Part shown: positions 1 to 58,297 of the stretch, in pieces
Layout of the letters: each line of letters begins with the position of its first letter
Position numbering within the stretch: the first letter of the stretch is position 1
Source of the DNA: Lautropia sp. SCN 69-89
GTDB lineage: Bacteria > Pseudomonadota > Gammaproteobacteria > Burkholderiales > Burkholderiaceae_E
Reading direction: 5' to 3'
NCBI GenBank assembly: GCA_001724855.1
Contig: MEED01000003.1
Coordinates: 1-58,297 of the forward strand
Length of the DNA stretch: 58,297 nt
Program-made: the position numbers and the translations under genes
The notes under the pieces: generated by a model
What the model saw: the letters and a program-made list of their open reading frames with translations, nothing else
Told to the model about the DNA's origin: nothing
Database searches by the model: none

Positions 1-640
1 CGACGTCTTCGAGGAAGAGCAGCCCGTCCTCGATCTGCGGCAGGTAAGGCGTGCCCACCGCAGCTGCAACCAGCGACAGGTTGCCGCCCCAGACCGTGCC
101 GTCGATCGCCGCGGCCGGCTTCGGCGCAGTCGCCGGATGCTGTTCGGTCCACTGCACCGGCAGCAGCCGTCCCGCCATCAGCGCGTCGAAGTGTTCGAGC
201 ATGAACTCATCGGGCTGCGCGACGCCGAAATCGCCACTCACGCCGGGACCGGCAAAGCTCGGTGCCCCGGTTCGCGCCAGCAGCGCCAATTGGAAGGCAG
301 TGAAGTCGCTGTAGCCGACCCAGCGCACGCCGCGCGTGGCCGAAGCGGCGACCAGTCCCCAGTCGATGCGATCGAGCAGCCGCGACAGCCCATAGCCCCC
401 GCGCACGATCATCACCGCATCGATGTCGGTGGCGCGGGCCGCGCGGTGGATCTGCGCGAGCCGCGCGTCGTCGGTGTCGGAAAAGCGCTGCCAGGCCTCG
501 CGCGGGACGGCGCAATGCACCGAGTAGCCGCGCGCGCGCAGCGCGGCCACGCCCGCATCGAAGGCGTCGAGCGACAGGTGCGCGCCCGATGGCGCGATCA
601 CCTCGATGCGCGCAGCCCGATGCGCATCGGCCGTCGTCAT
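1..640 (-). CDS. ldcA: LD-carboxypeptidase (muramoyltetrapeptide carboxypeptidase), 3' end outside window
   Basis: A peptidase family S66 enzyme that removes the terminal D-alanine from the murein tetrapeptide during peptidoglycan recycling in the cytoplasm. The visible 213 residues start with an IEVIAPSG strand and carry the GYSDFTAF segment with the family's nucleophilic serine, followed by a GGNLSLV motif, all typical of LdcA. The C-terminal part with the Glu/His of the catalytic triad lies beyond position 1. The ATG at 640-638 overlaps the TGA of the upstream Lrp-type regulator as ATGA, so the two are probably translationally coupled. With dadA divergent next door, its product D-alanine could be fed directly to D-amino-acid oxidation (inference). 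Confidence 0.88.
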
Positions 641-1140
641 GCGCGCGCCTGCGTTTCGGGCAGATCGAGCACCAGGCTTTCCTTGATCTCTTCCATCACC
701 ATGTAGCTGCGCGACTCGCGCGCGCCGGGCAGCGCGAGCAGCATGTCGCCGAGCAGTTTACGGTAGGCGCCCATCTCGGGGATGCGCGCCTTGATCAGGT
801 AGTCGAATTCGCCCGACACGAGGTGGCATTCGAGCACGTTGGGCAGCTTCAGCACCTCGCGCCGGAAGTCGTCGAAGATCGCACCCGACTTGGCCGCGAG
901 CTTGATCTCGACGAACACCAGCAGGTGCTGGCCGAGTCGATGCGGATCGAGCCGCGCGTGGTAGCCGAGGATGAAGCCGTCGCGCTCCAGGCGCTTGACG
1001 CGCTCGCTGCACGGCGTCACCGACAGCCCGACACGGTCGGCGAGCTCGGTCATCGACATTCGCCCTTGCGCCTGCAGCAGCCGCAGGATGTTGCGGTCGA
1101 TGCGGTCGAGGTCCGTCACCTGCTGGGCGCGATGTCTCAA
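637..1140 (-). CDS. Lrp/AsnC-family transcriptional regulator (DadR-like)
   Basis: A 167-residue feast/famine regulator. The N-terminal helix-turn-helix (about residues 10-60, with LDRIDRNIL and a [13 protein letters not shown] recognition region) is followed by an Lrp ligand-binding (RAM) domain containing GEFDYLIK. It lies divergent to dadA, the usual place for the Lrp-type activator of D/L-alanine catabolism, hence the DadR-like call. The chosen start is TTG at 1140, because it gives the family's usual short N-terminal arm; no clear Shine-Dalgarno sequence is seen and a GTG at 1119 is an alternative. Its stop overlaps the LD-carboxypeptidase start. Phased repeats in the divergent intergenic region are plausible binding sites. 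Confidence 0.9.
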
Positions 1141-1144
1141 GGGT

Positions 1145-1196
1145 TTTTCACCAGAAACTTTGAGTTTTCACGAGAAATTCTAGCGCTTCGAGAAAA
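1145..1196. promoter_or_regulatory. Phased direct repeats, probable Lrp-type operator
   Basis: The AT-rich spacer between the Lrp-type gene and dadA contains TTTTCACCAGAAA at 1145-1157 and TTTTCACGAGAAA at 1165-1177, exactly 20 bp apart. A third partial copy (TTCGAGAAAA, 1187-1196) follows about 18 bp later. Near-two-turn phasing of AGAAA half-sites fits the cooperative, DNA-wrapping binding of Lrp-family octamers. Binding by the adjacent regulator is inferred. Confidence 0.55.
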
Positions 1197-1278
1197 TACG
1201 TCAAAAGTTTTCCCTCCTCTCGCGGGACAATCCGCTCATCGGGCGCGATGCGCCCGCAACCCCGGCGGAGTGCGAGCG

Positions 1279-2622
1279 ATGCGTGTCCTGGTTCTCGGCA
1301 GCGGCGTCATCGGCGTGACCAGCGCCTGGTATCTGGCGCGTGCCGGCATGCAGGTGACGGTGGTCGACCGGCAGCCGGCCGCAGCCATGGAAACCAGCTT
1401 CGCCAATGCCGGCCAGGTCTCGCCCGGCTATTCGACGCCATGGGCCGCCCCCGGCATTCCGCTGAAGGCGCTGAAGTGGCTGTTCCAGCGGCATGCGCCG
1501 CTGGCGATCCGCCCCGACGGAACGCTGTTCCAGCTGCAATGGATGGCGCAGATGCTCGCGAACTGCACCGCTTCGCGCTACGCCGTCAACAAGGAGCGGA
1601 TGCTGCGGCTGGCCGAGTACAGCCGCGACTGCCTGGCCGCGCTGCGCGCCGAGACCGGGATCGAGTACGAGGGTCGCCAGCTCGGCACGCTGCAGGTGTT
1701 CCGCACGGAGGCCCAGCTCGAGGCGGCCCGGCGCGACATCGAGGTGCTGCGCGAAGTCGGCGTGCCCTTCGAGCTGCTCGGGCGCGGGGATCTCGCTCAA
1801 GTCGAGCCGGCGCTCGTGCGCGTGGCCGATACGCTGGTCGGCGCGCTGCGGCTACCCGGCGACGAGACCGGCGACTGCCAGTTGTTCACCACGAAGCTGG
1901 CTGATCGCTGCCGCACGCTCGGCGTGCGCTTCGAGTTCGGCCGCTCGATCGAGGGCATTGTCGCCGGCGACGGCCGCGTCGACGGCGTGGCGATCGACGG
2001 CATGTTGCACAGCGCCGATCACTACGTGATCGCGCTCGGCAGTTATTCGCGCGAACTGGCGAGATCGGCCCGACTGTCGCTGCCGGTCTATCCGCTGAAA
2101 GGCTATTCGCTGACGATTCCGGTCGTCGACGCGTCGCGCGCGCCGGTGTCGACGGTGATGGACGAGACCTACAAGATCGCAATCACCCGCTTCGACGACA
2201 GGATCCGCGTCGGCGGCATGGCCGAGGTCGCGGGCTTCGACCTGTCGCTGAACCCGCGCCGCCGCGAGACGCTCGAGATGGTGGTCGAGAGCCTGTTTCC
2301 GGGCGCCGGCGATCTGCGCGCCGCCACGTTCTGGACCGGCCTGCGCCCGATGACCCCCGACGGCACGCCGATCGTCGGACGCGCGCGGCAGCGCAACCTG
2401 TGGCTGAACACCGGCCACGGCACGCTCGGCTGGACGATGGCCTGCGGCTCCGGGCAACTGCTGGCCGACCGGATCGCCGGGCGCCAGCCTGCGATCAGCG
2501 CGGATGGCCTGGGGCCCGAGCGCTACGCGCGCCCGCGCATCGCACCGTCGGCCCGTGCGCCACGACCCAGCACCGTGACCTCGCCGTCGGGCTGGACGAA
2601 CCAGGCGCGTACCGACGGATAG
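1279..2622 (+). CDS. dadA: D-amino acid dehydrogenase small subunit (FAD-dependent)
   Basis: A membrane-associated flavoprotein of the DAO family that oxidatively deaminates D-amino acids, chiefly D-alanine to pyruvate, passing electrons to the quinone pool. The 447-residue product begins with the FAD-binding motif [19 protein letters not shown], followed by the DadA signature [19 protein letters not shown]. Near the C-terminus it carries [12 protein letters not shown] and [16 protein letters not shown], which complete the FAD site. ATG at 1279 is chosen because the Rossmann motif begins immediately after it; a GGAG lies upstream. The C-terminus runs 100 bp into the end of the convergent apbE-like gene, giving a tail a little longer than in E. 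coli DadA. Confidence 0.93.
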
Positions 2623-3560
2623 TCGGCGAGCAGCCTGGCGGCGCGCTCGGGGGGCATGACCGACAACGCGGTGGACAGGCCGTCGGCCATGGCGGCGCGC
2701 GGTGCCGCGACGGACACCGACAGATAGCGGTTCACGCTGCGACCCGTGCCCGGGTCGAACAGGTGATGAATGCGCGGATCGGTTCCGAAGGCGGTGCCGT
2801 ATCCGGCCGACGTGGCCAGTGCGGGCAACGCGCCGGCGTCCTCGCCCAGCGGCAGCTCGAGCAGCACGCTCTGCGGCTGGCGCGGGTCGGCGATCGCCGC
2901 GCGCCACGCATCGCCCCTGGCGCTTCGACCATGCGCGCACGCTTCACCGAGGTCGATCATCAGGTTCACGAGACCCGCGTCGTGCAGCAGGTCGGCTACC
3001 CGGTCGGTCACGAAGCCCTGCGCGATACCGTTCAGCGTGATGCCCATGCCGGGGCGCCGCAACCGGATGTGGTCGGCACGAAGCTCGACGCCGGCAAACC
3101 CCACGTTGCGCAGCGTGGCTGAAATCGCTGCCGCCGACGGGCCGGTGGCGGACGCGTCGGGCAGCGCGAAGTGCGCAGCGTAGAGCCGATAGAGTGGCTG
3201 CACCGTCGGATCGAAAGCGCCTCCGCTCGATCGCGCCAGATCGAGGCTTTGCGACATCAGCTCGACCAGTTCGACCGGCGGGTCGCGCAGTTCGCCCGCG
3301 GCATTCAGCCGCGACAGCGAAGAATCGGCGCGGTACAGGCTGAACACCGACTCGAGCCGGCGGATCTCGTCGATGCAGCGCTGCACGAGCGCTTGCGCCT
3401 TCTCGCGGTCGGAGTGGACCAGCGTCATCGACGCCAGCGCACCCATGGCCGTGCCCCTCCATGCGACGGCCTCGGCGGCAGCGCCGGCGCGCGCGCCGGC
3501 GAACGGTGCTGACGCCGCGCATGCGGCGACGATCGACAGGAAGCGTCGGCGATCGGCCAT
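2523..3560 (-). CDS. nosX: ApbE-family FAD:protein FMN transferase (NosX-type), Tat-exported
   Basis: Transfers FMN from FAD covalently to a threonine of periplasmic flavoproteins; in nos clusters the NosX member flavinylates NosR. The 345-residue protein starts with a twin-arginine-like signal ([20 protein letters not shown]), followed by an ApbE fold with the [28 protein letters not shown] and [20 protein letters not shown] segments and a [12 protein letters not shown] region near the end. The start is ATG at 3560 with GAGGAG upstream, 11 bp after the nosL stop, making it the last gene of the nos transcript. The 3' end overlaps dadA convergently. The call as NosX rather than a generic ApbE rests on context. 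Confidence 0.88.
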
Positions 3561-3571
3561 GACTGCTCTCC

Positions 3572-4126
3572 TCAATGCGTTGCAGGGGCCGGCGCCCCGG
3601 CCTGCTGCTCGGGCAAGCCGAACAGGTAGTCGTCCGGGATCTCGTCGAGGCGGACCACGCGGCCGCCGTGCGAAACACGGAACGCCTCGGCCGCGGCCTG
3701 CTCGGAGAACGGCACCGCTTCGGGCGCGCCCATTCCGCCGCGCGCCTGGCTCTCGATCACGAACCAGGCCGTCCTGGCATCGACCCAGGCGCCGCGATCG
3801 GGCTGCTGCCAGCTGGCCGAACGGCCCATGTCGTTGACGTAGACCGCGGCGATGTCGCGCGGCTCCTCCGGGGCCCGCAGGAAAGCGATCGTGTCGCGCA
3901 CCGACGAGAACCAGATCGGTTCGCTCCGACTCGCCAGGTACACCTGGCCCTTGGGCCCCTCGTGCTCGGCAAGCCGCATGCCGCAGTAGTAGCCGGTGGC
4001 CTCGGCGAGCACCTCGGAGGGCGACGGCCGGGATCGCTCCGCCGAACGCCGGTCGCAACCGGCCACGGCTGCCACGGCGAGCACCACGACGAGGATCGCG
4101 ACTCGCATCGCGCGCGACGAACTCAC
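3572..4126 (-). CDS. nosL: NosL copper-binding lipoprotein
   Basis: An outer-membrane or periplasmic lipoprotein that delivers Cu(I) to nitrous oxide reductase for assembly of the CuZ centre. The 184-residue product has a lipoprotein signal ending AVAGC with the lipidated Cys at about residue 24. The CGM motif (about residues 48-50) before LAEHEGPKGQ is the conserved NosL copper-ligand region, and YVNDMG follows later. The start is GTG at 4126, overlapping the nosY stop as GTGA, with a strong AGGAGGAGG five bases upstream; the internal ATG at 4108 is less well placed. It is tightly coupled to nosDFY. Confidence 0.92.
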   Translation of the reverse strand: MSSSRAMRVAILVVVLAVAAVAGCDRRSAERSRPSPSEVLAEATGYYCGMRLAEHEGPKGQVYLASRSEPIWFSSVRDTIAFLRAPEEPRDIAAVYVNDMGRSASWQQPDRGAWVDARTAWFVIESQARGGMGAPEAVPFSEQAAAEAFRVSHGGRVVRLDEIPDDYLFGLPEQQAGAPAPATH

Positions 4127-4947
4127 AACGGCCTCCTCCTGAAAGCGACGATCGCCATCGCCAGCGGCACGACGATCCAGGCGGCGAGCACCGCCAGGAA
4201 CACCGGGGCCGGCAGTGCCGCCGGATCGCCGGGGCCGGCCATCCCGCTGTAGACCGACACCGCGTGGCTGGAAGCCATGTTGAACAGCCGGTAGACGTCG
4301 GCGGGGTTGAGCAGCAACAGCGCGTCGAGCATCGTCTTGTCGACGATGCGGCCCTGGTCGGCAACGAGCACGCCGAGCAGCGCGGTGTCGTAGATCAGCA
4401 CGAAGAACAGCCAGAGGCCGACCGCGAGCCCGGCGGCGGTCGCACGTTCCTGCACCAGCGTGCTCGCCAGGCACCCCAGCGACACGAACGCGGCGCCGAG
4501 CATGATCGAGGTGAGCACCATGGCCGCATACGCCGACCAGGCCTGCGGCCCGATTCCGGCCTTCAGGGCAAGGGCGCCAGCGGCAGCGCCATAACCGATG
4601 ACCGTCGCCACGGCGAGGATCGCGACCTGCCCGAGGCACTTGCCGACGACTACCTGCCAGCGTGCGACCGGGTACGACAACAGCAGCATCAGCGTGCCGC
4701 GCTCGTGCTCGCCGACGATCGCGTCGAACGACAGCAGCAGCGCAATCAGCGGCACCAGGAAGATGGTGAGGCTCGCGAGGCTCACGACGGTGACCGCGAG
4801 CGGATCGGCCTTCACGGTGCCGGTGGGCGCGCTGCCGAGGAGCGCCAGCGACAACGCGAGCGCTGCCATCAGCACGGTGGTTGCGAGCACCCAGCGGTTG
4901 CGCATGCCGACCCGGACCTCCTGTGCGGCGATCACCAGCGCGTTCAT
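4123..4947 (-). CDS. nosY: NosY, permease subunit of the NosDFY ABC complex
   Basis: An integral inner-membrane protein of 274 residues with about six hydrophobic segments, the ABC-2 type permease partner of NosF. Together with periplasmic NosD it forms the complex needed for copper-centre maturation of NosZ. The conserved GEHERGTLMLLLSYP segment (about residues 80-95) and the closing FRRRPL are typical of NosY. ATG at 4947 overlaps the nosF stop as ATGA, and its own stop overlaps the nosL start, so nosF, nosY and nosL should be translated as a coupled unit. Confidence 0.93.
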   Translation of the reverse strand: MNALVIAAQEVRVGMRNRWVLATTVLMAALALSLALLGSAPTGTVKADPLAVTVVSLASLTIFLVPLIALLLSFDAIVGEHERGTLMLLLSYPVARWQVVVGKCLGQVAILAVATVIGYGAAAGALALKAGIGPQAWSAYAAMVLTSIMLGAAFVSLGCLASTLVQERATAAGLAVGLWLFFVLIYDTALLGVLVADQGRIVDKTMLDALLLLNPADVYRLFNMASSHAVSVYSGMAGPGDPAALPAPVFLAVLAAWIVVPLAMAIVAFRRRPL

Positions 4948-5867
4948 GCCGGCTCTCCCGTGGCGCCGACGAGGCCGTCGTAGATCTCCTGCAGCCCTGG
5001 CGCGCTGGTCTCGACGTCTTCGACCAGTTCGCCCGCCTGCGCGAGCGCACGCAGCACCGGCATCTTCGCGCCCGCCGCGACCTCCAGCGCCAGCGACGCG
5101 TCGTCGCGTTCGGCGCAGCGCACCCCGAGGGGAAGGCCGGCGAGCACCTGCTCGGCCGCGGACGGCCGCACGCGCACGCGGATGCGCGCCTCGGCGGCCG
5201 TGCCCCGGCGCAGGTCGGTGAGCGTGCCGGCAGCCAGCAGATGTCCGCGGTGCATGATCGCGGCCCGGTCGACCCGATCCTGCACCTCGGCCAGCGCATG
5301 CGTGCAGACGAGCACGGTGGCGCCACCGATCCGAAGCGCGTCGATCATCCGGTAGACGTCGCTGCGCGAAGCCGGATCGAGCCCGCTGGTCGGTTCGTCG
5401 AACAGCAACAGCCGGGGCGCGCCGATCAGCGCCTGCGCGATGCCCAGGCGCTGGCGCATGCCCTTCGAATAGGTCGCGACGCGCCGGTTCGCCGCGTGCG
5501 CGATGCCGACCCGCTCGAGCAGCGCGGCGTTGCCGCGGCAGGATTCGCCCTTGAGCCGCGCGTGAAAGGCCATCAGTTCGCTGCCGGTCATCGCGCCGTG
5601 AAACGCGACGCTCTCGGGAAGGAATCCGATTGCGCGGCGCGCCTCGGCACCGCGGTTGCCCGCCGGATCGATGCCGGAGATGCGCACGCTGCCCTCGGTC
5701 GGCCGGATCAGCCCGAGCAACAGCTTGATCAGCGTGGTCTTGCCCGCGCCGTTGTGGCCCACCAGCGCGGTCACCTGCCCCGCCTCGAGTCCGAGCGAGA
5801 CGCCCTCGACCGCGGTCACGCCGCGATAACGCTTCGTGACCGAACTCCATTGCGCGACGATCGTCAT
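4944..5867 (-). CDS. nosF: NosF, ATPase subunit of the NosDFY ABC complex
   Basis: A cytoplasmic ABC ATPase of 307 residues that powers the NosDFY complex in NosZ maturation. Walker A is GHNGAGKTT (residues 37-45), the signature is YSKGMRQRLG (about residue 130) and Walker B is LLLFDEPTSGLD (about residue 155). A C-terminal extension of about 80 residues follows the ATPase core, as in other NosF proteins. ATG at 5867 overlaps the nosD stop as ATGA. Confidence 0.93.
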   Translation of the reverse strand: MTIVAQWSSVTKRYRGVTAVEGVSLGLEAGQVTALVGHNGAGKTTLIKLLLGLIRPTEGSVRISGIDPAGNRGAEARRAIGFLPESVAFHGAMTGSELMAFHARLKGESCRGNAALLERVGIAHAANRRVATYSKGMRQRLGIAQALIGAPRLLLFDEPTSGLDPASRSDVYRMIDALRIGGATVLVCTHALAEVQDRVDRAAIMHRGHLLAAGTLTDLRRGTAAEARIRVRVRPSAAEQVLAGLPLGVRCAERDDASLALEVAAGAKMPVLRALAQAGELVEDVETSAPGLQEIYDGLVGATGEPA

Positions 5868-7210
5868 GGCGATGCAGGCGCAGGCACCGTGACCGGGCGC
5901 ATCAGCGGCGCGCTGTCGACGACCCCACCCGGATACAGCGCCGGAAAACGCGCCTGCGCCCAGCGCACCATCTGGACGGCCGGGCTGTTGACCAGCGCCT
6001 TGGCCGCCGGGAGCGTCCAGAGGATCGCATCCATCACGTCGTTGGGCCGGTACGGGCGGTCGGCGATGCCGTCGCCGTCGAGGTCGAACGCCGGGTTGTC
6101 GCTCCAGTAGTTGCCGCGCCCCTCGTGCGCCCAGTCGAGGTAGCGCGTGCCGACGTACTTCACCTGGTTGCGGTTGCCGACGAAGGCGTTGCCGGTCATC
6201 GTGTTGCCTTCGGAGCCCGCGGTGAAGTGGATGCCGATCGGGCATCCTTCGAACCAGTTGTCCTTCAGCAGGTTGCCGTTGGCGGCGTAGACGAACACGC
6301 ACTTCTCGTGCCCGCGGCGCACGACGTTGCCGATCACCTGCGAGCGGTTGGTCGAATTGAGCATCAGGCCGTGGTCGCGGTCGTCGTCGGAGACGTTGCC
6401 GCGGATCTCGAGCCGGTCGGAATACATGATCGCCCAGCCGACGTGATTGCCCCGCGAACGGTTGCCGACGATGCGGCTGTCGTTCGTGTACATGTAGTGG
6501 ATCGCGAAGCGCAACTCGTCGAAGCTGTTGTTCGCGAACAGGTTGTGCGAACTGGTCTTCACGAAGATGCCGTCGCGACCGTACCTGATCGCGTTGCCGA
6601 TCACCTGCGCACCGGGCGCGTTCCAGATCGACACGCCGTTGCCGGCCTCCGAGAGCCGCAGGTCGCGCCGCCCCTCGATCAGGTTGTTCTCGACGATCGA
6701 GCCGGCCGCGCCGTGCACGTAGACGCCGAACAGGTTGCCGACCAGCCGGTTCGAGCGGATGCGCGCACGCTCGGCCGTCTGAGCGAGCCGGATCGCCGAG
6801 TCCATCTCCGGTGCGTCGAGCCCCGATCCGGTGATCTCCAGGCCCTCGATGCGCACGTCGGGCGCGGTGACGATCACCACGCTGCCGGTGCCCGGGCCCG
6901 CGAGCACCGCACCGGACTCGCCCAGCAACGTGAGCGGCCGGTCGATGTGCAGCGGACCGGTGTGCCGGCCCGGCGCGAGCCGCACGGTGGCGCCGGGCGG
7001 CAGCGCATCGAGCAACGGCTGGATCGGCTCGCCGGCCGCCACGACGTGCTCGCCGGCGGCCACGAGGCGCTCGCCCGATCGTGCCGCGGCGCGCTCACCC
7101 GGCGCCACGACCGGCTCGCGCGCCCCCGGCGCGACCACGACAGCGGGCGCCGACGGGACCGCGAGCGCGGCCGCGAGCGCAGCGGCCGCCGCGACGCCAC
7201 GCATTCCCAT
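5864..7210 (-). CDS. nosD: NosD, periplasmic beta-helix copper-maturation protein
   Basis: A 448-residue exported protein with a CASH/NosD right-handed beta-helix, the periplasmic partner that links NosFY to NosL and NosZ during CuZ assembly. An Ala-rich signal peptide precedes many NxF/NxI-type turns, for example GNLFGVYVHG, NGVSIWNAPG, GNHVGWAIMYSD and DHGLMLNSTN. YWSDNPAFDLDGDGIADRPY near the C-terminus is a highly conserved NosD signature. Unusually, residues about 25-65 form a low-complexity VVAPG/GERLVAAGEHVVAAGEP stretch between signal and beta-helix. The start is 3 bp after the nosZ stop. Confidence 0.93.
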   Translation of the reverse strand: MGMRGVAAAAALAAALAVPSAPAVVVAPGAREPVVAPGERAAARSGERLVAAGEHVVAAGEPIQPLLDALPPGATVRLAPGRHTGPLHIDRPLTLLGESGAVLAGPGTGSVVIVTAPDVRIEGLEITGSGLDAPEMDSAIRLAQTAERARIRSNRLVGNLFGVYVHGAAGSIVENNLIEGRRDLRLSEAGNGVSIWNAPGAQVIGNAIRYGRDGIFVKTSSHNLFANNSFDELRFAIHYMYTNDSRIVGNRSRGNHVGWAIMYSDRLEIRGNVSDDDRDHGLMLNSTNRSQVIGNVVRRGHEKCVFVYAANGNLLKDNWFEGCPIGIHFTAGSEGNTMTGNAFVGNRNQVKYVGTRYLDWAHEGRGNYWSDNPAFDLDGDGIADRPYRPNDVMDAILWTLPAAKALVNSPAVQMVRWAQARFPALYPGGVVDSAPLMRPVTVPAPASP

Positions 7211-7213
7211 GCG

Positions 7214-9190
7214 TCAGCGCCGCCGCGGTTCGACCAGCATGCGCCCCTTCATTTCCATGTGCAGCGCGTGGCAGAACCACTGGCAGTAGTACCAGAACAC
7301 GCCGGGCCGGTCGGCCTTGAAGGTCACCGACGCGGTGGCCTGCGGGCCGATCTCCATCGCGATCCCGTAGTTGATGATCGTGAATCCGTGGGTGAGGTCC
7401 TGGACCTGGTCGCGGTTGGTGACGTAGACGGTGACCTCGTCGCCCTCCTTCACGGTGAAGTCGGTCATGCTGAACGTGGGCGCGACCGAGAACATGTAGA
7501 CGCGCACCTTGTTGCCGTCGCGAATCACCTTCGAGTCGGTGTCGAGGTCGACGCCGTCGGCCTTGGCCTGGCGCCGCGCGTCCTCCCACATCGGGTCGTC
7601 GCGCTTCCAGATGTCGATCGGGTTGACCTTCGAGCGGTGCACGATGGTGGCGTCGTGCGGTTCGGCGAAGCTCGGCGAGTCGTGCACCAGCACCATGCGG
7701 TCGCCCGAGATGTCGATCAGCTGGTCGCATTCGGCCTTCAGCGGGCCGACGTTCAGGAACCGGTCCTTGGAGAACTTGTTCAGCGAGATCAGCCACTTGC
7801 CGTCGGCCTCCTTCGTCTGCCCCATCGACGTGTGGTTGTGGCCGGGCTGGTAGTGGACGTCGAGCTTCTGGATGATCGGGTCGACATCCTTGCCGTTGAA
7901 CTTCTCGATCGCCTTGGCGATCGACCACTTGCAGACCTGGCTGTCGATGAACAGCGTCGTGTAGGCGTTGCCGCGCCCGTCGAACGCCGTGTGCAGCGGG
8001 CCCAGGCCGAGTTCGGGCTCGGCGACGACGGTGTCGCGCGGCTTGATCTTGTCGTCGAACAGGTCGTCGAAGCGCCGCACGTCGAACACGGTGACCGTGG
8101 GCGACAGCTTGCCGTTGGCCACCACGTGGATGCCGTCGGGCGCGGTGTTGATGCCGTGCGGGCTGTTCGGCACCGGGATGTAGCGGGTGAACGGAGAGCC
8201 CTTCCTGCCGTCGAGCACCGGCACGCCGCCGATTCGCTTGAACTCGCCCTTGGCCACCGCCTCCTCGATGCGCTTCAGGTTGAACACCGTGACCCAGTCC
8301 TGCTCGGCCTTGGTGCTCTCGGCCAGCGTCACGCCCTCCTCGGAGTTGTAGCTGGTGGCGAACGCGTACTTGCCCTGGTAGTCGCAATCGACGTTGTCGA
8401 GGTTGCCGTTGACGATGACCTGCCAGGCCACCTTCATCGTCTCGCCGTCGACCGCGGTGAACACGTAGCGGTATTCCTTCGAGTCGGCGACGGTGTGGCC
8501 GTCGTTGGGGATCGGCACGCCGTCCTCGCCGTTGCAGAACACGTAGCCGGTCTTCGGATACTTCTGAACGCGCAGCCCGTGCACCGTGTGCTGGTTCGGC
8601 AGCTCGATGATCTTGTCGCACTTCATCACGTCGCAGCGCACCCGCGCCACGCGCGTGTTCGCCTTGTCGTTCATGAAGATGTAGCGCCCGTCGTAGGTGC
8701 CGTCGGTGAACGACATGTGCGGGTGGTGCAGGTCACCGTTGAGGTAGGTGCCGCCGCGCGACGCGAGGTACTTGCGCGTCTCGGGCGTCAGGCCCTCGGT
8801 GAGGATCTTCAGGCTCTCGTTGGTCTGGCCCCAGCCGGTGGCGCTGCAGCGATTGAACACCGGCACGCGCATCAGCTCGCGCATCGACGGCAGCCCGACG
8901 ATGCGCAGCTCGCCGCACTGGCCGCTGGAGAAGAAGACGTAGTACTCGTCGAGCTCGCCCGGCCCGACGTGCGTCTTCGCGATCGCCGCGGCGGTGGAGG
9001 ACGCGGTCGCCGGCGCCGGCGTTGCCGCGGCGGGCGCGGCCGCGGATTCCGGTTTCGGCGCAGGTGCCTTCTCGCCGCAGCTGCTCAGCAATCCGGCGCC
9101 TGCAGCGAGCGCGACCGCTTTCGCGCTGCCGCCGAGCATCGCGCGACGGTCCGGGTCGGGCAACCCGTTGCGGTTCTTCTCTTCAGCCAT
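7214..9190 (-). CDS. nosZ: Nitrous oxide reductase, clade I (Tat-exported)
   Basis: The periplasmic copper enzyme that reduces N2O to N2, the last step of denitrification. The 658-residue precursor has a twin-arginine signal ([20 protein letters not shown]), followed by a Pro/Ala-rich spacer. CuZ histidine motifs are visible: [40 protein letters not shown] and FAEPHDA. The C-terminal cupredoxin domain has CuA ligands in HGFTI (His601) and [12 protein letters not shown] (Cys636, Cys640, His644, Met647). The Tat signal places it in clade I. CuA has Gln where many homologues have Ser after the first Cys. ATG at 9190 has GGGGAGG upstream; nosDFYLX follow. Confidence 0.97.
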
Positions 9191-9260
9191 TTTTCGACCT
9201 CCCCTGTCGGTGTGAGCGCGCGTGGCGCGCCCGGTACTTGGACATCGCGCGGATGCCCGT

Positions 9261-11555
9261 TCAGACGGTCGGGCCCGCGGTTGCGGACCCGTTGCCAGTG
9301 CGGGCGGCAGGCGGCGGTGCCATCGCCGCCCGCTTCTCGCGTTTGAGCCGGCGCTGCACGCGCACCGGGCATTTGTAGTCGTGCCGGTAAAGCACCTGGC
9401 AATGCAGGCACGAGATGCATTCGTTCGGGTTGATATGCCCCTCCGGATGGATCGCCTCCACGGGGCACTCGTTGAAGCAGCGCATGCACGGATTGCCGCA
9501 CTCGCGATAGCGCTTGAGCCAGTCGAACATGCGCATGCGCCCTGGAATGGCCAGCGCGGCGCCGAGCGGGCACAGGTATCGGCAGAAGAAGCGCTCGACG
9601 AACAGGCCTGCGGCCAGCAGCGCGAGCGCGAACACGACGAACCACCACTCGCGCATGAAGTGCAGCACGATCGCGGTCTTGAACGGCTCGATCTCGGCGA
9701 GCCGCTCGGCAAAGGCCAGCGAACCGAGCGAGACGCCGAACAGACCCAGGAAGACAATGTACTTGATCGGCCACAGGCGTTCGTGCACGGCCCAGGGAAT
9801 CTTCAGCTGCGGCACCTTCAGCAGCCTGGCCGCGCGGTTGGACAGCTCCTGCAAGGCCCCGAACGGGCACAGCCAGCCGCAGAACGGGCCGCGGCCCCAG
9901 AACAGCAGCGCCGCCGCCACCGAGCACCAGAGCACGAAGATCAGCGGGTCGACCAGGAACTGCGACCACTCGAAACCCGAGCGCAGCGCATTGGCGAAGG
10001 TGAGCACGTTGACCACCGACAGCTGCGCCTGTGCGACCCAGCCCAGCCAGAACAGCGTCGCGGCCAGGTAGACGAGCCGCACGCGGTCGAACAGCCGCTC
10101 GCGCGCGACCAGCATGTCCTGGAAGAAGAAGATCAGCGTGAGCACGCCCAGCATCACCGCCAGCATCGCCAGCGCCGCGACCTTGCTGCGCCAGATGCGC
10201 ATCCACAGCGGCTCATGCGGCTCGTGAAACTCCGCCGCCGCCTCCGCAGGCGCGGGGGGCGCCGCGCCTTCGGCCGTCGCGCCGGAGGCAGCGGGCGCTG
10301 CGGCGGGCGCTGTTGCAGGCACTGCGGCAGCAGGCGCGGCGGGTGCCGCCGCTGACGGCGGCGCCGCCTTCGTGTAGCGCTCGGGCAGGCGGTAATCGAG
10401 CCCGAACGACACGAACGCCTTGTCGAGCGCGCCCACCGAGCGCTGGACGAGCAACTGAAGGCGCCACGGAGCCGCCGGATCGAATTCGGACCCCGGCGGC
10501 ACGACGAAGACGCCGATCTCCCTCAGCGTCGGCGCGCCCGCGGCACGCAGGTCGCCGACGCGCCGATGCAGGTAGTCGCGAAAGCGGATCGTCTCGGCGC
10601 CCTGGAGCAACTCGATGCGATCGAAGATGCCACCGCGCACGTAGCCCGAGCCCTTGAACGAATACAGGCCGTCGCCGGCGATCAGGATCGCCTGCTGGCC
10701 GGGCGCGAGCATGCGCGCGACGCTCGCGTATTCGTCGTCGCCGAGCAGGCTGCGCCCGATGGCCGGCTGCGAGACGAGCGCCGTGTAAAGGTCGATGAAT
10801 GGTTCGTCGGCCGCACCGGGCTCGGGCCGCGCGGCCGCCGCCTTGTTGCCGGAATCGACGAAGGCCTTGTTCACCTCGCCGATCGTGAGATGCAGGTGAC
10901 GGACCGCGCCGTCGCGCAACAGCGTCGCCCAGTCGGCGATCGTTCCGGCCTGCGGGTCCATCACGCGCGCTGCCGCTTGCGCGCCGGCCGCGGCCGTGCC
11001 CAGATGCAGCGCCCGCGCAACCCGGACCGCCGAACGCACGACGCTCTCGCCCATCACCAGCACGGTGACGGTGGCGCCGCTGACGATGTCGGCCTGCGGC
11101 GGCCCGCGTCCCTCGGTCGCCGCCCGAAGCGGGTTGTAGCCGACGAAATGCGCCAGATAGGCGACGACCCGCTTCTCGGGAATGCCGATCAGCACGATCG
11201 GCTCGCTGTGCGCGACCAGTTTCGCACCGACGATCGTGCCGTCGAGATCGAGGCCCACGACGATGTGGATCGGCTTGCCCGAATAGCCGACCGCGTCGAC
11301 CTGCTGCGAGTTCAGGTACGCATAGCCGACCAGCGTCTCGCCGCGATACGCCGGCGCTACGGCGGGGTCGGGCTGCACCGGGCCGAACCGGTCGGCACCG
11401 GGGACGACCTCGGACGGCGAGAGCCCGGCGATGAACTGCCCGAGATTCGCGGCAACGGGCTGCGCGATCGCCAGGGTCGACCCGAGCATCGCGGCAACCA
11501 GGAGGGCACGCGCGGCCACCGCCAGGAGCACCGCACGGGCGCTGGAGACTGACAA
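9261..11555 (-). CDS. nosR: NosR, flavin/iron-sulfur membrane protein for N2O reduction
   Basis: A polytopic inner-membrane protein needed for nosZ expression and for electron delivery to NosZ. The 764-residue product has a signal or first transmembrane segment and a periplasmic FMN-binding domain with the SGATVT flavinylation motif at about residues 159-164. The membrane part carries cytoplasmic [10 protein letters not shown] and [11 protein letters not shown] motifs, and the C-terminus has two ferredoxin-like clusters ([13 protein letters not shown] and CISCLHCQ). A Pro/Ala-rich linker of about 45 residues (about 395-440) separates the periplasmic and membrane parts. TTG at 11555 is taken as the start because GAGGA lies six bases upstream. 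It heads the nos genes; the last gene encodes the matching flavin transferase. Confidence 0.95.
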
Positions 11556-11624
11556 ATCGAATCCTCGGGTTTGCTCTGGTTTGTGGGATTATTGCAGCAG
11601 GCCGCGCGGGCAGCTTGCTCGGGG

Positions 11625-11638
11625 TCAAGATGCATCAA
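11625..11638. promoter_or_regulatory. Imperfect FNR/DNR-like site upstream of nosR
   Basis: TCAAG-ATGC-ATCAA has one perfect half-site (ATCAA) and one poor half-site relative to the FNR/DNR consensus TTGAT-N4-ATCAA. It lies about 70 bp upstream of the nosR TTG start and just before the divergent ferritin-like gene. nos clusters are commonly controlled by FNR/DNR-type regulators, which makes the position suggestive. An AATAAT on the minus strand at 11593-11588 could be a -10 element, but its distance is not ideal. Confidence 0.25.
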
Positions 11639-11656
11639 CGTCACGGAGGCCGGACC

Positions 11657-12583
11657 ATGCGCGCGTCGCTGCTCATGCGCGACCCCGAGATCCAGTCGGT
11701 GAGCATGCCGCTGCTGGTCGGCATCGCCAGCGCAATCGAGCGCGAATCGCTCAGGCGCTACGCAACGCTCGCCGAGACGATGGAGCGTCGCGGCGAAGCC
11801 GCCACCGCGGCTGCCTTCCGGGTCATGCTCGACGAAGAGCGCCACCATGTCGACGAAGTCGCACGATGGGCTGTCGGCCTGGGCGAACCGGTTCCCGAGC
11901 CGGGCAAGTTCGACTGGAAGCTGCCCGCCGAGCTGTCGAGCTCCTGGGACGAGATTTCCGGCAGCGCGCTGCTCACGCCTTACCGCGCGTTCGCGATCGC
12001 GGTCGACAACGAGAAGCGCGCATTCGCGCTCTACAGCTACCTGGCCGCGCGCGCGACCGATCCGCGCGTCAGGGCGCAGGCCGAGCGACTGGGCATCGAG
12101 GAACTGCGCCATGCGGCGGTGATGCGTCGCTGGCGCCGTGAAGCCTGGCACCGCGAGCGGCGCGTCGCTCGCGAGGAGCCACTGCCCGCCGCCGCTGCGA
12201 TCGCCTCGCCCGAGGCGCTGCGCGCGCTGCTCGCGAAGCGCGAAGCGGCAATTGCGCAGGCTCACCGTGCGCTCGCTGCCCGTCTTCGCGAGATCGGCGA
12301 CGACGAGAGCGCAGGGCTTCTCGACGCGCTCATGGAGACGCCGTCGCATCCGGCCGGCGGCCCTGCCGGTCCGCTCGCACCGATACCCGACACCGACGAC
12401 CCGGTGCACCTGCTGGTGGCCGCGCAGAAGCCGCTCGAAGCGCTGAGCGAGGAACTCGAGGCCGTGATGGGCACGGCCACCGACGCGCTGTTCGAGCAGG
12501 CCGAAGCCGCGCTCGTCAACGTGGTCACGCGCCTGGCGCGGATCGCGCTGCAGGCGGCGCGCGCGATACAGCAGTCGCAATAG
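11657..12583 (+). CDS. Ferritin-like (rubrerythrin-type) di-iron domain protein
   Basis: A 308-residue soluble protein of unknown function. The N-terminal half looks like a four-helix ferritin-like domain with two carboxylate-histidine pairs: ERESLRRYATLAE with LDEERHHVDEV, and NEKRAFALYSY with GIEELRHAAVMRRW. These are the E...ExxH half-motifs expected for a di-iron site. The C-terminal third is helical, Ala/Glu-rich, and recognises no family I can name. ATG at 11657 is preceded by GGAGG with seven bases between. The gene is divergent from nosR with about 100 bp between them, so the promoters may overlap. A role in iron or oxidative-stress handling is inference. Confidence 0.7.
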   Translation: MRASLLMRDPEIQSVSMPLLVGIASAIERESLRRYATLAETMERRGEAATAAAFRVMLDEERHHVDEVARWAVGLGEPVPEPGKFDWKLPAELSSSWDEISGSALLTPYRAFAIAVDNEKRAFALYSYLAARATDPRVRAQAERLGIEELRHAAVMRRWRREAWHRERRVAREEPLPAAAAIASPEALRALLAKREAAIAQAHRALAARLREIGDDESAGLLDALMETPSHPAGGPAGPLAPIPDTDDPVHLLVAAQKPLEALSEELEAVMGTATDALFEQAEAALVNVVTRLARIALQAARAIQQSQ

Positions 12584-12605
12584 AACCCGGCCGGCGCGCG
12601 GGGAA

Positions 12606-14690
12606 TCAGCCGGTCCGCGCCGCCGCGAACGCAGCAAACCAGTCGATCGACGACGGGTTGGCCATCGAATCGCGATTGACCGATTGCTCGACCGGCCGGC
12701 CCAGCAGGATCTTGCGCACCGGCACTTCCAGCTTCTTGCCCGACATCGTGCGCGGCACCTCGGGAATGGCATACACCTCGTTGGGCACGTGGCGGGCCGA
12801 CAGCCGCGTGCGCAGCGCGTCGAGAATACGCTGGCGCAGCGCGGGATCGACGCCGGTTTCCCCGCGCCCGGCCGCCGCGCCGTCGGGAGCCGGGCCCTTC
12901 GCGCCGATGCCGGCGATCGCCGATCCGGGCTCACGCAGCACCACGAACAGCGCGAGGAACGATTCGCGCCCCAGGTACTCCAGGTCGACCACCAGCGAGT
13001 CGGCGACCTCGTCGAATTCCTCGACCACCCGGTACAGCTCGCTGGTGCCCATGCGGATGCCGTACCGGTTGATGGTGGAGTCCGATCGACCGTAGATGGT
13101 CGCGGTCACCGACTCGGCACGCGGCGTGAGCTTCAGCCAGTCGCCGTGACGCCAGACGTTCGGCGGCCCCGGGAAGACGTCGAAGTAGCTCTCGTAGTAG
13201 CGCCGGCCGTCGGCGTCGCCCCAGAAGTACAGCGGCATCGACGGCATCGGCGCGACGCAGACGAGCTCGCCCACTGCGTCGAGCAGCGGCTTGCCGTCGT
13301 CTCCGTACGCATGGATTGCCCCGCCGAGCGTGCGGCACTGCATCTCGCCTGCGTACACCGGCAGGATCGGACACGAAGTGAGGAAGGCCGCGCCCGGATC
13401 GGTGCCGCCCGAGATCGACGCGAGCATCACGTCGGGGTGCACCGACGAATAGATCCAGCGATACGCGTCCTCGGTGAGCGGCGAGCCGGTCGACCCGATG
13501 GTGCGCAGCGCCGACAGATCGAACTGTTCGCGAGGCTTCATCCCCGCCTTCATGCACAGCGAGACGAACGCGGGGCTGATACCCAGGAAAGTGAGCCGCT
13601 CGCGCTCGGCGAGCTGCCACAGCCGCCCCAGGTCGGGAAAGCCGGGGTTGCCGTCGAACTGCAGCAGCGTCGCGCCGGTCATCAGCGTGGACACCCACAG
13701 GTTCCACATGATCCAGCCGGTCGAGGAGAACCAGAAGAAGCGGTCGTCCTCGCCGACGTCGAGGTGCAGCAGGTTGGTCTTCAGCGTCTCGAGCACGAAG
13801 CCGCCATGTCCGTGCACGATCGGCTTGGGCATGCCAGTGGTGCCCGACGAATAGACGATCCACAGCGGATGGTCGAACGGCACCGGCGTGAACGCGCAGT
13901 CGGCCGCGCGGGCGAGCGCATCGGACCAGTTCACCACTTCGACCGCTGCGCCAGCGGCGCCCACCGCGCCCAGGCTCGCCCCAGCGTCGAGGTAGGGCAC
14001 GAAGATGACCGCGCGCACGCTCGGCAGTTGCCGCACGAGCTCGCGAACCACGTCGCGCCGGTCGAAATCCTTGCCGCCATACCGATAGCCGTCGACCGCG
14101 AACAGCACCTTCGGCTCGATCTGCCGGAAGCGGTCGAGCACGCTCACCGGCCCCATGTCGGGCGACGAGCTCGACCAGATCGCGCCCAGGCTCGTCGTCG
14201 CCAGCAGCGCGACGACGGCTTGCGGGATGTTCGGCATGTACGAGACGCAGCGATCGCCGGGAGCGACCCCGAGCCGCTTCAGCGTCGCGGTCAGCGCGCC
14301 GGTTTGCGCGCGCAGGCGATCCCAGCCGATCTCGGTGCGCGGCTGCAGTTCCGACTCGAATACCAGCGCCGGACGATCGGAGTGGGCATGCACCCGCGCC
14401 GGCGCCAGCAGATGCTCGGCGTAATTGAGCGTTTCGCCTTCGAACCAGCGCGCGCCGGGCATCTCGCGCGCCGACAGCACCCGCGAACAGGGCGTGTGGG
14501 CGATCACGCCGGCCCACTGATGAAACGACTCCCAGAAATCCTCGAGGTGCTCGACCGACCAGTTCCACAGCGCCTCGTAGTCGGCGAACGCGAGCCCGCG
14601 AGTCTGCCGCAGCCACTCGCGATAACGCGTGATGCCGGCGCGCGCGATTCGCTCGCGGCTCGGCCGCCACAGGACTTCCGGGGTCGACAT
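12606..14690 (-). CDS. Acetoacetyl-CoA synthetase
   Basis: An AMP-forming ligase of the acetoacetate-CoA ligase family, making acetoacetyl-CoA from acetoacetate, CoA and ATP. The 694-residue length matches the family. The N-terminal part (PSRERIARAGITRYREWL) and the adenylation motif IVYSSGTTGMPKP are typical, as are FSSTGWIMWN and the YGRSDSTINRYGIRMGTSELY segment. The C-terminal VPRTMSGKKLEVPVR holds the acetylatable lysine. ATG at 14690. The gene is divergent from the GntR regulator of the catabolic operon and shares its 270-bp intergenic region, so co-regulation is possible. A different short-chain or 3-oxo acid substrate cannot be excluded. Confidence 0.85.
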   Translation of the reverse strand: MSTPEVLWRPSRERIARAGITRYREWLRQTRGLAFADYEALWNWSVEHLEDFWESFHQWAGVIAHTPCSRVLSAREMPGARWFEGETLNYAEHLLAPARVHAHSDRPALVFESELQPRTEIGWDRLRAQTGALTATLKRLGVAPGDRCVSYMPNIPQAVVALLATTSLGAIWSSSSPDMGPVSVLDRFRQIEPKVLFAVDGYRYGGKDFDRRDVVRELVRQLPSVRAVIFVPYLDAGASLGAVGAAGAAVEVVNWSDALARAADCAFTPVPFDHPLWIVYSSGTTGMPKPIVHGHGGFVLETLKTNLLHLDVGEDDRFFWFSSTGWIMWNLWVSTLMTGATLLQFDGNPGFPDLGRLWQLAERERLTFLGISPAFVSLCMKAGMKPREQFDLSALRTIGSTGSPLTEDAYRWIYSSVHPDVMLASISGGTDPGAAFLTSCPILPVYAGEMQCRTLGGAIHAYGDDGKPLLDAVGELVCVAPMPSMPLYFWGDADGRRYYESYFDVFPGPPNVWRHGDWLKLTPRAESVTATIYGRSDSTINRYGIRMGTSELYRVVEEFDEVADSLVVDLEYLGRESFLALFVVLREPGSAIAGIGAKGPAPDGAAAGRGETGVDPALRQRILDALRTRLSARHVPNEVYAIPEVPRTMSGKKLEVPVRKILLGRPVEQSVNRDSMANPSSIDWFAAFAAARTG

Positions 14691-14764
14691 GGGCCTCGCG
14701 CCTCCTCTGTGTTTCGTCGCCGTGGTCGAGACTATAGCCACCGCGGCGGCCTGGCCGGCATCGT

Positions 14765-14779
14765 GGCATGCGCCATGCC
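14765..14779. repeat. Inverted repeat upstream of the acetoacetyl-CoA synthetase gene
   Basis: GGCATG-CGC-CATGCC is a perfect 6-bp inverted repeat about 75 bp upstream of the synthetase ATG, in the intergenic region shared with the GntR regulator. It could be a protein-binding site. No T-tract follows, so it is not a terminator. Confidence 0.3.
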
Positions 14780-14807
14780 GGGAACGCCTCCCCGGGACGA
14801 TTCCCGC

Positions 14808-14836
14808 TTTACAGCGGGATCGTTGAGGAATAGAGT
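14808..14836 (+). promoter_or_regulatory. Sigma70-type promoter of the GntR-catabolic operon
   Basis: TTTACA (14808-14813) and TAGAGT (14831-14836) are separated by 17 bp, a good sigma70 arrangement, and the predicted transcription start is near 14843. The -35 box sits in the loop of a small inverted repeat, CCCGC/GCGGG (14803-14818). This is the only clear promoter seen ahead of the long plus-strand operon. Confidence 0.5.
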
Positions 14837-14837
14837 G

Positions 14838-14845
14838 TGTATACA
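14838..14845. promoter_or_regulatory. TGTATACA palindrome, probable GntR (FCD) operator
   Basis: The 8-bp palindrome TGTATACA lies just downstream of the -10 box and overlaps the predicted start of transcription. FadR/FCD-type GntR repressors often recognise TGTATACA-cored operators. The nearest such regulator starts about 115 bp downstream, so autoregulated repression of the operon is the likely arrangement (inference). Confidence 0.55.
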
Positions 14846-14960
14846 GTATCCAGCACACATTCGCAGCAGACATCCGATTCCCGGCCTCGCGCCCGGTCCG
14901 AATTTCCGGTCGCGATCGCCGACCATGATTTCCAGCCGCCGCGCGCGGTGGAGGTGCGCC

Positions 14961-15641
14961 TTGGTTCCGTCGCTCGAGCCTGTCGATCGCCCCGTCGCCC
15001 TCGGCGAGCAGGTCTACGACACGCTGCGCGCATACCTGCGCGACGGCGCCATCCAGGCAGGCCAGCCGCTGCAGGAAGTGCAACTCGCCACGCAGCTGGG
15101 CGTCTCGCGCACCCCGGTGCGCGAGGCACTTGCGCGGCTGGCGAGCGAGGGCCTGCTGGTCTCGGGCGGCCGCAGCTACATGGTGCCCGAGCTCACGCTC
15201 GCCGACGTCGACGACATCTACGAGGTGCGCTTCCTGATCGAGCCGCCGGCGACCCGCCGCGTGGCCGAGCGTACCGCCGATCCCGAAGTGCGCGCGCCGA
15301 TCGAGGCGGCACTCGCCGAAGCGCGCGCGGCACACCGTGCCGGCGACGCCGCGGCCTTTCGCGAAAGCCACGTGCACTTCCGCAGTGCCTGGCTCGCGCT
15401 GGTGCCGAACCGGCGGCTGGTGAAAGTGATCGAGCAATACGCCGACCACATGCAGCGCATCCGGGCGCTGACGCTGGACGACCCCGACATCCGCGCCATC
15501 GTGCTCGCGGGCTTCGAGCGCCTGATCGAGGCGCTGCGGGCCGGCGACGCGGACGCGGCCGCCACCGCGATGCACGCGCACCTGGTCGAGGCCAAGCGCG
15601 CGTTCGTTACCGCCGTCGGCCTGGACAAGGCCACTGCCTGA
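14961..15641 (+). CDS. GntR-family (FCD) transcriptional regulator
   Basis: A 226-residue repressor-type regulator. The winged helix (LGEQVYDTLRAYLRDG, then LGVSRTPVREALARLASEGLL) is followed by an all-helical FCD ligand-binding domain with metal-ligand type histidines (ESHVHF, MHAHL). TTG at 14961 is chosen over an in-frame ATG at 14925 because GGAGG lies six bases before it; the ATG has no ribosome-binding site. The gene is first in the operon, 19 bp before the thiolase gene. The described iaa cluster also encodes a GntR regulator, so the effector may be indoleacetate or its CoA ester (inference). Confidence 0.9.
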   Translation: MVPSLEPVDRPVALGEQVYDTLRAYLRDGAIQAGQPLQEVQLATQLGVSRTPVREALARLASEGLLVSGGRSYMVPELTLADVDDIYEVRFLIEPPATRRVAERTADPEVRAPIEAALAEARAAHRAGDAAAFRESHVHFRSAWLALVPNRRLVKVIEQYADHMQRIRALTLDDPDIRAIVLAGFERLIEALRAGDADAAATAMHAHLVEAKRAFVTAVGLDKATA

Positions 15642-15660
15642 CACTCACCGGGAGGCCCCC

Positions 15661-16866
15661 ATGCCCTACAAGGCCCAGATCCCCTACGGCGCCTACTGGA
15701 GCACCCCGTTCGCGCGCTGGCAGGGCAGCTTCGCGAACCTGAACAGCATCGAGTTCGCCGCGCACGTCGCGCGCGCCGAGCTTGCGAAGCGTCGCATCGA
15801 CCCGAAGGTGCTCGACTACGGCGCGCTCGGCTTCTCGGTGCCGCAGAAGCATTCGTTCTACGGGCTGCCGTGGCTCACCGGCCTGATCGGCGCCGGGCAC
15901 GTGGGCGGCCCCACGCTGATGCAGGCCTGCGCCACCGGCGTGCGCACGCTGCTGGCCGCCGCCCAGGAGATCGAGGTCGGCATGGCCAGCGTCGCGCTGG
16001 CGATCAATTGCGACCGCACCTCCAACGGCCCGCACCTGTACTACCCCAATCCGCGCGGACCCGGTGGCACCGGCGCCGCCGAAGACTGGGTGATGGACAA
16101 CTTCAACTGCGACCCGCTCGGCCCGCACGCGATGCTGGTCACCGCCGAGAACGTCGCGAAGAAGCACGGCATCGCAACCGCTGCACAGCACGAAGTCGTG
16201 CTGCGCCGCGAGGAGCAGTACCGCGACGCGCTCGCCGACGGCGCGGCGTTCCTCGAGCGCTTCATGACCCTGCCCTTCGACGTGCCCGCGCCCGGCTATC
16301 GCAAGAGCGCCGGCACGCTCGAGGCCGACGAAGGCGTCTCGCGTTCCACGCCCGAAGGGCTGGCGCGGCTCGAGCCGGTGGCCAAGGGGGGCACGATCAC
16401 CTTCGGCGGCCAGACCCACCCGGCCGACGGCAACGCGGCCATCATCGTCACCAGCGCCGGGCGCGCGCGCGAACTCTCCAGCGACCCGAAGATCGCGGTG
16501 CGACTGCACGGCTTCGGGCTGGCGCGCGCGGCGCTCGCGCACATGCCCGAGGCAACGGTGCCGGCGGCGCAACGCGCGCTCGCACAGGCCGGTCGGTCGA
16601 TCTCGCAGATGGCGGCGATCAAGACGCACAACCCGTTCGCCGTCAACGACATCTATTTCGCGAAGGAAACCGGCGCCGACCTGCGATCGATGAACAACTA
16701 TGGCTGTTCGCTCGTCTGGGGCCATCCGCAGGCGCCGATGGGCACGCGCGCGATCATCGAGCTGATCGAGGAACTCGCCATCCGCGGCGGCGGCTTCGGA
16801 CTGTTCACCGGCTGCGCCGCCGGCGATACCGCGATGGCGGTGGTGATCGAGGTCGGCGACGCCTAG
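15661..16866 (+). CDS. Thiolase-family acyl-CoA acetyltransferase
   Basis: A thiolase-superfamily protein of 401 residues, expected to cleave a 3-oxoacyl-CoA with CoA in the last step of the pathway; if the indoleacetate assignment is right, this releases acetyl-CoA and 2-aminobenzoyl-CoA. The acylated Cys is at position 90 in QACATGVRT. The active-site region THNPFAVND, the histidine in WGHPQAPMGTR (about residue 358) and the second Cys in FTGCAAGDTA (about residue 385) follow the thiolase pattern. GGGAGG precedes ATG 15661. It corresponds to the beta-ketothiolase reported in the known iaa cluster. Confidence 0.88.
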   Translation: MPYKAQIPYGAYWSTPFARWQGSFANLNSIEFAAHVARAELAKRRIDPKVLDYGALGFSVPQKHSFYGLPWLTGLIGAGHVGGPTLMQACATGVRTLLAAAQEIEVGMASVALAINCDRTSNGPHLYYPNPRGPGGTGAAEDWVMDNFNCDPLGPHAMLVTAENVAKKHGIATAAQHEVVLRREEQYRDALADGAAFLERFMTLPFDVPAPGYRKSAGTLEADEGVSRSTPEGLARLEPVAKGGTITFGGQTHPADGNAAIIVTSAGRARELSSDPKIAVRLHGFGLARAALAHMPEATVPAAQRALAQAGRSISQMAAIKTHNPFAVNDIYFAKETGADLRSMNNYGCSLVWGHPQAPMGTRAIIELIEELAIRGGGFGLFTGCAAGDTAMAVVIEVGDA

Positions 16867-16897
16867 CGACGCGGCGCAGCGGCAGGGGAGCGCGACG

Positions 16898-18448
16898 ATG
16901 CAGATGCACGCATGGATTCATCATCACGCCCGGCGCAACCCGGGGCGGCTGGCGATCCGCTTTCCCGGCCGCGATCTCGGCTACGCGGCACTCGCGCAGC
17001 GGGTCGACCGCTACGCGGCGGCGATGGCCGCCGCAGGCATCCGCCGTGGCAACTGCGTCGCGTACCTGGGCCTGAACAGCCCCGAAGAGATCGCATTGCT
17101 GTTCGCCTGCGCGCGGCTCGGCGCGATGTTCCTGCCGCTGAACTGGCGGCTGGCTGCGCCCGAGCACCGGCAGATCCTCGCCGATTGCCCGCCGTCGCTG
17201 CTGTTCGTCGAGCCGCAGTTCGTCGAACACGCCGAGGCGCTGCGCGCGTCGGTGGGCCGCGATGCGGCAGTCACCTGGGGCCAGTCCGGACCGGGCTGGA
17301 CCGATTGCGCCGCATTCCTGTCGCGCGGCAGCGAACAGCCGGCCGCTGGCGCGAGCGCGAGCGAGGCACGCGAAGACGGCGCCAATGCCGGCGCCCCGCT
17401 GCTCGTCTGCTACACCTCGGGATCCACCGGCAAGCCCAAGGGCGTCGTGCTCACGCAGGAGGCCATCGCCTGGAACGCGCTGAACAGCGCGGCGATGCAC
17501 GAGCTCACCGAAAACGACCGCGTCCTCACGACACTGCCGCTGTTCCACGTCGGTGGGCTCAACAACCAGACCACGCCAGCGCTGCGTGCCGGCTGCACCG
17601 TGGTGCTGCATCCGAAATTCGACGTCGAGGCCACTTTCGACGCGATCGAGCATGAGCGCATCACGCTCACCGTGCTCGTGCCGGCGCAGCTCGAGGCGAT
17701 GCTCGCGCATCCGCGCTGGAACAGTGCAGACTTCTCGAGCCTGCGGATGATCACCACCGGCTCGATGATCGTGCCCGAGCGCCTGATCCGCGCGGTGCAC
17801 GCACGCGGCGTGCCGCTGGTGCAGGTCTACGGCGCCACCGAAACCTGCCCGATCGCGGCCTGCCAGCAGGCGCAGGACGCGCTCCGCAAGGTCGGCTCGG
17901 CCGGCCGCGCCGCCGCGCACTGCGAACTGCGCATCGTCGGCGACGACGGCCGCGACGTCGCACAGGGCGCCACCGGCGAAATCCTGGTGCGCGGCCCGAA
18001 CCTGATGAGCGGCTACTGGAATGCGCCGCAGGCCACCGCGGCGGTGTTGACCGACGGCTGGTTCCACACCGGCGACATGGGGCACCTCGACACGGAAGGC
18101 TTCCTGTACGTCGACGGACGGCGCAAGGAAATGATCATCTCGGGCGGCGAGAACATCTATCCGGCCGAGATCGAGAACGTGCTCACCGAGTCGCCCGACA
18201 TCGCCGAGGCTTCGGTGGTGGGCTGGCCCGACCGTCGCTGGGGCGAGATCGCGGTCGCGGTCGTGGCCCCGCGTCCGGGCCGGCGCCTCGACGAGGCCAC
18301 CGTGCTCGGCCTGCTCGAAGGCCGCATCGCCCGCTTCAAGCATCCGAAGCGCGTGCTCTTCGTCGATGCGCTACCCAAGACGGCGCTCGGCAAGGTCCGT
18401 CGCGAGGAAGTGCGGCGCCTGGTCGCCGGCACTCCCGCCATCGGCTGA
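16898..18448 (+). CDS. iaaB: AMP-forming acyl/aryl-CoA ligase, probable indoleacetate-CoA ligase
   Basis: An ANL-superfamily ligase of 516 residues that activates a carboxylic acid to its CoA thioester. It shows the P-loop YTSGSTGKPKGV (about residues 170-181), the YGATETCP motif, the hinge GWFHTGDMGHLD/GRRKEMIISGGENIYP and the C-terminal catalytic lysine in LPKTALGKVRR. By operon position, directly after the thiolase and before the hydantoinase subunits, it matches the indoleacetate-CoA ligase IaaB of Aromatoleum aromaticum. Substrate is not readable from the sequence, and a second ligase at 37620-39224 is an alternative for the same role. ATG 16898 has GGGGAG upstream. Confidence 0.75.
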   Translation: MQMHAWIHHHARRNPGRLAIRFPGRDLGYAALAQRVDRYAAAMAAAGIRRGNCVAYLGLNSPEEIALLFACARLGAMFLPLNWRLAAPEHRQILADCPPSLLFVEPQFVEHAEALRASVGRDAAVTWGQSGPGWTDCAAFLSRGSEQPAAGASASEAREDGANAGAPLLVCYTSGSTGKPKGVVLTQEAIAWNALNSAAMHELTENDRVLTTLPLFHVGGLNNQTTPALRAGCTVVLHPKFDVEATFDAIEHERITLTVLVPAQLEAMLAHPRWNSADFSSLRMITTGSMIVPERLIRAVHARGVPLVQVYGATETCPIAACQQAQDALRKVGSAGRAAAHCELRIVGDDGRDVAQGATGEILVRGPNLMSGYWNAPQATAAVLTDGWFHTGDMGHLDTEGFLYVDGRRKEMIISGGENIYPAEIENVLTESPDIAEASVVGWPDRRWGEIAVAVVAPRPGRRLDEATVLGLLEGRIARFKHPKRVLFVDALPKTALGKVRREEVRRLVAGTPAIG

Positions 18449-18465
18449 CAAAGGAGGAATTACCC

Positions 18466-20607
18466 ATGGCCCTCGAGATCGGTATCGACGTCGGCGGCAC
18501 CTTCACCGACTTCGTCGTCACCCGCGACGGCGCCGAGCCGGCGATCTTCAAGTCGCTGTCCACGCCGGCCGACCCGTCGATCGCGGTGGTCAACGGGTTG
18601 GCCGACATCGCGGCGAGCATGAATCCGCCGATGACGCTCGAAGCCTTCGCCCCGACGATCGACTCGATCGTGCACGGCACCACGGTGACCACCAACGCCA
18701 CGCTCACGCACACCGGCGCGAAGTGCGGCCTGCTCACCACTCAGGGGGTACGCGACGCGCTCGAGATGCGCCGCGGCATCCGCGAGGAGCAATACAACAA
18801 CCGCTACGCGAACGTGAAGCCGCTGGTGCCGCGCTACCTGCGCGCGGGCGTCCAGGGGCGCCTCGACCGGGTGGGCGCCGAGAGCGCGCCGCTCGACGTC
18901 GATGGCGTGCGCGAGGCGATCGAGCTGTTCCGGCAAGAGAACGTGCAGGCGGTGGCGATCTGCTTCATGAACTCGTTCGCCAACCCGGTGCACGAGCGCG
19001 CGGCCGCCGAGATCGTCCGGCGCGAGTTGCCCGACGCCTACCTGTCGGTATCCACCGACCTGCTGCCGTCGATCCGCTTCTACGAGCGGGTGAGCACCAC
19101 GGTGCTCAACGCATACGTCGGCCCGAAGCTGAACCACTATCTCGACCAGCTGGTCGGGCGCCTGAAGGGAATCGGCTTCGGCGGGCTGCTGCTGATCATG
19201 CAGTCCAACGGCGGCGTGATCTCGCCCCAGCTGGCACGCGAGAAGGCGGCGCTCACGCTGCTGTCGGGACCGGCCGGCGGTCCGGGCGCAGGCCTCTTCT
19301 ACGCGCGCGCGCACGGCTTCGACAAGTGCATCACCACCGACATGGGCGGCACCAGCTTCGAGGCGTCGGTCTCGGTGGGCGCGCCGATGATCAAGAACGA
19401 CGGCGAGATCGCGCGCCACAAACTCGCGCTGCCGATGCTCGACATCCACACGATCGGCGCGGGCGGCGGCTCGATCGGCTGGCTCGACGAAGGCGGGCTG
19501 CTGCGCATGGGCCCGCAGAGCGCCGGCGCCGACCCGGGCCCGGCCTGCTACGGAAAGGGCGGCACGCTGCCCACCACCACCGACGCCAACGTCGTGCTGG
19601 GCTATCTCGACCCGGCCTTCTTCGCCGGCGGCAGGATGAAGCTCGACGCGGCCGCCGCGCGGGCGGCGATCGACGAGCACATCGCGCGGCCGATGGGACT
19701 GACGGTCGAGGAGGCCGCGGCCGGCATGTACCGGGTCGCCTGCAACAACATGGCGCAGGGCGTGCGCGAAGTCACGATCAAGCGCGGCTTCGATCCGCGC
19801 GAGTTCCCGATCGTGCCGGCCGGGGGCGCCGGCCCGATCCACTCCTGCCTGATCTGCCACGAACTCGAGATCCCGCTTCAGGTCGTGCCTCGCGAATCCT
19901 CGGTGCTGTGCGCGTTCGGCATGCTGATGAGCGAACTGAAGCACGACTTCGTGCGCACCTTCGTCGCGCGTCTCGAATCGCTCGACTGGACGAAGCTCGT
20001 CGGCATCGTCGATGCGATGGCGCGCGACGGCGCGGCGCAACTGGTCGAGGAGCGCATCCCCGAGGCGCGTCGCCGCTACGAAGTCAAGTTCGACTGCCGC
20101 TACATCCGCCAGTACCACGAGGTGTCGTTCCTCGTGCCGCGCGCGCTGATCGACGCGCGCGACGCATCCGGCATCGCACGCGCCTTCCACGCCGAGCACA
20201 ACCGGCTCTACGGCTACTCGCTCGAGCAGGAGAACACGCCGATCGAGATCATCAACGTGCGCGTGCAGGCGATCGGCGCGGTCGACATGCCGGCCTACCG
20301 GAAGGACGAATGGTCCGGCGACGACGCCTCGCATGCACTGAAGGGCCGCCGCAGCGTCTACCTTCCCGAGACGCGCGCCTTCGCCGAGGTGCCGATCTAC
20401 GACGGGCACCGGATGCGCTTCGGCAACCGGATCGACGGCCCTGCGATGATCGAGCAGGCCACCACCGCGATCTTCGTGAGCGCCTCGTACGACTGCGTGG
20501 TCGACGCGCTGGGCTCGTTCGCCGTCTACCGCAAGGGGCGCGAAGACCTCTGCCGCGCGGCCTTCGGCCCTTCGACGCAGGCCGAGCCGGCCACGGTCGC
20601 CGCCTGA
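18466..20607 (+). CDS. Hydantoinase/oxoprolinase subunit A (HyuA-like), ATP-dependent ring opening
   Basis: A 713-residue ATP-binding subunit of the hydantoinase/ketone carboxylase family. It opens with the phosphate-binding motif EIGIDVGGTFTDFVV and later has TTDMGGTSFEASV and GAGGGSIGWLDEGG with SAGADPGPACYG, all standard for HyuA. Members drive hydrolysis of lactams or imides, or carboxylation of ketones, with ATP. With HyuB next, no third subunit, and a molybdenum hydroxylase in the operon, ATP-dependent hydrolysis of a cyclic lactam such as 2-oxo-indoleacetate is the best fit. A strong AAGGAGG precedes ATG 18466. Confidence 0.88.
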   Translation: MALEIGIDVGGTFTDFVVTRDGAEPAIFKSLSTPADPSIAVVNGLADIAASMNPPMTLEAFAPTIDSIVHGTTVTTNATLTHTGAKCGLLTTQGVRDALEMRRGIREEQYNNRYANVKPLVPRYLRAGVQGRLDRVGAESAPLDVDGVREAIELFRQENVQAVAICFMNSFANPVHERAAAEIVRRELPDAYLSVSTDLLPSIRFYERVSTTVLNAYVGPKLNHYLDQLVGRLKGIGFGGLLLIMQSNGGVISPQLAREKAALTLLSGPAGGPGAGLFYARAHGFDKCITTDMGGTSFEASVSVGAPMIKNDGEIARHKLALPMLDIHTIGAGGGSIGWLDEGGLLRMGPQSAGADPGPACYGKGGTLPTTTDANVVLGYLDPAFFAGGRMKLDAAAARAAIDEHIARPMGLTVEEAAAGMYRVACNNMAQGVREVTIKRGFDPREFPIVPAGGAGPIHSCLICHELEIPLQVVPRESSVLCAFGMLMSELKHDFVRTFVARLESLDWTKLVGIVDAMARDGAAQLVEERIPEARRRYEVKFDCRYIRQYHEVSFLVPRALIDARDASGIARAFHAEHNRLYGYSLEQENTPIEIINVRVQAIGAVDMPAYRKDEWSGDDASHALKGRRSVYLPETRAFAEVPIYDGHRMRFGNRIDGPAMIEQATTAIFVSASYDCVVDALGSFAVYRKGREDLCRAAFGPSTQAEPATVAA

Positions 20608-20628
20608 ACCCGACACGGAGCCATTGCC

Positions 20629-22317
20629 ATGAGCACCGCCGAATCCCCGAAGGTCGACCCGATCCTGCTGTCGGTCTACGCGCGCACCTTCCGCTCGATC
20701 ACCGACGAGATGAGCATCTCGATGGAGCAGACGACCCGGTCGCCGATCCTCTGCGAGGCCAAGGACTACGTCACCGGCCTGTACGACGGCGACGGCAACA
20801 TGCTCGAGCAGACCGAGAACCTGCCGATCCTCGCCTTCTCGCTGGCGCCGGTGTGCAAGTACATCAAGGAGTACTTCGGCGACGAGATCTACCCGGGCGA
20901 CGTGATCTTCCACAACGACGTGTTCAGCCTCGGCAACCAGAACAACGACGTCGCGGTGTTCAAGCCGGTCTTCCTCGGCGACAAGCTGGTCGCCTGGACC
21001 GCGGTGAAGGGCCACCAGGCCGACATCGGCGGCAACGTCGCGGGCGGCTACAACCCGAACGCGGTCGAGGTATGGCAGGAGGCGCTGCGCATTCCGCCGG
21101 TGAAGGTGGTCGAGCGCGGCAAGCTGCGTCGCGACGTCTGGAACCTGATCTTCGCCAACGTGCGGCTCGACATCGTGCAGCACGACATGAAGGCCGAGAT
21201 GGGCGCGTGCACGATCGGCGAGCGGCGCATGCTCGAGCTGCTGGCCAAGTACGGGGTCGAGAGCTACGAGACGCACAAGCAGGCGCTGTTCGACGCCACG
21301 CGCCGCATGATGGAGGCCGAGATCGCGAAGATCCCGAACGGCCGCTATTCGGGCGAAGGCTACGTCTACTACGACGGCCGGCACGAGGGGTCGAAGTTCA
21401 CGATCCGCGTCGACATCGAAGTCGAAGACCGCAAGATCCGCTTCGACTACTCGCGCACCGACCCGCAGACCAACGGCTTCGTCAACGGCACCTTCACCTC
21501 GAGCGCGTCGGCCACGATCCTCACGCTGCTGCAGATGGTGAACCCCGACATCCCGCACAACGAGGGGATGGTGCAGCCGATCGAGATCGTGATCCCGGAA
21601 GGCACGATCCTGAACGCCGCCTACCCGAAGGCCACCACCTTCGGCAACCACCTGTGCCCGCCCAACGCCGACGCGATCCAGCGCGCGCTCGCGCCGGTGC
21701 TGCCCGACCGCGTCACCGCCGGCTGGAACAACCTGCTCGCCTCGCTGACCACCGGCATCGATCCGCGCACCGGGGAGAAATACGTCGACATCGGCTTCAT
21801 GGGCCTGAAGGGCGGCTCGGGCGCGATGCTCGGCGCAGACGGCTACGACCACATCGGCATGATCGACGCCTCCGGCGGCGTGCTCGACCAGGACTACGAA
21901 ATGTTCGAGCAGCAGACGCCGCACACGCTGGTGCGCCACGAACTGCTCGCCGACTCGGCCGGAGCGGGCCAGTGGCGCGGCGGGCTGGGCGTGGAGACGA
22001 TCTTCGAGATCGGCTCGGACGACACGCAGCTGGTCACCTTCGGCGACGGCGACTTCGAGCCCGCCTTCGGCCTGTTCGGCGGCCGCGACGCGGGGCTGAA
22101 CTTCATCCGCCTGCACTACCCGGACGGGCGCACCGTGGTGCCGAGAAACAAGGACCTGATCACCGGCGTTCCGAAAGGCACGGTCTACCACCAGGTGGCC
22201 AGCGGCGGCGGCGGCTACGGCGACCCGAAGAAGCGCGACCGCAAGGTGCTCGCCGAGGAGGTGCGCAACGGCGTGATCTCGGCCGAGGCGGCCCGCGAGC
22301 TGTACGGGCTGGACTGA
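20629..22317 (+). CDS. Hydantoinase/oxoprolinase subunit B (HyuB-like)
   Basis: A 562-residue partner of the HyuA-like protein. The family features are an N-terminal segment FRSITDEMSISMEQTTRSPIL, the GDVIFHNDVF motif with HQADIGG shortly after (metal-binding region), and the glycine-rich C-terminus VASGGGGYGDPKKRD. The two subunits together form the ATP-dependent hydrolase. Its length is that of hydantoinase or caprolactamase-type B subunits rather than the much longer acetone carboxylase subunit. It starts 21 bp after the A subunit and ends 12 bp before the acyl-CoA dehydrogenase. Confidence 0.88.
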   Translation: MSTAESPKVDPILLSVYARTFRSITDEMSISMEQTTRSPILCEAKDYVTGLYDGDGNMLEQTENLPILAFSLAPVCKYIKEYFGDEIYPGDVIFHNDVFSLGNQNNDVAVFKPVFLGDKLVAWTAVKGHQADIGGNVAGGYNPNAVEVWQEALRIPPVKVVERGKLRRDVWNLIFANVRLDIVQHDMKAEMGACTIGERRMLELLAKYGVESYETHKQALFDATRRMMEAEIAKIPNGRYSGEGYVYYDGRHEGSKFTIRVDIEVEDRKIRFDYSRTDPQTNGFVNGTFTSSASATILTLLQMVNPDIPHNEGMVQPIEIVIPEGTILNAAYPKATTFGNHLCPPNADAIQRALAPVLPDRVTAGWNNLLASLTTGIDPRTGEKYVDIGFMGLKGGSGAMLGADGYDHIGMIDASGGVLDQDYEMFEQQTPHTLVRHELLADSAGAGQWRGGLGVETIFEIGSDDTQLVTFGDGDFEPAFGLFGGRDAGLNFIRLHYPDGRTVVPRNKDLITGVPKGTVYHQVASGGGGYGDPKKRDRKVLAEEVRNGVISAEAARELYGLD

Positions 22318-22329
22318 GGAGTTGCGTCG

Positions 22330-23463
22330 ATGGACTTCGAACTGAGCGTCGAGCAGAAGGCGGTGCGCGACGCGTTCGCGCGCTTCGCCGACCAGCGGAT
22401 CGCCCCGCAGGCCGCGGCGCTGGACGAAGCGCGCGCGTTCCCGCGCGAGCTGTTCGGCGAACTGGCGGCGCTCGGCCTGTTCGGGATGCGCTATCCGGAG
22501 GAGGTCGGCGGCAGCGGCATGGCGCTCACCGAGTTCTGCCTGGCGCTCGAGGAAATCGCGCGCGGCTCGATGTCGCTGGCCGGCGCCGCGGCGATGCAGT
22601 CGCTGATGGGCACCAAGTTCCTGCACATGCTGGGCAACGCCGACATCGTCGAGCGGCTGTTCAAGCCGGCGCTCGCCGGCGAGAAGATCGGCGCGATCTG
22701 CATGACCGAGCCCAACGCGGGCTCCGACCTCGGCTCGATCGCCACGGTCGCGAAGAAGGTCGACGGCGGCTACCTGCTCGACGGGCAGAAGACCTGGATC
22801 ACCTCGGCGCCGGTGGCCGACTTCTTCACCGTCTTCGCGCGCGCAGGCGAGGAGAAGAAACTCACGATCTTCCTCGTCGAGAAGCATTTCCCGGGCATCA
22901 CGGTCGGGCGCGAGATCCACAAGATGGGAGTCTGGGCGCTGCCGACCTCGGAAGTCGCGTTCTCGGGCTGCTTCGTTCCCGACAGCCACCGGCTGTCGAA
23001 GGAAGAAGGCGACGGCGAGGCCCACCTGCGCAAGACGCTGGCCGAGATCCGCATCATCACGGGTGCGATGGCGCTGGGCGTGGCGCGTGCCGCGCTGGCC
23101 GAGGCGGTGCGCTACGCGGGCGAGCGCAAGCAGTTCGGCAAGCCGATCGACCGCTTCCAGGCGATCCAGATGAAGCTCGCCGAGATGGCCACGGGGCTGG
23201 AAGCCGCGACGCACCTGGTGCGCTACGCCGCCTGGCTGCGCGACTCCGGGCGCCCGCATCACAAGGAGGCGGCGATGTGCAAGCTCTTCGCCACCGAGAC
23301 CGCCGCCGGCATCTGCGACCAGGCCGCGCGCGTGCTGGCCTCGTACGGCTACGCGATGGAATACCCGGTGCAGCGCTACCTGCGCGACGTGCGCTTCACG
23401 CTGATCGGCGGGGGCACCAGCGAAATCCTGAAACTGATCATCGCCAAGGAGGTCACCTCATGA
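22330..23463 (+). CDS. Acyl-CoA dehydrogenase
   Basis: An FAD-dependent acyl-CoA dehydrogenase of 377 residues with the usual ICMTEPNAGSDLGS and GQKTWITSA flavin segments and a YAGERKQFGKPIDRFQAIQMKLAEM helix region. In the proposed route it oxidises, and probably also decarboxylates, a benzylmalonyl-CoA type intermediate to a cinnamoyl-CoA. The classical catalytic glutamate position (YEGT in medium-chain enzymes) is Gly361 in LIGGGTSE; a glutamate at position 239 in LAEIRIITG is where isovaleryl-CoA and long-chain dehydrogenases carry their base. Its stop overlaps the mutase small-subunit start as ATGA. Confidence 0.9.
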   Translation: MDFELSVEQKAVRDAFARFADQRIAPQAAALDEARAFPRELFGELAALGLFGMRYPEEVGGSGMALTEFCLALEEIARGSMSLAGAAAMQSLMGTKFLHMLGNADIVERLFKPALAGEKIGAICMTEPNAGSDLGSIATVAKKVDGGYLLDGQKTWITSAPVADFFTVFARAGEEKKLTIFLVEKHFPGITVGREIHKMGVWALPTSEVAFSGCFVPDSHRLSKEEGDGEAHLRKTLAEIRIITGAMALGVARAALAEAVRYAGERKQFGKPIDRFQAIQMKLAEMATGLEAATHLVRYAAWLRDSGRPHHKEAAMCKLFATETAAGICDQAARVLASYGYAMEYPVQRYLRDVRFTLIGGGTSEILKLIIAKEVTS

Positions 23464-23888
23464 GCGTCGTTGCAGGCCTCGCGCCACGACATCCGCAGCA
23501 GCGCCGGATCAAGGTCCTGCTCGCCAAGCCCGGCCTCGACGGGCACGACCAGGGGGCGAAGGTGGTCGCGCGCGCGATGATGGATGCCGGCTTCGAAGTC
23601 ATCTACACCGGGCTGCGGCAAACGCCCGAGGCGGTCGCACGCATGTCGCTGGAGGAGGACGTCGACGTGATCGCGCTCTCGAGCCTGGCGGGTTCGCACC
23701 TGCCGTTCTGCCGCAAGCTGAGAACGCTCCTCGAAGCCAACGGGCTCACCGACAAGCTCTGGCTGATCGGCGGCAACCTGCCCGCGCAGGACCACGACGA
23801 ACTGCGCTCGCTGGGCTTTCGCGGCGTGTTTCCCACCGGCTCGAAGCTCGATGCGATCGTCGACTACATCCGTGCGGAGGTGAAATGA
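23460..23888 (+). CDS. B12-dependent acyl-CoA mutase, cobalamin-binding small subunit
   Basis: A 142-residue free-standing B12-binding domain of the methylmalonyl-CoA mutase family. It shows the cobalt-ligating DxHxxG motif as Asp27-Gly-His29-Asp-Gln-Gly32, an ALSSLAGSH loop and the LIGGNLP nucleotide-loop region. The gene overlaps the acyl-CoA dehydrogenase stop and the large-subunit start by 4 bp each, ensuring equal expression. A split arrangement is also found in isobutyryl-CoA and 2-hydroxyisobutyryl-CoA mutases, whereas most methylmalonyl-CoA mutases carry this domain in the large chain. Confidence 0.93.
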   Translation: MSVVAGLAPRHPQQRRIKVLLAKPGLDGHDQGAKVVARAMMDAGFEVIYTGLRQTPEAVARMSLEEDVDVIALSSLAGSHLPFCRKLRTLLEANGLTDKLWLIGGNLPAQDHDELRSLGFRGVFPTGSKLDAIVDYIRAEVK

Positions 23889-25498
23889 ACGACCGCCTGC
23901 CTCCCGAACTGCGGCCGGTGCTCAACGAATCCGGCATCGAGGTCCAGCCGCTGTACACCGCCGCCGACGTCGACGAAAGCGGCGGGCTGGCGATGCTGGG
24001 CGCACCCGGCGAGTACCCGTTCACCCGCGGCATCCACCGGCTGATGTACCGCAAGCAGCCGTGGACGATGCGCCAGTACGCGGGCTTCGGCAATCCGGCC
24101 GAAACCAACCAGCGCTTCAAGTACCTGATCGCCAACGGCCAGACCGGGCTGAACGTCGCCTTCGACCTGCCCACGCAGATCGGGCTGGATTCCGACGACC
24201 CGCTCGCCGAGGGCGAGATCGGTCGCGTGGGCATGTCGGTGGACACGCTGCGCGACTTCGAGGTCGCCTTCGACGGCATCGACCTGGCCAAGATCACCGT
24301 GTCGCTCACGATCAACGGCGCAGCGGCGATCCTGATCGCGATGTACCTGGCGATGGCCGAGAAGCGCGGCTACGACCTCGAGCAGCTGCGCGGCACCGCC
24401 CAGAACGACATCCTGAAGGAGTTCATCGGGCGCGGCACCTGGATCTTCCCGGTGGAGCCGTCGATCCGGCTGGTGGGCGACACGATCGAGTATTGCGCCG
24501 AGCACGCGCCGAAGTACAGCCCGGTGTCGGTATGCGGCTACCACATCCGCGAGTCGGGCGCGACGCCCGCGCAGGAGATGGCCTACGCGTTCTGCATCGC
24601 GCGCGCCTACGCCGACGAGGTGATCCGGCGCGGACTGCACGTCGACGAGTTCGCGGGCCGGCTGTCGTACAACTTCAACATCTTCGGAAACATCTTCGAG
24701 CAGGTCTGCAAGTTCCGCGCGGGGCGCAGCCTGTGGGCGAAGATCATGAAGGAGCAGTACAAGGCCGAGAAGCCCGGATCGATGTGGCTGCGGATGATCG
24801 CCGGCGGCGGCGGCGGCGGCCTCACTTTCGAGCAGCCCGAGATGAACATCGTGCGCGGCGCCTACTACGCGCTGATCAGCGCGCTGTCGGGCGCGCAGAC
24901 GATGGCGCTGTGCTCGTACGACGAGGCCTACACGATCCCCACCGAGTACTCGGCGCGCATTTCGCTGCGCACGATGCAGATCCTGATCGAGGAAATGGGG
25001 TTGACCGAGACGGTCGACCCGCTGGGCGGCTCGTACTACGTCGAGACGATGACCAACCGGATGCGCCAGAAAATGGAAGAGATCATCGCCGAGACCGATG
25101 CGCAGGGCGGCATCGTGCGTCTGGTCTCCGAGGGGATCATCCAGTCGAAAGTGTCGGCGCAGGCCTACCAGATGCAGCGCGACATCGAGTCGGGCAAGTT
25201 CCCGAAAGTCGGCGTGAACCGCTATCGCAACGAGAAGGAAGACGAGCATCCGGTGGAATTCCACCCGTACAAGGAGGAAGACGCCCGGGTGCAGATCGGG
25301 GGCCTGAACCGGGTGCGGGCCGAGCGCGACCAGGCAGCCGTCGCGCGCGCGCTCGACCGCGTCGCGCGCGACGCGCAAGCCGGCGCCAACCTGATGCCGG
25401 CGATCGTCGAAGCGGTGAAGGCCTACGCGAGCGTGGGAGAGATCACCAGGAAGATGGTCGAGGTGTTCGGTCGCTACCGCGAGCCGATAAGATTCTGA
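23885..25498 (+). CDS. B12-dependent acyl-CoA mutase, large catalytic subunit
   Basis: The 537-residue TIM-barrel subunit of an adenosylcobalamin-dependent carbon-skeleton mutase. Residues lining the methylmalonyl-CoA mutase pocket are kept: Tyr65 in RQYAGF, Arg183 in GRGTWIFP, and Tyr219-His220 in CGYHIRESG. Arg183, which in that enzyme binds the free carboxylate, points to a dicarboxylic acyl-CoA, unlike isobutyryl-type mutases. This fits 2-(2-aminophenyl)succinyl-CoA rearrangement to the benzylmalonyl isomer. No propionyl-CoA carboxylase or epimerase gene is nearby, so ordinary propionate metabolism is unlikely. ATG 23885 follows GGAGGTG and overlaps the small-subunit stop. Confidence 0.9.
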   Translation: MNDRLPPELRPVLNESGIEVQPLYTAADVDESGGLAMLGAPGEYPFTRGIHRLMYRKQPWTMRQYAGFGNPAETNQRFKYLIANGQTGLNVAFDLPTQIGLDSDDPLAEGEIGRVGMSVDTLRDFEVAFDGIDLAKITVSLTINGAAAILIAMYLAMAEKRGYDLEQLRGTAQNDILKEFIGRGTWIFPVEPSIRLVGDTIEYCAEHAPKYSPVSVCGYHIRESGATPAQEMAYAFCIARAYADEVIRRGLHVDEFAGRLSYNFNIFGNIFEQVCKFRAGRSLWAKIMKEQYKAEKPGSMWLRMIAGGGGGGLTFEQPEMNIVRGAYYALISALSGAQTMALCSYDEAYTIPTEYSARISLRTMQILIEEMGLTETVDPLGGSYYVETMTNRMRQKMEEIIAETDAQGGIVRLVSEGIIQSKVSAQAYQMQRDIESGKFPKVGVNRYRNEKEDEHPVEFHPYKEEDARVQIGGLNRVRAERDQAAVARALDRVARDAQAGANLMPAIVEAVKAYASVGEITRKMVEVFGRYREPIRF

Positions 25499-25517
25499 AC
25501 GCAGTCGGGAGAGATTC

Positions 25518-26384
25518 ATGCAAGAGGCAAGCGCCTACCTGGCGCCGCACCGCCTGGACGACGCGCTGCAGGCCATGGCCGACGGCGACGCCACGGTGTT
25601 GTGCGGCGGCACGGACCTCACGCCGCAGACCGATTCGGGCGTACGCCAGTACAAGGCGACGCTGCTGAACATCCGCCGCATCGAGGGCCTGGGCGGCATC
25701 GACGCCAGCGGTGACGAGATCCGCATCGGTGCCACGACGACCGTCAGCGAGATCCGCCGCAACGCGACACTCGCGGAACTCGCGCCGGCGCTGGTCCAGG
25801 CGGCCGAGCATTTCGCCAGCGAACAGCTGCGCAACGCGGCATCGGTGGGCGGCAACCTCTGCAACGCCTCGCCCGCGAGCGACATGAGCCCGCCGCTGCT
25901 GGTGCTGGACGCTTCGGTCGAGCTCGCCTGCTGGCGCGACGGCGCGGTGCAGACGCGCCGGGTGCCGCTGGAACGGTTCTTCCTCGCTCCTCGCAAGACC
26001 GTGATGCGGGCGGAAGAGCTGCTCACCGCAGTCGTGTTCGCCCGGCCCGCGGCCGACTTCGTCAGCAGGTTCCGCAAGGCCGGGCCGCGTCCGGCGCTCG
26101 AGATCTCCACCGTGTCGCTCGCGCTGGGCGCGCGGCTCGCCGGCGGCAGGCTCGGCGCGGTGCGCGTGGCCATGGGGTCGGTCGCAGCCACGCCCTTGCG
26201 AGCCCGGCACGTCGAAGCCGCGCTCGAAGGCAAGCCGCTGGACGCCGCGACGATCGCCGCCGCGGTCGCCGCAACCGGCGAGGACGCCAAGCCGATCGAT
26301 GACGTGCGCGCCAGCGCCTGGTACCGCAGCCATCTTGTCCGGGTATTCGTCGAAGAGGTGCTCAATGATGTCCGTCGAGACTGA
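25518..26384 (+). CDS. Molybdenum hydroxylase, FAD-binding subunit (CoxM-like)
   Basis: The 288-residue medium subunit of a xanthine dehydrogenase-family enzyme; it passes electrons from the iron-sulfur subunit to the acceptor through FAD. FAD-binding motifs are LCGGTDLTP (about residues 28-36) and ASVGGNLCNASPASD (about residues 112-126). It lacks the extra cysteine-bearing loop that binds a 4Fe-4S cluster in 4-hydroxybenzoyl-CoA reductase, so normal oxidising chemistry is expected. It is followed, with a 20-bp overlap, by the iron-sulfur subunit gene. Confidence 0.92.
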   Translation: MQEASAYLAPHRLDDALQAMADGDATVLCGGTDLTPQTDSGVRQYKATLLNIRRIEGLGGIDASGDEIRIGATTTVSEIRRNATLAELAPALVQAAEHFASEQLRNAASVGGNLCNASPASDMSPPLLVLDASVELACWRDGAVQTRRVPLERFFLAPRKTVMRAEELLTAVVFARPAADFVSRFRKAGPRPALEISTVSLALGARLAGGRLGAVRVAMGSVAATPLRARHVEAALEGKPLDAATIAAAVAATGEDAKPIDDVRASAWYRSHLVRVFVEEVLNDVRRD

Positions 26385-26850
26385 AATCAGCTTCAAGCTC
26401 AATGGCCGCGACGTTCGCCTGAAGGTGCCCGTCGTGATGAAGACCCTGGCCATGCTGCGCGACAGGCTCGGCCTGACCGGCACCAAGTACGCCTGCGGCG
26501 AAGGCGAGTGCGGCGCCTGCACGGTCAGCGTCGACGGCAAGACCGTCAACAGCTGCCTGATGTACGCGGTCGATTGCGACGGGCGCGAGGTCGTGACCAT
26601 CGAGGGACTGCGCACGCCGCAGAGCATGCACCCGGTGCAGCAGGCCTTCGTCGACTGCGGCGCCGTGCAGTGCGGCTTCTGCATGCCCGGCATGATCATG
26701 CAGGCCCACTACCTGCTGGAGAACAACCCCGACCTGACGCGCGAAGAAGCGCGACGGGGCCTCGAAGGCAACCTCTGCCGCTGCACCGGCTACACCAAGG
26801 TGCTGGATGCGGTGGAAGCCGTGGCCGGAACGAGCGGAGCACAGCGATGA
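26365..26850 (+). CDS. Molybdenum hydroxylase, 2x[2Fe-2S] subunit (CoxS-like)
   Basis: A 161-residue iron-sulfur subunit. The plant-type cluster is bound by Cys44, Cys49, Cys52 and Cys64 (CGEGECGAC...C), and the second by Cys103, Cys106, Cys138 and Cys140 (CGFC...CRC). It transfers electrons from the molybdenum site to FAD. The start is ATG 26365, within the end of the FAD-subunit gene and preceded by GAGGTG; the adjacent ATG at 26368 would also serve. Its stop overlaps the start of the large-subunit gene. Confidence 0.93.
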   Translation: MMSVETEISFKLNGRDVRLKVPVVMKTLAMLRDRLGLTGTKYACGEGECGACTVSVDGKTVNSCLMYAVDCDGREVVTIEGLRTPQSMHPVQQAFVDCGAVQCGFCMPGMIMQAHYLLENNPDLTREEARRGLEGNLCRCTGYTKVLDAVEAVAGTSGAQR

Positions 26851-29207
26851 CAAAGAGCGCCATCCCGTCACCCATCATGAAGAAGTCCCTGATCGGCCAG
26901 CGGGTCAAGAAACCCGACGCGCCCGACAAGGCGACCGGCAAGACGCGCTACATCAACGACATGGTGTTGCCGCAGATGCTGATCGGCAAGGTGCTGTTCG
27001 CCGGCCGGCCGCATGCCCGGATCGTGCGCATCGACACCGAGGCGGCGCGCAAGCTGCCCGGCGTGCACGCGGTGCTCACCGGCAAGGACGCCGCCGGCCT
27101 GAAGTTCGGCTTCGTGCGCGACAACGTCGCGCTCAAGGACAAGGTGCGCTGCGAGCACGACGAGATCGCCGCGGTCGCGGCCGAGACCGAGGAGATCGCC
27201 GCCCGCGCGCTCGAACTGATCGAAGTCGAGTACGAAGACCTGCCCGGCGTGTTCACGCCCGAGGCCGGCGCCCGGGAAGGCGCGCCGCTCGTCCACGACG
27301 ATTTCCCCGGCAACAGGAGCCTGCATTTCGAGTTCAAGGACGGCGACCTGGCCGCGGCCGAAGCGGCCTCCGACCTGATCGTCGACAACGTGTTCCGCCC
27401 GCACCACGTGACGCACTGCTGCATGGGCACCTCCTGCGCGATCGCAGACTTCGACCACAACGGCAAGCTGACGATCTGGACGCAGACCCAGTACCCGTAC
27501 AACTACAAGATGGACCTCGCTCCGGCGCTGGGCATCGATCCGGGCGACATCCGGGTCATCCAGCCGCCGGTGGGCGGTGCCTTCGGCTCCAAGCTCGACG
27601 TCTACCCCTACGAGCCGATCGCCGCGCTGCTGGCCAGGAAGACCGGCCGGCCGGTCAAGGTCCTCTATACGCGCGAGGAAGAGTTCAAGGCTTCGCCCAC
27701 GCGCCAGGCCGCGATCATCCACATGCGCACCGGCTGCACCCGCGACGGCGTGCTCACCTTCCGCACCGCCGACGTGCTGCTGGACAACGGCGCCTACACG
27801 TCGTGGGGGCCGACCATCCCGGTCATCATGATGCGCACCACCTCCGGTCACTATCGCGTGCCGGTCGTCGACTTCAAGGCGCAGGCGATCTACACCAACA
27901 ACCCCTACGCCGGATCGTTCCGCGGATACGGCAACGTCCAGACCACCTGGGCCACCGCGCAGCAGATGGACATGCTCGCCGAGATGGTCGACATGGATCC
28001 GCTGGAGTTCCGCCTGAAGAACGCCCAGGTATCGGGCGAGACCACGCCGCAGAAATCGTTCCTGCGCGAATGCGCCTTCGTGGAATGCCTGCAGACCGCC
28101 GCCAGTGCGAGCGACTACAGCCGCAAGCACAAGGAGTACGCGGCGCTGCGCGATGCGCCGGGACGCTACAAGAAAGGCATCGGCCTCGCTTCGTCGATCC
28201 ACAATGCCGGCGGCGCCAAGATCCACAAGTCGGACGGCATCGGCACCATCCTGAAGGTGGACGACTACGCGCGGGTCACCGTCATCACCGGCGCCTCCGA
28301 GATCGGCCAGGGCATCGACGCGGTCATCACGCTGATCGTCGCCGAGGAACTGGGCGTGCCGCTCGAGCACGTGACCCTCGTCAACAACGATTCCGACATC
28401 GCGCCATGGGACGTGGGCGTGCACGCCTCGCGCACCACCTTCATCGCGGGCAACGGAGCGCGCCGCGCCGCGCGCAAGGCGAAGGCGCAGATCCTGAACG
28501 CCGCAGAGAAGTTCCTCGAGGAACCCGCCGGGAACCTCGACCTGCGCGGCGGCTGGGTGGTGCGCGCGAACGACGGTGCCGCGCTGATCAAGCTCGAGCG
28601 CCTGCTGCGCCAGATGCATTTCCAGGCAGAGCCCGAACTGGTGATGGTCACCGACTACTACGAGCCCAGGAGCGAGCCCGAGGGCGCCAGGCACGTCTCC
28701 GACCACTCGGCCGCGTATGCCCACGCGGTGCACGTCGCCGAGATCACCGTCGACACGCTCACCGGCGAGATCAAGGTCGACAAGGTCACGGTCGCGCAGG
28801 ACGTCGGCCGCGTCATCAACCGCATGGGCCTCGAGGGCCAGATCGAAGGCGGCATCGCGATCGGGCTCGGCTACGCGATCAGCGAGAACATGCGCATCGA
28901 GAACGGCATGCTGCGGAACCCGTCGTTCCGCGATTACAAGTTGATCACGGCGCCCGAGATGCCGGAGCTCGAGATGCACTTCATCGAGAGCGATTGCGCC
29001 GAGGGCCCCTATGGCGCCAAGGGCATTTCCGAGCTGCCGACGATCGTGATCGCGCCGGCCATCGCGAACGCGCTGTACAACGCGACCGGCGTGCGCATCT
29101 TCGATCCACCGATGACGCCGGAAACGGTCGCGCGTGCCATCCACGAGAAGCGGGCGGCCGCAGCGGCCGGCGGGGCCACCGTCCGGCGCGAGAGCGTGAC
29201 GGTTTGA
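26847..29207 (+). CDS. Molybdenum hydroxylase, large molybdopterin-binding subunit
   Basis: The 786-residue catalytic subunit of a xanthine dehydrogenase/4-hydroxybenzoyl-CoA reductase-type enzyme, inserting water-derived oxygen into an N-heterocycle or similar substrate. Visible are GGAFGSKLD and AGSFRGYG (molybdopterin contacts), SEIGQG, and the catalytic glutamate in GPYGAKGISELPT (Glu at about residue 729). In the proposed pathway it hydroxylates C2 of the indole ring of indoleacetate. No Tat signal is seen on any subunit, so the enzyme is cytoplasmic. Maturation should need XdhC, two parts of which are encoded at 53011-54815. Confidence 0.92.
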   Translation: MTKSAIPSPIMKKSLIGQRVKKPDAPDKATGKTRYINDMVLPQMLIGKVLFAGRPHARIVRIDTEAARKLPGVHAVLTGKDAAGLKFGFVRDNVALKDKVRCEHDEIAAVAAETEEIAARALELIEVEYEDLPGVFTPEAGAREGAPLVHDDFPGNRSLHFEFKDGDLAAAEAASDLIVDNVFRPHHVTHCCMGTSCAIADFDHNGKLTIWTQTQYPYNYKMDLAPALGIDPGDIRVIQPPVGGAFGSKLDVYPYEPIAALLARKTGRPVKVLYTREEEFKASPTRQAAIIHMRTGCTRDGVLTFRTADVLLDNGAYTSWGPTIPVIMMRTTSGHYRVPVVDFKAQAIYTNNPYAGSFRGYGNVQTTWATAQQMDMLAEMVDMDPLEFRLKNAQVSGETTPQKSFLRECAFVECLQTAASASDYSRKHKEYAALRDAPGRYKKGIGLASSIHNAGGAKIHKSDGIGTILKVDDYARVTVITGASEIGQGIDAVITLIVAEELGVPLEHVTLVNNDSDIAPWDVGVHASRTTFIAGNGARRAARKAKAQILNAAEKFLEEPAGNLDLRGGWVVRANDGAALIKLERLLRQMHFQAEPELVMVTDYYEPRSEPEGARHVSDHSAAYAHAVHVAEITVDTLTGEIKVDKVTVAQDVGRVINRMGLEGQIEGGIAIGLGYAISENMRIENGMLRNPSFRDYKLITAPEMPELEMHFIESDCAEGPYGAKGISELPTIVIAPAIANALYNATGVRIFDPPMTPETVARAIHEKRAAAAAGGATVRRESVTV

Positions 29208-29213
29208 GCGGGA

Positions 29214-29465
29214 ATGAAGCTGAAGTACTTCGCCTGGCTTCGCCACGGCATGGGATGCGAATCGGAGAGCATCGCCCTGCCCGACGAGATCAGGAACGTG
29301 GGCATGCTGCTCGACTGGCTGCCGACCCGCGACGAGCGCTTCAGGCATGCCTTCGAGTACATCGACGTCGTGCTGGTCTCGGTGAACGACGAGTATGCGA
29401 ATCGCGACCATCCGGTGCGTGACGACGACGAAGTCATTCTGGCCCCGCCGATCGCGGGCGGCTGA
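29214..29465 (+). CDS. MoaD/ThiS-like ubiquitin-fold sulfur-carrier protein
   Basis: An 83-residue protein with a beta-grasp MoaD pattern ending in the diagnostic Gly-Gly (ILAPPIAGG). In MoaD this end is thiocarboxylated and donates sulfur to molybdopterin. The gene lies 6 bp after the molybdenum hydroxylase large subunit and 45 bp before the CoA-transferase, so it may serve as a dedicated or inducible supplement to cofactor synthesis. No MoaE partner is in the window. A weak ribosome-binding site precedes ATG 29214. Confidence 0.8.
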   Translation: MKLKYFAWLRHGMGCESESIALPDEIRNVGMLLDWLPTRDERFRHAFEYIDVVLVSVNDEYANRDHPVRDDDEVILAPPIAGG

Positions 29466-29510
29466 GGAGATCGCCTTGGGTTTCCACCGTATCGACGAAG
29501 GCCTGTCCGC

Positions 29511-30701
29511 ATGAGGCGCCGCACGGTTCTCTCGATGGAGCAGGCGCTGTCGTTGCCGTCGGCGACGCTTCGCTTCGCGCAGCTGGGCTGGCGCGTGATC
29601 CGCATCGAGTCCACGCCCACCGGCGCCGGGCTGCCGGGCGATCCGAACCGCTACATCGGCTCGCGCGTGGCCGACGACGACCGGCGCAGCTACTTCGTGG
29701 CCCCCAACGTCGGCAAGGAAGCGATCGCGCTGAACCTGAAGGACGAGCGCGGCCGGCAGGTGCTGCATCGCCTGATCCGCGAGCTCGACGTCGACGTCTT
29801 CTGTTGCAACACGGTGCCCTCGCGCTACCGCGCGCTGGGCATCGACTACGAGACGCTTTCGGCGGTCAAGCCCGACCTGATCTGGGCCGGCATCTCGGCG
29901 ATGGGGCCCGCGTATCCGGATGCGCCCGGCTACGACCCGGTGATGCAGGCGATGGTCGGCTACATGGAGGTCACCGGCGACCCGAACGGACCGCCGATGC
30001 TCGCCGGCATCCCGGTGATCGACCTGAAGGCCGGCGACGAGGTCTACGCCAACGTGATGGCAGCGCTGCTCGAGCGCCACGAGACGGGTCGGGGCACGCG
30101 CATCGACGTGTCGATGTTGCAGGCGGCCGCGTCGTGGCTGACCACCGTGCTGCCGCTGGTCGATTTCGGCTGCCAGCCCAACGAGATCACGCGCGCCGGC
30201 AACGAGCATCGCAAGTTCATCCCGACCAACGTCTACCCGACGAGCGACGGCTACGTGTTCCTCGCGATCGGCAGCGACGTGCAGTGGCGCCGGCTCACCG
30301 CCATTCCGAAGTTCGCACCGGTGGCCAACGAGGTGCGCGCGACCAACGAGGGGCGCCACCGCGAGCGCGAGGCGATCCACCGTGACATGGCGGCGGTCAC
30401 GCGCGCGCACACCGCCGACGAGATCCTCGCCGACCTGCGCGCGGCGACGATCCCGGCTACGCGCATCCTCGACATCCGGCAGGTGCGGGAGTTGCCCCAA
30501 TTGCGCGACAAGCTCACGCGTACCACGATGCCCGACGGTCGCGTCGTGCACATGCAGCCGATGGCCGTCGACGTGGCCGGCGCGCGCGCCGAGCTGCCGT
30601 TCCCGCCGCGCTACGGTGCCGACACCGTGCGCGTGCTGGGCGAGGCGGGGTATTCCGGCGACGAGCTCGACACGCTGCGCGGCGCGGGGGTGATCGCCTG
30701 A
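29511..30701 (+). CDS. iaaL: Family III CoA-transferase (CaiB/BaiF), probable arylsuccinate CoA-transferase
   Basis: A 396-residue CoA-transferase of the CaiB/formyl-CoA transferase family. The core [23 protein letters not shown] carries the aspartate that forms the acyl anhydride, and [16 protein letters not shown] and the [23 protein letters not shown] region are typical. The N-terminus is atypical, lacking the usual LAGPYATQLLADLGA pattern. Counted from the thiolase gene it is the twelfth gene of the operon, matching the letter of the phenylsuccinyl-CoA transferase IaaL of Aromatoleum. It would form the aryl-succinyl-CoA used by the mutase, with another succinyl-CoA type thioester as donor (inference). 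Confidence 0.8.
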
Positions 30702-30792
30702 ACCGGGCGGTGCGACGAAGACGAAGCGGGCAGATCCCGAAGAGCGGGCAGGCGAGCAGCCGGCGACCAGACCGGCAGGCGAAGGAGACTGG

Positions 30793-31872
30793 ATGCGTAT
30801 CGCGGTTCTGGGCGGAGGGCACGGCTGCTACGCGGCCGCGGCCGACCTTTCGGAGCAGGGGCACGAGGTCAGGCTGTGGCGGCGCGACGCAGCGGCGCTC
30901 GCGCCGGTCATCGAGGCGCGACGCATCACGCTGCGCGACCACCGCGGCCGCCGGGAGGTGCCGCTGGCACTGGCCACGGCCGACATCGGCGCGGCGGTGC
31001 GCGGTGCCGAGCTGATCCTGGTACCGACGCCGGCATTCTCGCAGGAAGACATCGCGCGCGCGCTCGCGCCGCATCTCGAGGACGGCCAGGTGGTGTTCCT
31101 GCCGCCGGGCACCTTCGGCAGCTACCTGATGGCGCGCACCGCGCGTGCCTCGGGCAGCCGCGCGGACGTCGCCTGGGCCGAAACCGGCACCCTGCCCTAC
31201 CTCGCGCGCAAGCACGGTCCGGCGGAGGTCGCGATCACCACGCGCGCCACGCGGCTGCCCACCGGCGTGTTTCCGTCGGTCGTCGGCGATCGAGCGCGCG
31301 CGGTGATCGCGCGCGCCTACCCGGCGATCGAGCCGGTGGAGGACGCGCTGTCGGGCGCGCTGATGAACGCCGGGCCGATCATCCATCCGCCGCTCATCGT
31401 GATGAACGCAGCGCCGCTCGAGCACTTCGAGCGCTGGGACATCCATGCCGAGGGCACGCAGCCGTCGGTGCGGCGCGTCACCGACACGCTCGACGCCGAG
31501 CGCATCGCGGTGCGCGAGTCGCTGGGCTACGCCGCCCCGCACTTTCCGCTCGCGGATCACTATCACACCGACCGCTGGATGTACGGCAACGCGCACGACA
31601 AGCTGGTCGACAGCGGCGACTGGTGCGAGCACATCGATCTCGCCACGCACCGCTACATGCGCGAGGACGTCGCCTGCGGGCTGGCGTTCCTGGTCTCGGT
31701 CGCCGACTGGGCCGGCGTACCCTGTCCGGTCGCGCGCGGCCTGCTGGCGATCGGCGGCGCGATCGCCGGCGACGACTTCACGCGCGCGCCGCGCACGCTC
31801 GGAGCGCTGGGACTGGCCGGCCTGGACCGCGCGGCGATGCGCCGACTGCTCGAACGCGGGCTGCAGCCATGA
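30793..31872 (+). CDS. NAD(P)-dependent dehydrogenase of the octopine/nopaline dehydrogenase family
   Basis: A 359-residue dehydrogenase with an N-terminal Rossmann domain (IAVLGGGHGCYAAAADL, then VRLWRR) and an opine-dehydrogenase-like helical C-terminal domain (NAGPIIHPPLIVMNAAPLE, and HTDRWMYGNAH). Family members reduce or oxidise C-N or 2-hydroxy/2-oxo acid bonds with NAD(P). Its step in indoleacetate degradation is not obvious, and I know of no counterpart in the described pathway. GAAGGAG precedes ATG 30793. It overlaps the next dehydrogenase gene by 4 bp, so the two probably act together. Confidence 0.75.
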   Translation: MRIAVLGGGHGCYAAAADLSEQGHEVRLWRRDAAALAPVIEARRITLRDHRGRREVPLALATADIGAAVRGAELILVPTPAFSQEDIARALAPHLEDGQVVFLPPGTFGSYLMARTARASGSRADVAWAETGTLPYLARKHGPAEVAITTRATRLPTGVFPSVVGDRARAVIARAYPAIEPVEDALSGALMNAGPIIHPPLIVMNAAPLEHFERWDIHAEGTQPSVRRVTDTLDAERIAVRESLGYAAPHFPLADHYHTDRWMYGNAHDKLVDSGDWCEHIDLATHRYMREDVACGLAFLVSVADWAGVPCPVARGLLAIGGAIAGDDFTRAPRTLGALGLAGLDRAAMRRLLERGLQP

Positions 31873-32867
31873 GCGAGGCCGGCGGCGTGCGCGAGACGAT
31901 CGCCGCGCTCGGTGCCGGCCGCATGGGCCGGGGCATCGCGACCGCATTCGCCTACGCGGGCCACGAGGCCTGGCTGCTCGACGTCAAGGCGCGGCCGCCG
32001 GGGCAGGCCGACGCGCTGCGGCGCGAAGCACTGGCCGAAATCGACGCGTCGCTCTCGGCGATGGCCCGCTGGGGTGCGTTCGACGACGCGCTGCGCCCGG
32101 CCATCCTGCGCCGCGTGCGCTTTGCCGCGCGCGACGAGGCACCGGCCGCGCTGGCGCGGGCCGACGTCGTGTTCGAAGGGGTGCCCGAGGTGCTCGACGC
32201 CAAACGCGAGGCCTTCGCCTTCGCGGGCCCGCACCTGCGCCCCGACGCGCTTCTCGCCTCGACGACCTCGTCGTTCCTGGTCACCCAGCTGGCCGGCTTC
32301 GCGCCGCAGCCGCAACGCTTCCTGAACGCGCACTGGCTCAACCCGGCGCACGTGATCCCGCTGGTGGAGCTGAGCGCTCACCCGGGCACCGACCCGCAGG
32401 CGAGCCGCGCGCTGTCGGCGCTGCTCGAACGCATCGGCAAGGTGCCAGTCGCCTGCGCAGCCGCTCCCGGCTACATCGTGCCGCGCCTGCAATCGCTGAT
32501 CATGAACGAAGCGGCGCGGATGATCGAGCAGGGAGTCGCGAGCGCCGCCGACATCGACCGCGCGACGCGCTACGGGCTGGGCTTTCGCTTCGCCAACATG
32601 GGCGTGGTCGAGTTCATCGACTTCGGCGGCAACGACATCCTGTACTACGCCAGCCGCTATCTCGCGCAGGCGCTGGGCGACTCGCGCTATGCGTCGCCCG
32701 CGATCGTCGACCGGTACATGCGCGAGGGGCGCAACGGCTTGCGCGACGGCAAGGGCTTCCACGACTTCACCGGCGTCGACGTCGACGCCTGGCGCGCCGA
32801 GGCGCTGGGCCGCATGCTGGGCATGCTCGAGCACCTGGGCATGCTGCGCCCGCCCGATCCCGGTTGA
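31869..32867 (+). CDS. 3-hydroxyacyl-CoA dehydrogenase-family protein
   Basis: A single-function 3-hydroxyacyl-CoA dehydrogenase-like enzyme of 332 residues. It has the NAD motif LGAGRMGRGIATAFAYAG, STTSSFLVTQL, the catalytic-histidine segment LNAHWLNPAHVIPLVEL and a C-terminal dimerisation domain ending RDGKGFHDFTG. A second such domain occurs in the fusion at 39221-41236, so the operon has two candidates for the same beta-oxidation step, or one acts on another hydroxy acid. ATG overlaps the preceding stop. Confidence 0.85.
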   Translation: MSEAGGVRETIAALGAGRMGRGIATAFAYAGHEAWLLDVKARPPGQADALRREALAEIDASLSAMARWGAFDDALRPAILRRVRFAARDEAPAALARADVVFEGVPEVLDAKREAFAFAGPHLRPDALLASTTSSFLVTQLAGFAPQPQRFLNAHWLNPAHVIPLVELSAHPGTDPQASRALSALLERIGKVPVACAAAPGYIVPRLQSLIMNEAARMIEQGVASAADIDRATRYGLGFRFANMGVVEFIDFGGNDILYYASRYLAQALGDSRYASPAIVDRYMREGRNGLRDGKGFHDFTGVDVDAWRAEALGRMLGMLEHLGMLRPPDPG

Positions 32868-32929
32868 CCGGGCGTCGTTTCCGCACCGTTCCGCCACCGG
32901 CCCTGAAGACGATCTACCAAGGAGAAGTC

Positions 32930-34069
32930 ATGAAACGCCAGCTGTTCGCCGCACTCGCCGTCGCGGGTGCGCTCGCTGCGGCCACGGCCAGCGCCGAGGT
33001 CACCATCGGCGTGTCGCTGGGCACCACGGGCCCCGGCTCGTCGCTCGGCATCCCGTACAAGAACGCGTTCCAGCTGCTGCCGAAGACGCTCGGCGGCGAG
33101 CCGGTGAAGTACGTCATCCTCGACGACGAATCCAAGCCCGACAACGCGGCCAAGAACGCGCGCAAGTTCGTCACCGAGGACAAGGTCGACGCGCTGATGG
33201 GCTCCAATGGCGTGCCCTCGGCGGCCGCGATGACCGCGGTCGCGGCCGAGTCGAAGACGCCGATGATCGCGCTCACCCCGGTGCCCCCGCTGGCACCCGA
33301 CCGGCTGCACTGGACCTTCGTGGTGCCGCAGACCACCGAACTGATGATGAGTGCAGTGGTCGAGCACATGAAGGCGCGCGGCATCAAGACCGTGGGCTAC
33401 ATCGGCTTCTCCGACACCTGGGGCGACCTCGTCTACAACGCGATCACCGCACTCGCGCCCTCCGGCGGCTACAAGGTGGTCACCAACGAACGCTACGGGC
33501 GCGCCGACACCAGCGTCACCGGACAGGTGCTCAAGGTCATGGCCGCCAACCCCGACGCGGTCATCGTCGGCGGATCGGGCTCGCCGGGTGCCACGCCGCA
33601 CATCGCGCTGGTCGAGCGCGGGTACAAGGGCCCGATCTACCACAACCACGGCACGGTCAACCTGCCGTTCATCCAGACCGGCAAGAAGGCCGTCGAGGGG
33701 GCGATCGCCCCGACCGGTGCGCTGATCGTCGCCGAGGAATTGCCCGACAACTTCCCGACGAAGGCGGTGTCGCTCGACTTCGTCAAGCGCTACGAAGCCG
33801 CATTCGGCCCCGGCAGCCGCAACGCGTTCGCCGGCTACAGCTTCGACGCCGTGCAGTTGCTCGAAGCCGCGGTGCCGGTAGCGCTGAAGAAGGCGAAGCC
33901 GGGCACGCCGGAGTTCCGCGAGGCGCTGCGCGACGCACTCGAGAACGTCCGCAACGTGGTCGGAACGCATGGCGTCTACAACATGAGCGCGGCCAACCAC
34001 AACGGGCTCGACGAGCGCGCGCGCGTGCTGGTGCGCGTCGAGAACGGCGCCTGGCGGCTGCTGAAGTAG
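32930..34069 (+). CDS. Liv/Urt-type ABC transporter, periplasmic substrate-binding protein 1
   Basis: A 379-residue periplasmic binding protein (Peripla_BP_6 type) with a cleavable signal, [20 protein letters not shown], followed by the mature [18 protein letters not shown] start. In proteobacteria this subfamily frequently binds aromatic acids rather than branched-chain amino acids. It is the first gene of a transporter module (binding protein, LivH, LivM-LivG fusion, LivF) inside the catabolic operon; the described iaa cluster also encodes a periplasmic ABC binding protein, making indoleacetate or a related acid the likely ligand. AAGGAG precedes ATG 32930. Confidence 0.9.
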
Positions 34070-34094
34070 GCACGACGGGCGGCGGCCGGCCTCG

Positions 34095-35138
34095 ATGAAC
34101 GCGGACATCGCTCTCTGGCTGGTGCAGGATGGCGTCACCAATGGCGCCATCTATGCGCTGCTGGCGCTGGCGCTGCTGCTGGTGTTCGCGGTCACCCGCG
34201 TGATCTTCGTGCCGCAGGGCGAGTTCATCTCGTACGCGGCGCTGTCGCTGGGCCTGCTGCAGGCAGGGCAGGTGCCCGGGACCGTCTGGGTGCTGGTGGG
34301 TGGCGGGCTGCTCGCGGCCGGGCTCGACGTCGCGGCGGCCCTGCGCGAAAACGCGCGCCACCGGCTGCCGCGCATCCTGCTGGTCTATGTCGCGGTACCG
34401 GTCGCGATGGCGGCGCTGGCCTGGTGGGCGGCGCCACGCAAGCTCGACATGTGGGCGCAGGTGCTGATCGTGATCGGCCTGGTGGTGCCGCTCGGGCCGA
34501 TCCTCTATCGCGTTGCCTACCAGCCGCTGGCCAACGCGTCGGTGCTGGTGCTGTTCATCGTGTCGATGGCCGCGCACTATGCCCTCACCGGGCTGGGCCT
34601 GGTGTTCTTCGGCGGCGAGGGGCTGCGCTCGGCCGCCTTCTCCGACGCGAAGCTGAAGCTCGGCGTGCTCGACATCACCGCGCAGAGTGCCTGGGTGGTG
34701 TCGGCCAGCGTCGTCGGCATGATCGCACTGTGGCTGTTCTTCGAGCGCACGCTGTATGGCAAGGCGCTGCGCGCCACCGCGATCAACCGCGTCGGCGCAC
34801 GGCTGGTCGGCATTCCGGCCGAGCTGTCGGGCAGCCTCAGCTTCCTGGTCGCGGCGTTCATCGGCGCGGCCTCGGGGGTGCTCATCGCGCCGATCACCAC
34901 GATCTATTACGACACCGGCCTGATGATCGGCCTGAAGGGGTTCGTCGGCGCGATCCTCGGGGGCATGGCGAGCTATCCGCTGGCGGCGGTTGGCGCAGTG
35001 GCGGTCGGGCTGCTGGAGTCGTTTTCGTCGTTCTGGGCAAGTGCGCTCAAGGAGTCGATCGTCTTCACGCTGATCATTCCCGTGCTGGTCTGGCGCTCTC
35101 TCACGTCGCGCCATCACGTCGAGGAAGAGGAAGAGTGA
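34095..35138 (+). CDS. Liv-type ABC transporter permease 1 (LivH-like)
   Basis: A 347-residue inner-membrane permease with about eight or nine hydrophobic segments. It begins [20 protein letters not shown] and has the conserved [24 protein letters not shown] region near the C-terminus, both typical of LivH. The acidic tail HHVEEEEE is unusual. Its stop overlaps the GTG start of the LivM-LivG fusion. Confidence 0.9.
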
Positions 35139-36898
35139 TCGGCCGGCATCGCGCGCTCGCGCTGTTTCTCGTCGCCGTCGCGCTGGCCCCGCTCGTGCTG
35201 CCGGCGTTCTACGTCACGCTGCTCAACTACATCGGGCTGGCGACGCTGGTGGCGCTCGGGCTGGTGCTGCTCACCGGCGTGGCCGGCGTGGTGTCGTTCG
35301 GCCAGCAGGCCTTCGTCGGGCTGGCCGCTTACGCGACCGCCGCGCTCACCGTGCCGATGGGGTTGTCGCCGTGGCTGGGGCTCGTCGCCGGCCTCGCCCT
35401 CACCGCCGCGTTCGCGCTGGTGCTCGGCGCGATCACGCTGCGCCTGTCGGGACACTACCTGTCGATCAGCACGATCGCCTGGGGCATCGCGCTCTACTAC
35501 CTGTTCGGCAACCTGCCCGAACTGGGCCAGTACAGCGGCATCGACAACCTGCCGCCGGTCGCGGTGGCGGGTTTCGCGCTCGAAAGCGGACGCGAATCCT
35601 ACTACCTGATCTGGCTGGTCACCGCCGCGGCGCTGCTGGCCGCGCGCAACCTGCTCGACTCGCGCACCGGCCGCGCGATTCGCGCGCTGCGCTTTCGAGG
35701 CGTGATGGCCGAGAGCTTCGGCGTCGATACTGCGGCGCTGAAGCTGCTGGTGTTCCTGTACGCCGCGCTGCTCGCCGGCCTCTCCGGCTGGCTGTACGCG
35801 CATTTCCTGCGCTTCGTGAGCCCGCACGCGTTCGGCGTCAACGCGGGCATCGACTACCTGTTCATGGCGGTGATCGGCGGCGCAAGCCAGGTCTGGGGCG
35901 CGCTGATCGGCGCATCGGTACTCACGGTGCTCAAGGAGTGGTTGAAAGACCTCCTTCCGGCGCTGTTCCAGAAGTCGGGCAACTACGAGATCGTCGTCTT
36001 CGGCGTGCTGATGACGCTGCTGCTGCACCGCACGCGCGACGGGCTGGCGCCGGCCTTTGCACGGCTGCTGCCGGCCGGTTCGACTCGCGCGCGCCCGCCC
36101 GACGCGCCCGCGCTGCCGCGGCGCACGCAGCCGGCGCGCGGGCAGCCGCTGTTGCAGCTGCGTGGCGTGCAAAAGCGCTTCGGCGGCCTGCTCGCGGTCA
36201 ACGACATGGCCTTCGCGATGAACAGCGGCGAAATCCTCGGCCTGATCGGACCCAACGGCGCGGGCAAGAGCACGCTGTTCAACCTGGTCACGGGCGTGCT
36301 GGCGGCCGACGCCGGCGAGATCCGCTTTCTCGGCGAGCCGATCGAGCGCGCCACGCAACGCGAAATCGCGCGCCGCGGCATCGCGCGCACCTTCCAGCAC
36401 GTGAACCTGGTCAGCACGATGTCGGTCATCGAGAACGTCGCGATCGGCACGCACCTGCGCGGCGCCAAGGGCAGCCTCGCGGCAATGCTGCACGCCGACC
36501 GCGACGAGGAACGGCTGCTGCTGGCAGAGGCCGCGCGCCAGCTCGATCGCGTCGGCCTGGGCGAGCACCTGTACGAGCCGGCCGGCAGCCTGCCGCTCGG
36601 ACAGCAGCGCATCGTCGAGATTGCCCGCGCGCTGTGCGCCGACCCGGTGCTGCTGCTGATGGACGAACCGGCCGCGGGGCTGCGCTACGGCGAGAAGCAG
36701 GCGCTGGCCGCGTTGCTGCGCAAGCTGCGCGACGAGGGCATGAGCATCCTTCTGGTCGAGCACGACATGGAATTCGTCATGGGCCTGGTCGACCGGCTGG
36801 TGGTGATGGACTTCGGCGAGAAGCTCGCCGAGGGACTGCCCGCCGAGATCCAGGCGAATCCGGCGGTGCTCGAGGCCTATCTCGGAGGCATCGAATGA
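35135..36898 (+). CDS. Fused Liv-type permease-ATPase 1 (LivM-LivG)
   Basis: A 587-residue fusion of a LivM-type permease (about residues 1-310, with [16 protein letters not shown] and [12 protein letters not shown]) and a LivG-type ATPase (about residues 340-587, Walker [10 protein letters not shown] at about residue 372, [13 protein letters not shown] signature, [10 protein letters not shown] Walker B). A Pro/Arg-rich linker joins them. GTG 35135 overlaps the livH stop as GTGA and follows GAGGAAGAGGA. LivF follows with a 4-bp overlap. Confidence 0.92.
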
Positions 36899-37623
36899 GC
36901 GCGCTGCTCGAAGTCGACGAACTGCGCGTGTTCTACCGCAAGGTCGAGGCGCTGCACCGCGTCTCGCTGCGGGTCGAGGAAGGTTCCATCGTCACCGTGA
37001 TCGGACCCAACGGCGCGGGCAAGACCACGCTTCTGGGCGCGATCATGGGCCTGTTGCCGGCCAGCGGCGCGATCCGCTACCTGGGCGCCGACGTCGGCGC
37101 ACTCGCGGTGGAGGCGCGCGTGGCGCGCGGACTGTGCCTGGTGCCCGAACGACGCGAACTGTTCGGCGAACTGTCGGTGGAAGACAACCTGAGACTGGGA
37201 GCATTCCAGCGCGTGCGCCACGGCGAGCGCGGCGCCGATTCCGACCTCGGCGAGGTCTACCAGCGGTTTCCGCGCCTCGCCGAGCGCCGCACGCAGTTGG
37301 CCGCAACGCTGTCGGGCGGCGAACGGCAGATGCTCGCGCTCGGGCGTGCCCTGATGGGCAAGCCGCGGCTGCTGATGCTCGACGAGCCCAGCCTGGGACT
37401 GGCACCGCGGATCGTGCGCGAGATCATGCACATCGTGGCCGACCTCAGGAAGACCGGCGTGTCGATCCTGCTGGTCGAACAGAATGCGCGCGCCGCGCTG
37501 CAGGTCGCCGATCACGGCTACGTGCTGGAAACCGGCGAAATCGCGCTCGAGGGTCCGTCGTCTTCGCTCGCCGGCAACGCGCGGGTCGTCGAGTCGTACC
37601 TGGGCTTCGCGAGCAGGCCATGA
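36895..37623 (+). CDS. Liv-type ABC transporter ATPase 1 (LivF)
   Basis: A 242-residue ATPase with Walker A GPNGAGKTT, the LivF segment LCLVPERRELFGELSVEDNL, signature LSGGERQMLALGRALM and Walker B LLMLDEPSLGLAP. It pairs with the LivG half of the upstream fusion. ATG overlaps the fusion stop (ATGA), and its own stop overlaps the CoA ligase start, so uptake and activation are translationally linked. Confidence 0.93.
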   Translation: MSALLEVDELRVFYRKVEALHRVSLRVEEGSIVTVIGPNGAGKTTLLGAIMGLLPASGAIRYLGADVGALAVEARVARGLCLVPERRELFGELSVEDNLRLGAFQRVRHGERGADSDLGEVYQRFPRLAERRTQLAATLSGGERQMLALGRALMGKPRLLMLDEPSLGLAPRIVREIMHIVADLRKTGVSILLVEQNARAALQVADHGYVLETGEIALEGPSSSLAGNARVVESYLGFASRP

Positions 37624-39224
37624 ACCGCGTCGCACAGAGCACGACTGCAGCGCCGGCGTTGCCGAAGGTGCACCCGACGGTGGTCGCGATGCTGGCCGAG
37701 GCGGCTGCCCGCGACCCGCGCGCCGAAGCGCTGGTCTGCGGAGAACGGCGCCTCGAATACGGCGGCTACCTCGCTTGCGTTGCAGGCTTCGCCGCCGAAC
37801 TGGAGTCGCTCGGTGCTCGCGGGGAGCGCGTCGCGACGCTGCTGCCGAACTCGATCGACGCCTGCATCGCCGCGTTCGGCGCGCTCGCCGCTGGCGCCCA
37901 GCAGGTACCGCTGAACCCGCTGCTCGCGCCGCGCGAGGTCGAGTTCATTCTTCGCGACGCCGCGCCGGTCGTGCTCGTGGTCGACGAGGCGCTCGCCGCG
38001 ACGCTTTCGCCGATCGCAGCGGAAGCAGGCATCCGGCACACGATCGTCGTCGGGGCGCAGGCGCGCCGGCTCGACCGCGACTGCGCGCGCGGCGCGGCGC
38101 TGCCCGCGCCGCCGTCGTCCGATGCGCTCGCACTGCTCCAATACACCGGCGGCACGACCGGCCGGCCCAAGGGCGTCGACCTCACGCACCGCTCGATCTC
38201 GATCAACGTCTCGCAGCGCGAGGCGCTGCTGCCGAGCCGCCCCGGCGACCGGATCATCTGCATGATGCCGATCTCGCATGCCTACGGGATGGCGATGGGG
38301 CTCTTCCTGGCCGCGTATTGCGGCGGCACGCTGGTGATCCTGCCGCGCTACCAGCCTGCCGAAGTGCTCGAGACCGTCGCGCGCGAGCGGATCACCGTCT
38401 TTCCGGGCAGCCCGACGGTCTTCGTCGGCCTGATGGCGCATCCCGACTTCCTCCGCACCGACTGGTCGTCGGTGCGCATCTGCCACTCGGGGGCGGCGCC
38501 GCTGTCGGCGCAGACGCTGCGCCGCTGGCGCGACGCGGTCGGCGCGCCGGTCCACGAAGGCTACGGGCAGACCGAGGCCGGTCCGGTCCTTTCCTTCAAT
38601 CCGGCGGGCGGGACGATCAAGCCCGGTTCGGTCGGCGTGCCGGTGCCGCTCACCGAGATCGAGATCGTCGATACCGGGACCGGTCGCCGCGTGCTGGCGC
38701 CCGGAGAGCGCGGCGAGATTCGCGCGCGCGGGCCGCAATGCATGGCCGGTTATCGCAACCTGCCGGCCGAGACCGCCGAAGCGCTGCGTGACGGCTGGCT
38801 GTACACCGGCGACATCGGCGAGTTCGACGCCGACGGCTACCTGTACATCCGCGATCGCAAGAAGGACATGGCGATCGTCGGCGGCTACAACGTCTATCCG
38901 CGCGAGGTCGAGGAGGCGCTGTTCCTGCATCCCGAAGTGGCCGAAGCGGCGGTGGTCGGCGTCCCCGACGAATATCGCGGCGAGACGCTGGCAGCCTTCG
39001 TCGTGCTGCGCGACGGCGCGCAGGCGCACGCGGAGGTGCTCGCCGCACACTGCGCCGCCAACCTCGCGAGATACAAGGTGCCGGCGCGTATCGAGATCGT
39101 CGACACGCTGCCCCGAACTTCGGCGAACAAGACCGACAAGAACACCCTGCGCTCGATCGCGTCGGCCGGCACGGCCCGGCCGTCATCCCAGCCCGAACCG
39201 GCCCGCTCCGGGAGGAATCCGTGA
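37620..39224 (+). CDS. AMP-forming acyl/aryl-CoA ligase 2
   Basis: A 534-residue ANL ligase with the P-loop LQYTGGTTGRPKGV, GYGQTEAGP and the hinge GWLYTGDIGEFDADGYLYIRDRKKDMAIVGG split around residues 395-425. The C-terminal catalytic lysine motif is TSANKTDKNTLR; the glycine usually before this lysine is Asn. Directly coupled to the transporter ATPase gene upstream and to the beta-oxidation fusion downstream, it probably activates the imported acid or an intermediate. Whether this or the ligase at 16898-18448 acts on indoleacetate cannot be settled from sequence. Confidence 0.87.
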   Translation: MNRVAQSTTAAPALPKVHPTVVAMLAEAAARDPRAEALVCGERRLEYGGYLACVAGFAAELESLGARGERVATLLPNSIDACIAAFGALAAGAQQVPLNPLLAPREVEFILRDAAPVVLVVDEALAATLSPIAAEAGIRHTIVVGAQARRLDRDCARGAALPAPPSSDALALLQYTGGTTGRPKGVDLTHRSISINVSQREALLPSRPGDRIICMMPISHAYGMAMGLFLAAYCGGTLVILPRYQPAEVLETVARERITVFPGSPTVFVGLMAHPDFLRTDWSSVRICHSGAAPLSAQTLRRWRDAVGAPVHEGYGQTEAGPVLSFNPAGGTIKPGSVGVPVPLTEIEIVDTGTGRRVLAPGERGEIRARGPQCMAGYRNLPAETAEALRDGWLYTGDIGEFDADGYLYIRDRKKDMAIVGGYNVYPREVEEALFLHPEVAEAAVVGVPDEYRGETLAAFVVLRDGAQAHAEVLAAHCAANLARYKVPARIEIVDTLPRTSANKTDKNTLRSIASAGTARPSSQPEPARSGRNP

Positions 39225-41236
39225 CCACGACCTTCTCCAATCCCTTGCTGCAACCGCCCACGCGCCCGATGCCGAAACGCGTGGCGATCATCGGCGCCGG
39301 TTCGATCGGCCCCGACATCGGCTACTACCTGAAGAGCGCGCTGCCGTCGCTGTCGCTCACGCTGGTCGACCTGCAGCAGCCGGCGCTCGATGCGGCGATC
39401 GCGCGACTGCGCGGCTACGCGGAGAAGGCGGTCGCGCGCGGCAAGATGAAGCCCGCCGACAAGGACGCCGTGCTGGCCGACATCGTCGGCACGACCGACT
39501 ACGACGCGATCGCCGGCTGCGACTGGGTGCTCGAGGCGGCCACCGAGAACCTTGCGCTCAAGCGCCGGATCTTCGCCGAGGTCGAGGCGCGCGTGGCGCC
39601 CGACGCGATCATCACCTCGAACACGAGCTCGCTGCCGGCGGCGCGCATCTTCTCGGAGCTGCGCGAGAAGCGGCGCGCCACGGTCACGCACTTCTTCGCG
39701 CCGGCCTGGCGCAACCCGGCGGTCGAGGTGATCGACTGGCCGGGCGCCGATCCCGCGCTCGTCGCGCACCTGCGGCGCTTCTTCTGCGAGACGGGCAAGC
39801 TGCCGCTGGTCACGGCGGACGCGCCGTGCTTCATGCTCGACCGGATCTTCGACAACTGGTGCAACGAGTCGGCGCTGCTGCTCGAACATGCGAGCGCCGG
39901 CGAAATCGACAGCGTCGCGGCCGACTACGTGCACGCCGGGCCGTTCTTCGTGCTGAACCTGGCGCGCGGCAACCCGATCATCGTCGAGACCAACACGCTG
40001 CAGGCCGACGAAGAGGGCGAACACTACCGGCCGGCGCCGATCTTCCGGTCGGTGGACAACTGGATCACGATCAAGCCGAACCAGCGGCTCGAGGTCGCGC
40101 CCGACACGGCGGCGGCGGTGCGCGACCGCCTGCTCGGCGTGCTGTTTTCGCAATCGGTGGACATCCTGGATCGCGGGATCGGCGAGGCGGCCGACCTCGA
40201 CCTGGGCTGCCGCGTTGCGCTCGGCTTCCGGCGCGGCCCGCTCGAGCTGATGCACGCGCTCGGCGAGCAGGAGAGCGCGCGCGTGCTCGAGCGCTTCGGG
40301 CGCGAGCGGCCCGGCATGCCGATGCCGGAGCGCCCGCTCGCCGACTACCAGCGCTTCGAGCGCCATGTGCTGGTGGACGACCTCGACGGGGTCAAGGTGA
40401 TCACGCTGCGGCGCCCCGAGGCGCTGAACGCGCTGCACGACGAGATGACCGACGAGATCCTCGCGGTGATCCGGCGCCACGAGGGCGACGACGCGGTCGC
40501 CGGTTTCGTCATCACCGGCTACGGCACGCGCGCGTTCTGCGCGGGCGCCGACATCGGGCGATTTCCTTCGATGCTCGGCGACGCCGACGCGTCGGCGCAA
40601 TACGCGCGTGATTGCTCGCGCCTGCTCGTGCACCTCGACGCGATGGCCAAGCCCGTGGTCGCCGCGCTCAACGGCATGGCGCTGGGCGGCGGCTTCGAGC
40701 TGGCGATGCGATGCCACGCGCTGGTGGCGACGCGCGATGCGTGGATGCAGCTGCCCGAGGTGACGCTGGGCATCCTGCCCGGCATCGGCGCGATGGTGGT
40801 GCCCTACCGGCGCTGGCCCGCGGCCGCCGCCGTCTTCCACGACATGCTGCGGCGCGGCGAGCGACTGAAGGCGACGCGCGCGCACGAACTCGGCATCGTC
40901 GACTCGCTGGCCGACGACCCGCGCTCGCTGATGCTCGAGGCGGTGCAACGGGTGCGCGCGCTCGCGGGGCGGCGAATGCCGATTCCCGACCGCCCGGTCG
41001 AGATTCCGCCGTTCGCGAACCAGGCGTCGACCGCCGCCGGCGGCATGGCGCTCAGCCGCGCTACCGTGGAGCTGATCGAGCGCGCGGTACGCGAGGCGGC
41101 CGCGGCGCCCACGCTCGCGGCAGCGCTCGAGATCGGCTACCGCGCATTCGGCACGAGCGCCTGCACCGCGGCCGCGCGCGAAGGCATCGCCGCCTTCCAC
41201 GAGCGGCGCGCACCCAACTTCACGAAGACCGGCTGA
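39221..41236 (+). CDS. 3-hydroxyacyl-CoA dehydrogenase / enoyl-CoA hydratase fusion
   Basis: A 671-residue bifunctional beta-oxidation enzyme. The N-terminal dehydrogenase (about residues 18-370) has the NAD motif IIGAGSIGPDIGYY and the catalytic histidine in THFFAPAW. The C-terminal crotonase domain (about residues 378-671) has the oxyanion-hole segment FCAGADIGRF and both catalytic glutamates, in GGGFELAM and PEVTLGILPG. The order is the reverse of FadB. A hydratase/dehydrogenase fusion is reported in the known iaa cluster. It would convert the cinnamoyl-CoA type intermediate to the 3-oxo thioester. GTG 39221 follows GGGAGGA and overlaps the ligase stop. Confidence 0.9.
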   Translation: MTTTFSNPLLQPPTRPMPKRVAIIGAGSIGPDIGYYLKSALPSLSLTLVDLQQPALDAAIARLRGYAEKAVARGKMKPADKDAVLADIVGTTDYDAIAGCDWVLEAATENLALKRRIFAEVEARVAPDAIITSNTSSLPAARIFSELREKRRATVTHFFAPAWRNPAVEVIDWPGADPALVAHLRRFFCETGKLPLVTADAPCFMLDRIFDNWCNESALLLEHASAGEIDSVAADYVHAGPFFVLNLARGNPIIVETNTLQADEEGEHYRPAPIFRSVDNWITIKPNQRLEVAPDTAAAVRDRLLGVLFSQSVDILDRGIGEAADLDLGCRVALGFRRGPLELMHALGEQESARVLERFGRERPGMPMPERPLADYQRFERHVLVDDLDGVKVITLRRPEALNALHDEMTDEILAVIRRHEGDDAVAGFVITGYGTRAFCAGADIGRFPSMLGDADASAQYARDCSRLLVHLDAMAKPVVAALNGMALGGGFELAMRCHALVATRDAWMQLPEVTLGILPGIGAMVVPYRRWPAAAAVFHDMLRRGERLKATRAHELGIVDSLADDPRSLMLEAVQRVRALAGRRMPIPDRPVEIPPFANQASTAAGGMALSRATVELIERAVREAAAAPTLAAALEIGYRAFGTSACTAAAREGIAAFHERRAPNFTKTG

Positions 41237-41311
41237 AGCGCCGGACGACACGACCGACGCGCGCCGCGCGCCGCAATGACCGTTGCCGCTCACCCCCCCG
41301 GGAGAATCCTG

Positions 41312-42277
41312 ATGAAACCCTGGCTCTCGTCGCTGCTGCTCACGCTCGCCGCCTCGCTGGCGGCGCCCGCTTCCGCGGCCGACTACCCGACCCAGCCGGT
41401 GCGAATCGTCGTACCGTTCGGACCCGGCGGCGGCACCGACCTGGCCGCCCGCGCCATCGCGGAGCAACTGGCCCCCGCGCTCGGCAAGCCGGTCGTGGTC
41501 GAGAACCGGCCCGGCGGCAATTCGGTGATCGCGTCGCGCATCGTCGCGACCGCCCCTGCCGACGGCCACACACTGCTGCTCACGACCGACATCCACGCGA
41601 TCAATGCGGCCTACGCGTCGCAGCTCCCGTACGACTCGATCAGGGACTTCGCCTTCGTCGCGCAGCTGACCACTTCGCCGCTGATGCTGGTCGCTCATCC
41701 CGGCGCCGGCATCGGCTCGGTGGCCGATCTCGTGCGCCGCGCGAAGGCCGAGCCGGGCAAGCTGAGCTTCGCGTCGCTCGGGCCGAGCAGCCCGCATTAC
41801 CTCGGCTTCGAATGGCTCGAGCGGCTGGCGGGCATCGACGTGGTCGACGTGCCGTACAAGGGCGGTGGCCAGGCGCTGGCCGACACGCTGGGCGGGCAGG
41901 TCAGCCTGTCGCTGATCGTCGCGGGCAACGGCGTCCGCCAGGCGAAGGCCGGAAAGCTGGTCGCCGTGGCCGTCACCAGCCCGCAGCGCACCTCGATCGC
42001 ACCGGATGTGCCGACGATCGCCGAAAGCGGCTACCCCGAGTTCGCGATCGTGAACTGGTACGGCATCCTCGCACCGGCCGGCACGCCGCCGGCGATCGTC
42101 GAGCGGCTCAATCGCGAAATCGGCCGGGCGTTGCGCGAGCCGGCGGTGATCGAGCGGCTGGCGGGCGCCGGTCTCGAAGCGACCACCGGCAGCCCTGCCG
42201 ACCTGGAGGCGCTGGTCAGGCGCGACATCGACAAGTACCGCCGGATCATCGCGCTCACGGGCGCGAAGCCCGAGTAG
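41312..42277 (+). CDS. Bug-family (TctC-like) periplasmic solute-binding protein
   Basis: A 321-residue exported binding protein of the tripartite tricarboxylate receptor family. The signal ends SLAAPASAADYP, and the mature part has the family segments IVVPFGPGGGTDLAAR, ENRPGGNSVIASR, VPYKGGGQAL and WYGILAPAGTP. The membrane components TctA and TctB are not in the window; such orphan Bug proteins are numerous in Burkholderiales and usually bind carboxylates. The start is ATG 41312 with GGGAGA upstream. It may be the last gene of the operon, 75 bp after the fusion gene. Confidence 0.92.
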   Translation: MKPWLSSLLLTLAASLAAPASAADYPTQPVRIVVPFGPGGGTDLAARAIAEQLAPALGKPVVVENRPGGNSVIASRIVATAPADGHTLLLTTDIHAINAAYASQLPYDSIRDFAFVAQLTTSPLMLVAHPGAGIGSVADLVRRAKAEPGKLSFASLGPSSPHYLGFEWLERLAGIDVVDVPYKGGGQALADTLGGQVSLSLIVAGNGVRQAKAGKLVAVAVTSPQRTSIAPDVPTIAESGYPEFAIVNWYGILAPAGTPPAIVERLNREIGRALREPAVIERLAGAGLEATTGSPADLEALVRRDIDKYRRIIALTGAKPE

Positions 42278-42287
42278 CGCCGGGCAC

Positions 42288-43094
42288 TCAGGGTCCGGCG
42301 AGGAAATCGCGCACCACCGTGGCGAACGCTTCCGGCATCTGTTCCGGCAACGGCACCATGCCGCCGTCGATGTCGACGAGTCGCCCGTTCGCGAGCCGCG
42401 CGCACAAGGCCGCGGCGTGCGGCGACGCGAACGGGTCGGCGCCCGCGCGGATCACCAGCACGGGCTGCGTCACGCGTCCGATCCGGTCTTCCATATGGTA
42501 GTTGCCCACCGCCCGATGACCCTCCTCCACGCGATCGATCACCCCGAGCGCATCGATCACGAAAGCGGTGAGCAGGTCGGGTCGCCGCTGCGGATAGAAC
42601 GACTGGCGCTTGCGCCACAGCGCGGCGAGGTGCGCACCATCCCCGGCAGGTTCCACTTCGTCGATCGGCGGGCGCTGCGCGCGTTCGCGCCGAAACCCGG
42701 CATCGGTGAACGGCGTCGACGAGAGCACCAGCCTGTCGACTCGCTCGGGAAAGGCGGCCGCGAGTTCGACTGCCACCACGCCTCCGGTGTGATGGCCGAC
42801 CACGTGCGCACGCCCGATACCGAGGGCATCGAGCAGGTGGCGCGCTGCGAGTGCCCAGCCTTCGATGGTCGCGGGCCAGTCCGGCACCGACGAATCGCCG
42901 AAGCCGACCGTATCCATGGCGACCGCCCGGTAGCGCGCTCCGAGGATCGGCAGCACCAGGCGGTACTCCCTCCAGCTCCGCGGCGTCTGGTGCAACAGCA
43001 GAACCGCCGCGGCGTCGCGCGAACCGCACTCGGCATAGTGAAGCTGGCCAGCCTCCAGGTCGACGAATCCCCGTCGTATCGCCGCGCGTTCCAT
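42288..43094 (-). CDS. Alpha/beta hydrolase with unusual nucleophile elbow
   Basis: A 268-residue alpha/beta-hydrolase-fold protein. The oxyanion-side [13 protein letters not shown] and the DTVGFGDSS and late GMVPLPEQ regions fit the fold. The nucleophile elbow reads GHHTGG, with His where a serine is normally found. This may mean a different catalytic mechanism or a non-hydrolytic role. The gene is convergent with the Bug protein gene (10 bp apart) and divergent from the second transporter. ATG 43094 has GGAGGAG six bases upstream. Substrate unknown. Confidence 0.8.
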
Positions 43095-43247
43095 GGCATC
43101 TCCTCCGACCCGTTGCACGCCGCGCGGTCTGTGCGCAGCACGCGCAACGCGGACGATATACCGGGTCGGCGCGATCCTGCAGCGCACGAGGCGTGCGGAC
43201 GATCGCCGCACCACCTTGCGCATGTCAAGGCATCGCGAAGTCGCACC

Positions 43248-43276
43248 TTGTTCGCCATCCACGGATTCCCTATGCT
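43248..43276 (+). promoter_or_regulatory. Sigma70-type promoter of the second transporter operon
   Basis: TTGTTC (43248-43253) and TATGCT (43271-43276) are separated by exactly 17 bp, giving a predicted start near 43283, some 45 bp before the ATG of the second LivH gene. The remaining part of the 233-bp divergent region holds no other element I can support. Confidence 0.5.
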
Positions 43277-43327
43277 GGCGCGTCCCCGCCTCCTGCCCCG
43301 CAGCCATCGCTCGCCCCGAAGAACGGC

Positions 43328-44365
43328 ATGAACCTCCAAATCGCCATGCTGCTGGCCCAGGACGGCATCACCAACGGTGCGATCTACGCGCTGCTCGCGC
43401 TGGCGCTGGTGCTGGTGTTCGCGGTCACGCGGGTGATCTTCATCCCCCAGGGCGAATACGTCGCGCTGGGCGCGCTCACGCTGGCGAGCCTGCAGGCGGG
43501 CCGGATGCCGGGCACCGTCTGGCTGCTGCTCGGCGCGGGAGCGCTGGTGACCGCGGTCGAAGTGGCGATCGCTGCGCGCAGCGGCAAGCGCCGCCGCCTC
43601 GCCTCCGTCGTCGGCTGGAACCTGGCGTATCCGGCGGCCGCCGCACTCGCGGTGGCGGCGCTCGACGTGCGCAGCCTGCCGCTGGCAGCGCAGATCGTCC
43701 TGGCGCTGATCCTGGTCGTGCCGCTCGGGCCCATGGTCTACCGACTCGCATTCCAGCCTCTGGCGCACGCGTCGGTGCTGGTGCTTCTGGTCGTGGCGGT
43801 GGCGGTGCACTTCGCGCTGGTCGGACTGGCGCTGCTCATCTTCGGCGCCGAAGGCTCGCGCACGCAGCCTTTCACCGAAGCGCGCTTCGATCTCGGCATC
43901 GTGTCCGTCAACGGGCAGGCCCTGTGGGTAGTGGGCGCGTCGATCGCGCTGATCGTGCTGCTGTACCTGTTCTTCGAGCGCACGATCTACGGCAAGGCCT
44001 TGCGCGCCACCGCGATGAATCGCACCGGCGCCCGCCTGATGGGCATCCCCACGGTGCTGGCGGGCAAGCTCTCGTTCCTGCTGGTCGCGCTGATCGGCGC
44101 GCTGTCGGGAATCCTGGTCGCGCCGCTCACCACGATCTACTACGACACGGGCTTCCTCATCGGCCTGAAGGGATTCGTCGGGGCGATCGTGGGCGGCCTC
44201 GCGAGCTATCCCGCCGCGGCGGCCGGCGCGCTGCTGGTGGGCCTGCTCGAATCGTTCTCGTCGTTCTGGGCCTCGGCCTTCAAGGAGGTGATCGTCTTCA
44301 CGGTGATCATTCCGGTCCTGCTGTGGCGTTCGCTCGCCACGCGCCGCGTCGACGAGGACGAATGA
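43328..44365 (+). CDS. Liv-type ABC transporter permease 2 (LivH-like)
   Basis: A 345-residue permease clearly paralogous to the one at 34095-35138: the N-terminal [22 protein letters not shown] and [16 protein letters not shown] segments are nearly the same, and it also has an acidic tail (RRVDEDE). It opens a second complete transporter module, here ordered LivH, LivM-LivG fusion, LivF, binding protein. The start is ATG 43328. Confidence 0.9.
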
Positions 44366-46160
44366 TGCCGCGCGCGCCGCTGCTCGCCTTCCTCGTCCTG
44401 CTCGCGCTCGGGCCCTTCGCGCTGCCCGACTTCCACGTCACCCTGCTCAACTACATCGGGCTGTACGCGCTGGTGGCGCTGGGCCTGGTGCTGCTCACGG
44501 GTGTCGCGGGACTGACCTCCTTCGGCCAGGCGGCTTTCGTGGGCCTGGGCGCCTACGCGAGCGCATGGCTGAGTACCACTTCGGCGCTGCCCGGCTGGCT
44601 TGCGTGGGCCGCCGGCTCGCCGTGGATCGGACTGGCGCTGGGGCTGGCGCTGACCACGATCGTGGCGTGGGTGCTGGGTGCGCTGACCCTGAAGCTGTCG
44701 GGCCACTATCTGCCGCTGGGCACGATCGCCTGGGGCATCAGCCTGTACTTCCTGTTCGGCAACCTCGACTTCCTGGGCGGACACACCGGCATCACCGGGA
44801 TCCCGGCGCTGCACCTGGCCGGCCTCGACATCCGCGAGGCGCGCAGCTTCTACTTCCTGATCTGGCTGGTCCTGCTCGCGGCGATGTGGTTCACGCGCAA
44901 CCTGCTCGATTCGCGCGAGGGGCGTGCCATCCGCGCGCTCAGGGGCGGGGCGCTGATGGCCGAAGCGATGGGCGTGGATACGGCGCGCGCGAAGATGACC
45001 GCGTTCGTCGTCGCCGCGCTGTTCGCCGCGATCTCGGGCTGGCTTTACGCGCACATGCAGCGCTTCATCAACCCCAATCCCTTCGGCCTGAACCTGGGCA
45101 TCGAGTACCTGTTCATGGCAGTGGTCGGAGGCGCGGTCAGCGTCTGGGGCGCGCTCCTGGGCGCCAGCCTGATCACCCTGCTGAAGCAATGGCTGCAGGA
45201 CCTGCTTCCGGCAATCTTCGGCGCCTCGGGGAACTTCGAGGTGATCGTGTTCGGCATCATGATGGTGCTGCTGCTGCAGCGCGCGCCCGATGGCCTGTGG
45301 CCGATCATCGCGCGCCGGGTGCCGGCTGCACGCCATCGCGCGCGCCCTCGCCCGGCGGCGCCGCAGGGCGCGCCGCTGGCGCGGCGCCCGGCGCCCGTCC
45401 GCGGCAGCGACCTGCTCGTCCTGAACAAGGTCACCAAGCGCTACGGTGGCCTGGTGGCGAACCACGACATGAGCTTCACCGTGCGTGCCGGCGAAGTGAT
45501 GGCGCTCATCGGCCCCAATGGCGCCGGCAAGAGCACGCTGTTCAACTGCATCTCGGGCGCGAATCCCGTCAGCGAGGGCGAGATCCGCTTCCTCGGGCGG
45601 CGCATCGACCGGCTGGACGCCCGCAAGATCGCGCGCCTGGGCATGAGCCGCACCTTCCAGCACGTGCGCCTGCTGCCGGCGATGAGCGTGCTGGAGAACG
45701 TCGCGATCGGCGCGCATCTGCGCGGCGAGCGCGGCGTGCTGGCCGCCGGCCTGCGGCTCGAGCGCGCCGAAGAGCGGCAGCTCCTCGCCGAAGCGGCGCG
45801 CCAGATCGAACGCGTCGGCCTGGCCGCCAGCATGTTCGAACCGGCAGGCAATCTCGCCCTCGGCCAGCAGCGCATCGTCGAGATCGCGCGCGCGCTGGCC
45901 GCCGACCCATGCCTGCTGCTGCTCGACGAGCCGGCCGCCGGCCTGCGTTTTCGCGAGAAGAAGGCGCTGGCCGAACTGCTCGACAAGCTGCGCGGCGAAT
46001 CGATCGGCATCCTGCTGGTCGAGCACGACATGGACTTCGTCATGGGCCTGGCCGACCGGGTGGTCGTCATGGAGTTCGGCGAGAAGATCGCCGAGGGCCT
46101 GCCCGAAGAGGTACAGAAGGACCCGACGGTGCTCGAAGCCTACCTGGGCGGGGTGGCGGC

Positions 46161-46164
<4 letters not shown>
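44362..46164 (+). CDS. Fused Liv-type permease-ATPase 2 (LivM-LivG)
   Basis: A 600-residue paralogue of the fusion at 35135-36898: LivM-type permease ([28 protein letters not shown]), a Pro/Arg/Ala linker around residues 320-350, then a LivG-type ATPase with GPNGAGKST (about residue 384), [13 protein letters not shown] and [17 protein letters not shown] at 44362 overlaps the livH stop. That both transporters keep the same fusion shows they derive from one duplication or a shared ancestor. Confidence 0.92.
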
Positions 46165-46916
<752 letters not shown>

Positions 46917-47034
46917 GAACCCGCGTCGCAGGTCGCGGAACACGACAGCAGAATCCTCGTGGCTGCCGGGGCCTTGCGAGCCGGCCGCTGCGAGACGCTG
47001 CAGGATGGATCAACCACGCTGAAGGAGCGAGACG

Positions 47035-48192
47035 ATGAGAAGGAGATCGACAACCGTCCTGCTGGCCCTGTCGGGGCTGGCGCTGGCCGCAAGCCTGTCG
47101 GCGCAGGCGCAGGTGAAGATCGGGGTGATCACGTCGGCCACCGGGCCCACCGCGTTCGTCGGCATCCCGCAGAAGAACACCGCCGCGCTGCTGCCGACGA
47201 AGATCGGCGACCTCACCGTCGAGTACCTCAGCTACGACGACGCCAGCGACTCCACGCAGAGCGTCCAGCTCACCAAGAAGCTGCTCTCCGAATTCTCGAT
47301 CGACGCGTTGATCGGGCCTTCGGGTTCGCCCAACGCCATGGGCGTGCTGCAGTTCATCGCCGAGGCGAAGACGCCGATGCTCGCTCCGGTGGGCACGGGC
47401 GCGGTGGTGCTGCCGATGGACGACCAGAAGCGCTGGGCGTTCAAGACGCACCCGAACGACGACGTGATCAGCGACGGTCTCATCGCCGCCATGACCAGGC
47501 GCGGCGTCAAGACCGTCGGATTCATCGGCTACAACGATCCCTACGGCGAGGTCTGGTACAAGACCTTCGCGCCGATGGCCGAGAAGGCCGGCCTGAAGAT
47601 CGTCGCGAACGAACGCTACAGCCGGCAGGACACCAGCGTCACCGGACAGGTGCTCAAGCTGATCGCCGCCAACCCCGACGCGGTGCTGGTCGCGGGCGTG
47701 GCCGCCGGCGCCGCGCTGCCGCACACGCAACTCGTCGATGCGGGCTACAAGGGCACGATCTACCACACCCACGGATCGGCGACGGGCGCGTTCATCCAGA
47801 TCGGCGGCAAGAAGGTCGAGGGCGCGATGGTGGTCGGACCGCTGCTGCTGGTCATCGACGAGATCCCCGACAGCGTGCCGACGAAGAAGGTGGCACTCGA
47901 ATACCTGACCCGGTACGAGAAGCAGTTCGGCTCGCGCCCGCCGATCTTCGGCGCCGGCGTGTGGGACGCCGGCATGCTGCTGCAGCACGCGATTCCGGCG
48001 GCGGCGAAGAAGGGCAAGCCGGGTACGCCCGAATTCCGCGCGGCGCTGCGCGATGCACTGGAGGCCACGCACGACCTCGTCACCTCGCAGGGCGTGGTCA
48101 ACATGACGCCGAAGGATCACTCGGGCTACGATCAGCGTGGCCGCGTGCTGATGACGGTGAAGAACGGCAAGTTCACGCTGGTCCGCGACTGA
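47035..48192 (+). CDS. Liv-type ABC transporter, periplasmic substrate-binding protein 2
   Basis: A 385-residue exported binding protein (signal to about LSAQA, mature start QVKIGVITSATGPTAFVG). It resembles the first binding protein, including the [20 protein letters not shown] region and a C-terminal VNMTPKDHSGYD segment, but the ligand-lining loops differ, suggesting a related aromatic acid. It is the last subunit gene of the second transporter, 24 bp before the oxidoreductase gene. AAGGAG precedes ATG 47035. Confidence 0.9.
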   Translation: MRRRSTTVLLALSGLALAASLSAQAQVKIGVITSATGPTAFVGIPQKNTAALLPTKIGDLTVEYLSYDDASDSTQSVQLTKKLLSEFSIDALIGPSGSPNAMGVLQFIAEAKTPMLAPVGTGAVVLPMDDQKRWAFKTHPNDDVISDGLIAAMTRRGVKTVGFIGYNDPYGEVWYKTFAPMAEKAGLKIVANERYSRQDTSVTGQVLKLIAANPDAVLVAGVAAGAALPHTQLVDAGYKGTIYHTHGSATGAFIQIGGKKVEGAMVVGPLLLVIDEIPDSVPTKKVALEYLTRYEKQFGSRPPIFGAGVWDAGMLLQHAIPAAAKKGKPGTPEFRAALRDALEATHDLVTSQGVVNMTPKDHSGYDQRGRVLMTVKNGKFTLVRD

Positions 48193-48216
48193 ACCGGCAA
48201 CCCCGGCGGGGGCGAC

Positions 48217-51200
48217 ATGACCCTTGCAAGCGTTTCGCTCGATGACAAGTATCGCGCCCGGCACGGGCGCGTGTTCCTCACCGGGGTCCAGGCGCTGGCG
48301 CGGCTGCCGATGCTGCAGCGCCAGCGCGACGCCGCCGCCGGCCTGAACACCGCCGGCTACGTCTCGGGATACCGCGGCTCGCCGCTGGCCGGGCTCGACA
48401 CCGCGCTGCACGGCGCGAAGGCCTTTCTCGACGCGCAGCACATCACGTTCCGCCCGGCGGTGAACGAGGAACTCGCCGCCACCGCCATCTGGGGCACGCA
48501 GCAGCTGCACCTGTTCCCCGATCCGCAGTTCGACGGCGTCTTCGCCATGTGGTACGGCAAGGGCCCCGGCGTCGACCGCTCGATCGACGTCTTCAAGAAC
48601 GCCAACTATGCCGGCACCGCAAGGCACGGCGGGGTGCTGGTCGTGGCCGGCGACGATCCGGGCGCGCGTTCGTCGTCGGTGGCCCACCAGAGCGACCACG
48701 CCTTCTCGGCCTGCGGCATACCGGTGCTCGCGCCGGCCGGCATCCAGGAGTACCTCGACCTCGGCCTGCACGGCTGGGCCATGTCGCGCTACTCGGGCTG
48801 CTGGGTCGCGCTCAAGACCACCACCGACACGGTCGAGAGCTCGGGCCCGGTCGTCATCGACGCCGATCGCATCGACGTGCGCCTTCCCGACGATTTCCGG
48901 CTGCCGCCCGACGGCCTGCACCTGCGCTGGCCCGATCCGCAACTGGTGCAGGAACGCCGCATGCTCGAGTACAAGGTGTACGCGGCGCTTGCGTACGCCC
49001 GCGCCAACCGGCTCGACCATATCGTGTTCGATTCGCCGCGCCCGCGCCTGGGCATCATTGCCAGCGGCAAGGCATACCTCGACACGCGCCAGGCGCTCGA
49101 CGACCTGGGCATCGACGCGCGCACCGCCGCCGACATCGGGCTGCGGCTCTACAAGGTGGCCATGCCGTGGCCGCTGGAGGCCGACGGCGTGCGCCGCTTC
49201 GCCGAGGGGCTGGAGGAAATCCTCGTCATCGAGGAAAAGCGCCAGCTCATCGAATACCAGATCAAGGAGCAGCTCTACAACTGGCGCGAGGACGTGCGCC
49301 CGCGCGTGGTCGGCAAGTTCCCCGACGTCGACGAATGGATGCCGCTGGCCGCCGGCACCGCAGGCCCGGTTGCCTCGCCCGACGGTGGCGCGCAGTCGGG
49401 CGCGCAGTCGGGTGGACAGTACGGCCGCTGGCTGGTGCCCCCGACCGGCGAACTCACGCCGGCGATCGTGGCGCGCGCCATTGCCGCGCGCCTGGGGCGT
49501 TTCCACAGTTCGCCCGCGATTCGCGAGCGGCTGGCGACCCTCGACGCCATCGACGCCACGCTGGCACGCCCGCGCCCGTCGATGGTGCGCACGCCGTGGT
49601 TCTGCTCGGGCTGCCCGCACAACCGCTCGACCGTGGTGCCGGAAGGCTCGGCGGCACTGGCCGGCGTGGGCTGCCACCTGATGGCGGTGTCGATGGGCCG
49701 CAATACCTCCACCATCGCCCAGATGGGCGGCGAAGGCGTGAGCTGGCTCGGCATCGCCGGGCACTCGGGCACGCGCCACATCTTCGCCAACATGGGCGAC
49801 GGCACCTACTACCACTCCGGGCTGCTCGCGATCCGCGCTGCCGTGGCTGCGGGCGTCGACATCACCTACAAGATCCTCTACAACGATGCAGTGGCCATGA
49901 CCGGCGGTCAGCCGGTCGACGGCCCGCTCACCGTGCCGCAGATCACGCGCCAGCTGGCCGCCGAAGGCGTCGAGCACATCGAGGTGCTCGCCGAAGACCC
50001 GGCCGCCTATCCGCGCGACGCCGGATTCGCCCCCGGCGTGCAGGTGCGCTCGCGCGACGAACTCGACGCGGTGCAGCGACGGCTGCGCGAAGTGCGCGGC
50101 GTCACGGTCATCGTCTACGACCAGACCTGTGCCGCAGAGAAGCGCCGGCGGCGCAAGCGCGGCACCTATCCCGACCCGGCGCGGCGCGTGTTCATCAACG
50201 AACTCGTGTGCGAAGGCTGCGGCGACTGCAGCGCCAAGTCGAACTGCCTGTCGGTCGTGCCGGTAGAGACCGAGTTCGGTCGCAAGCGCGCGATCGACCA
50301 GTTCTCGTGCAACAAGGACTACTCCTGCGTCGACGGTTTCTGCCCGAGCTTCGTCACCGTCGAGGGCGGCACGCTGCGCAAGCGCCAGCCGGTGGGCACC
50401 GACGCCGGCGCCTTTGCCGCGCTGCCCGGGCCCGCGCTGCCGGGTCTCGCGCGCCCCTGGAGCATCGTCGTCGCCGGCATCGGCGGTACCGGCGTGGTCA
50501 CCATCGGCGCGCTGCTCGGCATGGCGGCGCACCTCGAAGGCAAGGCCGTCTCGGTGCTCGACATGACGGGTCTCGCACAGAAGGGCGGTGCGGTGATGTC
50601 GCACGTGCGCCTGGCCGACCGCCACGAGGTCCTGCACGCGGCGCGCGTGGCCACCGGCGAGGCCGACCTCGTGCTCGGCTGCGACCTCATCGTGGCGACG
50701 AGCGCAGACGCGCTCTCGAAGATGCGCGCCGGCCTCACGCGCGCCGTCGTCAACACCGGACAGGCGATCACCGGCGACTTCGTGCGCAACCCCGACTACC
50801 CGTTCCCGCTGGCGGCGATGCAGCGCCAGGTACGCGATGCGGTGGGCGACGACGCGGCGACCTTCGTCGATTCCGCGCGCCTGGCCACGCTGCTGATGGG
50901 CCACTCGATCGCGGCCAACATCTTCATGCTCGGCTTTGCCTGGCAGCAGGGGCTGGTGCCGGTGTCGGCCGAGGCGATCATGCGTGCGATCGAACTCAAC
51001 GGCGTGGCTGCAGCCGACAACCGCGACGCATTCCTGTGGGGCCGGCGCGCGGCCTTCGACCCCGAAGGCGTCGAGCGGATCGCCGCCGCTGCCGAGCCGA
51101 CGATGCCGACGCACCGGCTCTCCGAGAGCCTGGAGGAAACCATCGAGCGGCGCCGCGCCTGGCTGGTGGCCTACCAGGACGAGGCCTACGCACGCCGCTA

Positions 51201-51804
51201 CACCGACCTCGTCGCCCGCGTGCAGCACCTCGAGCACGAGTCGCTGCCCGGAAGCACGCAACTCACCGAAGCCGTGGCACGCGGCTGGTTCCGGCTGCTG
51301 GCGCGCAAGGATCCGTACGAGGTGGCGCGCCTGTTCACCGACGCCGAATTCGAACGCGCGCTGCACGCCACCTTCGAAGGCGACTTCAGCCTGAACTTCC
51401 ACCTCGGCTATCCACAATGGGGACGCGTCGACCCGCACACCGGCGAAACGAAGAAGCGCCGCTACGGGCCGTGGATGATGCGCGTGTTCCGGGTGCTGGC
51501 GCGCCTGAAGCGCCTGCGCGACACGCCCTTCGACCCCTTCGGCCGTAGTGCTGAGCGCCGTCTCGAACGCGCTCTGATGGCGCGCTACGAAACCACTGTC
51601 GACACGCTGCTTGCCGGCCTCGGCGCCGACACGCTCGCGCTCGCGGTGCAGGTCGCACGCCTGCCCGAGAGCATCCGCGGCTACGGCCCGATCCGGCAAC
51701 GCGCCGCGGAGGCGGCCGGTCGCCAGGAGGAGCAGTTGCTCGCGTCGATGCGCGAACGGATCGCCGGGCGGGCGAGCCAGGGCGTGCCGGTCGAGCTCGT
51801 CTAG
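48217..51804 (+). CDS. Indolepyruvate ferredoxin oxidoreductase, single-chain (IorAB fusion)
   Basis: A 1195-residue 2-oxoacid:ferredoxin oxidoreductase that turns arylpyruvates such as indolepyruvate or phenylpyruvate, with CoA, into arylacetyl-CoA, CO2 and reduced ferredoxin. The N-terminal region has GYRGSPLAGLD; a thiamine diphosphate motif MGDGTYYHSG lies at about residue 527. Iron-sulfur motifs CEGCGDC and CNKDYSCVDGFCP are near residue 665 and beyond, and the gamma domain begins GIGGTGVVTIGALLG at about residue 753. A short GAQSGAQSGG repeat occurs at about residue 390. By context it could supply indoleacetyl-CoA from tryptophan to the neighbouring pathway. Confidence 0.92.
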   Translation: MTLASVSLDDKYRARHGRVFLTGVQALARLPMLQRQRDAAAGLNTAGYVSGYRGSPLAGLDTALHGAKAFLDAQHITFRPAVNEELAATAIWGTQQLHLFPDPQFDGVFAMWYGKGPGVDRSIDVFKNANYAGTARHGGVLVVAGDDPGARSSSVAHQSDHAFSACGIPVLAPAGIQEYLDLGLHGWAMSRYSGCWVALKTTTDTVESSGPVVIDADRIDVRLPDDFRLPPDGLHLRWPDPQLVQERRMLEYKVYAALAYARANRLDHIVFDSPRPRLGIIASGKAYLDTRQALDDLGIDARTAADIGLRLYKVAMPWPLEADGVRRFAEGLEEILVIEEKRQLIEYQIKEQLYNWREDVRPRVVGKFPDVDEWMPLAAGTAGPVASPDGGAQSGAQSGGQYGRWLVPPTGELTPAIVARAIAARLGRFHSSPAIRERLATLDAIDATLARPRPSMVRTPWFCSGCPHNRSTVVPEGSAALAGVGCHLMAVSMGRNTSTIAQMGGEGVSWLGIAGHSGTRHIFANMGDGTYYHSGLLAIRAAVAAGVDITYKILYNDAVAMTGGQPVDGPLTVPQITRQLAAEGVEHIEVLAEDPAAYPRDAGFAPGVQVRSRDELDAVQRRLREVRGVTVIVYDQTCAAEKRRRRKRGTYPDPARRVFINELVCEGCGDCSAKSNCLSVVPVETEFGRKRAIDQFSCNKDYSCVDGFCPSFVTVEGGTLRKRQPVGTDAGAFAALPGPALPGLARPWSIVVAGIGGTGVVTIGALLGMAAHLEGKAVSVLDMTGLAQKGGAVMSHVRLADRHEVLHAARVATGEADLVLGCDLIVATSADALSKMRAGLTRAVVNTGQAITGDFVRNPDYPFPLAAMQRQVRDAVGDDAATFVDSARLATLLMGHSIAANIFMLGFAWQQGLVPVSAEAIMRAIELNGVAAADNRDAFLWGRRAAFDPEGVERIAAAAEPTMPTHRLSESLEETIERRRAWLVAYQDEAYARRYTDLVARVQHLEHESLPGSTQLTEAVARGWFRLLARKDPYEVARLFTDAEFERALHATFEGDFSLNFHLGYPQWGRVDPHTGETKKRRYGPWMMRVFRVLARLKRLRDTPFDPFGRSAERRLERALMARYETTVDTLLAGLGADTLALAVQVARLPESIRGYGPIRQRAAEAAGRQEEQLLASMRERIAGRASQGVPVELV

Positions 51805-51826
51805 AGACCCGCGGAGTCGTTGCGCC

Positions 51827-53023
51827 TTGGACGCCTTGCGCCGGCATATCGCCCCGTTGCTGGCCAGTGCGTTCCGGCCGTTCTACCTGCTCGGCGTCGC
51901 CTACGGGCTGGCGCTGATGACCGCGTGGACGGGCGCGTGGCTGGCGATCTGGCCTGCGCCCCTCGCCGGACTTTCGCTGCGCCAACTGCACGGGCACGAA
52001 ATGCTCTTCGGTTTCGCCGCTGCGGTCGTGATCGGCATCGTGCTGACCGCGCTGCCGAGCTGGGCGCATACCCCGGAAGTGCGCGGGGCCCCGCTCGCCG
52101 TGCTGGTGCTCGTCTGGCTGGCCGGACGCGTCGCCGTCTGGTCCGCGCCCTGGCCGGCCGCGTCGTGGCACGCAGCGATCGACCTGGCGTTCTTTCCGGC
52201 GGTGTTCGTCGTCGTCGCCCCTTGCCTGCTGCGTGCCGCCAATCGGCTTTACCTGCTCCTTCTGCCGATCCTGCTCGCACTGTTCGGCGCTCATCTCGCC
52301 TGGTATGCCGGCATGCTGGACGGCAGCGATCGCCTCGCGACCACCGGCCTGCGCGCCGGCGTCTACGGCCTGGTCGCCCTCTTCGTGCTCAAGGGCGGCG
52401 TACTCACGCCGGTGTTCACCGGCAATGCGCTGCGCGAGGCCGGACGCGGCGACCAGGCGCGCTTCGTCATGGCGCTGGATGCGGCGGCGTTGGCGGTCGT
52501 GGTCGCGCTGGCTTGCCTCGATCTCGCTGGCGCCCCCGCGAACTGGATCGGCACGGCGGCCGTCGCCTGCACGCTGGTGCACGCGTGGCGGGTGGCCCGC
52601 TGGAAAGGCTGGCGTGTCGTCGATGCACCGCTGGTGTGGGGGATGCATCTGGGCTTCGCCTGGTTGCTGTGCGCCTTCGCACTGAAGGCGGCGGCCGAAC
52701 TCGGCTCGGCGGTGCCCGAGGCGGCCTGGGTGCACGCCTTCACCGTGGGCAGCCTCGGCCTGATGATGCTCGCACTGATGACGCGCGTGGTGCTGCGCCA
52801 TACCGGCCGGGCACCGGTCGCGCCACGAGCGATGAGCATCGCCATGGTGGCAATGTCCCTCGCCGCGCTGGCACGCCTGGCCGCCGTACACGTAGATGCC
52901 GCGGGCCACGGTCTGGTGGCGCTGGCCGCGCTGCTGTGGCTGGCGCCGTTCGCTACCTGGTTCGCGCTGTACGCGGCAATGCTGGTGACCCCCAGCCTGC
53001 CGCGCGAGATTCAACGCGCGTAG
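51827..53023 (+). CDS. nnrS: NnrS family membrane protein
   Basis: A 398-residue polytopic inner-membrane protein with about ten to twelve hydrophobic segments. The start ASAFRPFYLLG, the LHGHEMLFGFAAAVVIGIVLTALP segment and the late TVGSLGLMMLALMTRVVLRHTGR region are NnrS signatures. NnrS proteins bind haem and copper and protect denitrifying cells from nitric-oxide stress. There is no ATG; TTG 51827, with GCGGAG ten bases upstream and 22 bp after the oxidoreductase stop, is the best start (TTG 51836 also possible). The last 13 bp overlap the convergent xdhC gene. Confidence 0.88.
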   Translation: MDALRRHIAPLLASAFRPFYLLGVAYGLALMTAWTGAWLAIWPAPLAGLSLRQLHGHEMLFGFAAAVVIGIVLTALPSWAHTPEVRGAPLAVLVLVWLAGRVAVWSAPWPAASWHAAIDLAFFPAVFVVVAPCLLRAANRLYLLLLPILLALFGAHLAWYAGMLDGSDRLATTGLRAGVYGLVALFVLKGGVLTPVFTGNALREAGRGDQARFVMALDAAALAVVVALACLDLAGAPANWIGTAAVACTLVHAWRVARWKGWRVVDAPLVWGMHLGFAWLLCAFALKAAAELGSAVPEAAWVHAFTVGSLGLMMLALMTRVVLRHTGRAPVAPRAMSIAMVAMSLAALARLAAVHVDAAGHGLVALAALLWLAPFATWFALYAAMLVTPSLPREIQRA

Positions 53024-53700
53024 CGCGCCTGGATCACCTGGGCGAGGATGGCCACCGCAATCTCCACCGGGGCGCGTCCGCCCAGGTCGAGGCCGATGGG
53101 CGCGTGGATGCGCCCGAGCATATCGCCGAGCCCGGCTGCCGTGAGCCGCTCCACCCGTTTGGCATGGGTGCGCGTGCTGCCCAGCGCGCCGATATAGAAC
53201 GCCGGGCTGCGCAGCGCAGCCGTGAGCGCGGGGTCGTCCAGCTTCGGATCGTGCGACAGCGTCACCACCGCGGTCTCGGCGTCGATGCCGAGCTGGGCGA
53301 TCGCCTCGTCGGGCCATTGCGAGACCATGTTCACGCCGGGCAGCCGTTCCGTCGTGGCGAAGGCGCGGCGCGGGTCGATCACCGTGACCTCGTAGCCGGC
53401 CATCGCCGCCATCGGCGCCAGCGCCTGCGCGATGTGCACCGCGCCCACCACGATCATGCGCGGTGGCCGCGCATGGCAACGCACGAACAGCGACTCGTCG
53501 TGTTGCCCAAGGGGTCCGCTGCGATTGCCGCGCAGCCGCTGGCGGGTCTCGTCCACCTGCTCGGCGGTCAGCGCGAGATCGCCCGACACGTCGTCATGAT
53601 GCACCAGCGCCTGGCAACCGTCGGCCAGTCGCGTGACCACGGCCACCGGCCGCCGGGTCGCGCGGTCGGCGAGTACCTGCTCGAACAGTTCCGCCTTCAC
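53011..53700 (-). CDS. XdhC-type maturation factor, C-terminal Rossmann part
   Basis: A 229-residue protein corresponding to the C-terminal part of XdhC, which binds and sulfurates the molybdenum cofactor and hands it to xanthine dehydrogenase-family enzymes. The Rossmann-type segment MIVVGAVHIAQALAPMA, the VIDPRRAFATTERLPG stretch and YIGALGSTRTHAKR followed by GLDLGGRAPVEIAVAILA are typical. The N-terminal CoxI domain that usually precedes it in the same chain is fused instead to the MeaB homologue just upstream. GTG 53700 overlaps that gene's stop as GTGA. Its client is probably the molybdenum hydroxylase at 25518-29207. Confidence 0.88.
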   Translation of the reverse strand: MKAELFEQVLADRATRRPVAVVTRLADGCQALVHHDDVSGDLALTAEQVDETRQRLRGNRSGPLGQHDESLFVRCHARPPRMIVVGAVHIAQALAPMAAMAGYEVTVIDPRRAFATTERLPGVNMVSQWPDEAIAQLGIDAETAVVTLSHDPKLDDPALTAALRSPAFYIGALGSTRTHAKRVERLTAAGLGDMLGRIHAPIGLDLGGRAPVEIAVAILAQVIQARYAR

Positions 53701-54815
53701 CCGATTCGCTCCACGTACACCTGCACCTTGCCGCCGCAGGCCAACCCGACGTCCCAGGCCTGCTGGTCGCTCACGCCGAACTCGAGCAGCTTCGGCGTGC
53801 CTTGCGCGATCACGCCGAGCGCTTCGGCAATCACCGCGCCCTCGACGCACCCCCCGGAAACCGAACCGACGAAGCCCCCACCCTCCTCGACGGCCAGATG
53901 GCTGCCTTCGGCACGAGGCGACGACCCCCAGGTTCGCACCACCGTCGCCAGCGCCACGCCCTTGCCGGCGGCGCGCCAGCGCTGCACACGTTCGAACAAT
54001 TCGTCGTCGGTAGCGGGTGCGCCGCCGTCACTTGGCGCCGCAGGCGCCTCGAGCAGCCGGCGACCGATACCGCCGACCTGGGCATGGCGATCCAGTGCGT
54101 CGACCAGCGCGGCGATGCCTTTGCCGCCGGTGGCCACGGTGCTCAGCACCGGAACCGTCCACCCGGCTCGATGGCGCAGCCCGGGCGCCGTCTCGAGGTC
54201 GCGGGCAGTGCGCGCTGCGAGCGGCAGATCGGCCTTGTTCACGACGAGAACATCGGCGATCTCCAGGATACCTGCCTTGATCGCCTGCACTTCGTCGCCG
54301 AGCCCCGGCGGGCAGACGACCACGTTGGTGTCCGCGAAGCGGCCGATCTCGACCTCGGACTGGCCGGTGCCCACGGTTTCGACGATGACGACGTCGAAGC
54401 CGGCCGCGTCGAAGAGGTCGATGATCCGTCCCGCGCTTCGCGACAAGCCTCCGAGGTGGCCGCGCGACGACACCGAGCGGATGAACACGCTCTCGTCCTC
54501 GCCGGGTTCACCCATCCGGACCCGATCGCCGAGTAGCGCGCCGCCGCTGATCGGGCTGGACGGATCGATCGCCAGCACCGCCACGCTGCGCGCGCGTGCC
54601 CGCAACTCGCGCAACAACGCGCTGATCAGCGTGGACTTGCCCGCCCCGGGTGCCCCCGTGATGCCGACCACGTGGGCGCGTCCGCGCCGGGGTGCGAGCG
54701 CCGCGTGCAGTTCGTCGGCCCCCGGGCGATCGTTCTCGAGCACGGTCACCGCGCGCGCCAGCGCGACGCGTGATCCGTCGAAAACGGCTTTGGGGTCGAT
54801 GCTGTCGGTGTTCAT
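53697..54815 (-). CDS. MeaB-type GTPase fused to XdhC/CoxI N-terminal domain
   Basis: A 372-residue two-domain protein. Residues about 1-250 are a MeaB/ArgK G3E GTPase, the chaperone that loads and protects B12-dependent mutases: P-loop GAPGAGKS (54-61), AIDPSSPISGGALLGDRVRM, ETVGTGQSE, NKAD (193-196). Residues about 270-372 are an XdhC/CoxI domain (TVVRTWGSSPR, GSVSGGCVEG, GLACGGKVQVYVE). The usual C-terminal dimerisation arm of MeaB is missing and replaced by the second domain. Both halves match the two metalloenzymes of the catabolic operon. ATG 54815 is preferred to a GTG at 54863 because the latter lies in the upstream terminator T-tract. The remainder of XdhC follows. Confidence 0.9.
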   Translation of the reverse strand: MNTDSIDPKAVFDGSRVALARAVTVLENDRPGADELHAALAPRRGRAHVVGITGAPGAGKSTLISALLRELRARARSVAVLAIDPSSPISGGALLGDRVRMGEPGEDESVFIRSVSSRGHLGGLSRSAGRIIDLFDAAGFDVVIVETVGTGQSEVEIGRFADTNVVVCPPGLGDEVQAIKAGILEIADVLVVNKADLPLAARTARDLETAPGLRHRAGWTVPVLSTVATGGKGIAALVDALDRHAQVGGIGRRLLEAPAAPSDGGAPATDDELFERVQRWRAAGKGVALATVVRTWGSSPRAEGSHLAVEEGGGFVGSVSGGCVEGAVIAEALGVIAQGTPKLLEFGVSDQQAWDVGLACGGKVQVYVERIG

Positions 54816-54862
54816 CGCCGCGCCTGAGGAAGTGGCTCCAGGATGGTGCATTGTTGCACACA

Positions 54863-54891
54863 CAAAAAAAAGCCCGCGAAACTCGCGGGCT
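54863..54891 (-). terminator. Rho-independent terminator after the 92-residue gene
   Basis: On the minus strand AGCCCGCGAG and CGCGGGCT form an 8-base GC-rich stem with a four-base loop, followed by eight or nine Ts. It ends the transcript of the small gene at 54959-55237 before the MeaB fusion begins, so the fusion gene probably has its own promoter or depends on read-through. Confidence 0.85.
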
Positions 54892-54895
54892 CAAT

Positions 54896-54910
54896 CCACT
54901 TGTCAAGTGG
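54896..54910. repeat. Palindrome between small gene and terminator
   Basis: CCACTTGTCAAGTGG is a perfect 7-bp inverted repeat around a single central base, 5 bp before the terminator stem. It has too short a loop for a hairpin and could be a protein-binding site or a relic. Confidence 0.3.
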
Positions 54911-54958
54911 AGGAGGAGACACGGTGGGGGCGGCGAACCGTCGCCGCCCGTGATCAGG

Positions 54959-55237
54959 TCAGCGCCACTCCTGGCGCGCAGCCGCGGCCTGAACATCCGC
55001 GTAAACGCGCGGATCGTCCTGCATCAGCTGCATGAAAAGTCGTTCCTGCCGGCGCTGGCGGGCGCGCTCGATCACGCGCGCAAGCATGCCGGCGATCCCG
55101 GCGGCCGGCCCCTTCGAGACCCTGGCGGTGTTCCTGCCTGCGGGGCGTGCCGCTCCGCGGCCGAACATGTCTGCGACGGCCTGCCCGCCGCGAATGACCC
55201 GGTCGAGGCCTTCGTGGGTGGTGACAAGCGTACTCAT
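54959..55237 (-). CDS. Small protein of unknown function (92 aa)
   Basis: I do not recognise this protein. It is 92 residues long, basic in the middle (AARPAGRNTARVSKG) and carries an amphipathic helix ARVIERARQRRQERLFMQLM before DDPRVYADVQAA. There is no signal peptide, transmembrane segment or cysteine motif. AGGGAG lies seven bases before ATG 55237, and a strong terminator follows, so it is a monocistronic unit. It is divergent from the LysR regulator with a 120-bp AT-rich region between them, the usual layout of a LysR target gene. Confidence 0.65.
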   Translation of the reverse strand: MSTLVTTHEGLDRVIRGGQAVADMFGRGAARPAGRNTARVSKGPAAGIAGMLARVIERARQRRQERLFMQLMQDDPRVYADVQAAAARQEWR

Positions 55238-55360
55238 CTCGGACTCCCTCTTGGATGTTGCACTGCAATGACTCCATTATCGGGATTCCCAGATATTTTT
55301 CCAATTGATGTTGGCGATGAGTACAATTCACTCCAGTTATTGTTTATGCGGGTAAGCCCG

Positions 55361-56371
55361 ATGAATTTTCGCACGCTCGACCTGAACCTGCTGCGCGTCT
55401 TCGACGAAGTCATGACCGAGCGCAACCTGACGCGCGCCGCGAGCAAGCTTGCGATGACGCAGCCGGCGGTGAGCAATGCGCTCAAGCGCCTGCGCGAGGC
55501 GCTGGGCGACGACCTGGTCGTGCGCTCGGGATACGGAGTCGAGCCCACGCCGACGGCGCTGTCGCTGTGGCCGACGGTGCGCGATGCACTCGAGCAGCTG
55601 CGTTCGGCGTTCACGCCGTCGACCTTCGTCCCGTCCGAGGCTCGCACCCTGTTCACACTGGCGATGGCCGACGCGACCGCGTCGCTGCTGATCCCGCCGC
55701 TGGTGGCGATCGTCGAGCGCGAGGCCCCGGGCGTGATGCTGCGGGTCGTGCCGCTATCGACCCGCGATCCGCGGCAGATGCTGATGACCCAGGACGTCGA
55801 CGTGGCGGTCGGGCATTTCCCGGGGGTGATCACCGCGGTCTCGGTCGAGGAAATGCATCCGGGCTCGGTGGCTGCGTTCGGCCACCGCCGGCTCTACAGC
55901 AGCCACTACACCTGCGTGATGCGCCGCGGTCATCCGTTGGCGCACGGCGAACTGAGCCTCGATGCGTATTGCGCCGCCCACCACCTGCTGGTGAGCGTCT
56001 CCGGGCGGCCGTTCGGAAACATCGACGAGACACTCGCCGCGCTCGGGCGCACCCGCCGGATCGTGCTCACCGTGAACCAGTTCTTCACCGCCGGCATCGT
56101 GGTCGCGAACTCCGACCTGCTCACCGCGCTGCCGCGCCACTTCCTGGCGTCCACCGGCACGACCGACAAGGTGGCGGTGCGCCCGCTGCCGATGGAGCTT
56201 CCCCGCGTGGACGTGGAAGCGCTGTGGTTGCGCCGCCGTGCCGGGCGACCCGGGCACGAGTGGCTGCGCGCATCGATCGCGCGCGCGGCGGCGACCCCGT
56301 TGCGCGAGCGCGCTGCGGGTGCGAGCCCGCCGCCGCTGCCGGTCGACGCCGACGCCCGCCAGGGCCCATGA
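55361..56371 (+). CDS. LysR-family transcriptional regulator
   Basis: A 336-residue LysR regulator. The N-terminal winged helix (LDLNLLRVFDEVMTERNLTRAASKL split, then MTQPAVSNALKRLREALGDDLVVR) is followed by a periplasmic-binding-protein-like effector domain containing DVDVAVGHFP. The long C-terminal tail is Ala/Pro/Arg-rich. It is divergent from the 92-residue gene; the AT-rich intergenic region includes ATTG-N16-CAAT (55302-55327), which could hold a LysR site. ATG 55361 is chosen for the typical N-terminus; ATG 55346 is in frame upstream. Effector unknown. Confidence 0.92.
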   Translation: MNFRTLDLNLLRVFDEVMTERNLTRAASKLAMTQPAVSNALKRLREALGDDLVVRSGYGVEPTPTALSLWPTVRDALEQLRSAFTPSTFVPSEARTLFTLAMADATASLLIPPLVAIVEREAPGVMLRVVPLSTRDPRQMLMTQDVDVAVGHFPGVITAVSVEEMHPGSVAAFGHRRLYSSHYTCVMRRGHPLAHGELSLDAYCAAHHLLVSVSGRPFGNIDETLAALGRTRRIVLTVNQFFTAGIVVANSDLLTALPRHFLASTGTTDKVAVRPLPMELPRVDVEALWLRRRAGRPGHEWLRASIARAAATPLRERAAGASPPPLPVDADARQGP

Positions 56372-56378
56372 TCGACTG

Positions 56379-57575
56379 ATGAACCGCTTCACACGACACG
56401 TGCAACCCGGCGATCTGCGCGGCGCCGCGCGGCTCGGCATCCGTGCGACCACCGACATCACCTCGCTGGTCGAGGCGCTGCACGCGGAAATCGCGCGCAT
56501 CCCGCTGATCACGCGCCGCCCGGCGACCGGGCGCACGACGGGCCTGACCGGATTCGTCTACCGGGTCGTACGCGGCGTCACGCATGAAGTCGGCGTCGGT
56601 CTCGATCACGCGCTCGGCTGGCTCGCTCCGCGGCTGGTCGCCGAGACGCCGTCGACTGCCGCGCGCTGCGCGGCAATCTCCGCGCTGAACGGTGTGATCG
56701 GCGACCATCTCGCGGCGAGCCGCAACCCCTTGGCCATCCGGATGAGCCTGCGTCGGGCGGGCAGCACTCTGCGGCTGCAGCGCGACGCGCTTGCCGGCGC
56801 ATTTCCCGATGCGCGCTCGCACGTCGTGGTCATGGTGCACGGCCTGTGCATGAACGACCGGCAATGGATGCGCGACGGCCACGATCACGGCGCAGCCCTC
56901 GCACGCGACCTGGACTGCACACCGCTCTACCTGCACTACAACAGTGGCCTGCCGATCTCGCTGAACGGCCGCCGCTTCGCGCGCATCATGGAACGCCTGG
57001 TGGCGCAATGGCCGGTCCCGATCGAGCGCATCTCGGTCGTCGGGCACAGCATGGGCGGCCTCGTCGCCCGCAGCGCCTGCCTGCACGCCGCGCACGAGGG
57101 CCATGCCTGGCTCGAACGACTCGACGCGATCGTCTTCCTCGGAACGCCGCACCGTGGCGCGCCGCTCGAGCGCGGCGGCCACTGGTTCGAGACACTGCTC
57201 GCGGTCAGTCCGTACAGCGCGCCGTTCGCCCGCCTCGGGAAGATCCGCAGCGCCGGCATCACCGACCTGCGCCACAGCGCAGTGTTCGGGCCGGGCAGCG
57301 AAGCCGACCAGGTCGGCGCGCACATCCCGCCGCTACCGCGGGGCGTGCGTTGCCTGGCCATCGGCGCGACGCTCGGTCGCCGAACGGGCGATCTGAAGGA
57401 CCGGCTCGTCGGTGACGGCATCGTGCCCCTGCCCAGCGCGCTCGGCCGCGGCGGACGCGGCACACCGGCACTGTTCCCGCGCGATGCGCAATGGATCAGC
57501 TACGAGACGGGCCACCTCGAACTGCTGGAGCAGCCCTCCGTCTACGCGCAGATCAGGCACTGGCTGAGCGCCTGA
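56379..57575 (+). CDS. Alpha/beta hydrolase, PGAP1/lipase-like esterase
   Basis: A 398-residue protein with a helical N-terminal region (about residues 1-145) and an alpha/beta hydrolase domain. VVVMVHGLCMND provides the oxyanion region, and the nucleophile elbow is GHSMGGLVARS (about residue 222), followed by FLGTPHRGAPLERGG. The aspartate candidate is in VGDGIVPLPSALG and the histidine in YETGHLELLEQP. These are features of PGAP1-like or lipase-type esterases. There is no obvious signal peptide. ATG is 7 bp after the LysR stop, so they may be cotranscribed; a bidirectional terminator follows. Confidence 0.85.
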   Translation: MNRFTRHVQPGDLRGAARLGIRATTDITSLVEALHAEIARIPLITRRPATGRTTGLTGFVYRVVRGVTHEVGVGLDHALGWLAPRLVAETPSTAARCAAISALNGVIGDHLAASRNPLAIRMSLRRAGSTLRLQRDALAGAFPDARSHVVVMVHGLCMNDRQWMRDGHDHGAALARDLDCTPLYLHYNSGLPISLNGRRFARIMERLVAQWPVPIERISVVGHSMGGLVARSACLHAAHEGHAWLERLDAIVFLGTPHRGAPLERGGHWFETLLAVSPYSAPFARLGKIRSAGITDLRHSAVFGPGSEADQVGAHIPPLPRGVRCLAIGATLGRRTGDLKDRLVGDGIVPLPSALGRGGRGTPALFPRDAQWISYETGHLELLEQPSVYAQIRHWLSA

Positions 57576-57602
57576 TTCCGCCGCGCCAGCCGGCTCCGGA
57601 AA

Positions 57603-57630
57603 CAAAAAAGCCACCCGGAGGTGGCTTTTC
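57603..57630. terminator. Bidirectional terminator between lipase gene and rrn operon
   Basis: AGCCACC (57609-57615) and GGTGGCT (57620-57626) form a 7-bp stem with loop CGGA, flanked by six As on the left and TTTT on the right. It can stop transcription of the plus-strand lipase gene and, on the other strand, of the rRNA operon ending with 5S. Confidence 0.88.
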
Positions 57631-57644
57631 TGCGTCGGAAATTT

Positions 57645-57760
57645 GCCTGACGATGTCCTACTTTCACGAGCGAGGTGCTCACTATCATCGGCGCTGCAGC
57701 GTTTCACGGTCCTGTTCGGGATGGGAAGGCGTGGTTCCACTGCGCTATGGTCATCAGGCA
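57645..57760 (-). rRNA. 5S ribosomal RNA
   Basis: Read on the minus strand, the segment begins TGCCTGATGACCATAGCG, contains the conserved TGGGAAGG-complement region and CCCATCCCGAACAG loop sequence, and ends GTCAGGC, whose terminal bases pair with the start as in 5S rRNA. The length of about 116 bases is normal. It follows the 23S gene by about 160 bp, a spacer in which no tRNA can be seen. Confidence 0.93.
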
Positions 57761-57921
57761 TGACTTGTTGCCCGCCCGGCCAACCGGTTTCCCGGTCGGC
57801 GTGCGAGCCAATTCGGATGGAAGATATCGCAACAGCCGCTGATCTGTATTCGTGTCCGGGTAAGACACGGGGTTTGTGAGGCATCCACAACCTTGCGGCA
57901 CAAGCGCTGAGCTTTCGCAAA

Positions 57922-58297
<376 letters not shown>

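Follow-up and report, generated by a model that had tools for sequence, protein, structure and literature searches.

The closest described systems are the iaa clusters of Aromatoleum. The pathway was described in an A. evansii strain that PMC9613470 names KB740. A GGG motif has been reported for all IaaF enzymes, and the published lettering of the Aromatoleum iaa genes counts a truncated iaaD (PMC8360864).

We analysed a 58,297-nucleotide stretch of Lautropia sp. SCN 69-89 (contig MEED01000003.1; hereafter the window), in which a preliminary description had placed a probably complete indoleacetate degradation operon at 14,808–41,236. Sequence comparison supports an iaa-type cluster there, predicted to convert indoleacetate anaerobically to 2-aminobenzoyl-CoA, and all the genes that had been listed are present as open frames with strong family matches. 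However, the cluster does not end at 41,236. It continues to about 54.8 kb with a TctC protein, an opposite-strand alpha/beta hydrolase, a second LIV-type transporter, a second binding protein (SBP2) and an indolepyruvate oxidoreductase, and is closed by NnrS, an XdhC C-domain and a fusion of MeaB with the XdhC N-domain. A 3-hydroxyacyl-CoA dehydrogenase at 31,869–32,867 had been overlooked. We hold with high confidence that this is a complete iaa-type cluster in which a type II hydroxylase and a MoaD-like gene form an exchanged four-gene cassette; for the MoaD-like protein and the MeaB–XdhC fusion we infer roles below. The genes are as follows, with percentages giving identity to Aromatoleum unless another partner is named.

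14961–15641, +: GntR/FCD regulator (Pfam FCD, GntR; 68–71% to six loci)
15661–16866, +: thiolase, IaaA-like (Pfam; 77–80%)
16898–18448, +: CoA ligase 1, IaaB-like (Pfam; 63–68%)
18466–20607, +: HyuA-like subunit (Pfam; 84–85%)
20629–22317, +: HyuB-like subunit (Pfam; 91–92%)
22330–23463, +: predicted IaaF, decarboxylating (2-aminobenzyl)malonyl-CoA dehydrogenase (GGG motif; 85–87%)
23460–23888, +: B12-binding mutase subunit, IaaGH (Pfam B12-binding; TIGR00640 over cut-off)
23885–25498, +: catalytic mutase subunit, IaaGH (Pfam MM_CoA_mutase; TIGR00641 over cut-off)
25518–26384, +: type II hydroxylase FAD subunit (Pfam; type II one clade on tree)
26365–26850, +: type II hydroxylase 2Fe-2S subunit (Pfam; type II one clade on tree)
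26847–29207, +: type II hydroxylase Mo-binding subunit (Pfam, on longer frame 26508–29207; trees)
29214–29465, +: MoaD-like sulfur carrier ending PPIAGG, in the exchanged cassette (Pfam ThiS; sequence; linkage)
29511–30701, +: CaiB-type CoA-transferase, IaaL-like (Pfam; 71–74%)
30793–31872, +: opine-dehydrogenase-like (octopine-dehydrogenase-like) protein, optional module (PDB 1bg6, E 3e-35)
31869–32867, +: 3-hydroxyacyl-CoA dehydrogenase, optional module (Pfam; PDB)
32930–34069, +: binding protein SBP1, not the IaaM orthologue (Pfam, longer frame; 42–44%)
34095–35138, +: LivH-like permease 1 (Pfam)
35135–36898, +: LivM–LivG fusion 1 (Pfam BPD_transp_2 and ABC_tran, longer frame)
36895–37623, +: LivF-like ATPase 1 (Pfam, longer frame)
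37620–39224, +: CoA ligase 2 (Pfam; 34% to ligase 1)
39221–41236, +: 3HCDH–ECH fusion, IaaP-like (Pfam; 69–70% to five loci)
41312–42277, +: TctC-type binding protein (Pfam)
43328–46916, +: second LIV-type transporter, in frames 43328–44365, 44362–46164 and 46218–46916 (Pfam; 61–69% to transporter 1)
47035–48192, +: binding protein SBP2, IaaM orthologue (Pfam; 62–65%)
48217–51804, +: indolepyruvate ferredoxin oxidoreductase family, fused form (NF009588, NF009589 over cut-off)
51827–53023, +: NnrS, denitrification-associated, conserved neighbour (Pfam; synteny)
53011–53700, −: XdhC C-terminal (Rossmann) domain, separate gene (Pfam XdhC_C)
53697–54815, −: fusion of MeaB GTPase and XdhC N-terminal domain (Pfam MeaB 19–247, XdhC_CoxI 280–347; alignment; motif check)

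We take the HyuA- and HyuB-like subunits to be the IaaCE hydrolase and the 3HCDH–ECH fusion to be IaaP.

Gene content, core orthology and the IaaF motif are established directly in the window. Eleven genes, the hydroxylase excluded, are 62–92% identical to their counterparts in six Aromatoleum loci; A. evansii KB740 contributes two of these and A. aromaticum EbN1 none. The mutase subunits reach 82–89% and HyuA and HyuB 84–92% against named Aromatoleum strains. IaaF carries the GGG motif and lacks the YEG motif, and GGG is found in the IaaF of all 80 named loci. These loci are the best 80 of 292 relatives, and every locus count given here describes this nearest part. Because the core gene order recurs in them, the match is far beyond chance. 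The proposed iaa identity is thus borne out by core orthology and the GGG motif.

A gene can be assigned to every published pathway step, as had been proposed; the reactions themselves are inferred from the published pathway. Indoleacetate would be taken up via SBP2/IaaM and activated by a ligase. The three-subunit molybdenum hydroxylase would hydroxylate C2 of the indole ring with oxygen from water, and the HyuAB-type ATP-dependent hydrolase would open the ring. The CaiB-type transferase would then bring about a move within the CoA ester, the B12 mutase a rearrangement and IaaF an oxidative decarboxylation, before the hydratase/dehydrogenase fusion and thiolase release 2-aminobenzoyl-CoA and acetyl-CoA. 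The oxidoreductase after SBP2, present in 12 of the best 80 of 292 relatives, probably supplies indolepyruvate (from tryptophan) as indoleacetyl-CoA.

Two details of the preliminary description need correction. The ABC binding protein that it counted in the iaa set, SBP1, is indeed present. However, by sequence the IaaM orthologue is SBP2, because SBP2 is 62–65% identical to the protein next after the CoA-transferase in all six Aromatoleum loci and SBP1 only 42–44%. Likewise, counting from the thiolase does put the CoA-transferase in twelfth place, yet the agreement with the letter L is a coincidence: the count includes MoaD, which Aromatoleum lacks there, and the lettering includes truncated iaaD.

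The MoaD-like gene, the opine-dehydrogenase-like gene, the second ligase and the full transporter are all extras relative to Aromatoleum, as the preliminary description stated. The opine-dehydrogenase-like and 3-hydroxyacyl-CoA dehydrogenase genes each occur in 5 of the 80 named loci (best 80 of 292). The module that they form with the transporter and ligase accompanies both hydroxylase types (type I in L021, L022 and L033; type II in L028, L029 and the window), and a search for its pathway assignment found none.

For mutase and HyuA/B, the best matches to another known pathway that would have counted against the preliminary description did not appear. The hydroxylase agrees with that description only by half: it lies in the iaa slot between mutase and CoA-transferase but is of a different type, with subunits 49–51% (FAD), 59–63% (FeS) and 56–57% (Mo) identical to the Aromatoleum enzyme. 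Sixteen of the 80 named loci lack the Mo subunit and are untyped; the 64 that reach the hydroxylase (best 80 of 292) fall into two sister types, 48 type I, as in Aromatoleum, and 16 type II, as in the window. Their Mo subunits are either 88–95% or 49–58% identical to that of the window, which lies outside type I in a separate type II clade (support 100/100). Together the types form their own clade in the hydroxylase tree. The window enzyme reaches no NCBIfam equivalog cut-off, and its nearest solved structure is 4-hydroxybenzoyl-CoA reductase (1rm6_A, E 6.7e-116). In one locus, L085, the CoA-transferase precedes the hydroxylase.

The MoaD-like gene follows type. Among the best 80 of 292 relatives, it lies after the hydroxylase in all 13 type II loci with sequence beyond it (three more, L085, L090 and L092, stop at or within the Mo subunit and were left out) and in none of 42 type I loci with a full-length subunit. 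All six Aromatoleum loci lack it there. The association agrees in nine of nine independent pairs (sign test, 0.0039). The protein belongs to the ThiS/MoaD family, has the C-terminal Gly-Gly and scores 65.9 bits against TIGR01682, just below the cut-off of 66.15. No moaE lies beside the iaa MoaD in L001–L099, whereas all 18 best outside matches have one; the closest non-iaa MoaD in 399 genomes of the order is 46% identical and adjoins moaE. The iaa MoaD most likely supplies sulfur, as a dedicated carrier, for synthesis of the molybdopterin of the type II enzyme.

The two types do not follow the core genes. Trees were built from rows covering more than 60% of query length (60 rows; L050, too gappy, was dropped from the core tree). 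On the combined IaaF, mutase and HyuB tree (59 rows) the types need 11 changes, 10 of them forced by starred branches, and a single clade is rejected (p-AU 6.6e-77). Each of the three hydroxylase-subunit trees needs one change, against 7–12 on six flanking-gene trees. Compared with L021 and L022, the borders are sharp, at 25.3–25.5 and 29.5 kb, between near-identical neighbours. On the trees of thiolase, HyuA and CaiB, the types group more tightly than in shuffled data (1–5 of 500 as low), so they retain some shared history, and recombination may have mixed the core tree. From the borders and these quick trees, the four-gene cassette of type II and MoaD has apparently been exchanged with type I repeatedly, possibly in either direction.

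Could the types instead descend from an ancestor that carried both side by side, followed by differing losses? Duplication within one pathway would be a natural origin for sister clades, and A. evansii retains two iaa loci. However, both of those are type I, no named locus among the best 80 of 292 relatives holds both types, and five other whole genomes and the window's own hold one type only (next best subunit 34–36%). The cassette ends coincide with the borders, and at least 10 changes would demand equally many separate losses. We consider differential loss improbable and favour cassette exchange. A passenger role for MoaD, which sits just after the hydroxylase, ahead of the following gene, and would travel with the cassette unneeded, is somewhat easier to entertain, though we doubt it: the host's own moeA-moaD-moaE set could make the copy redundant, but the gene is retained in every type II locus of the best 80 of 292 relatives that extends beyond the hydroxylase, and PPIAGG ends 13 of 14 MoaD sequences (the fourteenth, L053, is incomplete). 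Moreover, a close homologue outside iaa is absent from the 399 genomes of the order, and MoaD distances track the hydroxylase above the core (partial r 0.68 versus 0.29; 13 taxa, L053 excluded).

A change of substrate or its form (free indoleacetate versus indoleacetyl-CoA), making the type II cluster a pathway variant, also seems unlikely to us. The fixed differences between types are concentrated in the Mo subunit (121, against 12 in FAD and 4 in FeS), and many adjoin positions whose aligned counterparts in 4-hydroxybenzoyl-CoA reductase belong to the active-site region. Yet the two types share every other core gene, and the residues aligned with the conserved Gln (Q215) and with the Glu at 1rm6 position 726 (E729) are identical in all rows covering them. 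That the whole cluster acts on another aromatic or succinate-type compound is very improbable: the published pathway has no step for the module of opine-dehydrogenase-like protein, 3-hydroxyacyl-CoA dehydrogenase, second ligase and second transporter, but the core is orthologous to iaa loci of KB740, the strain of the original description, and the GGG motif argues for indoleacetate.

Several vehicles and sources for the exchange were considered and rejected. Thirteen plasmid records match IaaF, all below 60% identity, and none in that collection carries iaa. A relative of the hydroxylase at E 1e-200 occurs in 3 of 300 genomes of the order, the window's own included; a MoaD at 93% or more occurs in only 2 of 399, both in type II iaa loci. 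Assembly error is unlikely: the isolate record of Ramlibacter lithotrophicus (L095) has type II, as do several separate MAGs, while the complete genomes L026 and L054 have type I.

The cluster closes with a two-headed protein. At 53,697–54,815, the B12-mutase chaperone MeaB is joined in one chain to the N-domain of the Mo-cofactor chaperone XdhC, whose two domains are thus split across two genes. Each half scores above its Pfam cut-off, and the GTPase and XdhC motifs are preserved. Among 18 genomes searched, every one iaa-bearing, the intact fusion occurs at 11 places in 10 and was not seen in 8. It is present in the genomes of A. evansii and A. toluclasticum. In 6 of the 10 it lies on the same contig, within about 13–38 kb of the cluster, and in 2 on other contigs (8 of 10 placed). 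Since all searched genomes carry iaa, the tie between them rests on this neighbourhood. Most likely, the fusion serves the pathway's two cofactor enzymes, B12 mutase and Mo hydroxylase, as a direct physical link between their maturation. Other enzymes may be served by the XdhC half, since in Ca. Desulfobacillus a further set of Mo-hydroxylase-like genes separates the fusion from the gene for the XdhC C-domain. We found no report of this fusion in the literature searched, which did not cover the pathway's founding papers.

The host genome encodes benzoyl-CoA reductase subunits A, B and D, dienoyl-CoA hydratase and 6-hydroxy dehydrogenase over cut-off (TIGR02260 passes its cut-off in none of 14 controls), as well as BoxB. 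BcrC was not found among the host frames scanned; one ORF had no match. The nos genes lie within the window. Together, these findings place breakdown of auxin, and probably of tryptophan, in denitrifying Burkholderiales so far known from MAGs. One enzyme slot has apparently switched from one old version to another, about ten times at the least, with its neighbours untouched and the same small cofactor gene involved each time. This recurrence makes it testable why an organism replaces a working molybdenum enzyme by its sister. Tentatively, iaa may have its own cofactor logistics, with interchangeable hydroxylase forms, a type II form made self-sufficient by MoaD and a MeaB–XdhC protein that matures both enzymes; type II might need MoaD for a cofactor built differently, perhaps with another metal or sulfur supply.

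How does the locus compare with known systems? It shares core genes and their order with the iaa loci of A. evansii KB740 and other Aromatoleum, but differs in hydroxylase type (49–63% by subunit) with its own MoaD, in the extra opine-dehydrogenase/HADH/transporter/ligase module, and in the indolepyruvate oxidoreductase after SBP2. The hydroxylase has the three subunits and domains of 4-hydroxybenzoyl-CoA reductase, of the xanthine-dehydrogenase family, but forms a distinct clade with type I, without an equivalog match. The chaperone belongs to the same Pfam families as standalone MeaB and XdhC and has their motifs, but is fused, with the XdhC C-domain on a separate gene. The MoaD-like genes aorD and aorE lie, like ours, within the operon of one enzyme, the tungsten aldehyde oxidoreductase of A. 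aromaticum, and its authors suggest that they serve the cofactor of that enzyme (PMC6365974); the window has a different enzyme family and metal, and a single MoaD tied to an exchanged cassette.

On sequence evidence the cluster is an iaa cluster, the gene set for anaerobic breakdown of indoleacetate to 2-aminobenzoyl-CoA. The preliminary description had proposed as much, and two results bear it out. The IaaF-like acyl-CoA dehydrogenase of the window carries, in the stretch ...RFTLIGGGTSEI..., the GGG motif given for IaaF in PMC8360864, and this motif is common to 80/80 named relatives (the best 80 of 292 were taken). Aromatoleum anaerobium, toluolicum, toluvorans and toluclasticum are among these, as are two A. 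evansii KB740 loci; passages of PMC9613470 name KB740 as the strain behind the original description of the pathway. Moreover, the regulator, thiolase, ligase, HyuA, HyuB, IaaF, both mutase subunits, CoA-transferase and the binding protein SBP2 share 62–92% identity with six Aromatoleum loci, A. aromaticum EbN1 not being among the best 80 of 292 relatives. The hydratase/dehydrogenase fusion is 69–70% identical in five of the six.

Codon-use gene calls together with Pfam/NCBIfam scans recovered every gene previously listed. The same scans added a TctC protein, a second LIV-type transporter, a second binding protein, NnrS and, on the opposite strand, an XdhC C-domain gene and a MeaB–XdhC N-domain fusion. 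Features needed below are as follows.

3572-11531: nosL, ABC genes, nosD, nosZ and nosR, adjoining the iaa cluster (Pfam scans)
30793-39224: module of an opine-dehydrogenase-like gene, HADH, the binding protein SBP1, a LIV transporter and the second ligase, between the CoA-transferase and the hydratase fusion
31869-32867, + strand: 3-hydroxyacyl-CoA dehydrogenase, newly added (Pfam/NCBIfam scans)
48217-51804, + strand: indolepyruvate oxidoreductase, newly added (Pfam/NCBIfam scans)
53697-54815, - strand: MeaB–XdhC fusion (MeaB domain, residues 19-247; XdhC N-domain, 280-347)

The 30793-39224 module is absent from the same place in the near-identical locus L020. The source genome comprises 3.81 Mb in 70 contigs and is 95.6% complete; the window covers bases 1 to 58,297 of its contig. 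Because Pfam scans place nosZ, nosR, nosD, nosL and NnrS in the window, the host probably denitrifies.

The host also holds genes bearing on the fate of the product. One contig carries benzoyl-CoA reductase subunits B, A and D, dienoyl-CoA hydratase, the 6-hydroxy dehydrogenase and 4-hydroxybenzoyl-CoA reductase genes, all over cut-off; subunit C of benzoyl-CoA reductase was found in none of the host frames scanned. TIGR02260 scored over cut-off in 8/10 genomes searched versus 0/14 controls, and BoxB in 9/10 versus 0/14. At the other end of the pathway, the indolepyruvate oxidoreductase is fused and directly follows SBP2; such a gene occurs in 12/80 named loci (best 80 of 292). Passages of PMC13290082 describe the wider family converting indolepyruvate to indoleacetyl-CoA in gut acetogens, and PMC8360864 starts the pathway from this activated form. 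Since the family makes the pathway's starting form, the iaa cluster probably also takes tryptophan.

The molybdenum hydroxylase exists in two types. Its Mo subunit was found in 64 of the 80 named loci (best 80 of 292), and these divide into 16 type II loci, 88–95% identical to the window's subunit, and 48 type I loci, 49–58% identical, all six Aromatoleum loci among the latter. Type II is also present in an isolate record, that of Ramlibacter lithotrophicus RBP-1. The split extends to the FAD and FeS subunits but not to IaaF, the mutase or the CoA-transferase. On a tree that includes outgroups taken from three genomes, the two types are sister clades, each type and their union supported at 99–100; its outgroup branches are long and possibly misplaced.

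The types do not follow the rest of the cluster. A quick-method tree of IaaF, mutase and HyuB (the core tree, 59 rows) needs 11 type changes, 10 of them forced by starred branches, and rejects a single type II clade (p-AU 6.6e-77). On it the type label is hardly more clustered than chance (71/500 shuffles were as low). Single-gene trees need 7 changes for the thiolase, 8 for HyuA, 11 for HyuB, 12 for IaaF, 11 for the mutase and 8 for the CoA-transferase, whereas a single change suffices on the tree of any hydroxylase subunit. Three of the flanking-gene trees (thiolase, HyuA, CoA-transferase) cluster the label more tightly than nearly all shuffles do, and some of the history is therefore shared. 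In one type II locus, L085, the CoA-transferase precedes the hydroxylase instead of following it.

DNA identity, profiled in 200-base steps, locates the exchange. Against two type I MAGs with IaaF about 96% identical (L021, L022), the window runs at 87–98% up to 25.3 kb, drops to 80–82% in the next step and to 57–74% between 25.5 and 29.1 kb, and is back at 94–95% from 29.5 kb; the MoaD stretch has no counterpart there. Against its type II neighbours L020 and L023, by contrast, identity is 84–100% all along. On this profile, with sharp borders in the one comparison and none in the other, the exchanged block is the three hydroxylase subunits plus MoaD.

Fixed differences between the types occupy 121/773 columns of the Mo subunit, 12/288 of FAD and 4/162 of FeS. 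Several in the Mo subunit lie near residues aligned to the active-site region of 4-hydroxybenzoyl-CoA reductase (216-226, 322-335, 717-734). Q215 and E729 are identical in all rows with sequence there. As these are kept while nearby residues differ, both types look active, with differing pocket walls.

Five named iaa loci (L087, L091, L097, and also L089 and L093) lack the usual HyuA/HyuB beside IaaF; three of them have a 31–37% relative upstream on the opposite strand, a hint of a second swapped slot. Neither the two types nor the MoaD link nor the MeaB–XdhC fusion was found described in the literature searched, a weak negative because the pathway's two founding papers lay outside its scope.

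MeaB is a protective partner of B12 mutases, and XdhC supplies xanthine-dehydrogenase-type enzymes with their sulfurated Mo cofactor; the iaa pathway relies on one such mutase and one such Mo enzyme. An intact fusion occurs 11 times, in 10 of 18 genomes, all 18 carrying iaa, and accompanies both hydroxylase types. In the other nine loci of that search no frame combined MeaB with the XdhC motif. A MeaB match was present in 157 plasmid records, none of which covered 80% of the fusion, and no paper in the literature searched named both MeaB and XdhC. The XdhC C-domain is encoded next to the fusion in the window, with a four-base overlap; the two genes adjoin at 8/11 places and lie several kilobases apart at the other three. 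The order SBP2, NnrS, XdhC C-domain, fusion recurs in A. evansii. The genes that intervene between C-domain gene and fusion elsewhere, another Mo-hydroxylase-like set in Ca. Desulfobacillus and a second HyuA/HyuB pair in genomes G012 and G017, count against a fusion tied to iaa alone. In A. evansii KB740 there are two iaa loci (L062, L066), both type I, and two fusions. Some relatives without a demonstrated fusion have a separate MeaB-like gene (about 49–62%) upstream of the iaa genes, at positions 1–3.3 kb of the locus (L031, L035, L038, L040, L043, L044, L053, L065, L072, L076 and others).

The MoaD-like gene, whose protein in the window ends in PPIAGG, tracks the hydroxylase. Among the named loci (best 80 of 292) it follows the hydroxylase in every type II locus whose sequence continues past that enzyme (13/13) and in none of the type I loci where the subunit is full-length (0/42); the space there is 0–260 bases in type I versus 277–340 in type II where gene order is usual. 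Nine independent core-tree pairs all agree (sign test 0.0039), and MoaD distances correlate with those of the hydroxylase at a partial r of 0.68 versus 0.29 for the core (13 taxa). Across 399 genomes of the order, 112 have some MoaD match, only the window's genome and G014 reach at least 93%, and the next-best matches adjoin moaE (18/18). No moaE was found in loci L001–L099, and a moeA-moaD-moaE set is present separately in the host. We infer that the type II enzyme depends on a MoaD of its own; a change of metal in that enzyme is only a possibility. According to passages of PMC6365974, the tungsten aldehyde oxidoreductase operon of A. aromaticum contains aorD and aorE, which, like the window's gene, are MoaD-like genes within the operon of one enzyme.
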